A stretch of 64,000 nt of DNA, from assembly GCF_036227325.1 (NCBI RefSeq), contig NZ_CP109467.1, positions 6,572,001 to 6,636,000 of the forward strand, read 5' to 3'. The stretch's first letter is position 1. Every line of letters starts with the position of its first letter. The notes below the pieces were generated by a model. The model was not told where the DNA came from, ran no database searches, and saw nothing but the letters and a program-made list of their open reading frames with translations. Positions 1-64,000 of the stretch are shown piece by piece. The stretch comes from Streptomyces sp. NBC_01465. GTDB lineage: Bacteria; Actinomycetota; Actinomycetes; Streptomycetales; Streptomycetaceae. A program made the translations under genes and the position numbers.

Positions 1-1
1 G

Positions 2-1783
2 GAGATCATCCAGGAACTCGCGGCGGGCGGGACCGACGACGAGGACGCGCGGAAGATCGGCGCGCTCTACGCCTCCTTCATGGACGAGGACGCGGCCGAG
101 GCCAAGGGGCTCGACCCCGCCAGGCCGCTGATCGAGGCCGTGGGCGGGGTCCGCGATCTGCGTGAGCTGGCTGCTTTCCTCGGCCGCTTCGAGCGCATCG
201 GCGGCTCCGGGCTCTTCGGTTCGTACATCTCCAGCGACGACCGCGACTCCGACCGGTATCTCGTCAATCTGCTGCAGGGCGGGATCGGGCTGCCCGACGA
301 GTCCTACTACCGCGAGGAGAAGTTCGCCGACATTCGTGCGGCGTACCTCTCCTATCTCACCGAGCTGCTCACGCTTGCCGAGCACGGCGACCCTGCGGGC
401 GCCGCGCAGACCGTCTTCGACATCGAGGCGAAGCTGGCGGCCGGGCACTGGGAGCGGGCCGAGACCCGGGACGTACAGAAGACGTACAACCTCACGACCT
501 TCGCCGAACTGGCCGTGCTGGCACCGGAGTTCGACTGGAGCGGGTACGCGGCCGGGCTCGGCGGGTCGGAGGCCGTGTTCGCGGAGACCTGTGTGCGCCA
601 GCCCTCGTACCTCGCGCATCTGTCGGGTGTGCTGACCGAGGTGCCCGTCGAGCAGTGGCGCGACTGGCTGCTCGTGCGCGTCGTGGGGGCCTGCTCGCCG
701 TATCTCTCCGGCGCGTTCGTCGAGAACAACTTCGCCTTCTACGGGCGCACTCTGAACGGCACCCCCGAACTGCGCGACCGCTGGAAGCGCGCCGTGCAGT
801 TCGTGGAGGGCGCGGTCGGCGAGGCCGTCGGCAAGGAGTACGTCGCACGGCACTTCCCGCCGAGCTCCAAGGAGATGATGGACGAGCTGGTCGCCAACCT
901 CCTCGAGGCGTACCGCCAGTCCATCGGCCGGCTCGACTGGATGACGGAGGAGACGAAGGAGCGGGCGTACGAGAAGCTCGCCACCTTCCGGCCGAAGATC
1001 GGCTACCCGGAGAAGTTCCGCGACTACTCGGCACTGGAGGTGACCGAGGGCGATCTGCTCGCCAACGCGCAGGCCGCGGAAGCCTTCGAGTCCGACCGCC
1101 AGCTCGCCAAGATCGGGGCGCCGGTCGACCGCGACGAGTGGTTCATGCTGCCGCAGACCGTCAACGCGTACTACAACCCGGGCACGAACGAGATCTGCTT
1201 CCCGGCGGGCATTCTCCAGAAGCCGTTCTTCTCGCCCGACGCCGACGCGGCGGAGAACTACGGCGGCATCGGCTCGGTGATCGGTCACGAGATCGGACAC
1301 GGCTTCGACGACCAGGGCGCCCAGTACGACGGCCAGGGCAACCTCAACGACTGGTGGACCGAGGCCGACACCACGGCCTTCAAGGCGAAGTCCAGCGAGC
1401 TGATCAAGCAGTACGACGCGTTCTCGCCGCGCAATCTGCCCGGCGAGTTCGTCAACGGCGCACTCACCGTCGGCGAGAACATCGGCGACCTGGGCGGGCT
1501 GACCATCGGGCACACGGCCTATCTGATCGCGCTGGACGGCGCGCCGGCCCCGGAGCAGGACGGGCTCTCCGGTTCGCAGCGGCTCTTCCTCAACTGGGCC
1601 TTCTGCTGGCGCACCAAGCGCCGCAAGGAGCAGGAGCAGCAGTACCTGACCATCGACCCGCACTCGCCGCCGGAGTTCCGCGCGAACATCGTGCGCAACC
1701 TCGACGAGTTCCACGAGGCTTTCGGCACGACGGAGGGCGACGGGCTGTGGCTCGCCCCGGAGGACCGGGTGCGGATCTGGTGA
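2..1783 (+). CDS. M13 (neprilysin-type) zinc metallopeptidase, 5' end cut off
   Basis: Zinc endopeptidase of the M13/PepO family, which cleaves peptides. The reading frame is already open at base 2, so the N-terminus lies outside the window; the visible part is about 593 residues, against roughly 650 for typical bacterial members. Seen in the sequence: an NAYYNP substrate-binding motif, the zinc site HEIGH (codons from 1286) and, further on, ENIGDLGG, which supplies the third zinc ligand and the second family signature. The C-terminal tail with the conserved arginine region is intact. No secretion signal can be judged because the start is missing; Streptomyces members of this family are often cytoplasmic. 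It is followed after 104 bases by the radical SAM gene and probably is not part of that cluster. Confidence 0.95.
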   Translation, partial: EIIQELAAGGTDDEDARKIGALYASFMDEDAAEAKGLDPARPLIEAVGGVRDLRELAAFLGRFERIGGSGLFGSYISSDDRDSDRYLVNLLQGGIGLPDESYYREEKFADIRAAYLSYLTELLTLAEHGDPAGAAQTVFDIEAKLAAGHWERAETRDVQKTYNLTTFAELAVLAPEFDWSGYAAGLGGSEAVFAETCVRQPSYLAHLSGVLTEVPVEQWRDWLLVRVVGACSPYLSGAFVENNFAFYGRTLNGTPELRDRWKRAVQFVEGAVGEAVGKEYVARHFPPSSKEMMDELVANLLEAYRQSIGRLDWMTEETKERAYEKLATFRPKIGYPEKFRDYSALEVTEGDLLANAQAAEAFESDRQLAKIGAPVDRDEWFMLPQTVNAYYNPGTNEICFPAGILQKPFFSPDADAAENYGGIGSVIGHEIGHGFDDQGAQYDGQGNLNDWWTEADTTAFKAKSSELIKQYDAFSPRNLPGEFVNGALTVGENIGDLGGLTIGHTAYLIALDGAPAPEQDGLSGSQRLFLNWAFCWRTKRRKEQEQQYLTIDPHSPPEFRANIVRNLDEFHEAFGTTEGDGLWLAPEDRVRIW

Positions 1784-1805
1784 AGGGGCTGCGCCGCTGA
1801 AGCGA

Positions 1806-1844
1806 CGCAAGAGGTCCGCAAGTCTGTGCATACCGGCAGGCAAG
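1806..1844. promoter_or_regulatory. Phased CGCAAG direct repeats upstream of the first radical SAM gene
   Basis: CGCAAG occurs at 1806-1811 and 1817-1822 and GGCAAG at 1839-1844, so the copies start at offsets 0, 11 and 33, all multiples of 11 bases; the slot at offset 22 is degenerate. Eleven-base phased repeats are the usual layout of SARP operators. The site lies 44 bases before the ATG at 1888. That it is a regulator site is inference. Confidence 0.35.
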
Positions 1845-1887
1845 CCGTACCTCCGACAGTGAAGGGGAGCCGGAAGGAGGCTGCCCG

Positions 1888-2955
1888 ATGCATCTGGTCG
1901 ATCTGCTCGATGCCCGGTCGCGGCCCGCAGCCGCGCTCCTCCTCACGGTCACCCGGCGCTGCCCGCTGAGCTGCGCGCACTGCTCGACCTCGTCCTCCAT
2001 GGCGAGCGAGCAGTGCGACGCGGAGCTCATCGAGCGCTTCGTCGGTACGTTCACGGCCCTGGACCGGCCCGATTTCCTGCTGCTCACTGGCGGTGAACCC
2101 CTGCTGCGTCCCGGGCTCGTGCGCCGGCTCGCCGAACTGGCCGGGGCTGTCGGGTGCCGTACGCAGGTGCTGACCGGGATGTTCTTCGCCCGTCAGGACC
2201 GGATACCGGCGCCCGTCCGGGCCGCCATCGACGCCGTCGGTCATCTCGCCGTGAGCATCGACGCCTTCCACGAGCGGGAGGTTCCGCGGGCCGCCGTGCT
2301 CCGGGTGCTGCGGCAGCTCCTCGACGAAGGCAAGGACGTCAGCGTCCAGTTGACCGGGCTCGGGCCCGACGATCCGTATCTGCGCGAGGCGACCGACGAC
2401 ATCCGCCGGACCCTGGACGACCGGGTTCCGGTTCTTGTGGGCGCGGTGCGTTCCGCGGGGCGGGCCGCCGCATGGCTGCCCCGTGCCGTGAGCCGGGGAC
2501 GGCACACGGCGCTGCCCGTGCCCTGCGCGATGGCCTCCTGGCCGGTCGTCACCTTCGACGGGACCGTGGTCGCCTGCTGCAACCAGGATGTCGTCGACGG
2601 GCTCGGCGGACGGCTTCCCGATCATCTGAGGCTCGGTCATATCGCCGAGGATCCCTGGGAGTTGATCCGCACGCGGCATCTTCGGCGGCCCGTTCTGCGT
2701 GCCGTGCGCGCGTTCGGGCCGCAGTACGCCGCAGAGCGCGCCGGGCGTGATTGCGGCGGCTACTGCGACACCTGTGTGCAGACCCTGGCAGGGCCCGAGG
2801 CGGAACGGGCGGCGGACGCGCTGTTGCGGGAGCCCTTCGGGCAGGTCGTCGAGCGACAGGCCGGGCGGCTGGCCGCGGCCGAGGGCGCGGACGGATTCGT
2901 ACGGCGGTACGCGTCCGAGCGCTACGCGGAACTCGTACACCTGGGGCACCGGTGA
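1888..2955 (+). CDS. Radical SAM peptide-modifying enzyme (cluster A)
   Basis: Radical S-adenosylmethionine enzyme of 355 residues, predicted to modify the small peptide encoded at 5056. The [4Fe-4S]/SAM motif is C25-x3-C29-x2-C32, followed by a GGEPLLRP glycine-rich strand. The C-terminal half has further cysteines (PCAMASW, ACCNQDV and CGGYCDTC), which suggests a SPASM/twitch-like auxiliary cluster domain. The start is chosen for its strong ribosome-binding site GGAAGGAGG. Its stop overlaps the GTG of the next gene (GTGA), so the two are translationally coupled. It is clearly a paralogue of the enzyme at 13857-14975: the same MHL start, cysteines at identical positions 25/29/32, and a shared GPDDPYL segment. 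Reaction type (C-C, C-O, epimerisation or other) cannot be read from the sequence. Confidence 0.92.
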   Translation: MHLVDLLDARSRPAAALLLTVTRRCPLSCAHCSTSSSMASEQCDAELIERFVGTFTALDRPDFLLLTGGEPLLRPGLVRRLAELAGAVGCRTQVLTGMFFARQDRIPAPVRAAIDAVGHLAVSIDAFHEREVPRAAVLRVLRQLLDEGKDVSVQLTGLGPDDPYLREATDDIRRTLDDRVPVLVGAVRSAGRAAAWLPRAVSRGRHTALPVPCAMASWPVVTFDGTVVACCNQDVVDGLGGRLPDHLRLGHIAEDPWELIRTRHLRRPVLRAVRAFGPQYAAERAGRDCGGYCDTCVQTLAGPEAERAADALLREPFGQVVERQAGRLAAAEGADGFVRRYASERYAELVHLGHR

Positions 2956-3644
2956 CAGCCCCCGCCCCGGCGGGGCGGCAACTCGACGCCTGGCTGCGCC
3001 TGCTGCGGCCCGCCCTGCACCGCACGCTCGACCGGATCTGGACGGTGCCCCAACCAGCCCTGGTCTACCCGGAGTTCCTCCACCTCACCCACCAGCTCCT
3101 GCGGGCCTCCGTCCCCATGATGGAGAGCGCGCGCGACCGGTGCGCCGAGCTCGCCGCCGGCGGTGACCCGGTCGCGGCCGCACTGCACCCGTACTGGCAG
3201 CGGCACATCGCCGAAGAGGCGGGGCACGACGACTGGGTCAGGGAGGACCTCGCCGCACTCGGCCGTGATCCGGACGAGGTGTGGGCGCGCTTCCCCTGCG
3301 CATCCGTGGCCTCGGCGGTCGGCGCCCAGTACTTCTGGATACGTCACCGGCACCCCGCCAGCCTGCTCGGCTACGTCGCGGTCACCGAGGGCAGCCCGCC
3401 GCCCCCCGACGTCGCGGCCGTGCTCAGCGACCGCACCGGACTGCCCCGCGCGGCCTTCCGCACGCTGCAGCGGCACGCCGTACTCGACCGGCACCACCGC
3501 GACGAGCTCCGCCGCACCATCGACGCTTTGCCCGGGGACGCCCAACTGGCCGCCACCGTACGGCTGTCCGCCCTGCACACGCTGAACATGCTGACGTCGG
3601 CGTTCGCCGGGCTCCTCGCCTCACCGGAGGGCGCTTGCCGATGA
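2952..3644 (+). CDS. Heme-oxygenase-like diiron oxidase (HDO; iron-containing redox enzyme family), cluster A
   Basis: Helical protein of 230 residues with the heme-oxygenase-like fold used by non-heme iron oxidases/oxygenases (families of UndA, BesC, CADD, SznF). Candidate metal ligands: E41 (YPEF), E89-x2-H92 (EEAGHDDW), E146 (VTEG) and an H175-x3-D179-x2-H182 triad (HAVLDRHH), the last matching the characteristic third-helix pattern of these enzymes. GTG start overlaps the stop of the radical SAM gene; its own stop overlaps the ATG of the exporter. Its paralogue at 12146-12841 sits in the same kind of cluster. An oxidation of the peptide, such as terminal oxidative decarboxylation, hydroxylation or N-oxidation, is inferred; thiamine degradation (TenA) and heme degradation are less likely given the context. 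Confidence 0.85.
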   Translation: MTAPAPAGRQLDAWLRLLRPALHRTLDRIWTVPQPALVYPEFLHLTHQLLRASVPMMESARDRCAELAAGGDPVAAALHPYWQRHIAEEAGHDDWVREDLAALGRDPDEVWARFPCASVASAVGAQYFWIRHRHPASLLGYVAVTEGSPPPPDVAAVLSDRTGLPRAAFRTLQRHAVLDRHHRDELRRTIDALPGDAQLAATVRLSALHTLNMLTSAFAGLLASPEGACR

Positions 3645-5038
3645 CCTCACTCACGCTGGTCACCTCGCTCAGAAACCCGCGATTCAGGCTGCTCTTCGGC
3701 GGCCAGGCCGTCTCCAGCATCGGCGACTGGCTGGACTACCTCGCGCTCGTCGTGCTGATCACCTACACCTGGGAGTACGGCGCCGGCGCGCTCGCCGCGC
3801 TCAGCGTGGCGGTGGCCGTGCCGCTGGTGGTGCTCGCCCCGTTCGCCGGGGTCCTCGCGGACCGGATGGCGCACCGCGCCCCGGTCCTCATCGGCTGCGA
3901 CCTGGCCCGCTCGGGCCTCGTACTCGGCTATCTCGTGGCCCCCGACCTCCCTGTCCTGCTGGCGCTCGTGCTGGCCAAGACGGCCTGCGGGGCGCTGTTC
4001 AACCCCGTGCACCAGAGCGTGCTGCGCTCCGTCGTCCCCGAGGGCGACATGCTCTCCGCGATGTCGGTGAGCGTCTTCGCCCACCAGGCCGCCAAGGTCG
4101 CGGGACCCGCGCTGAGCGGGCTGATCGTCGCCGCCTGGGGGGTGCGGGCGGCGTTTCTCGTCGACGCCGCGACCTTCCTGGTGTCCGCACTTCTGATCGC
4201 TCTCGTACGGCTTCCGGCACGCACCCCCGCGGTCGGGAGGCAGGACGCCGACGAAGGCCGGCCGGGAGGGTTCCGGCAGGAGTTCAAGGAGGGGCTCGCC
4301 CATGTGCTGCGGACGCCCGCGCTCGTCGCGGTCACCGTCAGCATGGCTGCCACGCTCTTCCTCGTCCTCACCTTCGACACCCTCTCGCCGCTCGCCATGC
4401 GCGAACTCGGCGTGGCCCAGAGCAGCTTGGGGTACGTCGTCGCGGCCGTGGGGCTCGGGGCCGCGCTCGGCACGCTGGCCATCAGTCAATGGGGCATGCG
4501 CCCGGGGCCGTTCGCCGTGCTGGCCCTCGCCCAGGCGGCCGTCGGCGCGATGGTGTGCGTCATGGGGGTCGGCCTCTCCGCCGATCTGCAGGGCGCCGTC
4601 TGGCTGTGGATGGTCGTCGGGTTCGTCGTCGGGTTCGGTGCGGCGGGGATCATGGTCGTCTTTCCGTACGTCCTCCAGCAGGAGACCCCGCAGGAGCTCA
4701 TCGGCCGGGTCTCGGCCACCGCCAACGCCTTCCCGGTCCTGCTCCAGCTCGCCGCGCCCCCGCTGGGCGCGGCGCTCGCGGCCCAGCTCGGCGTCGCCTC
4801 CGTCTTCCTCGGATCGGGCTGTGCGCTCGCCGTCCTCGGGGTCGCCGTCTGGTGGTACGGGCGAAGAGGGCGGGCGGATCCCGTACCGGACCCGGAGGGC
4901 CCGGAGGACTCGTACGCCGGGACCGTGCAGCGGCCGGAGGTCGAGGTCCACATGGCGGACGAGCCGGAGCCCGAACACGGCGGCCCCGAATGGCCGGAGA
5001 GCGGATCCGGCGGCAGACGGCAGCACTTCTTCTGGTGA
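3641..5038 (+). CDS. MFS transporter, probable exporter of the cluster A peptide
   Basis: Major facilitator superfamily protein of 465 residues with about 12 hydrophobic segments and the cytoplasmic loop motif after segment 2 (GVLADRMAHRAP), resembling the enterobactin-exporter/macrolide-efflux type (MFS_3). Start ATG overlaps the stop of the HDO gene (ATGA). The hydrophilic acidic tail (residues about 415-465, rich in D/E/P, ending HFFW) is cytoplasmic and unusual in length. The precursor-like gene begins 17 bases after its stop. From position alone it is the best candidate for exporting the mature product of this cluster or giving self-resistance. Confidence 0.9.
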   Translation: MTSLTLVTSLRNPRFRLLFGGQAVSSIGDWLDYLALVVLITYTWEYGAGALAALSVAVAVPLVVLAPFAGVLADRMAHRAPVLIGCDLARSGLVLGYLVAPDLPVLLALVLAKTACGALFNPVHQSVLRSVVPEGDMLSAMSVSVFAHQAAKVAGPALSGLIVAAWGVRAAFLVDAATFLVSALLIALVRLPARTPAVGRQDADEGRPGGFRQEFKEGLAHVLRTPALVAVTVSMAATLFLVLTFDTLSPLAMRELGVAQSSLGYVVAAVGLGAALGTLAISQWGMRPGPFAVLALAQAAVGAMVCVMGVGLSADLQGAVWLWMVVGFVVGFGAAGIMVVFPYVLQQETPQELIGRVSATANAFPVLLQLAAPPLGAALAAQLGVASVFLGSGCALAVLGVAVWWYGRRGRADPVPDPEGPEDSYAGTVQRPEVEVHMADEPEPEHGGPEWPESGSGGRRQHFFW

Positions 5039-5055
5039 GAGAGCGGAGAGGACCC

Positions 5056-5292
5056 ATGGACGTACCCGAGCACGAACTCCCGTCCCCCGACGGCGAGTTC
5101 GACCCGCTGGCCGCGCTGCGCGCCGGCGGATTCCCCGACGAGGGGCTCGACGTCGAGGACGTCGTGTCGCTCGCACAGCTCACCCCCGAGGAGGTCACGA
5201 TCCTTCTCGGCCTCAAGTCCCGCCTGACGGACATCACTTCGGAGGTCGAGGCACACAGCGTCGAGCCCATCATCGGCGGCGTGCTGTTCTGA
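5056..5292 (+). CDS. RiPP precursor-like peptide (78 aa), cluster A
   Basis: Small acidic protein preceded by a good ribosome-binding site (GCGGAGAGGA). The N-terminal and central part is helix-forming, with LTPEEVTILLGLKSRL at about residues 43-58. The C-terminus is AHSVEPIIGGVLF. It contains no cysteine. Aligned without gaps over about 48 residues to the 65-residue peptide at 11883-12080, it shares F..L..L.A.G, EEV..L...K.RL, and the C-terminal HS..P..G ending in an aromatic residue. The split into a conserved leader and a modified C-terminal core of about 13-15 residues is inference. I recall, unverified, that NCBI uses the name 'aroma-sacti cluster domain' for small proteins of this sort; the lack of cysteine argues against a true sactipeptide. 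Confidence 0.8.
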   Translation: MDVPEHELPSPDGEFDPLAALRAGGFPDEGLDVEDVVSLAQLTPEEVTILLGLKSRLTDITSEVEAHSVEPIIGGVLF

Positions 5293-5323
5293 CCGGACCG
5301 GACACAGGAGGGATGGAGGCGAA

Positions 5324-8300
5324 GTGGACTGGTCGGGCGCGGAGAGCCGCAGGACCGTCACGGTGGTCTTCTGCGACATGGCCGGTTCCACCGCGCTCAG
5401 CGAACGGCTGGACCCGGAGGCGCTGCGCCACGTCATGCTGCGGTACTACGCACGGCTGCGGGAGTGCCTGGAGCGCCACGGCGGCACCGTGGAGAAGTTC
5501 ATCGGCGATGCCGTGATGGCGGTCTTCGGGGTGCCCGTCGTGCACGAGGACGACGCGCTGCGCGCGGCCCGCGCGGCCCTCGACATCCTGGCGGCCGTCG
5601 ACGACTTCGGGGCGGAGCTCGGTGAGGACGTCGGTGTACGGATTGCAGTGCGCATCGGCGTCCACACCGGTGAGGTGGTCACTTCAGGGGATCCGGAGGC
5701 CGGGCACACCCTGGTCTCCGGGGAGACCGTCAATGTCGCCGCCCGGCTCGAACAGCACGCCCCCGAAGGGCAGATACTCGTCGGAGCCGACACCTACTGG
5801 CTGCTGAAGGACACCGCCCTCACCACCCCCGTGGAGCCGCTGACGGTCAAGGGCAAGTCCGCACCGGTCCCCGCCTGGCGGCTGCTCTCCGTGCCCAGCG
5901 GCGCCGAACCGGCCCGGGGCGGGCCCGGCGACCTCCTCGTGGGGCGCGACGACGAACTCGCCCAGCTCGACCTGGCGTTCGGCCGGGTGCGCCGCGACCG
6001 GTCCTGCCATCTGGTGACGCTGCTCGGTGACCCCGGGGTCGGCAAGTCCCGGCTGGCCGGGGAATTCGTGGCGCGCGCCGGGACGCAGGGCGCCCTCGCG
6101 GCGTCCGTGCGCTGTGTCCCGTACGGCAGTACGAGCGCACTGCAGCCGCTCGCCGAGCTCCTGCGGATCCTGATCGGCGACGCGGAACCCACCGCGCTGC
6201 TCGGCAGCGGCGAGGCCGAGTCGGCCGCCGCCACCGCACTGCTGCGCCTCGCCCGCAGCGGATCCTCCGGGACCTCGTTCGAGGAGACCTGCTGGGCGCT
6301 GCAGCTGCTGTGCGCGCGGCTCGCCGCCGATCGGCCCCTCGTCCTCGTGCTCGACGATCTGCAGTGGGCGCACGAGGACCTGCTCCGTGCGCTCGACTAC
6401 CTCGGCGACTGGGTGCAGGGCGCGCCCGTCCTGCTGATGTGCGTGGCCAGAACCGAGTTCCTGGAAGCGCACCGGGAGTGGGGGAGCGGCAAGTTCAACG
6501 CGACCGCGCTGGTCGTGCCGCCGCTCGCCGAGGACGACTGCCGCGAACTGGTCCTGCGGTTGTACGAGCCCGAGGTCGTCCCGCACCTCGCGGGGAGCGC
6601 GGTGGTGGACCGGCTCGTCAGCAGATCCGAGGGCAACCCGCTGTTCGTCGAGCAGATCGTGGCGATGTTCGGCGAGTCGGGCAGCGACGACGACGTCCCG
6701 CCCTCCGTACGGGCCGTGGTCGCAGCCCGCCTCGACCGGCTCGGACCGGGCGAGCGCGCGCTTCTCCAGCACGCCTCCGTCATCGGGGTCCAGTTCTCCG
6801 CGTCCGGACTGCGGGCCCTGATGAGCGGGGACGACGGCTCGGCGACTGCGCTGCAGGCGGGGCCGGATGTCGTCGACCGCACAGTCCGCGACCTGGCGCG
6901 CCGCCGGCTCCTGGAGGCGGCCGCGCCCGCCGGGTGGAGGTTCGTCAGCCAGCTCATCCACGACGAGGTCTACAGCGGAATGTCCAAAATGCTGCGCTCC
7001 CGTCAGCACGAGGCCTTCGCGGGACACCTGGCCCTCGACTCCCCGGGCGACCACAACACGATGGGGACCCACCTGGAACAGAGTTACCGGCTGCGCCGTC
7101 AGCTCGGCGGCGCCGACGAGTCCACCCGCGACCTCGCCGACCGGGCATCCGGACACCTGGGGACCGCCGGAACCCTGGCACTGGCCCACGGCGACGTCCG
7201 CTGGGCCATGGACATGCTGCGGCGCGCCGCCGAACTGGCCGCCGTACGGCCGGGGGAACCCGGTGCGCTCGCCGTACGCCTCGCACTCGCCGAAGCCAGG
7301 ATCGCCGCCGGGGACGCGGCCGACGCCGTCGCCGAACTCGGCCGGCTGCGCGCAGACGCCCGCAGCGCGGGGGACCGCAGGACCGAGGCCAGGGCCCGGC
7401 TCCAACTCGCCTACCTGGACCCGGCGTCCGGCGGATTCGGCCCGCTGGCCGAGACGGCCAGGGACGCCGTCGAGGTGTTCACCGAGGCCGACGACGCACT
7501 CGGGCTCGCCCGCGCCTGGCTGACCCTGGGCCAGGAGCGGCAGAGCCGCAGCCTGCACGCCGAGGCCAGCGCCTTCCTGGAGCGGGCGCTGACCGAAGCC
7601 GTCCGCGCCGACGCCGGTCTCGAACGGGCGGGCGTACTGGGCGCGTTGACGGTGTCGCTGTGGCTCGGACCCGAGCCGGCGGCCCTCGCCCTGGAGCGCT
7701 GCCAGACCTTCCTCGGAGAGCTCGCCGGGCTTCGCATGGCCCGCGCCACGGTGTCCTGCCCCATGGCCGTACTCCTTGCGATGCGCGGCAGCTTCGACGA
7801 GGCGCGCCTCCTGATCGGCGACGCCGAACAGACGCTCACCGACCTCGGACACCTCTTCGCGCTGCCCGCAGTGGGGCTTTTCCTCGCCACCGTCGAGCGG
7901 CTGGCGGGGCGCAGGGAGGAGGCCGAGCGGCAGCTCCGTACGGTCGTCGGCGGACTGGAGGAGCTCGGCGACCGCCAGCTCCTGGTCACCGCGAGGGCCG
8001 ACCTCGCCAGGGTCCTGGTCGGTCTGAACCCCGGTGACAGCGAGGCGCGCGAGCTCGCCGACGGCCTCCTCGCGGGGGACAGGCTCGCCGAGAAGCCCGC
8101 GGCCGCCGCCGACGCCCACGGCGTACGGGCGCGAGCCGCGGCGGCCGAGGGCGACGCGGCAGGCGCCGACCGGCACGCGGAGGCCGCCCTGCGCGCAGCG
8201 CGCGCCACCGACTCGCCGACCTCGATGGCCACCGCCGAACTCGACCGGGCCCGGGTCCACGAGGCGCTCGGCCGCACCGCCGAGGCACGTCACGCAGCCG

Positions 8301-8422
8301 AGGCCGCCCACCGGCACTTCACCGCCAAGGGTCACCGGACGGGGGCGGAGCGCGCGGCAGAACTCGTCGCCGCACTCGACGCGGCGGATCCGGGAAGGGG
8401 GGACGATGGAGCGGGACAGTGA
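5324..8422 (+). CDS. Class III adenylate/guanylate cyclase domain - ATPase - TPR signalling protein
   Basis: Protein of 1032 residues. Residues about 8-185 form a class III nucleotide cyclase domain with both metal aspartates in place (D18 in VFCDMAGS and D62 in FIGDAVMAVFG) and the ETVNVAARLE segment. It is followed by an AAA/NB-ARC-like ATPase with Walker A GDPGVGKS at about residue 235 and Walker B LVLVLDDLQW, then a long alpha-helical, alanine-rich TPR-like region to the end. No DNA-binding domain is visible. GTG start chosen for GGAGG just upstream. It lies 31 bases after the peptide gene, and the protease gene starts inside its 3' end. A role as an intracellular sensor or regulator of the cluster is inferred; related proteins exist in many actinobacteria. 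Confidence 0.88.
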   Translation: MDWSGAESRRTVTVVFCDMAGSTALSERLDPEALRHVMLRYYARLRECLERHGGTVEKFIGDAVMAVFGVPVVHEDDALRAARAALDILAAVDDFGAELGEDVGVRIAVRIGVHTGEVVTSGDPEAGHTLVSGETVNVAARLEQHAPEGQILVGADTYWLLKDTALTTPVEPLTVKGKSAPVPAWRLLSVPSGAEPARGGPGDLLVGRDDELAQLDLAFGRVRRDRSCHLVTLLGDPGVGKSRLAGEFVARAGTQGALAASVRCVPYGSTSALQPLAELLRILIGDAEPTALLGSGEAESAAATALLRLARSGSSGTSFEETCWALQLLCARLAADRPLVLVLDDLQWAHEDLLRALDYLGDWVQGAPVLLMCVARTEFLEAHREWGSGKFNATALVVPPLAEDDCRELVLRLYEPEVVPHLAGSAVVDRLVSRSEGNPLFVEQIVAMFGESGSDDDVPPSVRAVVAARLDRLGPGERALLQHASVIGVQFSASGLRALMSGDDGSATALQAGPDVVDRTVRDLARRRLLEAAAPAGWRFVSQLIHDEVYSGMSKMLRSRQHEAFAGHLALDSPGDHNTMGTHLEQSYRLRRQLGGADESTRDLADRASGHLGTAGTLALAHGDVRWAMDMLRRAAELAAVRPGEPGALAVRLALAEARIAAGDAADAVAELGRLRADARSAGDRRTEARARLQLAYLDPASGGFGPLAETARDAVEVFTEADDALGLARAWLTLGQERQSRSLHAEASAFLERALTEAVRADAGLERAGVLGALTVSLWLGPEPAALALERCQTFLGELAGLRMARATVSCPMAVLLAMRGSFDEARLLIGDAEQTLTDLGHLFALPAVGLFLATVERLAGRREEAERQLRTVVGGLEELGDRQLLVTARADLARVLVGLNPGDSEARELADGLLAGDRLAEKPAAAADAHGVRARAAAAEGDAAGADRHAEAALRAARATDSPTSMATAELDRARVHEALGRTAEARHAAEAAHRHFTAKGHRTGAERAAELVAALDAADPGRGDDGAGQ

Positions 8423-9254
8423 CCGCCTGACCTGGAATCTGCTCGGCCGCGACCGCGCGGAGATCGAGATGCGCGCCGACTGGGCCGGTCCTTCGGGCGC
8501 GGACCGGGCGTGGGGCGACGGCACCGGCTACGGCGTGCGCGCCTGTGTCATCGACAGCGGCATCGACACCGACCATCCGGCGGTCGGCGAGGTCGGCGCC
8601 TCGTACCTGGTGCGCGAGACGGCCGACGGAAGCTCCGGCGGCCACGAGGTGGTGAAGATCAGGGGAGGCGACTCCTGGGGGCACGGCACGGCCTGCGCCT
8701 CGATCATCCGGGCGATGGCCCCGCAGTGCCGCATCGACAGCGTGCAGGTGCTCTCCGCCGGATTCCGGGGCAGCGGCGATGTGCTGATCGAGGGCATGAG
8801 GTGGGCGGTCGAGCAGGGTTACGACGTCATCAACATGAGTCTGTCCACCACGCGGCGCGAGTTCGCCTCGGCCCTCCACGAGATCGCCGACCGGGCCTAC
8901 TTCGGCCGCAGTCTCATCGTGGCCTCCGCGCACAACATGCCGGTGGAGAGCTTCCCCTGGCGGTTCTCCTCGGTGATCTCGGTGGGCAGCCACGACGAAC
9001 CCGACCCGGAGCTGCTGCTCTACAACCCCAGCCCGCCCGTCGAGTTCTTCGCCCGGGGCGTGCGCGTCCCCGCGGCCTGGCCGGGCGGTGGCACCCGCAG
9101 CTGCACCGGCAACAGTTTCGCCACTCCGCACGTGGCCGGACTGTGCGCGCGCATCCTCTCCAAACACCCGGACATGACGCAGTTCCAGGTGAAGCAGGCG
9201 CTGTTCCTCGCCTCGGCCAACATCGGCCGCCCCACGTCCGGAGGTCCTGCATGA
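8406..9254 (+). CDS. Cytoplasmic subtilisin-like (S8) serine protease, candidate leader peptidase
   Basis: S8 family protease of 282 residues with the full catalytic set: D50 (VIDSGID), H93 (GHGTAC), oxyanion N177 (SAHN) and S237 (TGNSFATPHVAG). There is no signal peptide and no pro-domain, so it should act inside the cell, unlike most Streptomyces subtilisins. It overlaps the cyclase gene by 17 bases and its stop overlaps the ATG of the GAF gene, tying it to the cluster transcript. The obvious candidate role is removing the leader of the peptide at 5056; processing the signalling proteins next to it is an alternative. The substrate cannot be read from the sequence. Confidence 0.9.
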   Translation: MERDSDRLTWNLLGRDRAEIEMRADWAGPSGADRAWGDGTGYGVRACVIDSGIDTDHPAVGEVGASYLVRETADGSSGGHEVVKIRGGDSWGHGTACASIIRAMAPQCRIDSVQVLSAGFRGSGDVLIEGMRWAVEQGYDVINMSLSTTRREFASALHEIADRAYFGRSLIVASAHNMPVESFPWRFSSVISVGSHDEPDPELLLYNPSPPVEFFARGVRVPAAWPGGGTRSCTGNSFATPHVAGLCARILSKHPDMTQFQVKQALFLASANIGRPTSGGPA

Positions 9255-9841
9255 CCGTGCACGAGCCAGACGCCGAACACCGCAGGCTGCTGCAGTCGGT
9301 GGTGCGTACGGCACGCGCCATCTTCGACGCCCAGGCCAGTTCGATCTTCCTGGTCGACGAGAGCAGCGGCGAGCTGGTCTTCGAGGCGGTGTCCGGCCGC
9401 GGCGAGGAACACCTCGTCGGCCGGCGCCTGGACGCCGGGCGCGGCATCGCGGGGTGGGTCCTGGAGTCCCGTCAGTCCGTGGAGGTCGAGGACCTCGAAG
9501 GCGATCCCTCCTTCGCCAGGGACTTCGCCGAGTCCACCCTCTTCGTACCCAGGTCGCTGATGGCCGCGCCGCTCCTGCACGGCGACACCCCGCTCGGCGT
9601 CCTCGAAGTCCTCGACCGGAGCCAGGAGTTGCGCACGCCACTGGCCGCGATGGACCTCCTCGCCCTCTTCGCCGACCAGGCGTCGGCGGCACTGCGGCTG
9701 GTCCAGCTCGGCCGGCGCAGCCCGGCGCCGGCCGACACCCTGGGCCTGTCCAGGGTGCTGGGGTCCCTGGACAGTGACCGGCGCGAGGCGGGCAGGCGGG
9801 TGGTCAGCGCTCTGGAGGAGCTGCTGCGGACGGCCGGCTGA
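9251..9841 (+). CDS. GAF domain protein
   Basis: Protein of 196 residues, mostly one GAF sensor domain (residues about 5-150: ARAIFDAQASSIFLVDE, AGRGIAGWV, APLLHGDTPLGVLEV), followed by a short helical tail. No enzymatic output domain is seen. The ATG overlaps the stop of the protease gene. GAF domains bind small ligands or mediate dimerisation; with the cyclase at 5324 it may form a sensing module, since GAF and class III cyclase domains often occur in the same systems. It ends the cluster A run; the next gene is convergent after 21 bases. Confidence 0.85.
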   Translation: MTVHEPDAEHRRLLQSVVRTARAIFDAQASSIFLVDESSGELVFEAVSGRGEEHLVGRRLDAGRGIAGWVLESRQSVEVEDLEGDPSFARDFAESTLFVPRSLMAAPLLHGDTPLGVLEVLDRSQELRTPLAAMDLLALFADQASAALRLVQLGRRSPAPADTLGLSRVLGSLDSDRREAGRRVVSALEELLRTAG

Positions 9842-9862
9842 GGGCCGCCCCGCGGTGGCGGG

Positions 9863-11791
9863 TCACACCGGCGCGCGGCCGGACACCGGGAGGCGGAGGA
9901 ACCCGTCGGCCGGTGCTGCCGTGTGCGAGCGCATCGACGGGATGGACGGTACGGGCGGTGCGGGCGGTACGGACCAGACCGGCCCGGGCGCCAGCTCCCG
10001 CGCCAACGCCTGTACCAGCACGGGGACATGGAAGGTCCGGGCGCCGTCCGGGCCCGCCGGGGCAGGCCAGTCGCAGAGCCGCAGATCGTGCAGCCGGTCC
10101 AGGGAACGGCCCGCCCGCACCACATCGCCGTCGAGCACCCGGACCGCGTCGTCGAAGGTGAACCCCGCCGACGTACCGAGCAGCCGGATCAGCGCCCAGT
10201 CCTGCGGCGCGACCCCCTGGTACCCGCGCATCAGACGGCCCCGCAGGTCCACATCGCCGACCGTGAACAGGTCCAGGCTCCCCGGCGCCCCCAGCTGCGC
10301 CGCGAGCCGCGTCAGCGGCCAGGCCCGCCGGGCGGCGAGCTGGGCGCCCGCGATCCGCAGGGCGAGCGGCAGCCGGTCACAGGCCCTGGCGATCCCCACC
10401 GCGGCGGCCGGCTCCGAGTCGACCCGCTCGGGGCCGACGATGCGGCGCAGCAGCTCCACGGAGTCGGCCGTCGACAGCGGCGCCAGCTCCACGAGCCGGG
10501 CCCCGTCGAGGGCGGCGAGCCGTGAGCAACTCGTCACCACGGTGGTCGACATGGGGGCGCTCGGCAGCAGCGGACGCACCTGGGCCTCGTCGTACGCGTT
10601 GTCCAGGAGGAACAGCATGGGACCGCGCCCGGTGAGCCGGGCGCGGTAGAGACGGACCAGGTCGGCCAGCCGGCGCGGCAGGCGCTCCGCCGGACGGCCC
10701 AGGTCGCGCAGCAGATCGGCCAGGGCGTCCTCGGGGGATCGCGGGGCGCCGTTCTCGTCCGCGAGATCCACATGGAACCGGCCGCCGGGGAAGATCTCTC
10801 CCGCCGCGTGTGCCGCCGCGATCGCCGTCGACGACTTGCCCACCCCCGGCCGACCCGTGACGACGGTGAGCTGCCAGGGGACGGCGGGCTCCACCGAGTG
10901 CGCCGTCACGTCCGGCAGTATCTCCGCCGACTCCTTCAGTCTCCCGGTGAAGTCGCTGATGCCGGGAGGCAGTTGGGAGGTCGCGCACGGGCGGGACTCG
11001 ACCTGTGCGCGGGACGGCAGGTCCGCGGGCGCGGGGTCGGGGCGGCCGTCGTAGCCGGAGAGGATCTCCTGCTGCAGCTGCCGCAGTGCGGTCCCCGGCT
11101 CCAGGCCGAGCTCCAGGGAGAACAGGCGGCGCACCTCGTCGTAGGCGAGCAGTGCGTCGCTCTGTCTGCCGAGACCGCGCAGGGCCCGCATGTGGTGGGC
11201 GCGCAGCTGCTCGCGGTACGGATTGGCGCCGACGAGCGGTTCCACCTCCTCGAGCACCTCCTGGTGCCGGCCCAGCGCGAGCCGCGCCGAGAACCACACC
11301 TCCAGCGCGGCGAGCCGGCGCTCGTGCAGCCGGTCCGCCTCCTCGTCGAGCGGCTGGGCGCCTTCGAGCCCGGCGAAGGGGCGTCCACGCCACAGCTTCA
11401 TCGCCCCGGCCATCAGCCGGTCGACCACCCCGGGATCGCTCTCGGCGGTGGCCCGGCGGGCCCGGTCGATGCCTTGCTCGAAGTTGACCCGGTCCACCCG
11501 CGCGGGGTCCACGGTCAGGCGGTAGCCCGGCCGCTGGAGCAGGATCCGGACGTCGTCGTCCGCCGACTCCAGGGTGCGGCGCAGATGGTGCACGTACACC
11601 TGGAGGTTCTTGGCGGCGCTCTTGGGCGGCCCCTCGCTCCACAGGGTGTCCACCAGGTGGTCGACGGAGACCACCGCGTCGGGCTCGCACAACAGCGAGG
11701 CCAGCAGGAGCTGTTGCTTGTACGGGCCGAGCGCCAGCGGCCGCGCACCGGCGGTGGCGGTGAGCGGGCCTAATATGCCGAAACTGATCAC
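9863..11791 (-). CDS. SARP/AfsR-family regulator with NB-ARC ATPase, bldA-type TTA codon
   Basis: Transcription activator of 642 residues. Residues about 1-95 form an OmpR-type winged helix, about 98-245 the bacterial transcriptional activation domain (BTAD, ending ELGLEPGTALRQLQ), and the rest an NB-ARC ATPase with Walker A GRPGVGKSS and Walker B MLFLLDNAY. A C-terminal TPR block is absent. GTG start at 11791 with GGGGGAG upstream. Codon 7 is TTA (11771-11773 on the plus strand reads TAA), so translation should depend on the rare bldA leucine tRNA. It is the last gene of the minus-strand cluster B, separated from the precursor gene by a strong hairpin. Expected to activate cluster B (and possibly A). 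Confidence 0.92.
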   Translation of the reverse strand: MISFGILGPLTATAGARPLALGPYKQQLLLASLLCEPDAVVSVDHLVDTLWSEGPPKSAAKNLQVYVHHLRRTLESADDDVRILLQRPGYRLTVDPARVDRVNFEQGIDRARRATAESDPGVVDRLMAGAMKLWRGRPFAGLEGAQPLDEEADRLHERRLAALEVWFSARLALGRHQEVLEEVEPLVGANPYREQLRAHHMRALRGLGRQSDALLAYDEVRRLFSLELGLEPGTALRQLQQEILSGYDGRPDPAPADLPSRAQVESRPCATSQLPPGISDFTGRLKESAEILPDVTAHSVEPAVPWQLTVVTGRPGVGKSSTAIAAAHAAGEIFPGGRFHVDLADENGAPRSPEDALADLLRDLGRPAERLPRRLADLVRLYRARLTGRGPMLFLLDNAYDEAQVRPLLPSAPMSTTVVTSCSRLAALDGARLVELAPLSTADSVELLRRIVGPERVDSEPAAAVGIARACDRLPLALRIAGAQLAARRAWPLTRLAAQLGAPGSLDLFTVGDVDLRGRLMRGYQGVAPQDWALIRLLGTSAGFTFDDAVRVLDGDVVRAGRSLDRLHDLRLCDWPAPAGPDGARTFHVPVLVQALARELAPGPVWSVPPAPPVPSIPSMRSHTAAPADGFLRLPVSGRAPV

Positions 11792-11840
11792 TCTCGTGTC
11801 TCCCCCTGAACCGGAAGTGGGGTTTCCAGGTCGCGCCGGA

Positions 11841-11867
11841 GGGCCCAGGCAGCTTCTGCCTGGGCCC
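11841..11867 (-). terminator. Perfect 12-bp hairpin between the precursor and SARP genes
   Basis: GGGCCCAGGCAG at 11841-11852 and its exact reverse complement at 11856-11867 enclose a 3-base loop. It lies 15 bases after the precursor stop in the direction of transcription. No long U-tract follows, as is common in Streptomyces. It should stabilise the precursor mRNA and reduce read-through into the SARP gene. Confidence 0.75.
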
Positions 11868-11882
11868 TGCGGTGAAGTGCTG

Positions 11883-12080
11883 TTACCAGACGAACGCGCC
11901 GCTCAGCGGGCTGTTGCTGTGCGAGACCACGTCCTCGGCGCCGTCCAGGCGCTGCTTGATGGAGTTCAGCAGCGAGACCTCCTCCTGGCTGAGGGAGGAG
12001 ATGGCGTCCAGCTGGGCGGGGTTGGCGCCCTTGAAGTTGTGACCGGCAGCGGCGAGTTCCTTGAGAGCCTCGAACGACAT
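11883..12080 (-). CDS. RiPP precursor-like peptide (65 aa), cluster B
   Basis: Small peptide with an excellent ribosome-binding site (AAAGGAGAACAGC before ATG). The N-terminal half is FEALKELAAAGHNF, then a helix around SQEEVSLLNSIKQRL (residues 31-45), and a C-terminus SHSNSPLSGAFVW. No cysteine. It pairs with the 78-residue peptide at 5056-5292, with the same spacing of EEV..L...K.RL and the same terminal HS..P..G plus final aromatic residue. The putative core is rich in Ser, Pro, Gly and ends in Trp. It is last in the run of modification genes, 65 bases after the HDO gene, and is followed by a strong hairpin, an arrangement typical of highly expressed precursor genes. Precursor status is inferred from context, not shown. 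Confidence 0.82.
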   Translation of the reverse strand: MSFEALKELAAAGHNFKGANPAQLDAISSLSQEEVSLLNSIKQRLDGAEDVVSHSNSPLSGAFVW

Positions 12081-12092
12081 GCTGTTCTCCTT

Positions 12093-12117
12093 TGTGGATG
12101 CGAGCTGTGGATGCGAG
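12093..12117. repeat. Tandem 12-bp repeat in the precursor leader region
   Basis: TGTGGATGCGAG occurs at 12093-12104 and again, perfectly, at 12106-12117 (13-base period). On the minus strand this is CTCGCATCCACA twice, ending just before the precursor ribosome-binding site. It may be a protein-binding or RNA element, or a slippage duplication. Confidence 0.6.
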
Positions 12118-12145
12118 TTACTGCGAAATTGCGGTTTCAGGTGTT

Positions 12146-12841
12146 TCACGCCCCGGCCGGAGCCGGAACGTTTCGCCCGGCGGTGGCCACAACGGCACCG
12201 AGCGAAGTCGTGGCGGCGTCGGCGGCATGGAGCGCGCTCAGGCCGATCGCCGTGACGAGCTGCTCCGTGAGCGGCAACTCGTCGATGGTGTGCATCAGTT
12301 CGTCGCGGTGTTTCACATCGAGCGCGGAATGCCGCTCCAGTGTCCGGAAACCCTCCCGCGGATATCCGGTGCGGCGCATCAGTTCCGGCACCAGCGCACG
12401 CGAAGGGGGGTTTCCTTCGAGTACCGCGATGTGCCCCAGCAGACAGACCGGGTGGAAATGCCGTATCCAGTAGTACTGGGCTCCCACGAGATTCGCGACG
12501 GCCGCCCCCGGGAGCCGGCGCAGCGGAATGTCGGGGTCGTACCCGATCGCCGCGAGGTCCTGCCGCAGCCATTCGTCATGGCCCTGCTCCTCCTTGATGT
12601 GCCGGGTCAGATACGGAATGAGCGCGGCGGCCGTCGGATCGTGGTCCGCGATTTCCTTCGACCGCTCCAGGGCGTTCTCCATGAGCGGCACGGTGGAACG
12701 GATCGCGGTGTGCAGCATGCAGAGGTACTCGGGGTAGAGCTCGGCCACCCGGGGGTGCGACCACAACTCGTGGCTGGCCGCCCCGAGATGGGGGATCAGC
12801 AGGGCGATCTTCGCGCGCAGGACAAGGCTGTGGTCGGTCAT
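12146..12841 (-). CDS. Heme-oxygenase-like diiron oxidase (HDO), cluster B
   Basis: Paralogue (231 residues) of the HDO at 2952-3644. Conserved between the two: YPEY/F, P.MENA/ESA, HI.EE.GHD.W.R.DLAA.G, VGAQY.WIRH.HP..LLG..AV.EG and the HSALDVKH (H-x3-D-x2-H) metal-binding segment, followed by RDEL. All candidate iron ligands are therefore kept in both copies. Its ATG overlaps the stop of the upstream radical SAM gene (ATGA) with GAGGAG as ribosome-binding site. By position it works with the two radical SAM enzymes on the peptide at 11883. Specific chemistry unknown; an oxidative change on the C-terminal core is the simplest idea. Confidence 0.85.
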   Translation of the reverse strand: MTDHSLVLRAKIALLIPHLGAASHELWSHPRVAELYPEYLCMLHTAIRSTVPLMENALERSKEIADHDPTAAALIPYLTRHIKEEQGHDEWLRQDLAAIGYDPDIPLRRLPGAAVANLVGAQYYWIRHFHPVCLLGHIAVLEGNPPSRALVPELMRRTGYPREGFRTLERHSALDVKHRDELMHTIDELPLTEQLVTAIGLSALHAADAATTSLGAVVATAGRNVPAPAGA

Positions 12842-13860
12842 GCCGTGTGCTCCTCTCGTCCCGTGTGGTCTCGTCCGATGCCGGCGATGGCGGTCAGCAG
12901 TGGTGCGTCCGTCCGTGCGCCGGCCTCGCTGTTGCGTCGTGTCATGGCCCAGCACAGCCCGCAGATCGAGCTGTAGTGGCGCTCGGCCAGATCGTTGTAG
13001 CGGGGCAGCGCGGTCAGGGCCCCCGGTCCCACCGAGCCCAGCGCCCGGTAGAAGGGGTCGGCGTGGAAGTCCCGTACCGCCGCCTCGACTTCCTCGCCCG
13101 TCGTGCAGTCCGCGCGGAGGGCGGCAGGCCCGGCCCCCATGATCACGGACTCGTTGCAGCAGGCGGTGACCCTGCCGTCGTAGCGGACCACGGTCGCGTC
13201 CACCACGTCGCACGGACCGAAGTCGGACCCCTGTGTGCGCTCCTGGAAGCTGTAGTGGTCGGCACCCCGCCCGTGGGGGAGGCCATGGGTGGGGATCAGT
13301 TCGGCGTACGCGGACCAGTCGCGGCCCAGCGCCTTGGTGAGGGCCTCCTCGGCGCGCTGCAGGGTGTCGCCCTCGTCGATGCACTGGACGACGATCGGCA
13401 CCTCGTGCCCGGCGATCACCCGCGCCGCGTGCCCGAACCGCTCGGGTCCCTGCCCCGCCACGTGGTACGCGTCGGTGCTGAGATAGATCACGGCCGATCT
13501 GTCGAGCACGTCATGGATCCACTGGGGCGCCCGCTCGGAGCGCGCCCAGAAGCCGCTGGTGTAGATGACGACGTGCTTGCCGGCCTCCGAGAGCTGTCGC
13601 ACGGTACGGGTCAGCCCGCGCCGCTCCACGAACGGTTCGCCCCCGGAGATCCCCGCCATCTCGAGCCCTTCGATCCCGGCGAGCCGGTCCACGATCGACT
13701 CCAGGAGCGCGAAGTCGGTGATCCTCGGCGAGTCGGGCCGCGAGTCCACCGAGCAGTGTCCGCAGCCGACCGGGCACCTGTCGGTGATGAACAGGAGCAC
13801 CGAACGGCCCCTGGTCCGCCGGATGTCGACGATGGCACGGTGGTTGAGGCGCGCGGTCAT
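12838..13860 (-). CDS. Radical SAM enzyme, second type (cluster B only)
   Basis: Radical SAM protein of 340 residues with C29-x3-C33-x2-C36 (DRCPVGCGHC) and GGEPFVERRG. The C-terminal part has GPCDVVDATV, TACCNES and CGLCWAMTR, a plausible auxiliary iron-sulfur cluster region. It is only distantly similar to its neighbour at 13857 and has no counterpart in cluster A, so it may install a modification unique to the cluster B product, or act as a partner subunit. Both ends overlap neighbours by four bases (ATGA), so expression is coupled to the enzyme before and the HDO after it. Confidence 0.9.
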   Translation of the reverse strand: MTARLNHRAIVDIRRTRGRSVLLFITDRCPVGCGHCSVDSRPDSPRITDFALLESIVDRLAGIEGLEMAGISGGEPFVERRGLTRTVRQLSEAGKHVVIYTSGFWARSERAPQWIHDVLDRSAVIYLSTDAYHVAGQGPERFGHAARVIAGHEVPIVVQCIDEGDTLQRAEEALTKALGRDWSAYAELIPTHGLPHGRGADHYSFQERTQGSDFGPCDVVDATVVRYDGRVTACCNESVIMGAGPAALRADCTTGEEVEAAVRDFHADPFYRALGSVGPGALTALPRYNDLAERHYSSICGLCWAMTRRNSEAGARTDAPLLTAIAGIGRDHTGREEHTA

Positions 13861-14975
13861 ACGAGGCTCCTCGCGGAGGTGTCCCCGAGGGTCACGAGCT
13901 CTGCGTACCTGGTGATGCCGTACTGCTTGGCGAAGGTCAACGGACCGGCCTCCACCAGCAGTTCCTCCGTACGCTTCTCCACAAGACGGACGGACTCGCG
14001 GTCTGCGGCCGCCCGTACCGCGCGCGGCACGGCCTCGTCCTTGGACAGGACCCAGCACGTCTCGCAGTAGCCGCCGGCCGCGCAGCCGGGCTTGCCGGAC
14101 CCGTACCGCTCGGCGAGGTACTCGGGTCCGGTCGCCCGGATCGCGCGCACCATCGGGTTGTTGAGGGAGCGCTCCCGGATGACCGACCAGTCGTCCTTGT
14201 TGATGTGACCGAGGTAGAGATGGGGCGGGAGAGGGACCTTTCCGTCCATCACGTCCTGGTTGCCGCATGCCGTGACCTGCCCGTTGAACCCGATCACCGG
14301 CCAGGCGGAGACCGAGCAGGGAGCGGGATCGACGGTGGTGCGCGGCAGCTGCACCTGCTTGAGCAGCCAGGCGTCCGCCCGGCCGTGCGGGCTGACGGGC
14401 GCCACCAGCATCGGCACCCGGTCGTCGAACTCGCGGCGCACCTCGGCGGTCAGGCCTTCGAGGTACGGGTCGTCGGGCCCGGTGCCCGTCAGCTGGAGGC
14501 TGACGTGCTTGCCCTCCTCGAGGAGCTCCCTCAGTACGCGGAAGACCGCCTTGCGCGGCACCTCCTCCTCGTGGAAGAAGTCCAGGCTCGCCGAGAAGTG
14601 GTCCACCGCGTCGATCGCCGGCCGCAGTGAGCGCGGGATGCGCCCGGTGGTGGCGTAGTTCTTGTCCTTCGCCGCGAAGTACAGCCCGGACAGGATGTGC
14701 GAACGGGCGCCCACCGCACGGGAGATGTCCGCGACGTCCTTGACGAGCCGGGGGCGAAGCAGTGCCTCGCCGCCCGACATCAGGACGAACTCGGGCCGGT
14801 TCCCGGTGGTGAAGGTGGTCGCGAACCTGCGGAACATCTCCTCCGGGTATTCCTCGCTGTCGAGCATGGAACTCGTCGAACAGTGCTTGCAGTGGAGCGG
14901 GCACCTGCGCGTGATGCCGAAGAACACGGCGGAGGCCGGTACGGGGCGGTGACGCAGAATCTCCATGAGGTGCAC
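13857..14975 (-). CDS. Radical SAM enzyme, paralogue of the cluster A enzyme
   Basis: Radical SAM protein of 372 residues; C25-x3-C29-x2-C32 (TRRCPLHCKHC), GGEALLRP, and C-terminal cysteines PCSVSAW, TACGNQD and GYCETCW that match those of the enzyme at 1888-2955 one for one. GTG start at 14975 is chosen because of GGAGGAGGA seven bases upstream. It is the first of four modification/precursor genes running leftward (radical SAM, radical SAM, HDO, peptide). The shared architecture with cluster A suggests that this enzyme and the HDO make the common core modification in both products. Confidence 0.92.
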   Translation of the reverse strand: MHLMEILRHRPVPASAVFFGITRRCPLHCKHCSTSSMLDSEEYPEEMFRRFATTFTTGNRPEFVLMSGGEALLRPRLVKDVADISRAVGARSHILSGLYFAAKDKNYATTGRIPRSLRPAIDAVDHFSASLDFFHEEEVPRKAVFRVLRELLEEGKHVSLQLTGTGPDDPYLEGLTAEVRREFDDRVPMLVAPVSPHGRADAWLLKQVQLPRTTVDPAPCSVSAWPVIGFNGQVTACGNQDVMDGKVPLPPHLYLGHINKDDWSVIRERSLNNPMVRAIRATGPEYLAERYGSGKPGCAAGGYCETCWVLSKDEAVPRAVRAAADRESVRLVEKRTEELLVEAGPLTFAKQYGITRYAELVTLGDTSARSLV

Positions 14976-15015
14976 CAGAAATCCTCCTCCTTCGACAGAT
15001 GCTCGACCGGATGCA

Positions 15016-15056
15016 TTTCTATAATGGAATCCGTCTCTTGGTTCGATCTATAGAAA
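15016..15056. promoter_or_regulatory. AT-rich inverted repeat upstream of the cluster B modification genes
   Basis: TTTCTATA (15016-15023) and TATAGAAA (15049-15056) are exact inverted arms 25 bases apart, inside an unusually AT-rich island for this genome, 41-81 bases upstream of the GTG at 14975. It is a likely promoter/operator that lets the radical SAM-HDO-peptide run be expressed apart from the ABC exporter genes. No clear -35/-10 pair could be assigned. Confidence 0.45.
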
Positions 15057-15096
15057 CGCTTTAGTAATGGTTTTCGGCCGGGGCCCGGGGAGGGAA

Positions 15097-17667
15097 TCAC
15101 CCTGCGGGCAGGGCGCCTTCGGCACGATTTCGCAGTGCGAGCGCGGCCGGAACGGCCGTCGACGCAGCGGCCAGTGCCGCAACTCCCGCCAGCACCAGTG
15201 CGTAACCCGCCGGTGGAATGCTGAAATCCGTCGAACCGGTCAAAGCGCCATTCGCCCCGGCGAGGCCTGCGACGGCAATCGCCGTGCCGACGGCCGAGCC
15301 GATGAGAATCGCGATGAGGGTTTCCAGATACAGCATTCGGGTGATTTGCCCCCTGGTGGCGCCGAGCAGCCGCAACAGGGCGAATTCCCGGGTGCGTTGG
15401 GCGGTGCCCATGAGCAGCCCGTTGACCACCGACACGGCGGTGAACATGATCAGGACGGAGAGGACCAGATAGGTTCCCGCGGTGTTCTGGGCGAGCGAGG
15501 TGCGGGTCCCCGCCGCATAGTCGGCGACGTCCGTCACCTTGACGGTGGGATTCTCCTTCGCCAAGGACCGTGCCGCCTGCAGGAGTTGGGACCCCTGACC
15601 CGGAGCCGCCTTGAGCAGTACGGCGTCGTCGAGCTGGTCGTGCAGATGCGGGGCGAGGTAGTCGCGGGAGAGCAGGATGTCGCCGAGCCCCAGCGGACGG
15701 TCGAAGATCGCCCCCACTTTCAGCTTCACAGGAGTGCCGTCACCGAGCCAGCCGTCGAAGGTCTCGCCGAGCTTCAGCCCTCGCTCACGGGCGTGGGTCC
15801 GGCTCACCGCCGCCGTTCCGTCCTGTGCGAGGGAGGCGAGCGCGCCTTCCCGTACGCCGACGTCGAGCACTCCGGAGGCGGCCGACGGGTCGACGCCCTG
15901 CGCGGGCAGCACATCGGGGGTGCCGAGCACATACGAGATGAAGGTGGTGGAGCGGGTGGTGGCCAGCGACGTGACCCCCTTCAGCTTTCCCGCGGCATCG
16001 GCGACACCGGGAGCCAGACCCGGCGCGTCCTTCGGCAGCAGCACCACATCGGCGCGGGTGCGCTCCTCGGTCTGGTCGGCCGTGATCCGGTTGAGGGAAC
16101 CGGTGACGAGCAGCACCGTGCAGGCCATCGCCACGGTCAGCATCAGCGCGGAAGCCGTAGCGGCCACCCGCCGCACGGCGGCACGCGAGTTGGCGTGCGC
16201 GAGCCGGCCCGTCACTCCGGCGAACGCCTGCACGAGGGCGCCCAGCGGCGGCTCCAGGAGACGGGTGAGAAGAGGCCCGAGGAGCGCGCCCGCGCCCATG
16301 AACAACATGACGACCAGGTACTGGAAGGCCACCCCCACCTCCCCTCCGATGTGCTGGGTCGCCAGGAACAGCGCGATCCCGCCGCCCAGGAACAGCAGCG
16401 CGAACACGCCCCGCGTCACCGTCATGACACGGCGCGGAGCCGCCGCCTCCATCAGCGCCTCGCCCGCCCGGATCCGCGAGATCCGGACCGCCGCCGCATA
16501 CCCGGCGAGCGCCGCGAGGAGCACAGTGGCCCCGGCCGCGAGCAGGAACGGCAGGGGCCCGACGACGATGTGGTACGCATCCGGCGCGACCCCCCGCGCG
16601 TGCAGCTCACCCAGGATCACCCGGGCCAGCGGCACCGCGAGCAGGAACCCGGGCACCAGACCGACCACCGTCGCGAGGAGCGTCTCCATGACGACGAGCC
16701 GCCGCACCTGCCCCGGAGTGGCACCGGCCGCCCGCAGCATCGCGATCTCCATCGTCCGCTGCAGTACGCCCAGGCCGATCGTGCCGCCCAGGACGAACAC
16801 CGCGAGAAAGCCGCCGATCCCGGCCATCGGCCCGAACAGAAGGGTGGCGGAGGAGAGTTGATCGGTAGTGTCCGGCGCGCCCGCCTTCGCGCGCTTGTCG
16901 CCGGTCAGCACCTGGGCGCCCTTCACCCCGAGGTCCTTCGACAGGGTGTCGCGCAGCGCCGACGCGCTCACGCCGTCGGCGGGGAACACTCCGACGGCGG
17001 CCGCCCGGCCGTCCGATCCGGAGAGCTGCGCGGCCCTCGTACCGGTGAAGAACAGGGCCGACTGGTCGGGCAGCCCCGGGCGTCCGGCGGGCGCCGCGAT
17101 CCCGGAGACCCGGAATTCCAGGGTCCCCCGCCCGGTCACCACACGCACCGCGTCCCCGACCCGCAATCCGCCGCGCGCCGCCACATCCGCGTCGACGACC
17201 ACCTCGTCGTCGGCCGCCGGCGCCTTGCCCGCGCTCAGTGCGAAGGGCGTCAGCGCTGCCGCCTCCCACCCGTGCCCCTGGGTCCCGCCGTCGTCGGGAC
17301 CGGCGATCGGCGTACCGTCCTTGGCCACCGCCTGCGCGTAGAAGGGCGTGTCGGCGACGACCCGCCCCACGCCCTTGACCCGCCCCACCTGCGCGACGGC
17401 CTGCGCGCTCAACAGGGGTGGCTGGTCCAGCGGATACTTCTCGTAGTCGACGTTCTGCCCGGATCCCGTGCGTACGGTCAGATCCGGATCCATCCGTACG
17501 ACGGCGGCGCTCGCCCCGAACCGGTCCGTGCCCGGCACCGCCCGCAGCCCCGACTCCACCAGGACCGCGCACGCCGCGATCAGCATCGCGGCGAGCGCCG
17601 ACGCGCACACCGCGCCGAAGAACCCGACCCGGTGGTGGCGCGCCCCGCCGACGGCCAGCCTCAGCAC
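15097..17667 (-). CDS. FtsX/MacB-type ABC transporter permease 1
   Basis: Membrane protein of 856 residues with two FtsX-like permease blocks: an N-terminal anchor helix (residues about 14-36), a large extracytoplasmic domain, and clusters of transmembrane helices around residues 270-440 and again near the C-terminus. GTG start, one base after the stop of the ATPase gene. It is homologous along its length to the permease at 18492, with similar size and the same VLRLA start. The two probably pair with one ATPase as an exporter of the cluster B peptide, replacing the MFS protein of cluster A. Such permeases also serve in antimicrobial-peptide resistance. Confidence 0.9.
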   Translation of the reverse strand: MLRLAVGGARHHRVGFFGAVCASALAAMLIAACAVLVESGLRAVPGTDRFGASAAVVRMDPDLTVRTGSGQNVDYEKYPLDQPPLLSAQAVAQVGRVKGVGRVVADTPFYAQAVAKDGTPIAGPDDGGTQGHGWEAAALTPFALSAGKAPAADDEVVVDADVAARGGLRVGDAVRVVTGRGTLEFRVSGIAAPAGRPGLPDQSALFFTGTRAAQLSGSDGRAAAVGVFPADGVSASALRDTLSKDLGVKGAQVLTGDKRAKAGAPDTTDQLSSATLLFGPMAGIGGFLAVFVLGGTIGLGVLQRTMEIAMLRAAGATPGQVRRLVVMETLLATVVGLVPGFLLAVPLARVILGELHARGVAPDAYHIVVGPLPFLLAAGATVLLAALAGYAAAVRISRIRAGEALMEAAAPRRVMTVTRGVFALLFLGGGIALFLATQHIGGEVGVAFQYLVVMLFMGAGALLGPLLTRLLEPPLGALVQAFAGVTGRLAHANSRAAVRRVAATASALMLTVAMACTVLLVTGSLNRITADQTEERTRADVVLLPKDAPGLAPGVADAAGKLKGVTSLATTRSTTFISYVLGTPDVLPAQGVDPSAASGVLDVGVREGALASLAQDGTAAVSRTHARERGLKLGETFDGWLGDGTPVKLKVGAIFDRPLGLGDILLSRDYLAPHLHDQLDDAVLLKAAPGQGSQLLQAARSLAKENPTVKVTDVADYAAGTRTSLAQNTAGTYLVLSVLIMFTAVSVVNGLLMGTAQRTREFALLRLLGATRGQITRMLYLETLIAILIGSAVGTAIAVAGLAGANGALTGSTDFSIPPAGYALVLAGVAALAAASTAVPAALALRNRAEGALPAG

Positions 17668-17668
17668 C

Positions 17669-18457
17669 TCAGGCCCCCAGCCGGGACATACGGTCCGCGA
17701 CGCGGTTCTGGGACGGCCGGTCCATGGTGTCCACGATCGAACCGTCCGCGAGGAAGAGCACCCGGTCCGCGCGTGCCGCCGCGTTCGGATCGTGGGTGAC
17801 CATCACCAGGGTCTGTCCCATGGAGTCCACGATCTCCCGCAGCAGCGAGAGCACTTCGTGCCCGGACGTCAGGTCGAGCGCCCCGGTGGGCTCGTCCGCG
17901 AACACCACCTCGGGGCGCGTTGCCAGGGCGCGGGCCACGGCGACCCGCTGCTGCTGACCGCCGGAGAGTTCGGCGGGCCGGTGCTTCAGCCGGTCGGTGA
18001 GGTGGGTCCGCTCGATCACCGTACGCACCCAGTCCCTGTCGGGTCGCCGCCTGGCGAGGCGGAACGGCAGCAGGATGTTCTCCTGCGCGCTCAGCGAAGG
18101 CACCAGGTTGAAGGCCTGGAACACAAAGCCGATCCGCTCGCGCCGCAGCAGTGTCAGCTTGCGCTCGCTCATCCTGCTGATGTCGGTCTGCCCGAGGAAC
18201 ACCTCGCCCGACGTGGGCTTGTCGAGCCCGGCCGCACACCGCAGGAACGTGCTCTTCCCTGAACCCGAGGGACCCATGATCGAGGTGAACGACCCGGCGG
18301 GCAGCGCCACCGAGACGCCGCGCAGCGCATGCACGGTCCCGTTGCCGCGTCCGTAGCGCCTGGTCACCTCGCGGAGATGCAGTGCGGGCGGCGCACCGGA
18401 CTGGGTGGCGCGGGTCAGCTCTTCGGGGAACGCCATTGTTCTCTCACTCTCTGTCAT
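17669..18457 (-). CDS. ABC transporter ATPase (MacB/LolD-like)
   Basis: Nucleotide-binding subunit of 262 residues: Walker A GPSGSGKS, Q-loop FVFQAFNLVPS, signature LSGGQQQR, Walker B VVFADEPTGALD and the switch histidine in VMVTHDP. ADEPTGALD is typical of the MacB/LolD group that works with FtsX-type permeases. An ATG at 18436 (MAFPEEL) is a plausible alternative start, as GAGAGTGAGAG lies before it. It sits between the two permease genes (34-base gap upstream, 1-base gap downstream), so one operon encodes the full transporter. Confidence 0.93.
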   Translation of the reverse strand: MTESERTMAFPEELTRATQSGAPPALHLREVTRRYGRGNGTVHALRGVSVALPAGSFTSIMGPSGSGKSTFLRCAAGLDKPTSGEVFLGQTDISRMSERKLTLLRRERIGFVFQAFNLVPSLSAQENILLPFRLARRRPDRDWVRTVIERTHLTDRLKHRPAELSGGQQQRVAVARALATRPEVVFADEPTGALDLTSGHEVLSLLREIVDSMGQTLVMVTHDPNAAARADRVLFLADGSIVDTMDRPSQNRVADRMSRLGA

Positions 18458-18491
18458 GAATCGTGTGGGGGGTCGAGCGGTCGGTACGGGC

Positions 18492-21056
18492 TCATGCCGC
18501 GGACGCTGGTCCGGTACGCAACATCCGCCAGGCCGGCACCAGTGCGGACACCAGCGCGAGCGCCGTCGCGCCCGCGGCGGCCGCGATCACGAATCCGGGC
18601 GGGCCGCTGATGTGTATCGCCCCGGACAGGGCGACGCTCGTCGCGGACAGGACGACGAACGCGACGGCCCCGCCGAGCACCACCCCGCACCCGGCGATCA
18701 CGGCCGACTCCCATGCCACCAGGGCCAGCACATTGCGCCGGGTGGCCCCGATCAGGCGCAGCACCGAGAACTCACCGGCCCGCACCAGCGTGGCCGTGAC
18801 GAGCGCGTTCGCCAGCGCGAGCGCGGTGAACACGGCGATCAGCGCGCTGAACAGATACACCGGCCAGGTCTCCGTCACCGCGTCGGCAGCCCCTGCGGCC
18901 CGCATCGCGGCCCGGTCGGCGCCGTGGACGGTGGGCCACCGCTTGGTCAACTTGCTTACAGCACCGTCGAGTTGAGCGCCCGGTGCGGCGATCAGATACA
19001 CCGCGTCGAGGACCGCGTCCGGGGTGTGGGCGCGCAGTACGGCAGCGGGCACGATCAGATCGGCGAAGCCCAGCGAGCGGTCGAAGCGCGCCCCGATCCG
19101 CAGGGTCGTCACCGTCCCGTCGGGGAGCCGCAGCTTCATGCGGTCACCGACCCGCCAGCCGTAGTCCTTCGCCTGCTCCTGGCTCACGGCGACGGCCGTC
19201 CCCGCCGCGAGCCCCCGCAGATCGCCCTCCCGTACGTGCGGCTTCAGCACCTCGCCGAAGTGCGCGTCCGCCGCGAGCGCGGGCTGGGTGGCGCTCTCCG
19301 CGTCGTCGGCGCGTACGGAGGCCCGGACCGAGGCGGTGCTCGTCGCCGAGACGGCCGCGACGCCGGGCAGCCGGGCCGCTTCCCGGGCGACCGCCGGCGG
19401 CAGTCCCGGAGCGTCCTGCGGCAGCAGCACCTGCGCGGCAGCGAGCCGCTCACCGGCCCAACTCGCCGCGACCGACTGCTGGGTGGTCTGCATCAGCAGC
19501 GCGGACGCCGTGAAACCCACCATCAGGATGATCGGCACCGCGGCGGCCGCGACCCTGCGCGGGGACGCCGCGCTGTTGGCCAGCGCGAGGCGTCCGGTGC
19601 TGGGCGCGGTCGTCCGTACGAGCAGACCCACCAGCGGCACCAGCGGCCGCACCAGCGCGGGGCCGAGCGCGGCCGCGGCGACCAGCAGCGTCAGGGCCCC
19701 GCCGAACGCGAGACCCGATCCCGCCACCCCGCCCATGCCGATCCCGAACGCGAGGAAGGCGCCCGTGAACAGCAGGAACGCGAACCCCGTCAGCAGCCGC
19801 GACCACGGCATCCGCCGGTCCGGCGCCTCCGATTCGCGCAGCGCCTCGGTGGGGGAGACCCGGGCCGCACGCCGCGCCGCCGACCACACGGCGAGCCGGG
19901 TGATGACCAGACCCGCGAGGGCGGAACCGGCCAACGGCCAGGGCCCGACCCGTACATGGAGCTCCTCCGGCGCCACCCCGATCGACACCAGGCCGCGCGC
20001 CAGCGGACCTGCGGCCAGCGCGCCGAGCGGCACGGCGACGGCCGCGCCGAGCACCGCCACCACCAGCGTCTCCCAGCCGATCATGCGCTTGACCTGCCGG
20101 GGTGTGGCGCCGACCACCCGCAGCAGCGCGATCTCGCGGTAGCGCTGCAGGACGGCGAACGCGAAACCGCTCGCCATCACGAACAGTGCGACGAACACCG
20201 CCAGTGAACCCATGCTGACGACGAACACCAGCGTGTTGATGAACAGCACGTCACTGCCCGAGAGTTCGGCCTTGTACGTGTCGGTGAGCACACTCAGCGA
20301 AGGGGAGGATCCGACCGCCGTACGTACTCGGGCGGCCAGCGCCGACGTGTCGGTCCCGGGTCGCGCGAAGACCGCGACCGCCTGCAGCCGGCCGCCGTCG
20401 GGAGCCAGTCGCAGGGCCGTCCCCGGGGCGAAGAACAGCGCGGACTGATCCTTCGTCAGGCCGGCCCGGGGCGGTGCCACGATGCCGCTCACCCGGTAAC
20501 GCGCCTGTCCCTCGACGGAGTCGAGGACGGTCGCCTCGGTGCCGACCCGCAGCCCGCCGCGCTCGGCGGTCACCGCATCGACGGCGACCTCGCGCGCGCC
20601 CGTCGGCGCGCGGCCCGAGCGCAGGGCGAACGGCGTCACGCGCGCGCTGTCCCACGCATGCCCGTACGAACGGTCCCCCTCGCGCGGCGTGACCGCCGTG
20701 CCGTCGGTGCCCACGACCTGCGCGTAGAAAACCCGGTCGGGCACGACCGAGGCCACCCCGTCGACGGACCGCACCCGGTCGACCACACTCTCGGGCACCA
20801 GCGGGCGCGGGGTGAGCGCCGCGTCCAGGTCGCCGAACCCCGCCGGGTGCCCGCGGTTGTCCAGACCCACCGCGGGATCACCCACCACCACCGCGTCCGC
20901 CGCCGCGAACCGGTCCGCCTCACCGTGCCCGCGCAGCGCCGATTCGAGCAGGATCCCCGCCGAGGTGAGCAGTACCAGCGACAGGATCACCGAGGCCAGC
21001 GACCCGAGGAACAGCGCACGCCGCGTGCGTACCGTACTGAAGGCAAGCCGCAGCAC
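18492..21056 (-). CDS. FtsX/MacB-type ABC transporter permease 2
   Basis: Permease of 854 residues, paralogous to the one at 15097. GTG start at 21056 is chosen for the purine-rich GGAGGGGGAGGGGAG just upstream; the open frame extends further upstream, but without a ribosome-binding site. N-terminal anchor (residues about 12-35, SLASVILSLVLLTSAGILL), long extracytoplasmic domain, then helix groups in the middle and at the C-terminus. It is the first gene of the leftward cluster B series, and the 11-base-phased repeats at 21108-21135 lie about 50 bases before it. Confidence 0.9.
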   Translation of the reverse strand: MLRLAFSTVRTRRALFLGSLASVILSLVLLTSAGILLESALRGHGEADRFAAADAVVVGDPAVGLDNRGHPAGFGDLDAALTPRPLVPESVVDRVRSVDGVASVVPDRVFYAQVVGTDGTAVTPREGDRSYGHAWDSARVTPFALRSGRAPTGAREVAVDAVTAERGGLRVGTEATVLDSVEGQARYRVSGIVAPPRAGLTKDQSALFFAPGTALRLAPDGGRLQAVAVFARPGTDTSALAARVRTAVGSSPSLSVLTDTYKAELSGSDVLFINTLVFVVSMGSLAVFVALFVMASGFAFAVLQRYREIALLRVVGATPRQVKRMIGWETLVVAVLGAAVAVPLGALAAGPLARGLVSIGVAPEELHVRVGPWPLAGSALAGLVITRLAVWSAARRAARVSPTEALRESEAPDRRMPWSRLLTGFAFLLFTGAFLAFGIGMGGVAGSGLAFGGALTLLVAAAALGPALVRPLVPLVGLLVRTTAPSTGRLALANSAASPRRVAAAAVPIILMVGFTASALLMQTTQQSVAASWAGERLAAAQVLLPQDAPGLPPAVAREAARLPGVAAVSATSTASVRASVRADDAESATQPALAADAHFGEVLKPHVREGDLRGLAAGTAVAVSQEQAKDYGWRVGDRMKLRLPDGTVTTLRIGARFDRSLGFADLIVPAAVLRAHTPDAVLDAVYLIAAPGAQLDGAVSKLTKRWPTVHGADRAAMRAAGAADAVTETWPVYLFSALIAVFTALALANALVTATLVRAGEFSVLRLIGATRRNVLALVAWESAVIAGCGVVLGGAVAFVVLSATSVALSGAIHISGPPGFVIAAAAGATALALVSALVPAWRMLRTGPASAA

Positions 21057-21107
21057 CGAAAACTCCCCTCCCCCTCCGAGCAGAAGACTCCAGGTTCGCT
21101 CGACGCC

Positions 21108-21135
21108 CTGTCCAAACTCTGTCCGTGCTCTGTCC
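21108..21135. promoter_or_regulatory. Three exact CTGTCC repeats at 11-bp spacing: probable SARP operator
   Basis: CTGTCC starts at 21108, 21119 and 21130, exactly 11 bases apart (GGACAG on the minus strand). Direct repeats on one face of the helix, one turn apart, are the known binding pattern of SARP/AfsR activators. The site sits in the 143-base divergent region between the ABC exporter operon and the large SARP gene, so it could serve either. Confidence 0.7.
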
Positions 21136-21199
21136 GCAGTAGCGCCCCTCGTCCAATGGGACGACGACACCTGCGACTTGGGCGTGATCCAATGGTCAC

Positions 21200-24100
21200 G
21201 TGGAGTTCCACTTACTTGGTGACATCGCTGTCCTGGACCCGTACGGCGCACCCCTGGCGATCCCCGGGGCGCGTCCGAAGATGCTGCTCGCGCTCCTGTT
21301 GCTGCACGCCCCTTCATGGGTCAGCAGCGGGCGCATCCTGGACGAGTTGTGGACCGGAGGCGCTCCTGCCAAGGACCCGGTCGCGGCTCTGCACACGGCC
21401 GTCGCCAAACTCCGCCGCGGACTGCGTCCGCACGGAGGCGAACTGCTGCACACGGGGCGTGCGGGCTACCGTCTCGACCTCGCCGAGCACACCCTCGACA
21501 TCCGCAGTCTCGAGGCCGAGCTCTCCCATGCGCGCTCCGTCCCCGAGCCCGACCAGCGGGCCGCGCTCCTGCGTTCCGCGCTGAAGCGGCACCCCGGCAT
21601 CCCGCTCGCCGGATTCGAGCCCCTGCCGTTCGTCCAGCAGGAGCGCGCCCGCCTCGAAGCCCTGCGCCTGGCCGCGCTCGAGGACCGTGCCGACGCCGAA
21701 CTCTCCGTCGCCGCACGCCAGTCGGGTGTCGGCGCGTTCACGGACCCGTACGATCTCGTCGCCGCCCTGCGCACCGGCGTACGCGAGGAGCCCGGCCGCG
21801 AACGGCTGCACGCCCTGCTGATCCGCGCCCTGCAGCTGTGCGGCCGCCAGACCGAGGCGCTGGAGGCCTACCAGCAGGTGCGGGTCGGCCTCCGCGACCG
21901 TCTCGGCATCGAACCGGGCCCCGAACTGCGTGCCGCACAGCGCGCCGTGCTCCGGGGGATCGAAACGCCTCCGATGGCCGCCGTCACCGCCCACGACAGC
22001 GCCGAACCCCGCGAGTCGTTCATCGGACGGCGCCATGAACTCGACGATCTCAAGACGAAGTTGACCACCTCGCGGCTCGTCACCCTCGTCGGTGCGGGCG
22101 GTATCGGCAAGACCAGTCTCGCCCTCGCCGCCGCCGCATGGGAACGGGAGGCGGGCGCCACCGTCTGGTGGACCGACCTCGTCCCCTGCACCCCCGACGA
22201 CGTGCCGGCGGCGGTCGGAGCCGCCGCAGGCGTGGGTCCTGGTTCCCTTCCCGCCGAGTTGCTGGTCGAGCGGCTGACGGCGTCCGTCGGCCGCGCCAGG
22301 CACCCACTGCTCCTGCTCGACAACTGCGAACACGTCCTCGCGGCCTGCGCCGACCTCGTCGTACGCCTCCTCGACAGCCACCCCGGCCTGCGCATCCTCG
22401 CCACCAGCCGCGAGCGGCTCGGCGCCGCGGGCGAAGCCGTCGTCGTCCTGCGGCCCATGACCGAACCCGACGCGGCGGCGCTCTTCCTCGCCCGCCTCGC
22501 CTGGCTCTCGCCGCGCGCCGCCGAAGCAGCCACCCCGGACGACATCACAGCCGTCTGCAACGCCGTCGACCGGCTGCCGCTCGGCATCGAACTCGTCGCC
22601 GCGAAGGCAGGCTCCGCGCCCATCCCCGCCATCGTCGACCAGATCGGCTCCCGGCGCGGAATGCTGGAAGTGCGGCTGCGCTCCGCCGACTTCCGGCACG
22701 ACACCCTGCGCGCCGCCGTCGACTGGAGCTTCCGGCTGCTGGCACCCGAGGAACAGGCCGCCCTGCGCGCCCTGTCCGTGTTCAGCACCGCCTTCACACC
22801 CGGGGCCGCCGACGCCGTCGCGGGCCCCGGCACGGCCGACATCCTCGCCGACCTCGCCGACAAGTCACTCCTCGTCTTCGAACCCGAAGTGAACCTGTCC
22901 CGCTACCGGATGCTGGTCCCCGTACGCCAGTACGCCCGGGCCGCACTCGCCGCGTCCGGCGACGAGGAGGCGATACTGCACCGGCACGGCACCTGGGTCG
23001 CCTGCCTGGCCGACCGCGCCGCCGACCGCATCCGCTCGGGCGGCGCCGGCGAGGCCTTCGCCGCCGTCACCGCAGCCTTCCCCGAAGTCACGGCCGCACT
23101 CGACTGGCTGCAGAGCGGCACCGACCCCGCACGCCTGGAACTCGCCTCGCGCGCCGCCACCCGGCTTTCCCTCTACTGGCTCGCCTCGGGCCGCCGCGAA
23201 GAGGGCCACCGGCGGCTCGTACGCGCACTGGAGACCACCACCGACGCATCGCCCTGGTACGCCGAGGCCCTCGCCTGGTGCGCCTGGCTCGGCACCAACG
23301 CCCGTCAGGCGGAGATGAGTTCCCACGCCGATCTGCTGCGCCGCGCGCTCGCCGCCGCCGAGGCCCGGGGCGACGCCGCTGCCCTCACCCTGGTCGGGGC
23401 CCTCGCCCTCACGACCCATCTGCGGTGTGAACGCCCCGACGAGGCCCGCGCGGTCGCCGAACGCACCGAAGGCGCCCTCGACGACCGGCACCATCGCTGG
23501 GAGACCGGCGTGTGGCAGCTCTTCCACAGCGAACTGCTGGTTACCGGCGACGACCCCGAGGCCGCCCTCAAATCCGCCGTCACCGCCCGCGAGACGCTCA
23601 CCGGCCTCGACCCGCACTCCGCGGCAACGGCCCACATCATGACGGGCATCGCCCACGAACGCCTCGGCCGCAGCGGTACCGCCGTGCACTACTGGCGCGC
23701 CGCGTACGACGAACTGACCATGATCGGCGCCGAGCACGAGGCCGCGTACGTCCTCGCCATCCTCGCCTGCGCCGCCGCCGGCGACCACGACTGGCCGACC
23801 GCCATGTCCACCGCCGACGACCTCGCGCAGTACGCGGCCGACAGCGGCGAGCGGTATCTGCAGGCCACGGCCGACACGATCCACGCCCTCGCCGCCCGCG
23901 CCCGGGGCGACGTGAAGGTGGCGGAGCGCCTTCACCGCACGGCGGTCGAGCGCTACACCGCGGCCCAGCGCCCGGAGTGCGCGGCCCACGACCTCGCGAT
24001 GCTCGCGCGCCTCGCCGCCGAGGCGGGAGACCTCGTGCTCGCCCAGGTACGAGCCGAACAAGCTCTGCGGGACGCCCGCGAATCGGGTCGCCCGCAGTCC

Positions 24101-24253
24101 GAGATCCTGCCCCTGCGGTGCCTGATCCCCCTGCGCGAAGACCACCCCGACAATCCGGCCCTGCGCACGCGCCTCGCCGAACTCACCGCGGGGCCCGCCC
24201 TCCACCGCACCACCGAGTGCCCCTTCCATCTCGCCGTCACGGCACTGGACTGA
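21200..24253 (+). CDS. Large AfsR-type SARP regulator (wHTH-BTAD-NB-ARC-TPR) with TTA codon
   Basis: Regulator of 1017 residues: N-terminal winged helix (about 1-90), BTAD (about 95-245, ending RLGIEPGPELRAAQ), NB-ARC ATPase with Walker A GAGGIGKTS at about residue 298 and Walker B LLLLDNCEH, then a long TPR-like helical region. Codon 5 is TTA (21212-21214), immediately after the GTG start, so it should need the bldA tRNA. It is divergent from the exporter operon with the phased CTGTCC repeats in between. With the 642-residue SARP at 9863 it brackets cluster B; the pair could form a cascade or hetero-regulation. Alternative name: AfsR/LuxR-like ATPase regulator. Confidence 0.92.
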   Translation: MEFHLLGDIAVLDPYGAPLAIPGARPKMLLALLLLHAPSWVSSGRILDELWTGGAPAKDPVAALHTAVAKLRRGLRPHGGELLHTGRAGYRLDLAEHTLDIRSLEAELSHARSVPEPDQRAALLRSALKRHPGIPLAGFEPLPFVQQERARLEALRLAALEDRADAELSVAARQSGVGAFTDPYDLVAALRTGVREEPGRERLHALLIRALQLCGRQTEALEAYQQVRVGLRDRLGIEPGPELRAAQRAVLRGIETPPMAAVTAHDSAEPRESFIGRRHELDDLKTKLTTSRLVTLVGAGGIGKTSLALAAAAWEREAGATVWWTDLVPCTPDDVPAAVGAAAGVGPGSLPAELLVERLTASVGRARHPLLLLDNCEHVLAACADLVVRLLDSHPGLRILATSRERLGAAGEAVVVLRPMTEPDAAALFLARLAWLSPRAAEAATPDDITAVCNAVDRLPLGIELVAAKAGSAPIPAIVDQIGSRRGMLEVRLRSADFRHDTLRAAVDWSFRLLAPEEQAALRALSVFSTAFTPGAADAVAGPGTADILADLADKSLLVFEPEVNLSRYRMLVPVRQYARAALAASGDEEAILHRHGTWVACLADRAADRIRSGGAGEAFAAVTAAFPEVTAALDWLQSGTDPARLELASRAATRLSLYWLASGRREEGHRRLVRALETTTDASPWYAEALAWCAWLGTNARQAEMSSHADLLRRALAAAEARGDAAALTLVGALALTTHLRCERPDEARAVAERTEGALDDRHHRWETGVWQLFHSELLVTGDDPEAALKSAVTARETLTGLDPHSAATAHIMTGIAHERLGRSGTAVHYWRAAYDELTMIGAEHEAAYVLAILACAAAGDHDWPTAMSTADDLAQYAADSGERYLQATADTIHALAARARGDVKVAERLHRTAVERYTAAQRPECAAHDLAMLARLAAEAGDLVLAQVRAEQALRDARESGRPQSEILPLRCLIPLREDHPDNPALRTRLAELTAGPALHRTTECPFHLAVTALD

Positions 24254-24258
24254 CACGG

Positions 24259-24876
24259 TCAAGGAGGCGGCGGCGCCTCGCGGGCCATTCGTTTCTCCTC
24301 GCGCCGCTGGGCCCGGCGGCGCAGGAAGCGGCGGATGCGCCGGATCAGGAAGAACAGCACCACCAGGCCGATGACGAGCAGCACCGCGGCGATCGTCGCG
24401 GCCGCCTTCGGATAGAACATCGCGAACGTCACGATGCCGCCCACCCCGAGGTCCTCGGCCGTGCTCATGACGACGTTCGAGAACGGCTCGGGCGAGGTGT
24501 TGATCGCCATCCGGGTGCCGGCCTTCACGGTGTGGCTGGCCAGCGCCGTGGAGCCGCCGACCGCGCCCGCCGCCAGGTCGGAGAGCGAACCGCTCTGCCC
24601 GGCGAGCAGGGCACCCACGACCGCGCCCGACACCGGGCGGATCACGGTGTGCACCGTGTCCCACGCCGAGTCCACGTACGGGATCTTGTCGGCGACGGCC
24701 TCGCAGAGGAAGAGCACCGCGGCCACGATCAGGACGTCCGGGCGCTGCAGCGACTCGGGGACCTCGTCGGTGATCCCGGTCGCGCCGAAGAGGCCGAGCA
24801 GCAGGACCACCGCGTACGCGTTGATGCCGCTCGCCCAGCCGCTGGTGAAGACCAGGGGCAGTACGGACACGGACAA
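24259..24876 (-). CDS. DUF4126 family membrane protein
   Basis: Conserved integral membrane protein of 205 residues matching the DUF4126 type: N-terminal hydrophobic segment with SGINAY, a conserved DKIPYVDSAWD loop, glycine-rich AGAVGGSTALASHT helix, and a last helix followed by a very basic arginine-rich tail. Function unknown. The open frame begins with TTG at 24876; a GTG two codons in (24870) is equally possible, and neither has a strong ribosome-binding site. Convergent with the SARP gene (5-base gap), so not part of that cluster. Confidence 0.85.
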   Translation of the reverse strand: MSVSVLPLVFTSGWASGINAYAVVLLLGLFGATGITDEVPESLQRPDVLIVAAVLFLCEAVADKIPYVDSAWDTVHTVIRPVSGAVVGALLAGQSGSLSDLAAGAVGGSTALASHTVKAGTRMAINTSPEPFSNVVMSTAEDLGVGGIVTFAMFYPKAAATIAAVLLVIGLVVLFFLIRRIRRFLRRRAQRREEKRMAREAPPPP

Positions 24877-24918
24877 GAGCGTATCCAGTGAGCGGGCTCC
24901 GCGCCTGGGCTCCCGCGG

Positions 24919-25485
24919 TCACTCGCCCGCGGTCACGGCCCTGAGCTCGGCCAGCGACTCCCGTACGTACTCCACCAGATCCCGCTCCCCGCTGTCGCCG
25001 ACCCAGCGCTCGAACCCGACCCTGAAGACGGCCATGCCCGCCTCCGCCGTCAGGGCGGCGGCCGGGTCCCTGACGCCTCGCCGGCGCAGGGTGGCGGCGA
25101 GTGCGGCGGAGAGCGAGGCGAGTTTGATCAGCTCGCGCTCGCGCAGCTCCGTGCTGGCCATGATGACGGCCTGGCGGCGGCGGGCGAACTCGTGACGCTC
25201 CAGGAAGAGGGCCGCTGCCGCCTCCAGCGTCGTGGCCATCGCGTCGATCGGCGAAGCCTTCTCCGGGGCGTCGGCGAGGGCGTCGACGAAGACCTGCTCG
25301 AACTCGTGGGCGTTCCCGAAGAGCACCTCGCGCTTGTCCGCGTAGTGCCGGAAGAAGGTCCGCTCCGTGAGCTCCGCGCGTTCGGCGATCTGGGCGGCGG
25401 TGGTCTGCTCGAACCCGCGCTCGCCGAAGAGATCCAGTGCCGCCTGCTCAAGACGTCCGCGCGCGTCCGGTTTCCATCGACCCAT
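24919..25485 (-). CDS. TetR family repressor
   Basis: Regulator of 188 residues with an N-terminal TetR helix-turn-helix (residues about 10-56: ALDLFGERGFEQTTAAQIAERAELTERTFFRHYADKREVLF). The C-terminal ligand domain is not assignable. It is divergent from the SDR gene at 25577, with two near-identical palindromes between them, 16 bases from its own start. It most likely represses itself and the SDR gene and is released by a substrate of that enzyme. Confidence 0.92.
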   Translation of the reverse strand: MGRWKPDARGRLEQAALDLFGERGFEQTTAAQIAERAELTERTFFRHYADKREVLFGNAHEFEQVFVDALADAPEKASPIDAMATTLEAAAALFLERHEFARRRQAVIMASTELRERELIKLASLSAALAATLRRRGVRDPAAALTAEAGMAVFRVGFERWVGDSGERDLVEYVRESLAELRAVTAGE

Positions 25486-25502
25486 GGGTCCGATCCTACG
25501 TG

Positions 25503-25519
25503 ATGACAGTCACTGACAT
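25503..25519. promoter_or_regulatory. Palindromic operator O1 of the TetR/SDR pair
   Basis: ATGACAGTCACTGACAT is a 17-base imperfect palindrome (14 of 17 positions symmetric). It lies within a 19-base direct repeat whose second copy starts 32 bases later, close to three helical turns. Confidence 0.75.
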
Positions 25520-25534
25520 GGAGTGCTACGGTTG

Positions 25535-25551
25535 ATGACAGTTGCTGACAT
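25535..25551. promoter_or_regulatory. Palindromic operator O2 of the TetR/SDR pair
   Basis: ATGACAGTTGCTGACAT differs from O1 at two central positions. It ends 25 bases before the SDR start codon, suitable for blocking that promoter. Confidence 0.75.
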
Positions 25552-25576
25552 CGGCTCCTGTGCGGAGGTTTCTCCC

Positions 25577-26512
25577 ATGCGTGTATTCATCACCGGCGCG
25601 TCCGGCTGGATCGGTTCCGCCGTCGTGCCCGAGCTCATCGGGGCCGGTCACCGGGTCGTCGGGCTCGCCCGCTCCGACGCCTCGGCCGCCGCCCTGACCG
25701 AGGCAGGCGCCGAGGTGGTCCTCGGCACCCTCGACGACCTCGACACCCTGCGCGGCGCGGCCGCCGCCTCCGACGGCGTGATCCACCTCGCCTTCAAGCA
25801 CGACATCGCCTTCAGTGGCGGCTTCGAGGAGGCCGCCGCGGCGGACCGGCGTGCCATCGACGCCCTCGGCGAGGCGCTGGCCGGCTCCGACCGGCCCTTC
25901 CTCATCGCTTCGGGTACGGGAGGGCTGACGCCGGGGCGGCTCGCGACCGAGCAGGACGGCCGGACGCCCGCATCGCTCGGCGCCCACCTGGCCGGCGCCC
26001 CGGCCCAGCGGCTGGCCAACGCGCACGCGACGCTGGCGCTCGCGGACCGAGGCGTCCGCGCGTCGGTCGTACGGCTTCCCCCGACCGTGCACGGCGACGG
26101 GGACCAGGGCTTCGTCGCCACCCTGGTCGCCACCGCCCGCGACAAGGGCGTCTCCAGTTACATCGGCGACGGCGCCAACCGCTGGCCCGCCGTGCACCGT
26201 TCCGACGCGGCGCACCTCTTCCGGCTGGCGCTGGAGAACGCCCCGGCCGGTTCCGTCCTGCACGCCGTCGGGGACGAAGGAGTGCCGATCCGCGCCGTCG
26301 CCGAGGTCATCGGACGCCAACTGGACCTGCCCGTCGCCCCGGTCGCACCCGACGACGCGGCCGCGCACTTCGGCTGGCTGGCCGCCTTCCTCGGCCTGGA
26401 CACGCCTGCCTCCAGTGCGTACACCCGTGAACTGCTGGGCTGGGAGCCGGTCGGGCCCGGGCTCGTCGAGGACCTCGACAAGGGCCACTACTTCGCCGCC
26501 CCGTCCGCCTGA
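25577..26512 (+). CDS. NAD(P)-dependent SDR-family oxidoreductase/epimerase-like
   Basis: Extended short-chain dehydrogenase of 311 residues with N-terminal Rossmann motif TGASGWIG and dinucleotide-binding region (VVGLARSD). Similar proteins are annotated as NAD-dependent epimerase/dehydratase or 3-beta-hydroxysteroid-dehydrogenase-like. The classical Y-x3-K catalytic pair is not evident in the expected place, so the enzyme may be an atypical (NmrA-like or reductase) member. ATG chosen because GGAGG lies 8 bases upstream. Expression is probably controlled by the divergent TetR at 24919 through the twin operators. Confidence 0.85.
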   Translation: MRVFITGASGWIGSAVVPELIGAGHRVVGLARSDASAAALTEAGAEVVLGTLDDLDTLRGAAAASDGVIHLAFKHDIAFSGGFEEAAAADRRAIDALGEALAGSDRPFLIASGTGGLTPGRLATEQDGRTPASLGAHLAGAPAQRLANAHATLALADRGVRASVVRLPPTVHGDGDQGFVATLVATARDKGVSSYIGDGANRWPAVHRSDAAHLFRLALENAPAGSVLHAVGDEGVPIRAVAEVIGRQLDLPVAPVAPDDAAAHFGWLAAFLGLDTPASSAYTRELLGWEPVGPGLVEDLDKGHYFAAPSA

Positions 26513-26518
26513 CCGCTC

Positions 26519-27112
26519 TCAGGGGGCGAGGGACCGCCAGATCCGCTCGGGCAGGACGCGTGCGGCCTCGTCCAGGTCGACGTCGCCGACACCGGACAGC
26601 CAGCGGCGCGCGGTCGCGACGACGGGCCCCATCACCAGCCCCTCGATCAAGGGCACGGGCAGCACGGCGAGTTCACCCGAATCGATGTGCTGCTGCACCC
26701 AGGCGGCCAGTGGCGACAGCCTCGCCTCCTGGGCGTCGCGGAGCGCCCTGGCCTGGGCCATGCCGAGGCGGTCGGCGTACGAGGAGTGCAGAAGCCCGGC
26801 GGCGTCCGGGTGCTCCTGGACGAAGGCCAGATAGCTCCGTACGAGAGCACGGATGCCGGTCCTGGCCGTACGGGAACGCTCCACGGCCGCGCCCAGGTCG
26901 GCCAGGAGGCGGCCGAGCCAGCGCAGCAACAGCGCGTTCATGAGGCCGTCGACGCTCCCGAAGTGGTGGTAGAGGCTGCCGAGACTGACACCGCTGGCCC
27001 GGGTGAGGGCGCTGACAGTGACGCCCTGCTCGCCGGACTCGGCGTACACACGGAGTGCGGCGTCCAGGAGGCGGTCGGCGGTTTCCTCGCCGCGTTGCTG
27101 CTTGGGACTCAT
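26519..27112 (-). CDS. TetR family regulator
   Basis: Regulator of 197 residues; HTH at residues about 12-58 (LLDAALRVYAESGEQGVTVSALTRASGVSLGSLYHHFGSVDGL). The SLYHHFGS recognition-helix end and LLHSSYADRLG ligand-domain element resemble the TetR group with a C-terminal TetR_C-type domain. ATG at 27112 is chosen by domain boundary; the frame is open upstream, but that stretch has no family similarity. No strong ribosome-binding site, so the message may be leaderless or have a short leader. Convergent with the SDR gene and divergent from the sulfatase at 27369. Confidence 0.88.
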   Translation of the reverse strand: MSPKQQRGEETADRLLDAALRVYAESGEQGVTVSALTRASGVSLGSLYHHFGSVDGLMNALLLRWLGRLLADLGAAVERSRTARTGIRALVRSYLAFVQEHPDAAGLLHSSYADRLGMAQARALRDAQEARLSPLAAWVQQHIDSGELAVLPVPLIEGLVMGPVVATARRWLSGVGDVDLDEAARVLPERIWRSLAP

Positions 27113-27143
27113 GGTGGTGATCAGAGTAGAGGAGTAGAACGCT

Positions 27144-27153
27144 TTTCTAGAAA
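27144..27153. promoter_or_regulatory. TTTCTAGAAA palindrome in the TetR-sulfatase divergent region
   Basis: A perfect 10-base palindrome in an AT-rich patch, 32 bases upstream of the TetR start and about 215 bases from the sulfatase. A possible autoregulatory operator. The rest of the 256-base gap (27113-27368) shows no gene. Confidence 0.4.
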
Positions 27154-27368
27154 GATCTTCCAATGCGTGGGGTCGATGGGTCAGACTGGCCCGGTGTCCC
27201 GGGCCTGCGTCCGTCTGTGCGGACCGGGGGGAGCGCACAGGCCGGCGCAGGTCAGGGACCGGCGGGGCAGGTTCCGTCCCGTCCATGTACTGCGCGGCTT
27301 TGTCCATGGCCGTCGCCGCCCCCGTCGGCCGAGACTGGTCCTCCGAGCCGAGAGGACCGCATTCCGCC

Positions 27369-28892
27369 ATGACCGCACCGCCCCGCCAGACCGTCCTGCT
27401 GATGACCGACGCCACCCGCTGGGACATGCTCGGCAGCTACCGCGAGACCGGGGTCCGCACCCCGCACCTCGACCGGCTGGCCGCCACCGGCACCCGCTTC
27501 GAGCGCGCGTACACCACCCAGCCCGTGTGCGCGCCCGCCCGCTCGGCGCTCTTCACCGGCACCTGGCCGCACTCCAACGGCACCTGGTCCAACAGCCTCG
27601 CGCCGGGCCTCGGCGTCCCCACCCTCGGACAGCGGCTCGGCGCGCACGACATCGCCGCCGGATACATCGGCAAGTGGCATCTCGACGGCACCGACTACTT
27701 CGGCAACGGCCGCTGCCCGGACGGCTGGGACCCCGAGTACTGGTACGACATGCGCCGCTATCTCGAGGAGCTCACCCCCGAGGAGCGGCTCGCCTCCCGG
27801 GACCCGGACACCGTGGACGACCCGGGCGTGGAGAGCGGGTTCACGTACGCCCACCGCTGCACGGAGCGGGCCATGGACTTCATCGAGCAGCACAGCGACG
27901 AGGACTTCCTGCTCGTGGTGTCGTACGACGAACCGCACGACCCGGGCATCACACCGCCCGAATTCGCCGACCGTTACCGGGACTTCGTCTTCCCCCACGA
28001 CGAGAACGTGCTCGACGGTCTGGAGGGCAAGCCCGAGCACCAGCGCGTGTGGGCGGGGCCGCGGCTGGCCGAGGACCGCTCCGGCGGGTACGAGCGCCGC
28101 GACGCCCGCTACTTCGCGGCGCAGGAGTTCGTGGACAGTCAGCTGGGCCGGGTCCTCGACGCGGTCGATCTCCATGCACCAGGTGCGCTGGTGATCTACA
28201 CCTCCGACCACGGCGACATGCTCGGCTCGCACCGGCTGCACGCCAAGGGCCCTGCCATGTACGACGAGATCGCCCGGGTGCCGCTGCTGATCAGACTGCC
28301 CGGCACCACCGTCCCCGGCACGGTCGGCCCGCATCCGGTCTCGCACATCGACCTCGCCCCCACCGTGCTCGCCCACGCGGGCATGGAGATCCCGGAGTTC
28401 CTGGCGGGCCGGAGCCTGCTGCCCGCGCTCGCCGACGCGGAGCACCGGGTGAATGCCGAGATCTTCGTGGAGTTCGGGCGGTACGAGGTCGACCACGACG
28501 GGTTCGGCGGCTTCCAGCCGATGCGCGGAGTCTTCGACGGCCGGTACAAGCTGGTCGTCAATCTGCTGTCGGACGACGAGTTGTACGACCTCGCCGAGGA
28601 CCCCGGCGAGCTCCGCAACCTGATCGGCCATCCGGCGCACTCGGGGCCGCGCGACCGGCTGCACGACCGTCTCCTGGAGTGGATGAACGAGACCCGGGAC
28701 CCGTTCCGGGGCACGTACTGGGAGCGCAGGCCCTGGCGCGCGGACGCCCGCGAGGCGACCTGGGCGTACGACGGGATGACCCGAGGGCGCCCCGCCGACC
28801 CCGGTCACCAGCCCCGGCAGCTGGACTACGCCACGGGTCTGGAGGCGACGGAGGCCGTCCGCCGCAAGGAGGCTCCGCGCGTCACTTCTTAG
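27369..28892 (+). CDS. Type I sulfatase
   Basis: Sulfatase of the alkaline-phosphatase superfamily, 507 residues, hydrolysing sulfate esters. The N-terminal metal-binding region is [13 protein letters not shown], the catalytic site is CAPAR (C-x-P-x-R, where the cysteine is converted to formylglycine), and later metal ligands appear in [10 protein letters not shown] and [13 protein letters not shown]. No signal peptide, so it is probably cytoplasmic. Activity needs a formylglycine-generating enzyme, which is not in this window. The substrate is not evident. The last four bases overlap the convergent TrkA-like gene. Confidence 0.93.
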
Positions 28893-30865
28893 GCCCGGTC
28901 CGGGGCGGCCGTACGGGCCTGCGCGCCGCCCCTGCCGAGGAGTTCGGCCAGGCCGCGGCGGGTCGCGGCCAGCACCACGCGGTCCTCGGGGCGCAGGACA
29001 TAGGTGCCGGGGAGGTCCCAGACCAGGGTGCGCGGGCGCGAAGTGCCGTGCTGGGTCCGCAGGTCGGGGGCGCGGTCGGCGGGGGCCGCGGTGTCCAGGG
29101 CGAGGATGCGCCAGACGCCGGGGCGGAACGCCTCCGCGACCGTACGGCCCTCCAGCTGGGGGTGGCCCGCCACGTCCACCGCCGCGAAGAGCAGCACTTT
29201 GCGCTCCACCGGTATGGCGCCCAGGATGTGACGGCCCATCATGGCCCCGGCGAAGGCGGGCGCGGCGAGGTGGGAGACGCTGCGGCTGCGGGTGAGGGCC
29301 CCGGGGTGTGCGGCGCGCAGGGTGCGGAAGACCGCCGTGGCGAAGTCGTCGTCGTACAGGCGCATGACGACGCGCAGTTCGGGATCGAGCGAGCGGGCGA
29401 CGAGCGACGCCTCCAGGTTGGTGGTGTCGGAGCTGGTGAGGGCGAGCAGGGCGTGTGCCCGGTGGACGCGGGCCGCCTCCAGGACTCCCTCCTGGGTGAC
29501 GTCGCCGATGACGGTGGGGACGCGGAGATGGCGTGCGAGACCGACGCCGCGGGCCTCCGGGTCGGCCTCCACGCAGACGACGGGGATGTCGAGTTCGTGC
29601 AGCCGCAGCAGGACGCGGGAGCCGATCTTCCCGAGGCCCAGCAGGACGACATGGCCGGAGAGCCGGCGCGAGGGGCGCAGCAGCGCGGAGCTGGAGCGGA
29701 AGGTGCCGAGGCCCTCCAGGACGGCGGCGATCAGGACCGGCAGGAGCAGCAGGCCGGTCAGGCCCGAACAGAGCTGCAGGATCTGGCGGCTGAGGGGCTC
29801 GTCGACGGCCGGGTCGCCGATCGCGAAGATGTCCAGGAGCGTGAGGTAGGCGGCGTGCAGGAAGTGGTTGTTGTCGGAGGAGGTCAGCCAGGAGGCGATG
29901 GTCAGGCCCAGGACGGCCGCGGTGATCCCGGCGAACGACCAGCGCAGCCGGCGCGAGAAGAGCCGGCCCAGCGGGACGCCGCGGTCGGTGAGGCGCGCGG
30001 CGGGCTGGGCGGGGCCCGGGCGGGAGACGGCCTCCAGGACCACGGTGCCGCGCCCGGTCGCGGAGGCCACCGTGGCTTCGTCGGGGAGGAGTTGGGGTCC
30101 GTCGGCGCCGCTGCCCTCCGCGCCTTCCGAGCCGGCCGGGTTCACCGCGGTCGAGGAGAGCAGGGCGAGCGTGTACAGACCCGGATCGGCGCTCACGCCG
30201 GGCTCGGGCGGGGACCGGTCGGCCGCCCGCAGCAGTACGCCGTCGGCCTGGACGACCTTGCTGGTGCCGGCCACCGCGGAGGCCGCCAGAGCGGGGGCGG
30301 CGGTGTCCGCGTCGGACAGGACCGTGGTCGACCTGTCGAGCACCGCCCGGTCGAGATCCGGGTCGGCGAGCGCCGCGGCCTGGTCGAGGACCTCCGACAG
30401 GTACTGCCCCAGCCTGCGGTTGTAGAGGCGGATCACCAGCCGCAGACGGGGGTTGAGACGGCGGGCGATCAGCGCCCCGCGGATGTTGGTCTCGTCGTCC
30501 TCGTAGACGAGCGCCAGCGCGGCGGCCCGGCCGACCCCGGCCGCGATCAGCACCTCGTCGGTCGGCTCGGTCGCCTCGGGGGCCGGTGCGGCGGCAGGGG
30601 TCTCGTCCGTACGGTTCGGCTCCGTACGGTTCATCACAGCCGACACCCGGCCGAGGAGAGCCGAGGCCCTGGCGCGCCCGGTCAACGGCAGCTGCGCCAG
30701 GGAGGTTTCGGCCAGCGGCGGTACGACGAGGGTCACCTGTTCCCGGTACACCTCGCGCAGTTCGGCCGCGAGCCGGTGGGCGAGGGTGTCGTCGCCGCAG
30801 ACGACCATGTGGCCCGTGGGGTCTGCGGGGCCTGCCGGCTGCTGCTGGTGCGGAAGTGAGGACAC
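28889..30865 (-). CDS. Two-domain TrkA-N (RCK) protein with a channel-like membrane core
   Basis: Protein of 658 residues. Residues about 18-60 and 95-160 form a first, interrupted NAD-binding TrkA-N/RCK-like domain, about 320-400 hold two or more transmembrane helices, about 410-530 a complete TrkA-N domain ([37 protein letters not shown]), and the end resembles a TrkA-C domain. The loop between the helices reads [11 protein letters not shown] where a potassium channel would have a T-x-G-Y-G filter, so selectivity is unclear; CASTOR/POLLUX-type channels are a possible relation. Proline/alanine-rich linkers occur at about 75-100 and 235-260. GTG start. Confidence 0.85.
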
Positions 30866-30889
30866 GGGATCAGAGCATGCCGTACAGCT

Positions 30890-31402
30890 CTACGTGAGGA
30901 CCAACCAGCGGTGCCCGTCGATGAGTTCGCGGGCCGCGTCCAGATGGCCCGCGTGGGCCGCGGTCTCCGTGATGACGTGCAGCACGACCTCACGGAGGCT
31001 GTGCAGGTGCGGGTCGCCGAACAGGTGGTGGGGCCACCAGGCCAGGGCGGCGTCCATGGGCGTCGCGGTGATCACGGCGTCCGCCAGCTCCGTCTCCCTG
31101 CGGTAGCGGTCGAGTACGTCGTCGGCCGGGACGGCGGGGTCCACCTGCCAGGCGTCGTCGATGTCGTCCAGCGCGCGGATCACCTCCTGGTCGCCGGTCG
31201 CGACCGCGCGGAACCAGAACCGTTCCACGTCGAGCGCCAGGTGCTGGACGAGCCCCAGACAGCTCCAGCCCGAGGGCAGCACGGGACGGCGCAGCGCGTC
31301 GGCGTCCAGCCCTTCGATGATGCCCAGGATGTGGCGGCGCTGCCCCGCCAGGGAGGTGAGCAGCGCACGCGACTCGGCGTCCGGGGTTGCGGGGACGGTC
31401 AC
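30890..31402 (-). CDS. DinB-family (DUF664) protein
   Basis: Four-helix-bundle DinB/DUF664 protein of 170 residues. Putative metal-binding histidines: one in LGLVQHLALDVE and one in HVITETAAHAGHLDAARE, the conserved last helix of the family. Members include thiol (mycothiol/bacillithiol)-dependent transferases, but the substrate cannot be named here. GTG start overlaps the stop of the VOC gene (GTGA), so the pair is co-translated. Confidence 0.88.
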   Translation of the reverse strand: MTVPATPDAESRALLTSLAGQRRHILGIIEGLDADALRRPVLPSGWSCLGLVQHLALDVERFWFRAVATGDQEVIRALDDIDDAWQVDPAVPADDVLDRYRRETELADAVITATPMDAALAWWPHHLFGDPHLHSLREVVLHVITETAAHAGHLDAARELIDGHRWLVLT

Positions 31403-31800
31403 TTGGCGATCTCCCAGATGTGGCCGCCGGGGTCCCGGAAGCTGGCGGTCCGGATTCCCCAGGGCCGGTCCATCGGCCCGTTGAGCAGGGTCACGCCGCG
31501 TGCGGCGAGCTCCTCGCACATCGCGTCCACGTCGTCCACGGTCAGGGTGAACTGGCTGCGGGCCCCGGCCCCGGGGTCCGCGACGCGCGCGGGCCCGATC
31601 AGCCCGGGCGCCTCGGAGATCCGGAGCAGGTTGATGAGGGTGTCCCCGAAGCCGAACACGGCCGAGTTGGCGTCCTCGTAGACCACCGGAAGTCCGAAGA
31701 CCTCGCGGTAGAACTGCCGTGTGGCTTCCAGGTCCTCGGTGAAGAGCGTGATGGCGCTGATGCCTCTGGGCCAGGCGCGGTCTTCTGCGGTGTCGCTCAT
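31399..31800 (-). CDS. VOC (glyoxalase/dioxygenase superfamily) protein
   Basis: Protein of 133 residues with paired beta-alpha-beta-beta-beta modules: ITLFTEDLEATRQFYREVFGLPVVYED at the start and FRDPGGHIWEIAK at the end, the usual VOC signature with a C-terminal glutamate ligand. Function within this large family (glyoxalase, dioxygenase, bleomycin-type resistance) is not clear. ATG start; downstream overlap with the DinB gene suggests a two-gene operon, perhaps a detoxification pair. Confidence 0.88.
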   Translation of the reverse strand: MSDTAEDRAWPRGISAITLFTEDLEATRQFYREVFGLPVVYEDANSAVFGFGDTLINLLRISEAPGLIGPARVADPGAGARSQFTLTVDDVDAMCEELAARGVTLLNGPMDRPWGIRTASFRDPGGHIWEIAK

Positions 31801-31850
31801 GACCGGAAGGATCTCCCCGGCGGACGCGCCGTGGCAACAGGCGGACGCGA

Positions 31851-33041
31851 TCAGTGCAGGGCGCTCTTCGCCTGCCAGTCCGCCCAGTTGAGATTCCACT
31901 CGCCGTAGCCGTTCCCGGGCGCGACGACGCCCTTCGTCTCGGCTCCGGTGATCTCGAAGGGGTCGCCGACCTGGGTGATGCCGAAGAGGTAGCCGGCGTC
32001 GGCGTCGCTCATGCCGATGCACCCGTGACTGCGGTTGGCGCGGCCGAGGAACTGCGCGTTCCACGGGGCGGCATGGGCATACATCCCCGACCAGGTCAGC
32101 CGCATGGAGTCGTCGACCATCTGGTTGTACGCGTGGCCGAGCCCGACCGTCTCCGAGCGCATCTTGATCGTGCCCTCCCGTGCGAGGACGACCGCCGTAC
32201 CCCGCCAGGACCGCGTGTCGCCGCCCGGAGTGCCGCCCGAGACGAGGATCTGCCGGACACTGCGGCCGTCGCGGTACACCGTCATCTTCTTGGTGTCGAG
32301 ATTGACCTTGTTCAACTGGTCTCTGCCGATGGTGAACCGGGTGCTGTAGTCGCGTACGAAGAAACCGCCCGCCGAGCCCGTGTCGACACCGTTCAGATCG
32401 GCCTGGAGAGAGACCTTCGTGCCGGGCTTCCAGTACTCCTTGGGGCGCCAGTCGACGCGGTCGCGCCCCGAGTAGTCCTTGATCCAGCCCCAGGAGCCCT
32501 CGGTGTTGTTGGAGGTGGTGACCTTCAGCTGCTTCTCCACCGCCGTCTTGTTCCCGACCGGGCTGTCGAACACGATCGACAGCGGCTGGGCGACGCCGAC
32601 CGCGGTGTCCTTGGCGGGGGACATGGTGACCTTGTTGACCCGGTCCGCCGCAGCCGTCGCGAACGCCGCCTGCGCGGTGCCGCCGTCCGCCGTGGCGGCC
32701 CGCACGGTGTAGCCGGTGCCGGGGGCCGCGCTGCGGGCCGAGGTCCAGGACTTTCCGTCCGGGGAGAGCGTGCCCGCGAGACTCCCGCCCTTGTCCGCGG
32801 TCACCGTGACGTTGTCGAGGGTGCCCGCAGCGAGTGTCACCTTCACCGGGGTGCCGGCCCTGGCCTGCTGTCCGGTGAGATTCACGGTGATCTTCGCGGG
32901 GGCCGCCGCCGTCTTTCCCGGGGCCTTTCCGTCAGTGCCGCTTCCGGAACCGCCGGCGGACGCAGTGCCGGAGCAGGCACTGAGTGCGGCGGTCGCGCAC
33001 AGCACGGCGCCTATGACCGCGTTTCTGCGTATGGGGTTCAA
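31851..33041 (-). CDS. L,D-transpeptidase lipoprotein (Ig-like domains + YkuD)
   Basis: Peptidoglycan cross-linking enzyme that makes 3-3 bonds. 396 residues: signal peptide with lipobox LSAC23, two Ig-like domains (about 45-250) and a C-terminal YkuD domain with the catalytic HGCIGMSDADAG motif. This is the actinobacterial Ldt layout (as in mycobacterial LdtMt2). The start is TTG at 33041, supported by GGAGGA six bases upstream. It is outside the cell, lipid-anchored. Convergent with the VOC gene region and divergent from the FemX-like gene, another wall enzyme. Confidence 0.95.
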   Translation of the reverse strand: MNPIRRNAVIGAVLCATAALSACSGTASAGGSGSGTDGKAPGKTAAAPAKITVNLTGQQARAGTPVKVTLAAGTLDNVTVTADKGGSLAGTLSPDGKSWTSARSAAPGTGYTVRAATADGGTAQAAFATAAADRVNKVTMSPAKDTAVGVAQPLSIVFDSPVGNKTAVEKQLKVTTSNNTEGSWGWIKDYSGRDRVDWRPKEYWKPGTKVSLQADLNGVDTGSAGGFFVRDYSTRFTIGRDQLNKVNLDTKKMTVYRDGRSVRQILVSGGTPGGDTRSWRGTAVVLAREGTIKMRSETVGLGHAYNQMVDDSMRLTWSGMYAHAAPWNAQFLGRANRSHGCIGMSDADAGYLFGITQVGDPFEITGAETKGVVAPGNGYGEWNLNWADWQAKSALH

Positions 33042-33198
33042 CTGGATTCCTCCGTAAGGGTATTTCCCCGGACTGTAGGACGCGTCCGCCGCCGGAAATC
33101 CGGCAATTCACCGTGTGACAGCGACCGGTGAGCAACGGTCACCGTCCCGTCACATGCGCCGCTCGGGCCGGTCATGGACCGCTGTGAACATCCTGTGC

Positions 33199-34356
33199 AT
33201 GACAGCACTCCTGGTGACCGGCGACCGCGATGTGGAGCTCGGCATGCGCAGCCTCGACACCGCCGAGTACCGCTCCTTCCTCGACGGACGGCCGGGGGCG
33301 AGTTTCCTGCAATATCCGTCCTGGGCCGAGGTGAAAAGCCAGTGGCGTGCCGAAAGGGTCGGATGGGCGACGGGGAAAGGCGAATTGGCCGGGGCAGCTC
33401 TTGTCCTTTACCGGCAATTCCCCGGCACCCGTAAATACTTCGCCTATCTTCCCGAAGGGCCCGTCGCGGACTGGGAGGATCCGGACATCGACCGCTGGCT
33501 CGGGCCACTGCTCGCGCATCTGCGGAAGGCGGGCGCCTTCGCCGTACGGATAGGACCCTCGCCCGCGTACCGCCGCTGGGACGCCGCCCGGCTGAAGGCG
33601 TCCACCGGGCCCGGGCGCAGGATCGGTGACGTACTGGCGACCGAGGTGGACCCGCTGGGGTCCGCCGTCGCCGAGCGGCTGCGGGCGCGCGGCTGGAAGC
33701 GCTGCGGCGGGGACGACGGGGACGCCGACGCCCAGCCCCGCCATGTCTTCCAGGTGCCCCTTGCCGGGCGGAGCGCGGACGAGCTGTGGGCCGGGCTCAA
33801 CCAGGAGTGGCGGCGCAACGTACGCATCGCCAACCGTGCCGGAGTGCGGGTGGTCCAGGGCGGGGCGGACGAACTGGCCGACTTCTACCGGCTGCTGCAG
33901 ATCACCGAGGAGCGCGACGGCTTCCGGCTCGGGCGCTCGCTCGCGTACTTCCAGCGCCAGTACGCCGTGCTCAACGCCGAGTGCCCGGGGCGCATGCGGC
34001 TCTACCTCGCCGTGCACGACGGGGAGATCCTCGCCGCGCACACGCTGATCGTCGCCGGGGGCCGCGCCTGGTACCAGACCGGAGCGTCGGCCGATCACCG
34101 CCGTGAGGTACGGCCCAGCAACGCCCTGCAGTGGCAGATGATGCGCGATGCACTCGGACTCGGTGCACAGGTGTACGACATGCGCGGGGTACCCTCCACC
34201 CTTGATCCGGGCGACCGGTCCTTCGGCCTGCTGCGCTGGAAGCTCGGCACCGGCGGACAGGCCGTCGAGACGCTGGGGGAGTGGGAGATGTCGATGGGCG
34301 GGGCTGCCAACAACACGCTGTACCGGGCCTTCCAGGCCTATCTGGCCCGCAGATGA
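33199..34356 (+). CDS. FemX/FemAB-type peptidoglycan bridge aminoacyltransferase
   Basis: Fem-family (GNAT fold) protein of 385 residues. Seen: SFLQYPSWAEVKSQW near the start, RNVRIANRAGVRV, YLAVHDGEILAAHTLI and YDMRGVPSTLDPGDRSFGLLRWKLG near the end, all typical of lipid II:glycine glycyltransferases that add the interpeptide bridge from aminoacyl-tRNA. The start is uncertain: ATG 33199 keeps the first beta strand, GTG 33232 is also possible, and ATG 33244 has the better ribosome-binding site (GTGGAGC). Its stop overlaps the ATG of the MurJ gene, so bridge synthesis and lipid II flipping are coupled. Confidence 0.9.
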   Translation: MTALLVTGDRDVELGMRSLDTAEYRSFLDGRPGASFLQYPSWAEVKSQWRAERVGWATGKGELAGAALVLYRQFPGTRKYFAYLPEGPVADWEDPDIDRWLGPLLAHLRKAGAFAVRIGPSPAYRRWDAARLKASTGPGRRIGDVLATEVDPLGSAVAERLRARGWKRCGGDDGDADAQPRHVFQVPLAGRSADELWAGLNQEWRRNVRIANRAGVRVVQGGADELADFYRLLQITEERDGFRLGRSLAYFQRQYAVLNAECPGRMRLYLAVHDGEILAAHTLIVAGGRAWYQTGASADHRREVRPSNALQWQMMRDALGLGAQVYDMRGVPSTLDPGDRSFGLLRWKLGTGGQAVETLGEWEMSMGGAANNTLYRAFQAYLARR

Positions 34357-35999
34357 CGGCGGTGACCGAGGGGACGGGGCCCCGGCACGCGCGGTCCAAG
34401 GCCAAGGACTCCGTGCTGCGCAGCGGGGCCGTCATGGCCGCGGGGTCCGTCGTCTCGCGCGCCACCGGGTTCATACGGTCCGCGGTCGTCGCGGCCGCCC
34501 TGGGTGTCGCGTTCCTCGGCGACGGGTACGCGGTCGCCAACAACATCCCGAACATCCTCTACACCCTGCTCATCGGCGGCACCCTCAACGCGGTCTTCGT
34601 GCCCGAGCTGGTGCGCGCCGCCAAGGAGCACGCCGACGGCGGCGCCGCCTACACCGACCGGCTGCTCACCGCCTGCACCGCCGGGCTCCTGCTGATCACC
34701 GCGGCCGCCGTGCTCGCCGCCCCCTGGCTGATCGGCTTCTACACCGACTACACGGGCGCCAGGGCCGACCTCACCGTCGCCCTCGCCCGCTACTGCCTGC
34801 CGCAGATCCTCTTCTACGGCCTCTTCACCCTCTTCGGCCAGGTCCTCAACGCCCGCGGCCGCTTCGGCGCCATGATGTGGACCCCGATCCTCAACAACCT
34901 GGTCGTCATAGGGGTGTTCGGGCTCTTCCTCGCGACCGCCACCGGCGGCGGCGACACCCTCAGCGACGCCGACGCCCGCCTCCTCGGCTACGGCACCACC
35001 GCCGGAATCGCCGTCCAGGCCCTAGCCCTGATCCCCTCCCTGCGCGCGGCCCGCTTCCGCTGGCGGCCCCGGTTCGACTGGCGCGGCAGCGGGCTCGCCC
35101 GGCCGCTGCGGTCCGCCGGCTGGCTGGTGCTGCTCGTGCTGACCAACCAGGCCGCGTACTGGGTGATCACCCGGCTCTCCACCACCGCGGGCGCACGGGC
35201 CGCCGACGCGGGTGTACGCGGCGCGGGCTACGCCGCGTACACCAACGCCAACCTCCTCTGGATGGTCCCGCACGGCATCATCACCGTCTCCCTGGTCACG
35301 GTCCTGCTCCCGCGGATGAGCCGCAGCCACACTGACGGCGACCTCGCCGCGGTCCGGCGGGACATCTCGTACGGCCTGCGGACCAGCGCCGCCGCCATCG
35401 TCCCCGCCGCCTGCGCGCTCTTCGCGCTGGCGCCCTGGGTGCTGGGCGCGGTCTACGAATACGGGCAGACGGGGGCCGGAGAGATCACCGTGATGTCCGG
35501 CATGCTGATGGCGTTCGCGCCCGGACTGATCGCGCTCTCCGGCCAGTACGTCCTCTCCCGCGGCTTCTACGCACTCGGCGACACCCGCACCCCGTTCTTC
35601 CTGAACCTGGTCATCGCCGGCACGAACGCCGCCCTCACCTACGCGGCGTATCTGCTGCTGCCCGCCCGCTGGGCGGTCACCGGCATGGCCGCCGCCTACT
35701 CCCTCGCGCTCTTCGCGGGCTGCGCGGTCACCGCGTACACCCTCGGCCGCCGGCTCGGCGGCGCGGGACTCCTGAGCTCCCCGGCCCTGCGCGCCCACGG
35801 GATGCTGCTGCTCGCCGCGCTGCCCGCAGCCCTCCTCGCGTACGGCACCGCCCGCACGGCAGCCCCGCTCGGGGACTTCGCGGCGGCCGGTACCGGAACC
35901 GTCGCCCTCCTGGCGGTCCTCGCGCTGCTCGCCCGGCCGCTGGGGCTCACCGAGCTCAACACCATGATCACCAGACTCCGCGGCCGCAGAAGCCGTTGA
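34353..35999 (+). CDS. murJ: MurJ/MviN-type lipid II flippase
   Basis: Integral membrane protein of 548 residues with about 14 hydrophobic segments, starting with the MurJ-like SVLRSGAVMAAGSVVSRATG and carrying YAVANNIPNILYTLLIGGTLNAVFVP (the family's arginine/asparagine-rich core region) and LSRGFYALGDTRTPF later. It moves lipid II across the membrane. ATG overlaps the FemX stop. It is followed by a two-component system after 22 bases. Streptomyces usually carries its main MurJ near the replication origin in another context, so this may be a second copy; that is from general knowledge, not checked. Confidence 0.93.
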   Translation: MTAVTEGTGPRHARSKAKDSVLRSGAVMAAGSVVSRATGFIRSAVVAAALGVAFLGDGYAVANNIPNILYTLLIGGTLNAVFVPELVRAAKEHADGGAAYTDRLLTACTAGLLLITAAAVLAAPWLIGFYTDYTGARADLTVALARYCLPQILFYGLFTLFGQVLNARGRFGAMMWTPILNNLVVIGVFGLFLATATGGGDTLSDADARLLGYGTTAGIAVQALALIPSLRAARFRWRPRFDWRGSGLARPLRSAGWLVLLVLTNQAAYWVITRLSTTAGARAADAGVRGAGYAAYTNANLLWMVPHGIITVSLVTVLLPRMSRSHTDGDLAAVRRDISYGLRTSAAAIVPAACALFALAPWVLGAVYEYGQTGAGEITVMSGMLMAFAPGLIALSGQYVLSRGFYALGDTRTPFFLNLVIAGTNAALTYAAYLLLPARWAVTGMAAAYSLALFAGCAVTAYTLGRRLGGAGLLSSPALRAHGMLLLAALPAALLAYGTARTAAPLGDFAAAGTGTVALLAVLALLARPLGLTELNTMITRLRGRRSR

Positions 36000-36021
36000 A
36001 CCACCGGGGACGGACGAAGCC

Positions 36022-36711
36022 ATGCCACGCGTGCTCCTGATCGAAGACGACCCTTCCGTACGCGAAGGGGTCGAGCTCGGGCTGCGCCGCCGCGGCCACG
36101 AGGTGCGCGCCGCCGAGAGCGGCGAGGCGGGACTCGGTGAACTCAAGTCGTTCCAGCCCGAGTTGGTCCTCCTCGACCTGATGCTGCCCGGGATGAACGG
36201 GGTGCAGGTCTGCCGCCGTATCCGCGAGACCGAGGAGACGAGCCTGCTGCCGGTCATCATGCTGACCGCACGCGGCGACGACTTCGACGTGGTCGTGGGC
36301 CTGGAGGCGGGCGCCGACGACTACATCGTCAAACCCGCCCGCACCGAGGTGATAGAGGCGCGCATCCGGGCCGTCCTGCGCAGACTCGCCGACCCCGGAG
36401 GCCGCCCCGGACCCGAGTTCCACGGCGAACTCGCCCTGGACCGGAACGGACTGAGCGCCTCGAAGGCGGGGGAGCGCCTCCAGCTCGCCCCCTCCGAACT
36501 GAAGCTGCTGCTGTACCTCGCCGCCTCGCCCGAACAGGTCTTCAGCCGCCAGCAGCTCCTCGAATCGGTCTGGGAGCACAGCTACCACGGGGACGCCCGG
36601 CTGGTCGACGCCTGCGTACGGCGACTGCGCCAGAAGATCGAGGACAGCTCCGCGACCCCCCGCTACATCCAGACCGTGCGCGGCTTCGGCTACCGCTTCG
36701 GACCGCTGTGA
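36022..36711 (+). CDS. OmpR-family response regulator
   Basis: Response regulator of 229 residues: receiver domain with acidic pocket E8-D9-D10, phosphoacceptor D52 (LVLLDLMLPG) and K in YIVKPA; C-terminal winged helix (LQLAPSELKLLLYLA, VFSRQQLLESVW, VDACVRRLRQKIED, IQTVRGFGYRFG). GTGA overlap with the kinase gene downstream. Located directly after FemX-MurJ, it probably controls envelope genes, in the manner of the CseBC and AfsQ systems of Streptomyces. Confidence 0.95.
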   Translation: MPRVLLIEDDPSVREGVELGLRRRGHEVRAAESGEAGLGELKSFQPELVLLDLMLPGMNGVQVCRRIRETEETSLLPVIMLTARGDDFDVVVGLEAGADDYIVKPARTEVIEARIRAVLRRLADPGGRPGPEFHGELALDRNGLSASKAGERLQLAPSELKLLLYLAASPEQVFSRQQLLESVWEHSYHGDARLVDACVRRLRQKIEDSSATPRYIQTVRGFGYRFGPL

Positions 36712-38144
36712 GACGCCGCCTCCGCGGCCGCCTCGGCCTGCGCTCCCGGCTGATCGCCGCCTTCCTCCTGGTCGCCGCCATCAGCGCGGCCGCCACCGCG
36801 ACCCTCACCTACCGGGAGGCGCGCTCGACCATCCTGCAGCAGGCGCAGGACTCGGCCGTCGCCGCGTTCCGCGACCAGATCGCCGCCCAGCACCTGACCC
36901 TGCCCATGACCACCGTCTCGCTGCGGCAGGTCTGCACCGCGCTCGCCTGGCAGGGCCGCCCGCGCCCGTGGATCGTCTTCGGCGAGTACGGGAAGATCAC
37001 CGCGTCCTCCTCCGACCGCCCCACCTCCGGCGTGGTCACGGCCCAGCTGCGGCAGCAGGCCCGCACCAGCGCGCACGGCTCCTTCCAGCGGGTGGTCAAG
37101 GGCGGTACGCCCTGGCTGACCGTCGGGATGCCGGTGATGTTCGGCGAGGGAGAGAACCAACAGCGCACCGGCATCGTCCTCTACGCCGTGATGAAGCTCG
37201 ACACCGAGGCCGCCAACATCGACGCCATGGTCACGGCGGCGCGCGACGGCGCCCTGCCCGCCCTCGCCGTCGCGCTGGTGCCCGCGCTGCTGGCCGCGCG
37301 CAGCGTGCTGCGTCCTGTGCGTGATCTGCGACGGGCCGCGAGCAGCATGGGCAAGGGCGCGCTCGACACCCGTATCGAGGTGAAGGGCTCCGACGAACTC
37401 GCCGACTTGGCCTGGACGTTCAACGAATCCGCGATCGCCCTGGAGCGGTCCGTCGAGGAGCTGCGCAAGGCGGAGGCGCGGGCCCGGCGGTTCGCCTCCG
37501 ACGTCTCGCACGAACTGCGCACCCCGCTCGCCGGGATGCTCGCCGTCACCGAGGTGCTCGACGAGGACGCCGACCGGCTCGCACCCGACACCGCGGCCGC
37601 CGTCCGGCTGATCTCCGCCGAGACCGGCAAACTCGCCACCCTCGTCGAGGACCTGATGGAGATCTCGCGCTTCGACGCGAAGGCCGCGGAGCTCCACACG
37701 GACGAGGTCGACGTCGCCGAGATGATCCGCAAGACGCTCCAGCGGCGGCACTGGGAGGGGCAGGTGAGCATCGAACTCCCGGACGGGATACGGGCGATGC
37801 TCGACCCGCGCCGCTTCGACATCGTCGTCGCCAACCTGGTCGGCAACGCGCTGCGTCACGGGTCGCAGCCGGTGACCGTGCGGCTGTACGAGGTCCCGGC
37901 CGCCGAGGGGATTGCGGTCGAGGTGGCCGACAGTGGACCGGGCATCGACCCGGCCGTACTGCCGAACATCTTCGACCGGTTCTTCAAGGCGGACGTGGCG
38001 CGCACCCGCTCGGCGGGCAGTGGCCTCGGGCTCGCGATCACGCTGGAGAACGTACGGCTGCACGGGGGGACGGTGCGCGCGGCGAACGGGCCTGCGGGCG
38101 GGGCGGTCTTCACCGTGGAACTGCCCGTGGGCGAGGCCCAGTGA
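36708..38144 (+). CDS. Sensor histidine kinase
   Basis: Membrane kinase of 478 residues: transmembrane helix at about 15-35, extracytoplasmic sensor about 36-175, second helix about 180-200, HAMP about 203-255, dimerisation domain with H268 (SHELRTPLAG), and ATPase domain with N box (ANLVGNALRHG), DSGPGI and GSGLGLAI. GTG start inside the regulator stop codon. Partner of the response regulator at 36022; the lipoprotein encoded next overlaps its stop and could modulate sensing, as CseA does for CseC. Confidence 0.95.
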   Translation: MRRRLRGRLGLRSRLIAAFLLVAAISAAATATLTYREARSTILQQAQDSAVAAFRDQIAAQHLTLPMTTVSLRQVCTALAWQGRPRPWIVFGEYGKITASSSDRPTSGVVTAQLRQQARTSAHGSFQRVVKGGTPWLTVGMPVMFGEGENQQRTGIVLYAVMKLDTEAANIDAMVTAARDGALPALAVALVPALLAARSVLRPVRDLRRAASSMGKGALDTRIEVKGSDELADLAWTFNESAIALERSVEELRKAEARARRFASDVSHELRTPLAGMLAVTEVLDEDADRLAPDTAAAVRLISAETGKLATLVEDLMEISRFDAKAAELHTDEVDVAEMIRKTLQRRHWEGQVSIELPDGIRAMLDPRRFDIVVANLVGNALRHGSQPVTVRLYEVPAAEGIAVEVADSGPGIDPAVLPNIFDRFFKADVARTRSAGSGLGLAITLENVRLHGGTVRAANGPAGGAVFTVELPVGEAQ

Positions 38145-38623
38145 GGCAGGCGCGGCGCTGGGCCGCGGTGCTGGCCGCCGTGCTCCTCGTGGGCGGCTGC
38201 GGCATACGGTCCACCGATGTGGTCGAGGTCGGGGATCCGGCGACCGCGCAGATCGGGACGCCCGGCCACGAAGGAGTGACGCTGTACTTTCAGGGGCCCG
38301 ACCGGCTGATGCCCGTGGTGCGGTCGAACACGGCGAACGCCTCCCCGGTCAAGGTGTTCGCCATGCTGTTCGCGGGCCCCACGCAGTCGGAGAAGGCGGC
38401 GGGGCTCCGTACGGAACTGCCCGCGGTCCGGGCCTGGGTAGATCTGGAGCGGGGCCAGGGTGACGTGGTGCTCAGGATGCACGGTCCGGTGGCCGGACTC
38501 TCCGCTGTCGCCCGCCAGCAACTGGTGTGCACGGCCGCGTATCTCGGAGGGCGCAGCGGGGTGACGACCGTGCGGATCGACGGCAGCGACGAGGACACCG
38601 GCAGCGCGTCGTGTCTGGTCTGA
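38141..38623 (+). CDS. Lipoprotein of the two-component operon
   Basis: Secreted lipoprotein of 160 residues with signal peptide and lipobox LVGGC20. The mature part resembles the GerMN-like beta/alpha domain seen in LpqB-type proteins (VKVFAMLFAGPTQSEKAAGLRTELP). GTG start overlaps the kinase stop (GTGA). Putative modulator of the sensor kinase at the outer face of the membrane; similar regulator-kinase-lipoprotein sets (CseABC, AfsQ) are known in Streptomyces. Confidence 0.85.
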   Translation: MRQARRWAAVLAAVLLVGGCGIRSTDVVEVGDPATAQIGTPGHEGVTLYFQGPDRLMPVVRSNTANASPVKVFAMLFAGPTQSEKAAGLRTELPAVRAWVDLERGQGDVVLRMHGPVAGLSAVARQQLVCTAAYLGGRSGVTTVRIDGSDEDTGSASCLV

Positions 38624-38694
38624 AGCGGGCCGCGGTCGAGCTGTTCCCGGGCAATTCATGCGCCACCCCTTGGAGCACACCCGTCCCCCTGGAA

Positions 38695-38737
38695 CCCTGA
38701 GTCGCTGCACACGCCTGCCGTCGCACCAGACTCAGGG
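38695..38737 (+). promoter_or_regulatory. Inverted repeat that overlaps the ribosome-binding site of the large secreted protein
   Basis: CCCTGAGTC (38695-38703) pairs exactly with GACTCAGGG (38729-38737), loop 25 bases. The right arm contains the start of the AGGGGG sequence that serves the TTG at 38746, so folding would hide the ribosome-binding site. It could also be a DNA operator. The rest of the 122-base gap has no gene. Confidence 0.45.
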
Positions 38738-38745
38738 GGTCCACC

Positions 38746-41700
38746 TTGCTCTCGTCCGCCCACATACGCACCGGCCGCTCCCGCCACCGCCGACGCGTCA
38801 GACCGGTCGCCGTACTCGCGGCCCTGACGCTCGCCGGGACCCTCGCGGCCACCGCACCCGCCCTCGCGGACACCGGCCCCTCCGTCGACGTACGCCCGGT
38901 CACCGGGGCCGACGTCCTCCGCCCGATATCGGCGCCCGCCGCGAGCGCCCCGGACGGCGGTCTCTCCCCGGACGCCGTCGTCGACGGCGACGGCATCGAG
39001 ACCGCCTCGTCGTCCCAACCCCTCGCGCAGGGCGTGACGTTGACCAAGTTCGACCGTATGGAATCGGACAAGTGGCTGCGGGCCGACGCCCTCTCCGTCG
39101 ACCTCGGCGGCAGCGCCCGCGTCGACTACCTCTCCTCCGGCAAGGTCTCCCGGCGCGAGACCATCTCGCAGATGGTCGCCCACCACGACGCGGGCAAGGG
39201 CCGTACGACGGTCGCCGCGACCAACGCCGACTTCTTCGACATCAACCAGACCGGCGCCCCGCTCGGCTTCGGCATCGCGAACGGCGTGATCGACCACTCC
39301 GCGAAGGCCGGTTACAACACCTCCCTCGGCTTCGGCTCCGCCACCGACCCGGCGGACGCCGCCGGACGCATCCTCAACCTCACCTTCGACGGCACCCTCA
39401 CCCTCCCCGACGGCGCCCACCGACTCGACTCGTACAACGCCGCCGACGTCCCGGCCGGCGGCATCGGCCTCTACACCCCGCAGTGGGGCGAGGCCGACCG
39501 CGCGCAGACCGTCGACGGATCGTCGAAGGTCGTCGAGGCAGACGTCGTGGACGGCAAGGTCGTCTCCGTGAACGACAAGGCCGGCAGCGGCGCGATACCC
39601 GACGGCGAGACGGTGCTGATCGGACGCGACGCGGGCGCCGACGTGCTCTCCGCGCTCAAGCCGGGCGACGCCGTGGCGACCGCCTACGAGCCGCGCACCG
39701 ACGGCGGATCCGTGCCCCGCACGGCCGTCGGCGGATCCGGACTGCTGGTCGTCGACGGACAGGCGCAGAACTGGGAGGGCAGGCCCAACAACGCGACCGC
39801 GCCGCGCACCGCCGTCGGGTTCTCCAAGGACGGACTGACGATGCACGTCCTGGTCGTCGACGGCCGCCAGGCCGACAGCGGCGGCACCACCCTCACCGAA
39901 CTCGCCCTGATGATGAAGAAGTTGGGCGCCTACAGCGCCCTCAACCTCGACGGCGGCGGCTCCTCCGTCCTGCTCGCCCGCGAGGCGGGCCGCACCGGGA
40001 CGGTCGTCGAGAACAACCCCTCCGACGGCTCCGAACGCGCGGACGCCACCGGCATCGCCGTGACCGCACCCACCGGCACCGGACGGCTCAAGGGGTACGC
40101 GGTCGCCACCACGGCCTCCGCCGCGGCGGCGCCCACCGTCGACCCGGTCAAGGGCGGCCACCCCGACCGTGTCTTCCCCGGCCTGACGCGCCGTTTGACG
40201 GCCACCGGTTACGACGCCGCCTACGGGCCCGCGTCCGGCCGCCCCGGCTGGCGCACCTCCCGTCCCGACGTGGGCAGGGTCTCCCCGGACGGCGTGTTCA
40301 GCGCCCGCCGCACCGGCACGACCGACGCCCTTGCCCGTAACGGTGCCGCGAAGGGTTCCCTGCGGATGACCGTCCTCGACCCGCTCGACCGGATCACGTC
40401 CACCACCCGCAAGGTCGGACTCGCCGACCCCGCGGCGACCGGCAGCTTCGGGCTGGTCGGCCTCGACGCGCGCGGCGACAGTGCGCCGATCGAGCCCGGC
40501 GACGTACAACTCGCCTACGACCACGACCTGTTCGACATCACCGCGGACGAGGCGACCGGGTCCTTCACCGTCCGGGCGAAGACCGCCGGCGGATCGGGGC
40601 TCGTCACCGCCACGGTCGGCGGGAAGGGCACCACGGTCGGGGTGACCATCGGTCTCGCCGACCGCGAGGTGGCCTCGTACGACGACGCGGCACAGTGGAC
40701 CTTCACCGCCGCCCGCGCCACCGGTTCGGTCGCCGCGAGCGCCGACGGCCACACCGGCACCGCGCTCACCATGAGCTACGACTTCGGCAAGGACACCGCG
40801 ACCCGCGCCGCCTACGCCAACCCGCCGCAGCAGATCGCCGTCCCCGGCCAGCCGCAGTCCTTCACCCTCTGGATCAAGGGCGACGGCAAGGGCTCCTGGC
40901 CGAGCCTCCACCTCAAGGACGCGGCAGGCACCGACCAGGTGCTGCGCGGCCCGTACATCACCTGGACCGGCTGGAAGCAGGTCACCTTCACCGTGCCCGC
41001 CGGGGTCGCCTACCCGCTGAGCGTCTACCGCTTCTACATCGCCGAGACGGTGGCCACCCAGCAGTACACCGGGCAGATCGCCATCGACGACCTCCACGCA
41101 CAGCTCCCGCCGGACGTGGACCTGCCGGCCGAACCGGTGGTCGCGGACCCGCTCATCCAGACCGCGGCCAGGGTCGGACACCGCGACTGGCGGTTCGCGG
41201 TGATGTCCGACGCCCAGTTCGTGGCGCGGGCACCGGACAGCGACATCGTGCGCCAGGCGCGCCGCACCCTCCAGGAGATCCGGGCGGCGAAGCCGGACTT
41301 CCTGGTCATCAATGGGGATCTCGTCGACGAGGGGTCGGCCGCCGACCTGAAATTCGCCCACCAGATACTGAACGAAGAGCTGGGCACGGCAGTTCCCTGG
41401 TACTACGTGCCGGGCAATCACGAGGTGATGGGCGGCTCGATCGCCACCTTCACCGCCGAATTCGGCCCCGCACAGCGCACGTTCGACCACAAGGGCACCC
41501 GCTTCATCACCGTGGACACCTCGTCACTGACCCTGCGCGGCGGAGGCTTCGCACAGGTCAAGGAGGTGCGCAAGCAACTGGACGCGGCCGCGACCGACCC
41601 GGCGGTCGGCTCCGTGGCGGTCATCGAGCACGTACCGCCGCGCGACCCCACCCCGCAGGCGGGCAGCCAGTTGAACGACCGCAAGGAGGCCGCACTCCTG

Positions 41701-42219
41701 GAGAACTGGCTCTCGGAGTTCCAGCACCGCAGCGGCAAGGGCGCCGTGTTCATCGGCGGGCACGTCGGGGTCTTCCACGCCTCGCACGTCGACGGGGTGC
41801 CGTATCTGATCAACGGCAACTCCGGCAAGAACCCTGCCGCACCGGCCGCCGAGGGCGGCTTCACCGGCTGGTCCCTGGTGGGCGTCGACCGCGGCTCCCG
41901 GCCGGGCGACTGGATCTCCGTACAGACCAGGGCGCACGTCGACGAGCTGACGCTCGACGCACCCGCGACCGTCACGGTCGGCCAGTCGGTGGGGCTGAAG
42001 GGCAGCGTGGAGCAGTCCGGGCGTACGGTGCCGGTCGCCTGGCCGGTGAGCGCGGACTGGTCGGTGAGCCCGGGCAGCGGCGCCTCCATCGACCCGTCGA
42101 CCGGAGTGCTGACACCCCGTCGGGCGGGCCCGCTGACCGTGACGCTCAAGGTCAACGGGGTGACCAGGCAGGCGACGATCCGCGTGCAGCCCCGTGTCGG
42201 TGTTGGGCTGAACGGGTGA
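38746..42219 (+). CDS. Secreted phosphodiester glycosidase (NAGPA) - Ig/CBM-like - metallophosphoesterase fusion
   Basis: Secreted protein of 1157 residues. TTG start with AGGGGG upstream; an arginine-rich n-region, hydrophobic core and cleavage after ALA (about residue 41). Residues about 90-450: phosphodiester glycosidase domain (ATNADFFDINQTGAPLGF, LNLDGGGSS). About 455-560: Ig-like. About 640-790: jelly-roll carbohydrate-binding-like domain (SFTLWIKGDGKGSWPS). About 800-1065: calcineurin-type phosphoesterase with MSDAQF, INGDLVD, PGNHE, IEH and GGHVGVFH metal-binding motifs. About 1065-1150: BIG2-like Ig domain. Two phosphodiester/phosphoester hydrolases on one chain suggest breakdown of glycosyl phosphodiesters such as teichoic-acid-like or cell-surface glycopolymers; the substrate is inferred. 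Confidence 0.92.
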   Translation: MLSSAHIRTGRSRHRRRVRPVAVLAALTLAGTLAATAPALADTGPSVDVRPVTGADVLRPISAPAASAPDGGLSPDAVVDGDGIETASSSQPLAQGVTLTKFDRMESDKWLRADALSVDLGGSARVDYLSSGKVSRRETISQMVAHHDAGKGRTTVAATNADFFDINQTGAPLGFGIANGVIDHSAKAGYNTSLGFGSATDPADAAGRILNLTFDGTLTLPDGAHRLDSYNAADVPAGGIGLYTPQWGEADRAQTVDGSSKVVEADVVDGKVVSVNDKAGSGAIPDGETVLIGRDAGADVLSALKPGDAVATAYEPRTDGGSVPRTAVGGSGLLVVDGQAQNWEGRPNNATAPRTAVGFSKDGLTMHVLVVDGRQADSGGTTLTELALMMKKLGAYSALNLDGGGSSVLLAREAGRTGTVVENNPSDGSERADATGIAVTAPTGTGRLKGYAVATTASAAAAPTVDPVKGGHPDRVFPGLTRRLTATGYDAAYGPASGRPGWRTSRPDVGRVSPDGVFSARRTGTTDALARNGAAKGSLRMTVLDPLDRITSTTRKVGLADPAATGSFGLVGLDARGDSAPIEPGDVQLAYDHDLFDITADEATGSFTVRAKTAGGSGLVTATVGGKGTTVGVTIGLADREVASYDDAAQWTFTAARATGSVAASADGHTGTALTMSYDFGKDTATRAAYANPPQQIAVPGQPQSFTLWIKGDGKGSWPSLHLKDAAGTDQVLRGPYITWTGWKQVTFTVPAGVAYPLSVYRFYIAETVATQQYTGQIAIDDLHAQLPPDVDLPAEPVVADPLIQTAARVGHRDWRFAVMSDAQFVARAPDSDIVRQARRTLQEIRAAKPDFLVINGDLVDEGSAADLKFAHQILNEELGTAVPWYYVPGNHEVMGGSIATFTAEFGPAQRTFDHKGTRFITVDTSSLTLRGGGFAQVKEVRKQLDAAATDPAVGSVAVIEHVPPRDPTPQAGSQLNDRKEAALLENWLSEFQHRSGKGAVFIGGHVGVFHASHVDGVPYLINGNSGKNPAAPAAEGGFTGWSLVGVDRGSRPGDWISVQTRAHVDELTLDAPATVTVGQSVGLKGSVEQSGRTVPVAWPVSADWSVSPGSGASIDPSTGVLTPRRAGPLTVTLKVNGVTRQATIRVQPRVGVGLNG

Positions 42220-42270
42220 GAGGGGTCATCATCGACTGATGCAGATAGTGAGTCCAACCGAGGCGGTCCG

Positions 42271-42675
42271 GTGAGCAGGTACGGCAGATACGACCAGTTC
42301 GACGCCACCGACGAGCAGTGGGAAGGGCTTGCCCAGGTCGTGCCCCTGAGGAGCCGGAACGAGTGGCCCTCACGGGTCGACCACCGGACCCTCCCCACCG
42401 AGTACGCAGAGGAGCAGCGCCGGTTCGTCGTGCTGAGAGTGCAGGTCTTCGCGGACGCCCGCGAGGTCGCCGAGTACCTCATCGCGCAGATTCCGGTGCT
42501 GCTCGACCTGACCGGTGCGGACATCTCCGTGGCCAAACGGATCCTGGATTTCAGCACCGGGGTCGTCTTCGGTCTCGGCAGCGGTATGCACCGGGTCGAC
42601 AAGAACGTCTTCCTGCTCGCCCCCGTCGGCACGGAGGTGGAAGGGATCGCGGCCGAGGCCGTCCCCCGATCGTAG
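42271..42675 (+). CDS. SepF-like cell division protein
   Basis: Small protein of 134 residues with the SepF core: RRFVVLRVQVFADAREVAEYLIAQIPVLLDLTGAD, then KRILDFSTGVVFGLGSGMHRVDKNVFLLAP. SepF anchors FtsZ to the membrane. The N-terminal membrane-binding amphipathic helix of canonical SepF is short or missing here, and the gene is not in the ftsZ-ylm neighbourhood, so it is one of the extra SepF-like paralogues found in Streptomyces. GTG start. Confidence 0.9.
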   Translation: MSRYGRYDQFDATDEQWEGLAQVVPLRSRNEWPSRVDHRTLPTEYAEEQRRFVVLRVQVFADAREVAEYLIAQIPVLLDLTGADISVAKRILDFSTGVVFGLGSGMHRVDKNVFLLAPVGTEVEGIAAEAVPRS

Positions 42676-42730
42676 GAAGGTCAACGCGGTGTAACGGTTC
42701 GGCAGTTCGGCGGGTGCATACGGTCCGACC

Positions 42731-43870
42731 ATGGACGTAACCTGCGCGCTGCCGACCGTCACCGAACTGCGGCTCGCCGCCTTCAGAACGCACCGCGGCG
42801 CGGTGTTCCCGCTGGCCCCCGTGACCCTGTTCGCGGGGGCCGGCGGCAGCGGCAAGTCGACGGTGCTGCAGGCGTACGAGGCCCTCGCCCGGCTCGGCGC
42901 CGGAGACACCCTGGCCGAGGCCTTCCCCGACCCGGCGGGCTGCGTGCCGGAGGGGGCGGAGCCGGACACGCAGGGGCGCAGGGGATTCCGCATCGGCTGC
43001 ACGGTCCAGGGGCCCGCCGGATCCGTACGCCTCGATCTCGCCGTACAGGCGGAGCCCGAACTGCGCATCGCGGGCGAACGGTTGAGCTGCGGCGGGCAGA
43101 TGCTGCTGACGACCGCGCTGCGCGACCCCGGCCGCTCCACCGTCCAGGCGGCCTGGCACACGGCGGGCGCGGCTCCCGTGACCAGGGCGCCGCTGCCGGA
43201 CGACCTGCTGGGCACGGCGCTGCTGCCGCTGCGCGTCGCGGGCAAGACGGAGGGGCAGTTGCAGGTGCTGGCCGCCGCCGAACAGACGGTCGTGGCCCTG
43301 CGGTCGGTGTACGTGTGCGATCCGCAGCCGCAGCGCATGCGGGGCCGGGTCACGGTGGGCACGGGACGGCTGGAGAACGGCTGCGACAACCTGGCCGCCG
43401 TCGTGCTGCGTACGCAGTCCGAGTGCGCGATCCGCTTCCGCGAACTGGTCGCCGCCGCACGGGCAGGCTGCGCAGGACCCGTGGAGACACTGCTGGCCGA
43501 GGAACTCGCCGACGGCACGGTACGCGCGGTGCTCGGCCGGGGCGGGGAGCGCGAAACCCCTCTGGAGCGGCTGGGGGACGGCGAGTTGAGATACCTCGCG
43601 CTCGCCCTGGTGCTGCTCACCGGGGACCGGGTCCTGGCGATGGACCCGGCGCACGAGGTGCCGGAGGCGCTGCAGTCGCTCACCTTCCTGCTCGACGGCT
43701 TCGACCGGTGCCTGGACGCGCGGCAGTCGCGGGAGCTTCTGGAACTGGCGGCCCGGACCTGCGCCAGGGACAACCGGCGGCTGGTGGGGGCGGTCGGCGA
43801 TGCGTCGGCGGCCGCCGCGTACGCGCGTGAGACGGCGGGCGTGACGGTGGTAGACCTGAGCCGTGACTGA
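42731..43870 (+). CDS. AAA (AAA_21/RecF-like) ATPase with altered Walker B
   Basis: ABC-type ATPase fold protein of 379 residues. Walker A GAGGSGKST (residues about 35-43) and a signature-like region LGDGELRYLALALVLL are present. The Walker B strand reads VLAMDPAHE: the usual catalytic glutamate after the aspartate is replaced by proline, so hydrolysis may be weak. The central part (about 80-280) is a lineage-specific insert. Its last 8 bases overlap the MazG-like gene. Function unknown; OLD/RecF-like ATPases act in DNA repair or defence, but nothing here proves that. Confidence 0.8.
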   Translation: MDVTCALPTVTELRLAAFRTHRGAVFPLAPVTLFAGAGGSGKSTVLQAYEALARLGAGDTLAEAFPDPAGCVPEGAEPDTQGRRGFRIGCTVQGPAGSVRLDLAVQAEPELRIAGERLSCGGQMLLTTALRDPGRSTVQAAWHTAGAAPVTRAPLPDDLLGTALLPLRVAGKTEGQLQVLAAAEQTVVALRSVYVCDPQPQRMRGRVTVGTGRLENGCDNLAAVVLRTQSECAIRFRELVAAARAGCAGPVETLLAEELADGTVRAVLGRGGERETPLERLGDGELRYLALALVLLTGDRVLAMDPAHEVPEALQSLTFLLDGFDRCLDARQSRELLELAARTCARDNRRLVGAVGDASAAAAYARETAGVTVVDLSRD

Positions 43871-44216
43871 ACCACGTGATGTAGCAGCCCTGCAGGAGCG
43901 GCTCGCCGCCTTCGCCGATGCGCGGGGCTGGGGGCCGTACCACACGCCGAAGAACCTGGTGGCCGCGTTGAGCGTGGAGGCCTCGGAGCTTCAGGAGATC
44001 TTCCAGTGGCTGACGCCCGAGGAGTCTGCCGGGGTGATGGAGGACCCGGAGAAGGCGCACCGGGTGGCGGACGAGGTCGCCGACGTACTGGCCTATCTCC
44101 TGCAGTTCTGCGAGGTGTTGGGGATCGATGTGCTGGAGGCGCTTTCAGCCAAGATCGACCGGAATGAGCACCGCTTTCCTGTGCCGGATCATCAGGATCG
44201 TCACTCTTCGAAGTGA
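43863..44216 (+). CDS. MazG-like nucleotide pyrophosphohydrolase (RS21-C6/dCTPase type)
   Basis: All-alpha NTP pyrophosphohydrolase of 117 residues. Metal-binding carboxylates: EASELQEIFQW (E-x3-E) and DEVADVLAYLLQFCE (E-x2-D). It matches the short RS21-C6/XTP3TPA group that hydrolyses dCTP and modified nucleotides to monophosphate and pyrophosphate. GTG start overlapping the ATPase gene, so they are likely made together. It could sanitise the nucleotide pool. Confidence 0.9.
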   Translation: MTEPRDVAALQERLAAFADARGWGPYHTPKNLVAALSVEASELQEIFQWLTPEESAGVMEDPEKAHRVADEVADVLAYLLQFCEVLGIDVLEALSAKIDRNEHRFPVPDHQDRHSSK

Positions 44217-44221
44217 CGGAG

Positions 44222-44248
44222 TTGTCCACAACCGGCTTCGTGTCCACA
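44222..44248. promoter_or_regulatory. Pair of DnaA-box-like 9-mers
   Basis: TTGTCCACA at 44222-44230 is identical to the preferred Streptomyces DnaA box, and GTGTCCACA at 44240-44248 differs in one base; starts are 18 bases apart. The site lies in the 125-base gap between the MazG-like gene and the gene at 44342. DnaA binding is inferred from the match only. Confidence 0.5.
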
Positions 44249-44341
44249 GATTTCCCGATTCCCCTGGCTTTCCGGGCTGCGCTCGCTCACTCTGGGTAAT
44301 GGAGTGAGTGGGACGGAAAGTCGTAGATACGGGGGCGGCGT

Positions 44342-44833
44342 ATGGATGCGGTGCGGCTCATCGGAGTGTGCCGGCACGCCCTGGCGCAGAGCCGGGCGGA
44401 GTGGGACACGGTGGCGGAGGCCTGGCAGGCGCAGGCACTCGCACAGGCGATAGGCGGCCATCTCGCGCTGACCGGTCCCCCCGAGCTGAGAGCGGAGGCG
44501 CGCGGGCTCGCCGAGTCGGGCGGCCGGGGATGCGGTGCGCTCGATCCGGTGGAGCTGCCCATAGGGGCGGTTCGGGCGGCCCAGCTGACCGAAGTGGCCG
44601 ATGTGCGGGCGGCGTTGACCGGCCTGGGCATCCTGCTCGGGGAGGTCGGGATCGCCCTGGTCGGCGTCGGCTGTGCGACGGACGTCGACGGGCTCTACTG
44701 GCAGTGCATCGAGGCGGTGGACGCCGCCGACGAGTCGGGCGACCGGGTGCGCGGAATGCTGCGAAGACTCACGGTGCGGGAACAGGAGAGACCGTCGGGG
44801 CCTGTCCATGACTCGGCGGCGGGGCCGTCATGA
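44342..44833 (+). CDS. Conserved Streptomyces protein of unknown function (possibly DUF6099)
   Basis: All-helical, alanine-rich protein of 163 residues without signal peptide or membrane segment. It begins MDAVRLIGVCRHALAQSR and has a central VRAALTGLGILLGEVGIALVGVG stretch that is hydrophobic but interrupted by polar residues. I recall a Streptomyces family DUF6099 with this kind of start, but cannot verify it. ATG start preceded by GGGGGCGGC only. Convergent with a small minus-strand gene two bases later. Confidence 0.7.
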   Translation: MDAVRLIGVCRHALAQSRAEWDTVAEAWQAQALAQAIGGHLALTGPPELRAEARGLAESGGRGCGALDPVELPIGAVRAAQLTEVADVRAALTGLGILLGEVGIALVGVGCATDVDGLYWQCIEAVDAADESGDRVRGMLRRLTVREQERPSGPVHDSAAGPS

Positions 44834-44835
44834 CG

Positions 44836-45063
44836 TCAGCGGGAGGTCTCGCCCGCCGGCGGGCGGTCGGCGGAGGACTGCAGATCGGCGTCGAGCTGCG
44901 AGAGATCGGCGTTGAGCGATGCCATCAACTCCTCCATCTGCTGCAGCAGACCCTTCGGTGCGCCCTTCTGCTCGGGCACGGTCTGCTCCGGTACGGACTG
45001 CCCGGGTGCGGACGGTGCGGACGGTGCTGGCACAACCTGTTCGGGTACGGCTTCCTGGGACAT
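44836..45063 (-). CDS. Small proline-rich/coiled-coil protein (75 aa), unknown
   Basis: Protein of 75 residues with two halves: a VPEQ/PAPSAPSAP-rich N-terminus (VPEQ three times within residues 6-32) and a helical acidic C-terminus, LLQQMEELMASLNADLSQLD, likely to form a coiled coil. Not recognised. Real expression is supported by a near-perfect ribosome-binding site GAGGAGG five bases before the ATG and a 246-base upstream region shared with the divergent F420 oxidoreductase gene. No signal peptide. It might be an adaptor or a membrane- or polymer-associated small protein; function unknown. Confidence 0.65.
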   Translation of the reverse strand: MSQEAVPEQVVPAPSAPSAPGQSVPEQTVPEQKGAPKGLLQQMEELMASLNADLSQLDADLQSSADRPPAGETSR

Positions 45064-45309
45064 GACGGCCTCCTCGGCCCGAGCCCTCCCACGGGGAGAG
45101 CTGCAACAACGAGCGACGCACCGGCTGCGGGGGCCGGCGCGCGAGCCGGACGGTCCGGCTCCGACCGAGCCAACGACCGGCCCCGGCCGCCAGTCACTGG
45201 CGCGGCCGTGCGCGGACCCCCAGGTTGACGGGATTTCACCCGGCCGTGCGGGTGTGGGGTGGGTGAGGCGGGAGAGGTTGACGGGCGTTCGAAGGTGCAG
45301 GATGGATGT

Positions 45310-46236
45310 ATGGACCTTCGAATCTTCACCGAGCCCCAGCAGGGGGCGAGCTACGACACCCTCCTCGCGGTCGCCAAGGCCACCGAGGATCTGGGATTTG
45401 ACGCCTTCTACCGTTCCGACCACTACTTGCGGATGGGGTCGGGCGACGGTCTCCCCGGACCGACCGACGCCTGGATCACGCTGGCCGGCCTGGCCCGCGA
45501 GACCAAGCGGATCCGGCTCGGCACGCTGATGACCGCGGGCACCTTCCGGCTCCCTGGTGTGCTGGCCATCCAGGTGGCGCAGGTCGACCAGATGTCGGGT
45601 GGCCGGGTCGAACTGGGCCTGGGCGCAGGCTGGTTCGAGGAGGAGCACAAGGCGTACGGCATTCCGTTCCCGAAGGAGAAGTTCGGCCGGCTCGAGGAGC
45701 AGCTGGCGATCATCACCGGGCTCTGGGGGACCGGGGTCGGCGAGAAGTTCAGCTATGACGGCACCTACTACCAGCTCACCGACTCGCCCGCGCTGCCCAA
45801 GCCCGCCCAGATGAAGATCCCGGTGCTGATCGGCGGACACGGAGCGAGCCGCACCCCGCGACTCGCCGCCCAGTACGCGGACGAGTTCAACATCCCGTTC
45901 GCCTCCCTGGAGGACAGCGAGCGGCAGTTCGGCCGGGTGAAGGCGGCCGCGGAGCTGGCGGGCCGCGGCAAGGACGATCTGGTGTACTCCAACGCCCTGG
46001 TCGTGTGTGTCGGCAAGGACGACGCGGAGGTGAAGCGCAGGGCCGATGTCATCGGACGGGACGTGGCGGAGCTGAAGGCCAACGGTCTTGCCGGATCACC
46101 GGCCGAGGTCATCGACAAGATCGGCCAGTACGAGGCCATCGGGGCCTCCCGGGTCTATCTCCAGGTCCTCGACCTGGACGACCTCGACCACCTGGACCTG
46201 ATCTCCTCCCAGGTCCTGTCCCAGCTCAGCCGGTAG
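45310..46236 (+). CDS. F420-dependent LLM-class oxidoreductase
   Basis: TIM-barrel enzyme of the luciferase-like monooxygenase family, 308 residues, of the type that uses coenzyme F420. Typical elements: DLRIFTEPQQGASYD at the first strand, AGLARETKRIRLGTLM, GRVELGLGAGWFEEEHKAYG, and IPVLIGGHGASRTPRLAAQYADEFN. Substrate unknown. The start at 45310 fits the first beta strand; TTGACG at 45278 is a possible -35 that would place transcription at or near the ATG. The 45064-45309 gap holds only this divergent promoter region. Confidence 0.92.
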   Translation: MDLRIFTEPQQGASYDTLLAVAKATEDLGFDAFYRSDHYLRMGSGDGLPGPTDAWITLAGLARETKRIRLGTLMTAGTFRLPGVLAIQVAQVDQMSGGRVELGLGAGWFEEEHKAYGIPFPKEKFGRLEEQLAIITGLWGTGVGEKFSYDGTYYQLTDSPALPKPAQMKIPVLIGGHGASRTPRLAAQYADEFNIPFASLEDSERQFGRVKAAAELAGRGKDDLVYSNALVVCVGKDDAEVKRRADVIGRDVAELKANGLAGSPAEVIDKIGQYEAIGASRVYLQVLDLDDLDHLDLISSQVLSQLSR

Positions 46237-46305
46237 TCCGCCCGGCCGCCGCGTCACGGGTAAAACCCGTGGTCGCGGCGGTCGTACCGGGCGATACTCG
46301 GACAC

Positions 46306-47793
46306 GTGTTTCTGACGATCAGCACCTACGGCTCCCCAGAGCGTCCCGCGACCGACCTCGGCTTCCTGCTGCACAAGCATCCCGACAACGCGCAGGCGTT
46401 CTCCACCTCCCACGGCACGGCGCACGTCCTCTACCCCGAGGCGACCGACGAGCGCTGCACGGCGGCGCTGCTCCTGGAAGTGGATCCCGTGGCGCTGGTG
46501 CGCAGGGGCAAGGGCAAGGGGCGCGGAGGCGCGCCCGACGCGGCGCTCGCGCAGTACGTGAACGACCGCCCCTACGCCGCGTCCTCCCTGCTGTCCGTCG
46601 CGATGAGCACCGTCTTCAAGAGCGCGCTGCGCGGTGTGTGCACAGCGCGCCCCGAGCTGGCCGCCCAGCCGCTGCCGCTGCGGATCGAGGTGCCCGCGCT
46701 GCCCGCACGGGGCGGCCCCGAGCTGGTCCACAAGCTCTTCGGGCCGCTCGGCTGGTCGAGCGTCGTCGCCGAGCCGGTGGCGCTGGACGAGCAGTTCCCC
46801 GAATGGGGCGACTCCCGGTACGTACGCCTCGTGCTCGAAGGCGAGCTGCGGCTCGCCGACGCCCTGCGCCAGCTGTACGTGCTGCTGCCGGTGCTCGACG
46901 ACGCCAAGCACTACTGGGTCGCACCCGACGAGGTCGACAAGCTGCTGCGGGCGGGCGAGGGCTGGCTGGCGGAGCACCCCGAGCAGAAGCTGATCACCAG
47001 CCGCTATCTCTCGCACCGCTGGGGGCTGACCCGTCAGGCCACCGAGGCGCTGGAGCTCGTACGGCTCGCGGAGGCGGACGACAGCGAGGTCGAGGAGATC
47101 GACAACGCCGTCGACGAGAACACCGACACGGAGGACAAACCCGTGCCGCTCGCCGTGCAGCGGCGTGAGGCGATCCTCGACGCCCTGCGCACCGCCGGTG
47201 CGGGCCGGGTGCTCGACCTGGGCTGCGGACAGGGCCAGTTGGTGCACGAGCTGCTCAAGGACGTGCGCTTCACCGAGGTCGTCGGCGTCGACGTGTCGAT
47301 GCGGGCGCTGAACACCGCCGCGCGCCGGCTGCGGATCGAGCGGATGGGCGAGCGCCAGTCCGGGCGCGTCAAGTTGATGCAGGGCTCCCTCTCCTACACC
47401 GACAAGCGGCTCAAGGGGTACGACGCGGCGGTGCTCAGCGAGGTCATCGAGCATCTCGACCTCAACCGGTTGCCCGCTCTGGAGTACGCGGTCTTCGGCT
47501 CGGCCCGCCCGCAGACCGTCCTGGTGACCACTCCGAACGTCGAGTACAACGTCCGCTGGGAGACCCTCCCGGCCGGGCATGTGCGCCACGGCGACCACCG
47601 CTTCGAGTGGACCCGCGAGGAGTTCAGGAACTGGGCGGGAGCGGTGGCCGAACGGCACGGCTACGGCGTGGAGTTCGTGGCCGTGGGCCCCGACGACCCC
47701 GAGGTGGGGCCGCCCACGCAGATGGCGGTATTCACGATGGCTGCGAAGAACGAGACGAACGAGACGAACGAGAAGGAGGCGAAGGCCGCATGA
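46306..47793 (+). CDS. hen1: 3' terminal RNA ribose 2'-O-methyltransferase Hen1
   Basis: Bacterial Hen1, 495 residues. The N-terminal half (about 1-240) is the Hen1 lead domain that activates Pnkp ligase; residues about 285-470 are the methyltransferase with SAM motif LDLGCGQGQL and the metal-binding EVIEHL plus GDHRFEW histidines. It methylates the 2'-OH at the 3' end of cleaved RNA before sealing, so the repaired site resists the same nuclease. GTG start. The C-terminal tail is encoded by a 9-base repeat (NETNETNE). Its stop overlaps the Pnkp ATG, with AAGGAGG as ribosome-binding site. Confidence 0.97.
   Translation: MFLTISTYGSPERPATDLGFLLHKHPDNAQAFSTSHGTAHVLYPEATDERCTAALLLEVDPVALVRRGKGKGRGGAPDAALAQYVNDRPYAASSLLSVAMSTVFKSALRGVCTARPELAAQPLPLRIEVPALPARGGPELVHKLFGPLGWSSVVAEPVALDEQFPEWGDSRYVRLVLEGELRLADALRQLYVLLPVLDDAKHYWVAPDEVDKLLRAGEGWLAEHPEQKLITSRYLSHRWGLTRQATEALELVRLAEADDSEVEEIDNAVDENTDTEDKPVPLAVQRREAILDALRTAGAGRVLDLGCGQGQLVHELLKDVRFTEVVGVDVSMRALNTAARRLRIERMGERQSGRVKLMQGSLSYTDKRLKGYDAAVLSEVIEHLDLNRLPALEYAVFGSARPQTVLVTTPNVEYNVRWETLPAGHVRHGDHRFEWTREEFRNWAGAVAERHGYGVEFVAVGPDDPEVGPPTQMAVFTMAAKNETNETNEKEAKAA
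47749..47773 (+). repeat. 9-bp tandem repeat within the hen1 3' end
   Basis: AACGAGACG occurs twice in a row (47749-47757, 47758-47766) and then as a partial copy (AACGAGA), coding for Asn-Glu-Thr repeats. In-frame slippage would only change tail length. Confidence 0.7.
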
Positions 47794-50342
47794 CCAGTAC
47801 CGAATCCACCATCAGCAAGCGCACTCTCCCGGTGACCGACCTCGCCCTCGTGGTTCTGATCGGCGCCACCGGATCGGGCAAGTCCACCTTCGCCCGCACC
47901 CACTTCAAGCCCACCGAAGTGATCTCCTCCGACTTCTGCCGAGGACTCGTCGCCGACGACGAGAACGACCAGAGCGCCAGCGGCGACGCCTTCGACGTCC
48001 TGCACTACATCGCCGGGAAGCGCCTCGCCGCCGGCCGGCTCACCGTCGTCGACGCGACGAGCGTGCAGTCCGAGAGCCGCAAGCAGCTCGTCCGCCTCGC
48101 CCGCGAGCACGACGTGCTGCCCATCGCGATCGTCCTCGACCTGCCCGAAGCGGTCTGCGCCGAGCGCAACGCCGCACGCCCCGACCGGGCCGGCATGCCC
48201 CGCCATGTCATCGCGCGCCACCGTCGCGAACTCCACCGCTCCCTGCGCGGCCTGGAGCGCGAGGGCTTCCGCAAGGTGCACATCCTGCGTTCCGTGGAGG
48301 AGGTCGAGAGCGCCGAAGTCGTCCTGGAGAAGCGGTACAACGACCTCACCCACCTCACAGGCCCCTTCGACATCATCGGTGACATCCACGGCTGCCGCTC
48401 CGAGCTGGACACCCTGCTCGGCGAGCTCGGCTACGTCGACGGAGCGCACCCCGAGGGCCGTACGGCCGTCTTCGTCGGGGACCTCGTCGACCGCGGGCCC
48501 GACAGCCCCGGCGTACTGCGGCGCGTCATGTCGATGGTCGCCGACGGCAACGCGCTGTGCGTACCCGGGAACCACGAGAACAAGCTCAGCCGTTACCTGA
48601 AGGGAAGGAACGTCCAGCACACCCACGGTCTCGCCGAGACCATCGAACAGCTGGAGAAGGAGAGCGACGAATTCCGCACCGAGGTGCGGGAGTTCATCGA
48701 CGGACTGGTCAGCCACTACGTCCTGGACGGCGGCAAGCTCGTCGTCTGTCACGCAGGCCTGCCCGAGAAGTACCACGGCCGCACCTCGGGCCGGGTCCGC
48801 TCGCACGTGCTGTACGGCGACACGACCGGGGAGACCGACGAGTTCGGCCTGCCCGTCCGCTACCCGTGGGCCGAGGACTACCGGGGCCGCGCCGCGGTCG
48901 TCTACGGGCACACCCCGGTCCCGTCGACGAGCTGGATCAACAACACCATCTGCCTGGACACCGGTGCGGTCTTCGGCGGGAAGATGACCGCGCTGCGCTG
49001 GCCGGAGCGCGAGCTCGTCGACGTACCGGCCGAGCAGGTCTGGTACGAACCCGCCAAGCCCCTCACCACCGAGGCGCCGGGCGGTCAGGACGGGCGCCCG
49101 CTCGACCTCGCCGACGTCAACGGCCGCCGGATCGTGGAGACCCGGCACTCGGGCCGCGTCGCCGTGCGCGAGGAGAACGCGGCAGCCGCGCTGGAGGTGA
49201 TGAGCCGGTTCGCGGTCGACCCGCGCCTGCTCGCCTACCTCCCGCCGACGATGTCCCCGACCGGGACGTCCCAGGTGGACGGCTACCTGGAGCACCCGGC
49301 CGAAGCGTTCGCCCAGTACAAGTCCGACGGCGTCGGCAGGGTCGTGTGCGAGGAGAAGCACATGGGCTCGCGCGCGGTCGCCCTCGTCTGCCGCGACGCG
49401 GACGTGGCCCGCGAGCGCTTCGGAGTGGAGGGACCCACCGGCGCGCTCCACACCCGCACCGGGCGCCCCTTCTTCTCCGACGACGCCGTCACCGAGGAGA
49501 TCCTCGGCCGGCTGCGCACCGCCGTCACCGAGGCCGGACTCTGGGACGAGCTCGCCACCGACTGGCTGCTGATCGACGCCGAGTTGATGCCCTGGTCGCT
49601 CAAGGCCTCGGGCCTGCTGCGTACGCAGTACGCAGCCGTGGGCGCCGCCTCGCGCGCCGTCTTCCCCGGCGCGATCGGCGCCCTGGAAGCAGCGGCCGCA
49701 CGCGGAGTCGAAGGGGCCGAAGCGCTGCTCACCAAACAGCGCGAACGGGCCGTGGACGCAGCCGCGTTCACCGACGCCTACCGCCGCTACTGCTGGACCA
49801 CCGAAGGTCTGGACGGCGTACGGATCGCGCCGTTCCAGCTCCTCGCGGCCCAGGGCCGCAGTCTCGCCGCCGTACCGCACGACGAACAGCTGGCCTGGCT
49901 GGACCGCCTGGTCGAGCACGACCCGACCGGTCTGCTCCAGACCACCCGCCGCCTGATCGTCGACACCGGCGACGAGGCCTCCGTCCAGGCAGGCATCGAC
50001 TGGTGGCTGGAGATGACCGGCCGCGGCGGCGAAGGCATGGTCGTCAAGCCGCTCCAGGCGCTGGTGCGCGATGGGAAGGGCCGGCTGGTCCAGCCCGGCA
50101 TCAAGGTGCGCGGCCGCGAGTACCTGCGGATCATCTACGGTCCCGAGTACACGCGCCCCGACAACCTGGACCGCCTGCGCCAGCGCTTCCTCGGCCACAA
50201 GCGCTCGCTCGCCCTGCGCGAGTACGGGCTCGGGCTCGAGGCCCTGGACCGGCTGGCCGGCGGCGAGCCGCTGTGGCGCATCCACGAGGCGGTCTTCGCC
50301 GTACTCGCGCTGGAGTCGGAGCCGGTGGACCCCCGGCTCTGA
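47790..50342 (+). CDS. pnkp: Polynucleotide kinase-phosphatase-ligase Pnkp (RNA repair)
   Basis: Three-domain RNA repair enzyme of 850 residues. Kinase (about 20-175): Walker [10 protein letters not shown]; it phosphorylates the 5'-OH. Phosphatase (about 190-470): [28 protein letters not shown] and YGHTP, removing 2',3'-cyclic phosphate. Ligase (about 500-850): nucleotidyl-transferase motif with the adenylated lysine in EEKHMGSR, and the later GEGMVVKP motif. All catalytic motifs are intact. Works with Hen1, encoded just upstream and overlapping by four bases; the heterotetramer repairs RNAs cut by ribotoxins. Confidence 0.97.
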
Positions 50343-50404
50343 CCCCCGCCTCTGATCGGGGCACTCAGGGGGTGAGCGCAGCCGCCCGGGGACAGGATGG
50401 TGGC

Positions 50405-51628
50405 ATGGGATTCCATGTCGATTCCGAGTCCGGGCGGCTGCGCCGCGTCATCCTCCACCGGCCCGATCTGGAGCTGAAACGGCTCACCCCCAGCAACAAG
50501 GACGCGCTCCTCTTCGATGACGTGCTCTGGGTGCGCCGGGCCCGCCAGGAACACGACGGATTCGCCGACGTGCTGCGCGACCGAGGGGTCGAGGTGCACC
50601 TCTTCGGCGATCTGCTCCGCGAAGCCCTCGACGTCCCCGAGGCGAGACGCCTCGTCCTGGACCGGGTCTTCGACGAGAAGGAGTACGGCCCCCTCGCGAC
50701 CGACCATCTGCGGACGGCCTTCGACTCGATGCCCGCTGCCGATCTCGTCGGAGCGTTGGTCGGCGGGATGACCAAACGCGAATTCCTGGAGCGCCACACC
50801 GAGCCGACCTCCGTCCGCTTCCACGTCATGGACCTGGACGACTTCCTCCTCGGTCCGCTCCCGAACCACCTCTTCACCCGTGACACCTCCGCCTGGATCT
50901 ACGACGGCGTCTCCATCAACGCGATGCGCTGGCCCGCCCGGCAGCGCGAGACCGTCCACTTCGAGGCGATCTACCGTCACCACCCGCTCTTCGCCCGCGA
51001 GACCTTCCACACCTGGTCCCAGGGGCAGAGCGACTACCCGTCCACCATCGAGGGCGGTGACGTCCTGGTCATCGGCAACGGCGCGGTCCTCATCGGGATG
51101 AGCGAGCGCACCACCCCGCAGGCCGTGGAGATGCTGGCGCGCGGGATGTTCGCGGCCGGTTCGGCGCGGACGATCGTGGCCCTCGACATGCCCAAGCGCC
51201 GCGCCTTCATGCACCTGGACACGGTGATGACGATGGTCGACGGGGACACCTTCACGCAGTACGCGGGCCTCGGCATGCTCCGCTCGTACACCATTGAACC
51301 GGGCGCGGAGACGAGCGAGCTCAAGGTCACCGATCACCCGCCGGAGCACATGCACCGCGCCATCGCCGCCGCCCTCGGCCTGGACTCCGTGCGCGTCCTG
51401 ACCGCGACGCAGGACGTGCACTCCGCCGAGCGCGAGCAGTGGGACGACGGCTGCAACGTCCTCGCCGTGGAGCCGGGCGTGGTCGTCGCGTACGAGCGCA
51501 ACGTGACCACCAATACGCATCTGCGGAAGCAGGGGATCGAGGTCATCGAGATCCGCGGCAGCGAGCTGGGGCGGGGCCGGGGCGGGCCGCGGTGCATGAG
51601 CTGCCCCGTCGAACGGGACGCCGCGTGA
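50405..51628 (+). CDS. arcA: Arginine deiminase
   Basis: Converts arginine to citrulline and ammonia. 407 residues, full length for the family. Catalytic features: the FTRDTSAW motif (Asp), the MHLDTVMTM motif (His) and the nucleophilic cysteine in RCMSCPV near the C-terminus; the guanidino-binding EGGD lies in between. ATG at 50405. Next gene is ornithine carbamoyltransferase 62 bases on, the second enzyme of the pathway. Confidence 0.96.
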
Positions 51629-51656
51629 GACCATGCCGTATAGTGATGCGTTCTAA

Positions 51657-51670
51657 TGCATAGAATTTCA
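51657..51670. promoter_or_regulatory. ARG-box-like site before the carbamoyltransferase gene
   Basis: TGCATAGAATTTCA matches 11 of 14 positions of the arginine-repressor box pattern TGAATWWWWATTCA and lies 21 bases before the ATG in an AT-rich patch; TATAGT at 51639-51644 is a candidate -10. ArgR/AhrC control is inferred. Confidence 0.5.
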
Positions 51671-51690
51671 CTGTCTCAGGAGTAGTCACC

Positions 51691-52707
51691 ATGGCGATAG
51701 ACCTCGCAGGCCGCCACTTCCTCAAGGAGCTGGACTTCACCGCCGAGGAGTTCCGCGGGCTCGTCGAGCTGGCCGCCGAGCTCAAGGCGGCCAAGAAGTC
51801 GGGCACCGAGACGCAGCGGCTGCGCGGCAGGAACATCGCCCTGATCTTCGAGAAGTCCTCGACCCGTACGCGCTGTTCGTTCGAGGTCGCGGCCGCCGAC
51901 CAGGGTGCGTCGACGACGTACATCGACCCCGCGGGTTCGCACATCGGCAAGAAGGAGTCGGCCAAGGACACCGCCCGTGTGCTGGGCCGGATGTTCGACG
52001 CCATCGAGTTCCGCGGGGACGCGCAGGACACGGTCGACGAGCTCGCCGCGTACGCCGGTGTCCCCGTCTACAACGGGCTCACCGACGACTGGCACCCCAC
52101 CCAGATGCTCGCCGACGTGCTCACTATGACCGAGCACAGCGAAAAGCCCCTCACCGAGATGGCCTTCGCCTACCTCGGCGACGCCCGCTTCAACATGGGC
52201 AACTCCTACCTGGTCACCGGCGCGCTCCTCGGCATGGACGTCCGCATCGTGGCGCCGAAGTCCTACTGGCCGTCCGAGGAGATCGTCGCGCAGGCCCGCG
52301 AGGCCGCCGAGACCAGCGGCGCCCGCATCACCCTCACCGAGGACATCGCCGAGGGCGTCCGGGGCGCGGACTTCGTCGTCACCGACGTCTGGGTCTCCAT
52401 GGGCGAGCCCGAGGAGATCTGGGCCGAGCGCATCAAGCTCCTCAGCCCGTACGCGGTGACCATGGACGTCCTGAAGGCCACCGGCAACCCGGCCGTGAAG
52501 TTCCTGCACTGCCTGCCCGCCTTCCATGACCTCGGCACCAGGCTCGGCCGCGAGATCTACGAGAAGTACGGGCTCTCGGAGCTCGAGGTCACCGACGAGG
52601 TCTTCGAGTCCGAGCAGTCGGTCGTCTTCGACGAGGCCGAGAACCGGATGCACACCATCAAGGCGATCATGGTCGCGACACTCGCGGGCCCCGCCCGAGG
52701 CGAATAG
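51691..52707 (+). CDS. arcB: Ornithine carbamoyltransferase (catabolic type)
   Basis: 338 residues; carbamoyl-phosphate motif STRTR, ornithine-binding FNMGNSYL region and HCLPAFHD near the C-terminus. Length and the [18 protein letters not shown] context fit the catabolic ArcB/OTC type that splits citrulline to ornithine and carbamoyl phosphate. Own promoter likely (AT-rich patch with ARG-box-like site upstream); AGGAG before the ATG. It follows arginine deiminase. No carbamate kinase gene is present in the window, so the ATP-yielding last step must be encoded elsewhere or be replaced. Confidence 0.94.
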
Positions 52708-52761
52708 CAATGCGCCCGATTGGGTGAATATGCAGTGTGGCGACTAGTATGTCGCTTCTTG

Positions 52762-52793
52762 GTGGGGTTCGAGCTCGCACGCTCGAACCCCAC
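52762..52793 (+). terminator. Perfect 13-bp hairpin between the carbamoyltransferase and permease genes
   Basis: GTGGGGTTCGAGC (52762-52774) and its exact complement (52781-52793) enclose a 6-base loop, followed by TTTCTTG. A strong intrinsic terminator for the arc genes; the permease would then need read-through or a promoter of its own. Confidence 0.85.
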
Positions 52794-52834
52794 TTTCTTG
52801 TGCAAAAACAGAGATCAGAGAAGAGATCCACCCC

Positions 52835-54259
52835 GTGCTGCGCATCAAGTCCCCGGAACAGCTGGTCGCCGAATCGGGCGCCGACCTCGAGGGCCACGGC
52901 CTCAAGCGCACCATGGGGCTCTTCCAGCTCGTGTGCTTCGGCGTCGGCGCCATCGTCGGCACCGGCATCTTCGTCGGCCTCTCCGACACGGTCGCCGAAG
53001 CCGGCCCCGCGGTGATCATCTCGTTCATCCTGGCCGCGATCACCTGCATCTTCACCGCCTTCTCCTTCGCGGAGCTGGGCGGCGCGATCCCGGTCTCGGG
53101 CTCCTCGTACTCCTTCGCCTACGCGACCCTCGGCGAGCGCATCGCCTTCCTGACCGGGTGGTGCCTGCTGCTCGAGTACGGCGTCTCGGTCTCTGCCGTC
53201 GCGGTCGGCTGGAGCCAGTACGTCAATGAACTGCTCGACAGCATCTTCGGCCACCAGCTGCCCGCCTCGCTCTCGGCGGGCCCCGGCGACGGAGGCGTGA
53301 TCAACATCCCCGCCGTCGTCGTGATCCTGATGGCCGCCCTCCTGCTGGTGCGCGGCATCCGCGAGAGCGCCCGCGCCACCGCCGCCATGGCCGTCCTCAA
53401 GATCGCCATCCTGATCGCCTTCTGCGCGATCGCCTTCACGGCCTTCGAGGACGGCAACCTCGTGCCGTTCTCCCCAGAGGGCTTCGCCGGCATCACGGCC
53501 GGCACGTCGGCCGCGTTCTTCTCGTACATCGGCTTCGACGCGATCACCACGGCCGGTGAAGAGGTCAAGAACCCCCGTCGCAACATCCCCATCGCGATCC
53601 TGATCTGCATCGGTGTCGTCACGGTCATCTACTGCCTGGTCGCCGTCGCCGCCATCGGCGCACTGGGCGCGGACGCCGTCGGCGACAAGCCCGCCGCGCT
53701 CTCGCTCATCGTCAACCAGGTCACCGACTCCACCGTGGGCGGCGGAATCATCGCCTTCGGCGCCGTCGTCGCGATCGCCTCGGTCGTCCTCGCCGTGATG
53801 TACGGCCAGACCCGCATCCTGATGTCGATGTCCCGCGACGGCCTGATCCCGCGCGTCTTCGAACGCGTCTCGCCGAAGACGGCGACCCCTGTCGCCAACA
53901 CCTGGATCGTCGCGCTCGTCTTCGCGGTGCCCGCGGCCTTCTCCTCGCTCGACATCGTCGTGAACCTGACGACCATCGGCGCGGCCGCGACCATGGCCGT
54001 CGTCAATATCGCGGTGATCGTCCTGCGCCGCAGCCACCCGGAGCTCGAGCGTTCCTTCCGGGTGCCGTTCTACCCGGTCAGCCCGCTGGTGGGCATGGCG
54101 TTCTGTGTGTACCTGATGTACGGAACGGGCTGGACGACCTGGGTCCAGTTCATCGTCTTCGTCGTGGTCGGACTGGTCGTGTACGCGCTCTACGGGCGCC
54201 GCAACTCCCGCCTCACCGACCCCGGCACCGACCCCGTCAGTCCCGCCCCGGCAGCGTGA
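52835..54259 (+). CDS. APC-family amino acid permease
   Basis: Cationic-amino-acid-transporter (CAT)-like permease of 474 residues with 12 hydrophobic segments; conserved substrate-binding GVGAIVGTGIFVG in helix 1 and FFSYIGFDAITTAGEEVKNP in helix 6. Members carry lysine, arginine, ornithine or other amino acids by proton symport. GTG start. Position after arginine deiminase and carbamoyltransferase suggests arginine uptake or arginine/ornithine exchange, though exchange is normally done by a different (ArcD) family, so this is inference. Confidence 0.93.
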   Translation: MLRIKSPEQLVAESGADLEGHGLKRTMGLFQLVCFGVGAIVGTGIFVGLSDTVAEAGPAVIISFILAAITCIFTAFSFAELGGAIPVSGSSYSFAYATLGERIAFLTGWCLLLEYGVSVSAVAVGWSQYVNELLDSIFGHQLPASLSAGPGDGGVINIPAVVVILMAALLLVRGIRESARATAAMAVLKIAILIAFCAIAFTAFEDGNLVPFSPEGFAGITAGTSAAFFSYIGFDAITTAGEEVKNPRRNIPIAILICIGVVTVIYCLVAVAAIGALGADAVGDKPAALSLIVNQVTDSTVGGGIIAFGAVVAIASVVLAVMYGQTRILMSMSRDGLIPRVFERVSPKTATPVANTWIVALVFAVPAAFSSLDIVVNLTTIGAAATMAVVNIAVIVLRRSHPELERSFRVPFYPVSPLVGMAFCVYLMYGTGWTTWVQFIVFVVVGLVVYALYGRRNSRLTDPGTDPVSPAPAA

Positions 54260-54680
54260 ACCAGATCGCCTTGCCGTGCGCGGTGGGGCGGTGGCCGTAG
54301 GACGAGGAGAGGGTGCGGATCAGCAGCAGTCCGCGCCCGTGCTCCTGCCAGGGGTCGGGCTCGCCCGCGGGTTCGCTGCGTACGAGATCGCCGGGGGCGA
54401 CCGGATCGCGGTCGTGCACCTCGACCTGGCAGCCCGTCGGGAGCAGCTCGACGACCAGCTCGATCGGGTCGTCGCCGTCCGTGTGCTCCACCGCGTTGGC
54501 CACCAGCTCCGCCGTCAGGAGCTCGGCCGTGTCGCTGTCCGCCGCGCTGCCGTCGCCCGCCGCGATGTCCGCGAGCGCGGTGCGGATCAGGGCGCGGGCG
54601 ATCGGCACGGCCGCGGTGGTGTGCGGCAGCGCGATGCGCCATGAGGCGGGGCGGGAGGTGTCGGACACGCTGAGCTTCAT
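54237..54680 (-). CDS. Anti-sigma-factor-like ATP-binding protein (RsbW/SpoIIAB-type HATPase)
   Basis: Single-domain HATPase_c protein of 147 residues with N box ELVANAVEH, a G1-like box DRDP and G2 region HGRGLLLI. Such proteins are numerous in Streptomyces and act as serine kinases/anti-sigma factors or as partners of other regulators. ATG at 54680 fits the domain start. The final 23 bases overlap the convergent permease gene. No sigma factor or antagonist is next to it, so the partner is unknown. Confidence 0.9.
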   Translation of the reverse strand: MKLSVSDTSRPASWRIALPHTTAAVPIARALIRTALADIAAGDGSAADSDTAELLTAELVANAVEHTDGDDPIELVVELLPTGCQVEVHDRDPVAPGDLVRSEPAGEPDPWQEHGRGLLLIRTLSSSYGHRPTAHGKAIWFTLPGRD

Positions 54681-54815
54681 CTCCGTACGGTCGGGGGTGC
54701 GTCGTGTTCGTCGAGTGTTCAACGGTACGGAGCGGACCTGTGTGCGAGTAGAGGCCGCAGTCTCCCCGGGGGCGGGACCTTCGGCGCGCTTTGCTGCATT
54801 CCCTTTATTGCGCGC

Positions 54816-54833
54816 TCGTGACGGGGGTCACGA
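54816..54833. promoter_or_regulatory. TCGTGAC-N4-GTCACGA palindromic operator before the enoyl-CoA hydratase gene
   Basis: Seven-base arms (54816-54822, 54827-54833) are exact inverted copies around GGGG. TGATAACTT at 54839-54847 is a possible -10 just after it, so a bound repressor would block initiation. The regulator is unknown; a TetR/GntR-type factor would fit. The rest of the 208-base gap shows no gene. Confidence 0.6.
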
Positions 54834-54888
54834 ACAGGTGATAACTTCTAGGGACCGGCAGCCCTCCGACCGAAGGAGGCCGCACGTC

Positions 54889-55716
54889 ATGAGCCCCTTT
54901 ACAGGCTCCACACCCCGTACCGGCGAGTGGCAGCATCTGCGTCTCGCCGTCGACGGCGGGGTCGCCACCGTCACCCTCGCCCGGCCCGAGAAACTCAACG
55001 CCCTCACCTTCGGCGCCTACGCCGACCTGCGCGATCTCCTCGCCGAGCTCTCCCGCGAGCGTGCGGTGCGCGCCCTGGTCTTGGGCGGCGAGGGGCGCGG
55101 CTTCTGCTCCGGCGGTGACGTCGACGAGATCATCGGCGCGACGCTCGCCATGGACACCGCACAGCTCCTCGACTTCAACCGGATGACCGGGCAGGTCGTA
55201 CGGGCCCTGCGCGAATGCCCCTTCCCGGTCATCGCCGCGGTCCACGGCGTCGCGGCGGGCGCGGGCGCCGTCCTCGCACTGGCCGCGGACTTCCGGATCG
55301 CCGACCCCTCCACCCGGTTCGCCTTCCTCTTCACCAAGGTGGGGCTCTCCGGGGGCGACATGGGGGCGGCGTATCTGCTGCCGCGCGTGGTCGGGCTCGG
55401 GCACGCCACCCGGCTGCTGATGCTCGGTGACCCGGTCCGTGCCCATGAGGCCGAACGCATCGGCCTGGTCAGCGAGTTGGCGGCCGAGGGCCGTGCCGGT
55501 GAGGCCGCCGCCGCGCTCGCCCGCAGGCTCGCCGAGGGGCCGGCCCTCGCGTACGCACAGACCAAGGCGCTGCTCACCGCCGAGCTCGACATGCCCCTCG
55601 CGGCCGCGGTCGAGCTCGACGCCGCCACCCAGGCGCTCCTGATGAACGGCGAGGACTACGCCGAGTTCCACGCCGCCTTCACCGAGAAGCGGCCGCCGAA
55701 ATGGCAGGGGAGGTAG
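54889..55716 (+). CDS. Enoyl-CoA hydratase/isomerase family protein
   Basis: Crotonase-fold enzyme of 275 residues: LGGEGRGFCSGGDVDE forms the first oxyanion glycine region and VAAGAGAVLALAADFRI the second; KVGLSGGDMGAAYLLPRVVG carries the usual position of the second catalytic glutamate, here with GGD in the sequence. The ATG has AAGGAGG upstream. It overlaps the spacer of the flavoenzyme gene at 55722 (five-base gap), so the two are one operon. In the proposed aryl-CoA pathway it would hydrate the dearomatised ring thioester. Confidence 0.92.
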   Translation: MSPFTGSTPRTGEWQHLRLAVDGGVATVTLARPEKLNALTFGAYADLRDLLAELSRERAVRALVLGGEGRGFCSGGDVDEIIGATLAMDTAQLLDFNRMTGQVVRALRECPFPVIAAVHGVAAGAGAVLALAADFRIADPSTRFAFLFTKVGLSGGDMGAAYLLPRVVGLGHATRLLMLGDPVRAHEAERIGLVSELAAEGRAGEAAAALARRLAEGPALAYAQTKALLTAELDMPLAAAVELDAATQALLMNGEDYAEFHAAFTEKRPPKWQGR

Positions 55717-55721
55717 CCGGG

Positions 55722-57992
55722 ATGCGTGTCGCGGTCATCGGCGGCGGACCCGGCGGGCTGTACGCCGCGGCCCTCCTGAAGCGGCTCGACCCCACCCGCT
55801 CCGTCACCGTCTGGGAGCGCAACGCCCCCGACGACACCTTCGGCTTCGGCGTCGTCCTCTCCGACGAGACCCTCGGCGGCATCCAGCACGCGGACCCCGT
55901 CGTCTACGCCGCGCTCCAGAAGGAGTTCGTGCGCTGGGACGACATCGACGTCGTCCACCGGGGCACGACCCTGACCTCCGGCGGCCACGGCTTCTCGGCG
56001 CTCGGCCGGCGCCGTCTCCTGGAGATCCTGCACGAGCGCTGCCGCTCGCTGGGTGTCGACCTCCGGTTCCGCAACGAGGCGCCGCCCGCTGCCGAACTCG
56101 CCCTGGAACACGATCTGGTGATCGCGGCCGACGGGGTGCACAGCGCGACCCGCACCGCGCACGCCGACGTCTTCGCGCCCCGCCTCACCACCCACCGCTG
56201 CCGCTACATCTGGCTCTCCGCCGACTTCGCCTTCGATGCCTTCCGTTTCGAGATCGCCGAGACCGAACACGGCGTGATGCAGCTGCACGGCTACCCGTAT
56301 GCGGCCGACGCCTCCACCGTCATCGTCGAGATGCGCGAGGAGGTGTGGCGGGCGGCCGGCCTTGACACCTGCGACGAGCAGGAGTCGACGGAACGCTGCG
56401 CGAAGATCTTCGCGGACGCGCTGGGCGGACGTGCCCTGCGCGGCAACAACTCGACGTGGACCGCGTTCCGCACCGTCGTCAACGACCGCTGGTCGCACGG
56501 CAGTACGGTCCTGATCGGCGACGCCGCCCACACCGCCCATTTCTCCATCGGCTCCGGTACGAAGCTGGCGGTCGAGGACGCCCTCGCCCTCGTCGCCTGC
56601 ATCGAGGAACAGCCCGACCTCCCCACCGCGCTCGCCGCGTACGAGAGCGAACGCCGCCCCGTCGTCGCCTCCACACAGCGTGCCGCGCAGGCCAGCCTGG
56701 AGTGGTTCGAGCAGCTGGAGACGTACGTCGGTCAGCCGCCGCGCCAGTTCGCCTTCAACCTCCTCACCCGCAGCCGCCGTGTCACCCACGACAACCTGCG
56801 CCTGCGCGACCCCGCCTTCACCGATGCGGTGGAGCGCGCCTTCGGCTGTGAGCAGGACACACCCCCGATGTTCACGCCCTTCCGGCTGCGCCGACTGACC
56901 CTGCGCAACCGGGTCGTCGTCTCGCCGATGGACATGTACTCCGCCACGCACGGCGTCCCCGGCGACTTCCACCTCGTTCACCTGGGCGCGCGGGCGCTCG
57001 GCGGGGCGGGTCTCGTCATGACGGAGATGGTGTGCGTCAGCCCGGAGGGCCGCATCACACCGGGCTGTGCGGGCCTCTACACCCCGGAACAGGCCACGGC
57101 CTGGCGCCGTATCGCCGACTTCGTGCACACGCAGTCGCCGGGGACGGCCATCGGAGTCCAGCTGGGCCACTCGGGCCGCAAGGGATCGACCCGCCTGATG
57201 TGGGAGGGCATGGACCAGCCGCTCCCGGACGGCGAGAACTGGCCCCTGTCGGCCGCCTCCCCCCTCCCGTACCTGCGCGGCGTCAGCCAGACCCCGCACC
57301 AGCTCGACCGCACCGGACTCATCGACATCCGCGAACAGTTCGCGGCAGCGGCCTGGCGTGCGGCCCGCTGCGGCTTCGACCTCCTCGAACTCCACTGCGC
57401 TCACGGCTACTTGCTGTCCGGATTCCTCTCCCCGCTGACCAATCAACGAACCGACGGTTACGGCGGTTCCCTGGCCGCCCGCCTGCGCTTCCCCCTGGAG
57501 GTCTTCGACGCGGTACGCGGCATCTGGCCGGACGACCGCCCGATGACGGTCCGTATCTCGGCCACGGACTGGGCGGACGGCGGCACGACCGCAGAGGAGG
57601 CGGTGGAGATCGCCCGGGCCTTCGCCGACCACGGCGCGGACGCGATCGACGTGTCCACGGGACAGGTCGTCGCCGACGAGCAGCCCGCCTACGGCCGCTC
57701 GTACCAGACCCCCTACGCGGACCGCATCCGCAACGAGCTGGGCATCCCGGTGATCGCGGTCGGTGCGATCTCCTCCTGGGACGACGTCAACTCGCTGCTC
57801 CTGGCGGGCCGTTCGGACCTCTGCGCGCTGGCCCGCCCCCACCTCCACGACCCGAACTGGACGCTGCACGCGGCGGCCGACCAGGAGTACAAGGGCCCGG
57901 GTGCCCCGTGGCCCCTCCCGTACCAGGCGGGCAGCCGCCGCCCCCAGACAGGAAGGACGGACGGCCCGAAGCCGCGGCTCACTCTGGCGTGA
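55722..57992 (+). CDS. Bifunctional FAD monooxygenase - old yellow enzyme fusion (2-aminobenzoyl-CoA or salicylyl-CoA hydroxylase/reductase)
   Basis: Fusion of 756 residues. Residues about 1-375: salicylate-hydroxylase-like FAD monooxygenase with VIGGGPGGLYAAALLK, the DG motif (IAADGVHSATR) and the GD motif (VLIGDAAHTAHFSIGSG). Residues about 390-740: old yellow enzyme/2,4-dienoyl-CoA reductase-like FMN domain (PFRLRRLTLRNRVVVSPMDMY, HCAHGYLLSGFLSPLTNQR). This architecture is that of 2-aminobenzoyl-CoA monooxygenase/reductase, which hydroxylates and then reduces the ring; close relatives are annotated salicylyl-CoA 5-hydroxylase. ATG 55722 chosen because CAGGGGAGG precedes it; ATG 55701 is an alternative. 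Convergent with a minus-strand gene (14-base overlap). Confidence 0.93.
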   Translation: MRVAVIGGGPGGLYAAALLKRLDPTRSVTVWERNAPDDTFGFGVVLSDETLGGIQHADPVVYAALQKEFVRWDDIDVVHRGTTLTSGGHGFSALGRRRLLEILHERCRSLGVDLRFRNEAPPAAELALEHDLVIAADGVHSATRTAHADVFAPRLTTHRCRYIWLSADFAFDAFRFEIAETEHGVMQLHGYPYAADASTVIVEMREEVWRAAGLDTCDEQESTERCAKIFADALGGRALRGNNSTWTAFRTVVNDRWSHGSTVLIGDAAHTAHFSIGSGTKLAVEDALALVACIEEQPDLPTALAAYESERRPVVASTQRAAQASLEWFEQLETYVGQPPRQFAFNLLTRSRRVTHDNLRLRDPAFTDAVERAFGCEQDTPPMFTPFRLRRLTLRNRVVVSPMDMYSATHGVPGDFHLVHLGARALGGAGLVMTEMVCVSPEGRITPGCAGLYTPEQATAWRRIADFVHTQSPGTAIGVQLGHSGRKGSTRLMWEGMDQPLPDGENWPLSAASPLPYLRGVSQTPHQLDRTGLIDIREQFAAAAWRAARCGFDLLELHCAHGYLLSGFLSPLTNQRTDGYGGSLAARLRFPLEVFDAVRGIWPDDRPMTVRISATDWADGGTTAEEAVEIARAFADHGADAIDVSTGQVVADEQPAYGRSYQTPYADRIRNELGIPVIAVGAISSWDDVNSLLLAGRSDLCALARPHLHDPNWTLHAAADQEYKGPGAPWPLPYQAGSRRPQTGRTDGPKPRLTLA

Positions 57993-58413
57993 GGCAGTCG
58001 TGGCACAGGCACGGGTCGGGGTGCGGTACGCCGCCCCAGTGCGAGGCGCGGTACTCGCGCGAGACCCGCTCGAAGAACCGGGCGCGCTCGTCGGCCTGTT
58101 CACGGCCGCCGTACCCGAGCCAGCTGTCCTCGTAGCGGCGCAGCACCGCCGGGCTGTAGACGAGTTCGGCCCGGAAGCCATGCAGATTGCGGGCCGCCAT
58201 GTCGATGGTGATGTACGCCCCGGTGTGCCGCCCGTGCCCGACGGTGGTCACCTGCTCCCAGCCCATGCCCGGATGGCCCCCGATGACGTACACCTTCGCC
58301 CCGCCCCGGTACGACTTGGTCCCCGGCCGCAGCTCCTGGCCGCCCTCGCCGTACCGCCGGTGGAACACGACGTTCGCGGCGACCAGCCAGACCGGCTCGG
58401 GCCCCTCGCTCAT
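57979..58413 (-). CDS. Conserved hypothetical protein with C-terminal CLCHDC motif
   Basis: Protein of 144 residues, not recognised. The middle has YVIGGHPGMGWEQVTTVGHGR, and the end has a small histidine/cysteine cluster, HWGGVPHPDPCLCHDC, which could bind a metal. No signal peptide or membrane segment. ATG overlaps the stop of the acetyltransferase gene (ATGA). The 3' end overlaps the flavoenzyme gene by 14 bases. No link to the catabolic genes is evident beyond location. Confidence 0.75.
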   Translation of the reverse strand: MSEGPEPVWLVAANVVFHRRYGEGGQELRPGTKSYRGGAKVYVIGGHPGMGWEQVTTVGHGRHTGAYITIDMAARNLHGFRAELVYSPAVLRRYEDSWLGYGGREQADERARFFERVSREYRASHWGGVPHPDPCLCHDCLTPE

Positions 58414-59240
58414 GATGCGGTGACGATGACGCGGTCGGTGACCGGGCGGTACCCGATGCGCTGGTAGACCCCGTTGCTGGTCGGGTTGGCCAGGTCGGTG
58501 AAGAGCAGCACCTCCGCCGCGCCCGCGTCCTGCGCCGCCCGGCTCACCTCCGCCGTGACCGCCGCCGCGTAGCCGTGGCCGCGCAGTTCGGGCGGGGTGT
58601 AGACCGGGGCGACGCGGACCGAGCCCGCGACCGGGCGGATCGCTCCGGCCAGCGACACCGGTGTCCCTTCGTGCTCCCAGAGCGTCAGGCCGCCGTACGA
58701 GAGCCGGTCGGTCACCGCCTCCTCGACGTGCGCATCAGCCCGGTCGGTACCGGTGTCACGGGCGAACGCGTGTAGCCACTCCACCAGGAGCTCGCGGTCG
58801 GATTCCGTGGCGATGCGAGCGCGGCCCGGTGGGGCGGGGGAGGGCGGGGTCAACTCGTCGAGGCGGTAAAGGCGTTGTTCCAGCAGGGTCCTGCGCTCGG
58901 GCCAGTCCGCCGTCAGCGCATCGAGCTCGGAGGGCCGCGCATTGACCGTGGTCGCGCCCAGCTTCCGTATCTCCGCGGCCAGCGGCGCGAGCGCCTCTTC
59001 GGGCACCACGCCCACCTGGAAGGGGTGCGGCGGAGTCCACACCGCGGTCCCTTCGACGGCGCCGTCGCGCCCGCGCCACCAGCCGAACACGGGGGCGTCG
59101 TCGCCGTAGATGTGGAGGCCGCGCTTCTTGAGGCCGGCCGTGATGGTCAGGATCAGCGTGTTCTCCGCCGGATGCGTGGCGGCCGCGTCGCCCGCCGTCG
59201 CCAGGAAAGCGTCGAGATCCTCAGTGAAGGTCCAGGTCAT
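58410..59240 (-). CDS. GNAT-family N-acetyltransferase
   Basis: Two-module GNAT protein of 276 residues: an N-terminal degenerate half and a C-terminal catalytic half with VAPVYTPPELRGHGYAAAVT (acetyl-CoA pyrophosphate loop R-G-x-G-Y) and LFTDLANPTSNGVYQRIGY at the end. ATG at 59240 fits the domain; the open frame upstream is not conserved-looking. Acceptor substrate unknown. Coupled by overlap to the gene at 57979. Confidence 0.9.
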   Translation of the reverse strand: MTWTFTEDLDAFLATAGDAAATHPAENTLILTITAGLKKRGLHIYGDDAPVFGWWRGRDGAVEGTAVWTPPHPFQVGVVPEEALAPLAAEIRKLGATTVNARPSELDALTADWPERRTLLEQRLYRLDELTPPSPAPPGRARIATESDRELLVEWLHAFARDTGTDRADAHVEEAVTDRLSYGGLTLWEHEGTPVSLAGAIRPVAGSVRVAPVYTPPELRGHGYAAAVTAEVSRAAQDAGAAEVLLFTDLANPTSNGVYQRIGYRPVTDRVIVTAS

Positions 59241-59268
59241 CGCTTCATGATGCCGAGGAGCCCGGTCT

Positions 59269-60078
59269 TCAGCACCCCAGTTTCGCGAACCCCGCCCCGG
59301 CGTCCCGCAGCCGCCCGTGCAGCGCCGCGAAGACCTGCGCCGCACGCCCGCCCGGCCAGTCGTGCGGAAGCAGTTCCGGCGGCAGGCCCGGGTCCGCGTA
59401 CGGGAGGCGGCGCCAGGAGTCCAGGGCCAGGAGGTAGTCGCGGTAGGCGGACTCGGCGTCGGGCTCGGTGCGTTCCCAGCGGCTCAGCACCGGCTCGTGG
59501 CGGTCCAGGAACGCCTCGTACTCCTTGGCGATCGCCCCGAGGTCCCACCACCGCGCCACCGACGCGGCGGTCGCCGTGAAGCCGAGGTGCTCGCCCCTGA
59601 ACAGGTCGACGTACGGACCGAGTTCGAGCCGCTCCAGGGTGTGCCGCGTCTCCTCGTACAGCGCTGCCGGTGCGATCCACACGCCGGGCGCGGCCGTCCC
59701 GAAACCCAGCCCGGCCAGTCGCGAGCGCAGCACATGACGGCGGTCGCGTTCCGACTCGGGGACCGAGAAGACGGCGAGCACCCAGCCGTCCGCGAGCCGT
59801 GGCGCGGGCCGTTCGTAGATCCGCCGGTCGCCGTCGTCGAGCAATTGGCGCGCGTCCGGCGACAGCGCGTAGCCCGCGGCGCCCTCCTCCGTGCGGGAGG
59901 ACTCCAGCAGCCCGCGCCGCTTCAGCCGCGACACCGAGGAGCGCAACGACGGCGCGTCGACGCCCACCGCGGCCAGCAGGCGGATCAGTTCCGCCACGGG
60001 GACGGGGCCTGCGGACTCGCGGCCGTACGCGCCGTACAGCGTGACGATCAGGGACCGGGGGGCGTGCAGCTCACTCAC
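59269..60078 (-). CDS. PaaX-family transcriptional regulator
   Basis: Regulator of 269 residues: N-terminal winged helix with SLIVTLYGAYGRE and LRSSVSRLKRRGLLES (recognition helix), central ADGWVLAVFSVPESERDRRHVLR (PaaX core) and a C-terminal domain. PaaX represses phenylacetate genes and is released by phenylacetyl-CoA; relatives sense other aryl-CoA esters. GTG start four bases after the stop of the CoA ligase gene, so regulator and inducer-forming enzyme are co-transcribed. Its likely targets are the gene sets at 54889 and 61781. Confidence 0.93.
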   Translation of the reverse strand: MSELHAPRSLIVTLYGAYGRESAGPVPVAELIRLLAAVGVDAPSLRSSVSRLKRRGLLESSRTEEGAAGYALSPDARQLLDDGDRRIYERPAPRLADGWVLAVFSVPESERDRRHVLRSRLAGLGFGTAAPGVWIAPAALYEETRHTLERLELGPYVDLFRGEHLGFTATAASVARWWDLGAIAKEYEAFLDRHEPVLSRWERTEPDAESAYRDYLLALDSWRRLPYADPGLPPELLPHDWPGGRAAQVFAALHGRLRDAGAGFAKLGC

Positions 60079-60082
60079 GCGA

Positions 60083-61687
60083 TCACTCTAATTCGCGCAG
60101 GCGGAAGCGCTGCAGTTTGCCCGTGGGCGTTCGCGGCAGGGCGTCCAGGAAGACGATCTCGCGCGGGCACTTGTACGGCACCAGCTCCTGCCGTACGAAC
60201 TCCTGCAGCGCCCGCCGGTCGCGCCGCGCGCCCGCCCGCAGCACGGCGTACGCGACCGCCACCTGCCCCCGGTCCTCGTCCGCGCGGCCCACGACGGCCG
60301 CCTCCAGCACATCGGGGTGGCGCAGCAGCGCGTCCTCGACCTCGGGGCCCGCGATGTTGTACCCCGCCGAGATGATCATGTCGTCCGCGCGGGCGACGTA
60401 GCGGAAGTAGCCGTCGGGCTCGCGGACATAAGTGTCGCCGGTGAGGTTCCAGCCGTCGCGCACGTACTCCAGCTGGCGCGCGTCGGCGAGATAGCGGCAA
60501 CCGACAGGACCCCGCACCGCGAGCAGCCCCGCCTCCCCGTCCGGCACAGGCTGCCCCGCCCGGTCCACCACCCGCGCCCGCCAGCCCGGCACCGGGACCC
60601 CGGTCGTCCCCGGGCGGATCGCGTCGTCCGCCGCCGAGACGAAGATGTGGAGGAGCTCGGTGGCGCCGATGCCGTTGATGATGCGCAGCCCGGTCCGCTC
60701 GTGCCAGGCGCGCCAGGTCGCTTCCGTCAGGTTCTCGCCCGCCGAGACACAGCGGCGCAGAGCCGAGATGTCGTACGCGTCCACGTCCGCCAGCATCGCC
60801 CGGTAGGCGGTCGGCGCGGTGAACAGGACCGAGACGCGGTGTTCGGCGAGCGCGGGCAACAGCTGCTTGGGACCGGCCTGTTCGAGCAGCAGCGCCGAAG
60901 CGCCCGCCCGCATCGGGAAGATGACGAGCCCGCCGAGCCCGAAGGTGAACCCCAGCGGCGGACTGCCCGCGAAGACATCGTCAGGATCGGGCTTGAGGAC
61001 GTGGCGCGAGAAGGTGTCCGCGATGGCGAGGACGTCCCGGTGGAAGTGCATGCACCCCTTGGGACGCCCGGTGGTCCCCGAGGTGAAGGCGATCAGGGCC
61101 ACGTCGTCGGAGGAGGTCGGCACGGCCTCGTACACATCGGGCCTGTCCTGCGCCAACTGGCAGAGATCGTCGGGCCCTTCACCCCCGAAGGTGGTGATCC
61201 GCAGCCCCGGCACCTCCGCCTTCGCCAGGTCGTCGACCGATCTGATGTCGCACAGCGCATGACTGATCCGTGCGAGGGAGCAGATCGTCGCCAGCTCCTG
61301 CGAGCGCTGCGCGGCCAGCACGGTCACCGCGACCGCGCCCGCCTTCATCACGGCGAGCCAACAGGCCGCCAGATGAGGGGTGGTGGGCCCGCGCAGCAGG
61401 ACGCGGTTGCCGGGTACGACCCCGAGGTCGTCGGTGAGCACATGCGCGATGCGGTCGACTTCGGACCGCAGTTCCCCGTACGTCCAGACCTCGCCGGCGG
61501 CGGTACGGAACACGGGCCGGTCCGCGCCGAAGCGCCGTACGGTGCCGTCCAGCAGCTCGGAACCGCAGTTGAGCCGGTCCGGGTAGCGCAGTTCGGGCAG
61601 GTCGACGATCAGCTCCGGCCACTGGTCGGCGGGCGGCAGCTGCTCGCGGGGAAAGGTGTCGACGTGCGCTGAGGTCTTCAGCTCCAT
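60083..61687 (-). CDS. Aryl-CoA ligase, likely 2-aminobenzoate/benzoate-CoA ligase family
   Basis: Adenylate-forming ligase of 534 residues: AMP-binding P-loop FTSGTTGRPKG, YRAMLAD, GIGATELLHIFVSA (A5, benzoate-CoA ligase-like), YVARADDMIISAGYNIAGPEVE hinge, and the C-terminal catalytic lysine in PTGKLQRF. The A5 region and overall layout match aromatic acid-CoA ligases. It would activate the pathway substrate (2-aminobenzoate, salicylate or benzoate) to its CoA ester. ATG start; divergent from the acyl-CoA dehydrogenase gene with a 93-base promoter region. Confidence 0.93.
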   Translation of the reverse strand: MELKTSAHVDTFPREQLPPADQWPELIVDLPELRYPDRLNCGSELLDGTVRRFGADRPVFRTAAGEVWTYGELRSEVDRIAHVLTDDLGVVPGNRVLLRGPTTPHLAACWLAVMKAGAVAVTVLAAQRSQELATICSLARISHALCDIRSVDDLAKAEVPGLRITTFGGEGPDDLCQLAQDRPDVYEAVPTSSDDVALIAFTSGTTGRPKGCMHFHRDVLAIADTFSRHVLKPDPDDVFAGSPPLGFTFGLGGLVIFPMRAGASALLLEQAGPKQLLPALAEHRVSVLFTAPTAYRAMLADVDAYDISALRRCVSAGENLTEATWRAWHERTGLRIINGIGATELLHIFVSAADDAIRPGTTGVPVPGWRARVVDRAGQPVPDGEAGLLAVRGPVGCRYLADARQLEYVRDGWNLTGDTYVREPDGYFRYVARADDMIISAGYNIAGPEVEDALLRHPDVLEAAVVGRADEDRGQVAVAYAVLRAGARRDRRALQEFVRQELVPYKCPREIVFLDALPRTPTGKLQRFRLRELE

Positions 61688-61711
61688 GACGGGATCGCCC
61701 CCTTGTCGCCT

Positions 61712-61744
61712 GTTGAGCGTATCGTTTACATGACGACAGTCAAC
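61712..61744. promoter_or_regulatory. Divergent promoter region with GTTGA...TCAAC arms
   Basis: GTTGA (61712-61716) and TCAAC (61740-61744) are inverted arms in the only AT-richer part of the ligase/dehydrogenase gap. A possible PaaX-type operator serving both directions; arms are short, so this is tentative. Confidence 0.3.
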
Positions 61745-61780
61745 GGTCCGCGATAAGACGCGTGAAGAGGGGTTGCCCGG

Positions 61781-62890
61781 ATGCCCGCATTCGCACTGGA
61801 ACCCGAGCAGCAGGCCTGGTGCGCGGAGCTGCGCACCCTCTCCGCCGAACGGCTGCGCTCCCTGGCGGAGAAGGGCGAGCCGGGCCGCGTGAACCGCCCG
61901 CTCCTGGCCGCCTTGGCCGAACTAGGCCTGCTGGAACGCCTGTTCACCTCCGGGGCGCTGGACCTCTGCCTCATGCGCGAATCCCTCGCCCATGGCTGCA
62001 CGGAGGCCGAGACGGCGCTCGCCCTCCAGGGGCTCGGCACGTACCCCCTGGTCCAGTCGGGCACACGGGCCCAGCAGGACCGCTGGCTCCCGGAGGTCAC
62101 CGCGGGCCGTGCGGTGGCCGCGTTCGCGCTGAGCGAGCCGGGGGCGGGCTCGGACGCGGGGGCGCTGTCCCTCAACGCCGTACCGCATCAAGGGGGTTGG
62201 CGCCTGACCGGCGAGAAGTGCTGGATCTCCAACGCCCCCGAGGCCGACTTCTACACCGTCTTCGCCCGTACGACACAGGGGGCCGGGGCACGCGGCGTCA
62301 CCGCCTTCCTGGTCCCCGCGGACCGCCCGGGCCTCACCGGCGCGCCGCTCGACATGCTTTCGCCGCACCCGATCGGCGCGCTGACCTTCACAGACGTCCC
62401 CGTCGGCCCCGAGGACGTTCTGGGCGACCCCGACCGAGGCTTCCGCGTGGCGATGAACACCCTCAACCTCTTCCGCCCCAGCGTCGGCGCCTTCGCGGTC
62501 GGCATGGCACAGGCGGCGTTGGACGCCACGATCGCCCACACCGCACAACGGGCCGCTTTCGGGGGCCTGTTGAAGGACCTCCAGTCGGTGGCCCACCAGG
62601 TGGCGGAGATGGCGACCCGCACCGAGGCGGCCCGCCTCCTGGTCTACGCGGCGGCCGCCGCGTACGACGCCGGGGACCCGGGGATCGCGAAGCACTCCGC
62701 CATGGCCAAGCTCCTGGCCACCGAGACCGCCCAGTACGTGGTCGACCAGGCCGTCCAGCTCCACGGCGCCCGCGCCCTCCAGCGCGGCCACCTCCTCGAA
62801 CACCTCTACCGCGAGGTCCGCGCACCCCGGATCTATGAGGGCGCCACCGAGGTCCAACGCACCATCATCGCCAAGGAGTTGTACACCTGA
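61781..62890 (+). CDS. Acyl-CoA dehydrogenase
   Basis: Flavin acyl-CoA dehydrogenase of 369 residues: FALSEPGAGSDA and WISNA in the middle beta domain, and the C-terminal RAPRIYEGATEVQR with the catalytic glutamate (YEG). Complete. Divergent from the aryl-CoA ligase, and its stop overlaps the Rid gene start by one base (TGATG). In the proposed pathway it would dehydrogenate a ring-derived or ring-opened acyl-CoA. Confidence 0.93.
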   Translation: MPAFALEPEQQAWCAELRTLSAERLRSLAEKGEPGRVNRPLLAALAELGLLERLFTSGALDLCLMRESLAHGCTEAETALALQGLGTYPLVQSGTRAQQDRWLPEVTAGRAVAAFALSEPGAGSDAGALSLNAVPHQGGWRLTGEKCWISNAPEADFYTVFARTTQGAGARGVTAFLVPADRPGLTGAPLDMLSPHPIGALTFTDVPVGPEDVLGDPDRGFRVAMNTLNLFRPSVGAFAVGMAQAALDATIAHTAQRAAFGGLLKDLQSVAHQVAEMATRTEAARLLVYAAAAAYDAGDPGIAKHSAMAKLLATETAQYVVDQAVQLHGARALQRGHLLEHLYREVRAPRIYEGATEVQRTIIAKELYT

Positions 62891-63288
62891 TGCCCCTCGA
62901 CCGCATCAACCCGCCGCACCTCTCCCCGCCGGCCGGCTTCTCGCACGCGGTCGTCGCCACCGGCGCCCGCCTGGTCTTCCTGGCGGGCCAGACCGCGCTG
63001 GACGCGGACGGCAAGGTGGTCGGCGACACGCTCCCGGCCCAGTTCCGTACGGCACTCACGAACCTCCTCGCGGCACTGGGGGCGGCGGGCGGCACCCCCG
63101 CCGACCTGGCCCGCGTCACGGTCTACGCCACCGACGTCGCCGCGTACCGCATCAACGCGCCCGAACTCGGCCGCATCTGGCGGGAGTTGGCGGGCCGCGA
63201 CTACCCGGCGATGGCGGTGATCGGCGCGACGCGCCTCTGGGACGAACAGGCCATGGTGGAGCTCGACGGGACGGCCGTACTTCCCTGA
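62890..63288 (+). CDS. RidA/YjgF-family protein lacking the canonical deaminase arginine
   Basis: Rid-fold protein of 132 residues: LVFLAGQTALDADGKVVG, QFRTALTNLLAALGAAGG, and RDYPAMAVIGATRLWDEQAMVELDG at the end. Canonical RidA has P-x-R-(S/T) here, with the arginine binding the imine carboxylate; this protein has YPAMAV instead, as in Rid subfamilies not known to deaminate. Coupled to the acyl-CoA dehydrogenase (TGATG). In an anthranilate pathway, imine/enamine hydrolysis would be logical, but the missing arginine speaks for a different substrate, such as a CoA thioester. Confidence 0.88.
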   Translation: MPLDRINPPHLSPPAGFSHAVVATGARLVFLAGQTALDADGKVVGDTLPAQFRTALTNLLAALGAAGGTPADLARVTVYATDVAAYRINAPELGRIWRELAGRDYPAMAVIGATRLWDEQAMVELDGTAVLP

Positions 63289-63349
63289 CACGTCCACCGA
63301 TACGGGGGTACCCGGATGGCATCACTCGACCGTCCACGACGGAGGTTCG

Positions 63350-63886
63350 ATGCCAATGCGCGCTGTCAGGAAATGGTTCAAGGACAGTCCCGCGGCCCAG
63401 ACGGTGCTCGGGTTCGTCCTTTTCGCCGCGGTGATCCTTTCGCTCAATTGGGGCCATACGCCCGGCTGGTGGCTCGTCAAGCTGGGGCTCTACATCGCGA
63501 TCAGCGTCGCTTTCGCCGCCCGCCGCCGGCGCAGGGACGCCGAAGCCGCCGGCACCGACACCGCGACGCTGAAGTCACTGGAGCGCAGGATCCAGCGCGG
63601 TACGGTGCCGGAGGACCCGCAGGAGCGGGCCGCCATGCGCCGGCTGGTGCTGCACCGGCTCGACCTGATGAGCCGCACCCGTTGGTCAGTACCCGCCTTC
63701 TCCGTCATGCTGGCGCTGGTCGCCGTCCTCGCAGCTGTGACCGGCGACTGGGCCGTGGCCGCGGTCTTCCTCGCGATCAGTGCGGTCGTCACCGGGGCCA
63801 TGGTGTGGATCCGTCGCCGTGCCGCCCGCAAACTGCACCACTTGGACGACGTACTCGGCAGGGACGAACTCGCCCTGCGACACTGA
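63350..63886 (+). CDS. Small membrane protein of unknown function
   Basis: Protein of 178 residues with four hydrophobic segments in two pairs: about 17-33 and 41-57, then about 115-131 and 135-155, separated by a basic/acidic helical cytoplasmic stretch (LKSLERRIQRGTVPEDPQERAAMRRLVLHR). Not recognised. GGAGG precedes the ATG at 63350; a second ATG two codons on is possible. Confidence 0.75.
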   Translation: MPMRAVRKWFKDSPAAQTVLGFVLFAAVILSLNWGHTPGWWLVKLGLYIAISVAFAARRRRRDAEAAGTDTATLKSLERRIQRGTVPEDPQERAAMRRLVLHRLDLMSRTRWSVPAFSVMLALVAVLAAVTGDWAVAAVFLAISAVVTGAMVWIRRRAARKLHHLDDVLGRDELALRH

Positions 63887-63892
63887 CCGTTC

Positions 63893-64000
63893 ATGACCTC
63901 CTTCAGCATCCACGGCGACCGGGTCCACCACACCTGGGACCGCGCCATCGCCCCCGTCACCACCCTCGCCCCCGGCGACGAGGCGACCCTCCAGCTCCTC
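63893..64000 (+). CDS. Acetamidase/formamidase-like protein, 3' end cut off
   Basis: Only the first 36 residues are visible: HGDRVHHTWDRAIAPVTTLA then PGDEATLQLL. The H-x-W/TWD followed by a P-V/I...PGD pattern resembles the N-terminus of the FmdA/AmdA acetamidase/formamidase family. ATG lies 6 bases after the stop of the membrane protein gene. The family call is tentative because of the short visible part. Confidence 0.6.
   Translation, partial: MTSFSIHGDRVHHTWDRAIAPVTTLAPGDEATLQLL

Follow-up and report, generated by a model that had tools for sequence, protein, structure and literature searches.

The stretch of DNA analysed here, hereafter the window, comprises 64,000 nucleotides of Streptomyces sp. 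NBC_01465 (NZ_CP109467.1, 6,572,001-6,636,000), and all positions given are window positions. Genes were called with our own codon-bias script, not with a published gene finder. Together with domain scans, these calls bore out the extents and gene types that the initial annotation had given for two clusters, A (1888-9841) and B (11883-21056). Each holds a small peptide, a radical SAM enzyme and a heme-oxygenase-like diiron-type oxidase (HDO), of types common to both. No Rfam family reached its gathering score in the 64-kb window.

Cluster A is read from the plus strand. It starts with rSAM_A (1888..2955), an EpeE-like twitch radical SAM enzyme of the rSAM1 type with a CxxxCxxC motif, followed by HDO_A (2952..3644), an MFS exporter (3641..5038, with a C-terminal tail at about 4937-5035) and the 78-aa precursor A (5056..5292). 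Further downstream lie a class III cyclase-AAA-TPR regulator (5324..8422), an S8 subtilase (8406..9254) that is the presumed leader protease, and a GAF-domain protein (9251..9841). The subtilase resembles QhpE and mycosins at scores below the cut-offs; its D50, H93 and S237 were assigned by motif, and no signal peptide is visible by eye. A SARP/AfsR-type regulator with a BTAD domain (9863..11791, minus strand) stands between the clusters.

All genes of cluster B, from permease to peptide, lie on the minus strand: the 65-aa precursor B (11883..12080), HDO_B (12146..12841), the EpeE-like rSAM_B2 (rSAM2 type, 12838..13860), rSAM_B1 (rSAM1 type, 13857..14975), an FtsX-type ABC permease (15097..17667), an ABC ATPase of the MacB/LolD type (17669..18436) and a second permease (18492..21056), whose FtsX type was assigned by reading only. 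The additional radical SAM enzyme noticed earlier in this cluster, rSAM_B2, is thereby confirmed. Cluster B has no protease of its own and no cyclase or GAF genes; it may borrow those of cluster A. Another SARP/AfsR-type regulator, with BTAD and STAND NTPase domains, is found on the plus strand (21200..24253). The two-cluster island recurs in three other Streptomyces. The regulator between the clusters is present in all three sister islands, the second permease also occurs in them, and the regulator at 21200..24253 is the last common gene as far as they were readable. An anti-phage system was considered and rejected, the PADLOC matches being generic (a Pycsar cyclase domain, a viperin-like radical SAM core and the subtilase).

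Both precursors are cysteine-free, as initially described, and carry the leader of NCBIfam NF045560, the 'aroma-sacti cluster domain'. They score 49.6 and 56.0 bits against a cut-off of 30, so neither peptide is a chance open reading frame, and they are the only members of this family in the genome. The putative core of precursor A is SVEPIIGGVLF after VEAH (5257-5289) and that of precursor B is SNSPLSGAFVW after VVSH (11886-11918), both with predicted boundaries. Genetically encoded leader/core precursors are co-conserved beside modifying enzymes, which is one of the general marks of a RiPP, and the shared precursor, radical SAM and HDO types support a RiPP-like reading of both clusters. The leader domain is shared with the StsA-related sactipeptides (NF045559). 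A sactipeptide reading was nevertheless rejected: the cores lack Cys, the NF045559 model gives 31.5 and 26.8 bits (cut-off 75), and the StsB maturase model is matched weakly, by at most 20.2 bits (cut-off 625).

The radical SAM enzymes display an EpeE-like fold with auxiliary-cluster cysteines and resemble the peptide epimerase EpeE/YydG most closely. Their scores with the NCBIfam epimerase model TIGR04078 (37.5 bits for A, 53.4 for B2 and 35.7 for B1) are far under the cut-off of 300. The earlier placement of cysteines at residues 25/29/32 is right for rSAM_A and rSAM_B1; in rSAM_B2 they are found at 29/33/36. In rSAM_A the auxiliary cysteines are 213, 230, 293 and 296, with Cys231 as possible hydrogen donor. 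Cys235 of rSAM_B2 aligns with the donor Cys223 of EpeE, and a Gly occupies this position in rSAM_B1. The 149 rSAM1 proteins collected were merged into 130 distinct ones, and one set of relatives was reduced from 153 to 80. The rSAM1 alignments contain 25 (A4) and 41 (A7) proteins, with a short call (L117) in the former but not in the latter; the rSAM2 alignment (A8) holds 11 of 28. Fifteen of the 130 rSAM1 proteins (rSAM_B1 and 14 others) lack the donor Cys, 14 of them in rSAM2-containing systems, so that rSAM1 may perform another chemistry. In rSAM2 the donor is retained throughout (28/28).

The presence of rSAM2 follows the core type: it occurs in 17/17 systems with a C-terminal Trp (W-type) versus 3/104 F-only systems (Fisher 5e-18). 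On the tree, this corresponds to only two changes, and an independent-pairs test, with two pairs, is not significant. The enzyme is also found with F (L055, L065, L154), F/Y (L142) and H (L141) cores. For these reasons, a Trp-specific rSAM2 stays a lead only.

The window HDOs have the heme-oxygenase-like fold and, by sequence, a complete 3-His/3-carboxylate diiron ligand set. The presumed ligands are E89, H92, E146, H175, D179 and H182 in HDO_A, and E85, H88, E142, H171, D175 and H178 in HDO_B. The HDO alignment (A6) contains 30 proteins and omits L113, which is split between two frames and had been part of A5. All six metal ligands of MboA (mangotoxin) align with the window HDO, with a weak sequence match (E 0.0025). 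The nearest solved relative is PDB 3dde, of unknown function.

Clusters A and B belong to a wide RiPP-like class, of which 130 distinct systems, mostly from Actinomycetota, were examined. The statement that everything else differs between the clusters holds in part only: the cyclase-AAA protein, the subtilase and the GAF protein of cluster A belong to the usual gene set of the class, occurring at 68, 67 and 66 of 71 loci, respectively. The core that follows the leader is hydrophobic, and the strictest feature of the class is its aromatic C-terminal residue, found in 139/141 precursors; the two exceptions both lie at locus L156. Loci without an aromatic core had neither rSAM1 nor HDO (0/19, within the stretch fetched), and 103 of the 120 leader-matched proteins listed (out of 218) do not end in F/W. 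Of the 17 that do, nine have a different core, K-x-F. The initial annotation took a peptide family occurring without these enzymes as evidence against its reading. Such occurrence is indeed seen for the leader family and is not seen for the aromatic-core subclass; the class is therefore marked by its core and not by its leader. Two aromatic-core loci without rSAM1 or HDO within 8 kb (L095, L119) were rejected as exceptions, their rSAM1 genes lying at distances of 24 kb and 20 kb. L121 is situated on a contig of 4,997 bases, and a partial rSAM1 match was found on another contig of its genome.

The initial annotation further proposed a local divergence of A and B from one ancestral system. Their identity is 50% for the HDOs, 51% for rSAM_A/B1, 29% for rSAM_A/B2 and 32% for the peptides. 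A tandem duplication followed by specialisation would agree with the same three gene types standing side by side, and an older split, with a wider clade including single-cluster systems beside A and B, is not rejected (p 0.315, radical SAM). An A+B clade, however, is rejected by both the radical SAM enzymes (p-AU 0.00076) and the HDOs (p 0.024). Outside the island, the nearest relative of cluster A is a single-cluster system of S. scabichelini (L129). Cluster B has its nearest radical SAM relatives in single-cluster Kitasatospora systems, with its HDO close to these and to Nonomuraea (the trees group B with L115/L075 for rSAM1, and with L115/L075 and Nonomuraea for HDO). These were quick trees with SH-aLRT support only, built from 57 of 149 rSAM1 and 55 of 147 HDO representatives after thinning at 72% identity and without L137, a copy of L115. 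Local duplication is thus disfavoured, and a tandem origin is considered very improbable.

A peculiar arrangement was observed for the MFS exporter, in a search limited to scoring the 7,995 candidates with the most words in common. In 39/71 homologues of the window MFS, the reading frame of the exporter continues into a whole precursor, which forms its C-terminal tail, so that some of the substrate may stay attached to the export pump. The window MFS has a shorter tail with an EVEVH motif and ends in HFFW. The fusions could simply reflect the loss of stop codons between neighbouring genes, with no function and with the free precursor made from its own start. A Met at the leader start in 31 of the 39 fused proteins and Shine-Dalgarno-like DNA before it in L128, L205, L115, L075 and L187 agree with this reading, whose chances are put slightly short of even. 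It is less easily reconciled with the frequency of the fusion across many core types, with the eight fusions lacking this Met (including proteins of S. alfalfae and S. kanamyceticus), with L131, where no other A precursor is seen (a GTG start further up is possible), and with four leaderless tails that still end in F-[FL]-W. Alternatively, and more tentatively, this would be a new RiPP class whose substrate is synthesised as the end of its MFS exporter, a nested second start often supplying free precursor as well. The EpeE-like radical SAM enzymes and the HDO would then modify the C-terminal aromatic residue on the pump, and the leaderless F-[FL]-W tails, as in the window, would be modified where they stand or would imitate the product in a docked state.

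For the class as a whole, the following mechanism is proposed, at about even confidence. MboA binds its peptide through the C-terminal carboxylate. The HDO may bind the core in the same way and oxidise the final Phe (A) or Trp (B), with desaturation or oxidative decarboxylation as the likeliest reactions. Hydrogen abstraction by the radical SAM enzyme(s) would take place at a C-alpha among the residues preceding the last one. The enzymes that keep the donor Cys, rSAM_A and rSAM_B2, would return a hydrogen and generate a D-residue. Cleavage by the subtilase near V-x-A-H would follow, and export of the product or protection of the producer would fall to the MFS in A and to the FtsX-type ABC system in B. 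Several observations count against this explanation: the TIGR04078 scores, the weak MboA match and 3dde as nearest solved relative of the HDO, as well as the non-aromatic ends at L156, the donor-less rSAM1 proteins and the K-x-F cores.

Alternatively, the radical SAM enzymes could cross-link or decarboxylate the C terminus without any epimerisation, the HDO oxidising the result. The donor-less rSAM1 proteins and the C-terminal aromatic residue, which is also present in MftA of mycofactocin, would fit this chemistry. The closeness to EpeE and the conserved donor of rSAM2 argue against it, as does the terminal position of the ring-bearing residue: to our knowledge, three-residue cyclophanes need residues after it. 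This alternative is considered unlikely. A cofactor-type pathway, in which the peptide is a disposable scaffold whose final residues are cut out and converted by oxidation into a small redox molecule, is less probable still. The synthesis of PQQ (PqqA/E/C) and mycofactocin combines a small peptide, a twitch/SPASM radical SAM enzyme, a heme-oxygenase-like protein and a protease, the heme-oxygenase-like fold being that of PQQ synthesis. Among the PDB matches, PqqE comes directly behind the EpeE entries, and the AGGALF cores of most Streptomycetaceae loci are very uniform. In contrast, A and B have different cores, W-type systems also vary in theirs, EpeE is clearly the closer relative of the radical SAM enzymes (the NCBIfam PqqE model gives at best 32.6 bits against a cut-off of 381.35), no PqqD-like domain was found in their Pfam scan, and exporter-linked precursors and ABC genes suit an exported peptide.

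Returning to the proposed mechanism of C-alpha chemistry and terminal oxidation, the epipeptides of Bacillus (EpeX/EpeE, formerly YydF/YydG) are alike in their small peptide (Cys-free here), the twitch radical SAM enzyme with EpeE fold, the donor Cys of all rSAM2 and most rSAM1 proteins (rSAM_B1 excepted), and the ABC system of cluster B. The systems described here differ from them by the added HDO, the aromatic C terminus, another leader, the MFS tail and the subtilase. VarO (thiovarsolin) and MboA are HDOs acting on a peptide, as proposed here, but on Arg instead of the last Phe/Trp, and the accessible parts of their descriptions name no radical SAM partner. As initially stated, no RiPP class described in the literature reachable by search combines these precursor, radical SAM and HDO types, and the search returned no paper on 'aroma-sacti'. 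In this literature, in which subscription titles are little covered, the accessible text (including PMC13185094, PMC13108848, PMC8326336, PMC5682303, PMC6511847 and PMC13060819) contained neither a radical SAM-HDO class nor a precursor-MFS fusion.

The class is defined by one testable rule, the aromatic C-terminal residue. It brings together enzymes resembling radical SAM epimerases and a diiron-type oxidase around a ribosomal peptide, a combination undescribed in the literature found. An exporter that carries the substrate as its own tail adds a concrete and easily testable oddity.

Both clusters lie where the initial annotation put them, cluster A at 1888-9841 and cluster B at 11883-21056, as gene calling and family scans confirm. 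By their parts list, they are a pair of RiPP-like clusters. Cluster A is a single run with tight spacing, ordered as radical SAM enzyme (rSAM_A), heme-oxygenase-like diiron-type oxidase (HDO), MFS protein, precursor, cyclase/AAA/TPR protein, subtilase and GAF protein. Cluster B is a single run on the opposite strand and encodes a permease, an ABC ATPase, an FtsX permease, rSAM_B1, rSAM_B2, an HDO and a precursor. In the NCBIfam scan, both precursors exceed the cut-off of NF045560 (the leader, followed by the C-terminal core), and neither reaches that of the StsA sactipeptide model; Cys is absent from both sequences. The precursor, HDO and radical SAM genes of cluster B have a G+C content of 0.652-0.707, most neighbours being higher. 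The cyclase domain of the 5324-8422 product matches Pycsar cyclase models, yet it sits inside a cyclase-AAA-TPR protein. The tRNA-Gly(ccc) called by ARAGORN at 24994-25086 lies inside 24919-25485, a called gene that reads as TetR-like, and is probably false.

The same two clusters and two regulators (in the window the SARP/AfsR-type genes at 9863-11791, reverse strand, and 21200-24253, forward strand) also occur in Streptomyces sp. NBRC 110028 (loci L128/L139), S. alfalfae XY25 (L131/L132) and S. himastatinicus (L136/L205). The island common to these three sister loci, which end at its right flank, corresponds to 1888-24253; the gene flanking cluster A on the left, at 80-1783 and read as an M13-type peptidase, has no match in them. 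Identity to the sister islands is 83-89% for precursor B and 73-79% for rSAM_B1; for rSAM_A it is 60-63% over the full length in two, and 73% across half of the protein in L205.

It had been proposed that A and B diverged from one another at this locus, a reading that the trees do not support. In the tree of rSAM1 (the type of rSAM_A and rSAM_B1), the window's A protein groups first with the A copies of all three sister islands (99), next with S. scabichelini L129 (97), a single cluster whose precursors comprise three ending in Trp and one A-like VLF. The B protein groups with the three B copies (100), then with L115/L075 (99) and then with Mesorhizobium/Burkholderiales (92); L115-type clusters carry two Trp precursors and one FF. 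In the HDO tree, A lies in a group with its sister copies and L129 (99); B joins its own sister copies (100) inside a group including L115/L075 and Nonomuraea (91). The rSAM1 data reject a single A+B clade (p-AU 0.00076), and the HDO data do so more weakly (p 0.024); rejection is not reached when the rSAM1 clade is widened by L129, L115 and L075 (p 0.315). Clade tests and placements together point to two lineages that were brought together here or sorted long ago, rather than to a local copy.

No description of this RiPP-like class was found in the literature searched. The analysis itself establishes gene content, co-occurrence, folds and residues. A leader-only search exceeded the cut-off in 87 of 394 same-family genomes; a phylum-wide draw gave 4 of 396, of which three, counting the window's own genome, belong to its genus. 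Stretches of 5-20 kb around the leader matches supplied 89 loci, giving 90 with the window. The precursor ends in Phe or Trp in 71, which contain rSAM1 (68), HDO (69), cyclase-AAA (68), subtilase (67) and GAF (66); the other 19 loci, over the stretches taken, contain rSAM1 and HDO in none, cyclase-AAA in nine, and subtilase and GAF in eight each. The three Phe/Trp loci without rSAM1 are L095 and L119, whose genomes encode one 24 and 20 kb away, and L121, with a partial match on another contig. The GGLLF precursors of L095 and L119 adjoin a P450 and a pro-kumamolisin-type protease (by scan and by reading, respectively). Of 130 distinct systems, 124 have a same-strand precursor no more than 7 kb away, and 123 have an HDO no more than 4 kb away. 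Their 141 precursors end in Phe (111), Trp (26), Tyr (1) or His (1), 139 in total; both others come from L156. The association of Trp with rSAM2 (the type of rSAM_B2) is strong by counts, but few evolutionary events stand behind them. HDO matches of L113 and L108 are divided between two frames (broken genes or sequencing errors). L130 (Planotetraspora) has rSAM1 and rSAM2 and no HDO match at the locus; three 34-36 aa ORFs starting MTEILKLQ lie ~7 kb downstream.

The leader is common to other peptide types: among 120 leader matches listed, 17 end in Phe or Trp, eight of these being of the G-x-x-aromatic type. In loci L073, L090, L102, L107 and L112 this leader precedes cores that end in VLC/VVC/TVC-type or LKLL sequences, and four of the five carry cyclase-AAA, subtilase and GAF; they are a different peptide type on a common platform. 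In the L073 scan, the leader peptide adjoins a radical SAM enzyme, a B12-binding radical SAM enzyme and a flavoprotein. Cores ending in IKLA, next to a SARP/AfsR-like match, follow the leader in L040, L051, L052, L053, L058, L070, L082, L084, L085 and L086; L040 and L051 additionally encode a 43-46 aa peptide that contains a VVAH motif but lacks the leader domain.

The rSAM1 scan gave 153 relatives, of which 80 were kept. These include Streptomyces, Kitasatospora, Nonomuraea, Planobispora, Streptosporangium, Microtetraspora, Amycolatopsis, Phytohabitans, Actinospica and Catenulispora and, outside Actinomycetota, Mesorhizobium temperatum and a Burkholderiales MAG (core DTVGGFVW in both), a Chloroflexota MAG (DTGVIIY/DTGWVIF) and Symploca sp. 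(GGGLYF). All four non-Actinomycetota systems combine precursor, rSAM1, rSAM2 and HDO, and the stretches covered (for the Chloroflexota contig 5,982 bases) give no match to cyclase-AAA, subtilase or GAF. Hence, the constant set appears to consist of precursor, radical SAM enzyme and HDO, to which actinobacteria would have added the signalling and protease genes.

Both rSAM1 and rSAM2 align with CxxxCxxC, followed by Cx11Gx4C and CxxC, which we take to be the twitch-type arrangement. The closest solved structure in profile searches is EpeE (YydG), also the closest solved fold to the rSAM_A model (pLDDT 93.8). The register of the alignment at the H-donor position (Cys223 of EpeE) is fixed by a chain that has Ala in place of the aligned Cys and belongs to entries titled C223A mutant. 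All 28 rSAM2 proteins have Cys at this H-donor position, as do 115 of 130 rSAM1 systems. The donor Cys is missing in the remaining 15, rSAM_B1 among them, and rSAM2 is present in 14 of these.

The HDO model (pLDDT 95.1) matches the folds of 3dde, CADD, UndA and HrmI, with true heme oxygenases at similar Z. Residues E89, H92, E146, H175, D179 and H182, kept in 145-147 of 147 proteins, correspond by alignment and spacing to Glu86, His89, Glu143, His172, Asp176 and His181 of MboA, and D93 to Asp90. In MboA the C-terminal carboxylate of the substrate binds Fe1, as in AetD, UndA, HrmI and PolF (MboA paper). Because of this binding mode, we place the putative site of action of the HDO at the aromatic C terminus. 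VarO, an HDO of the RiPP thiovarsolin, is proposed to introduce a double bond into the side chain of Arg (PMC6511847). From these genes we infer what chemistry the class performs and in which sequence, where the peptide is cut and that it is exported.

In some loci, recognised where MFS and precursor ORFs appeared to overlap, the precursor forms the MFS C terminus in frame (L128, L205, L131, L115, L116, L118, L075, L184 and L187); in L156, this terminus carries the leader with another ending. A search with the fused tail gave 12 such proteins. Of the window's MFS and its homologues, 71 in total, 39 carry the leader domain, and 38 of these 39 end in Phe or Trp. Six of the 32 without it end in Phe, Trp, Tyr or His, and four of these six, among them the window's own, retain V-x-[AV]-H and end in F-[FL]-W. 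In the window, the MFS gene ends at 5038, and the gene for precursor A begins at 5056 in a different frame. A nested start would likely yield free precursor from the fused genes, since Met stands at the leader start in 31 of 39 fused proteins and Shine-Dalgarno-like DNA accompanies it in five loci (L128, L205, L115, L075 and L187); Met is absent there in the other eight, judged from protein sequences, which leave room for GTG/TTG starts. The class has a simple core rule and an exporter-precursor fusion of experimental interest.
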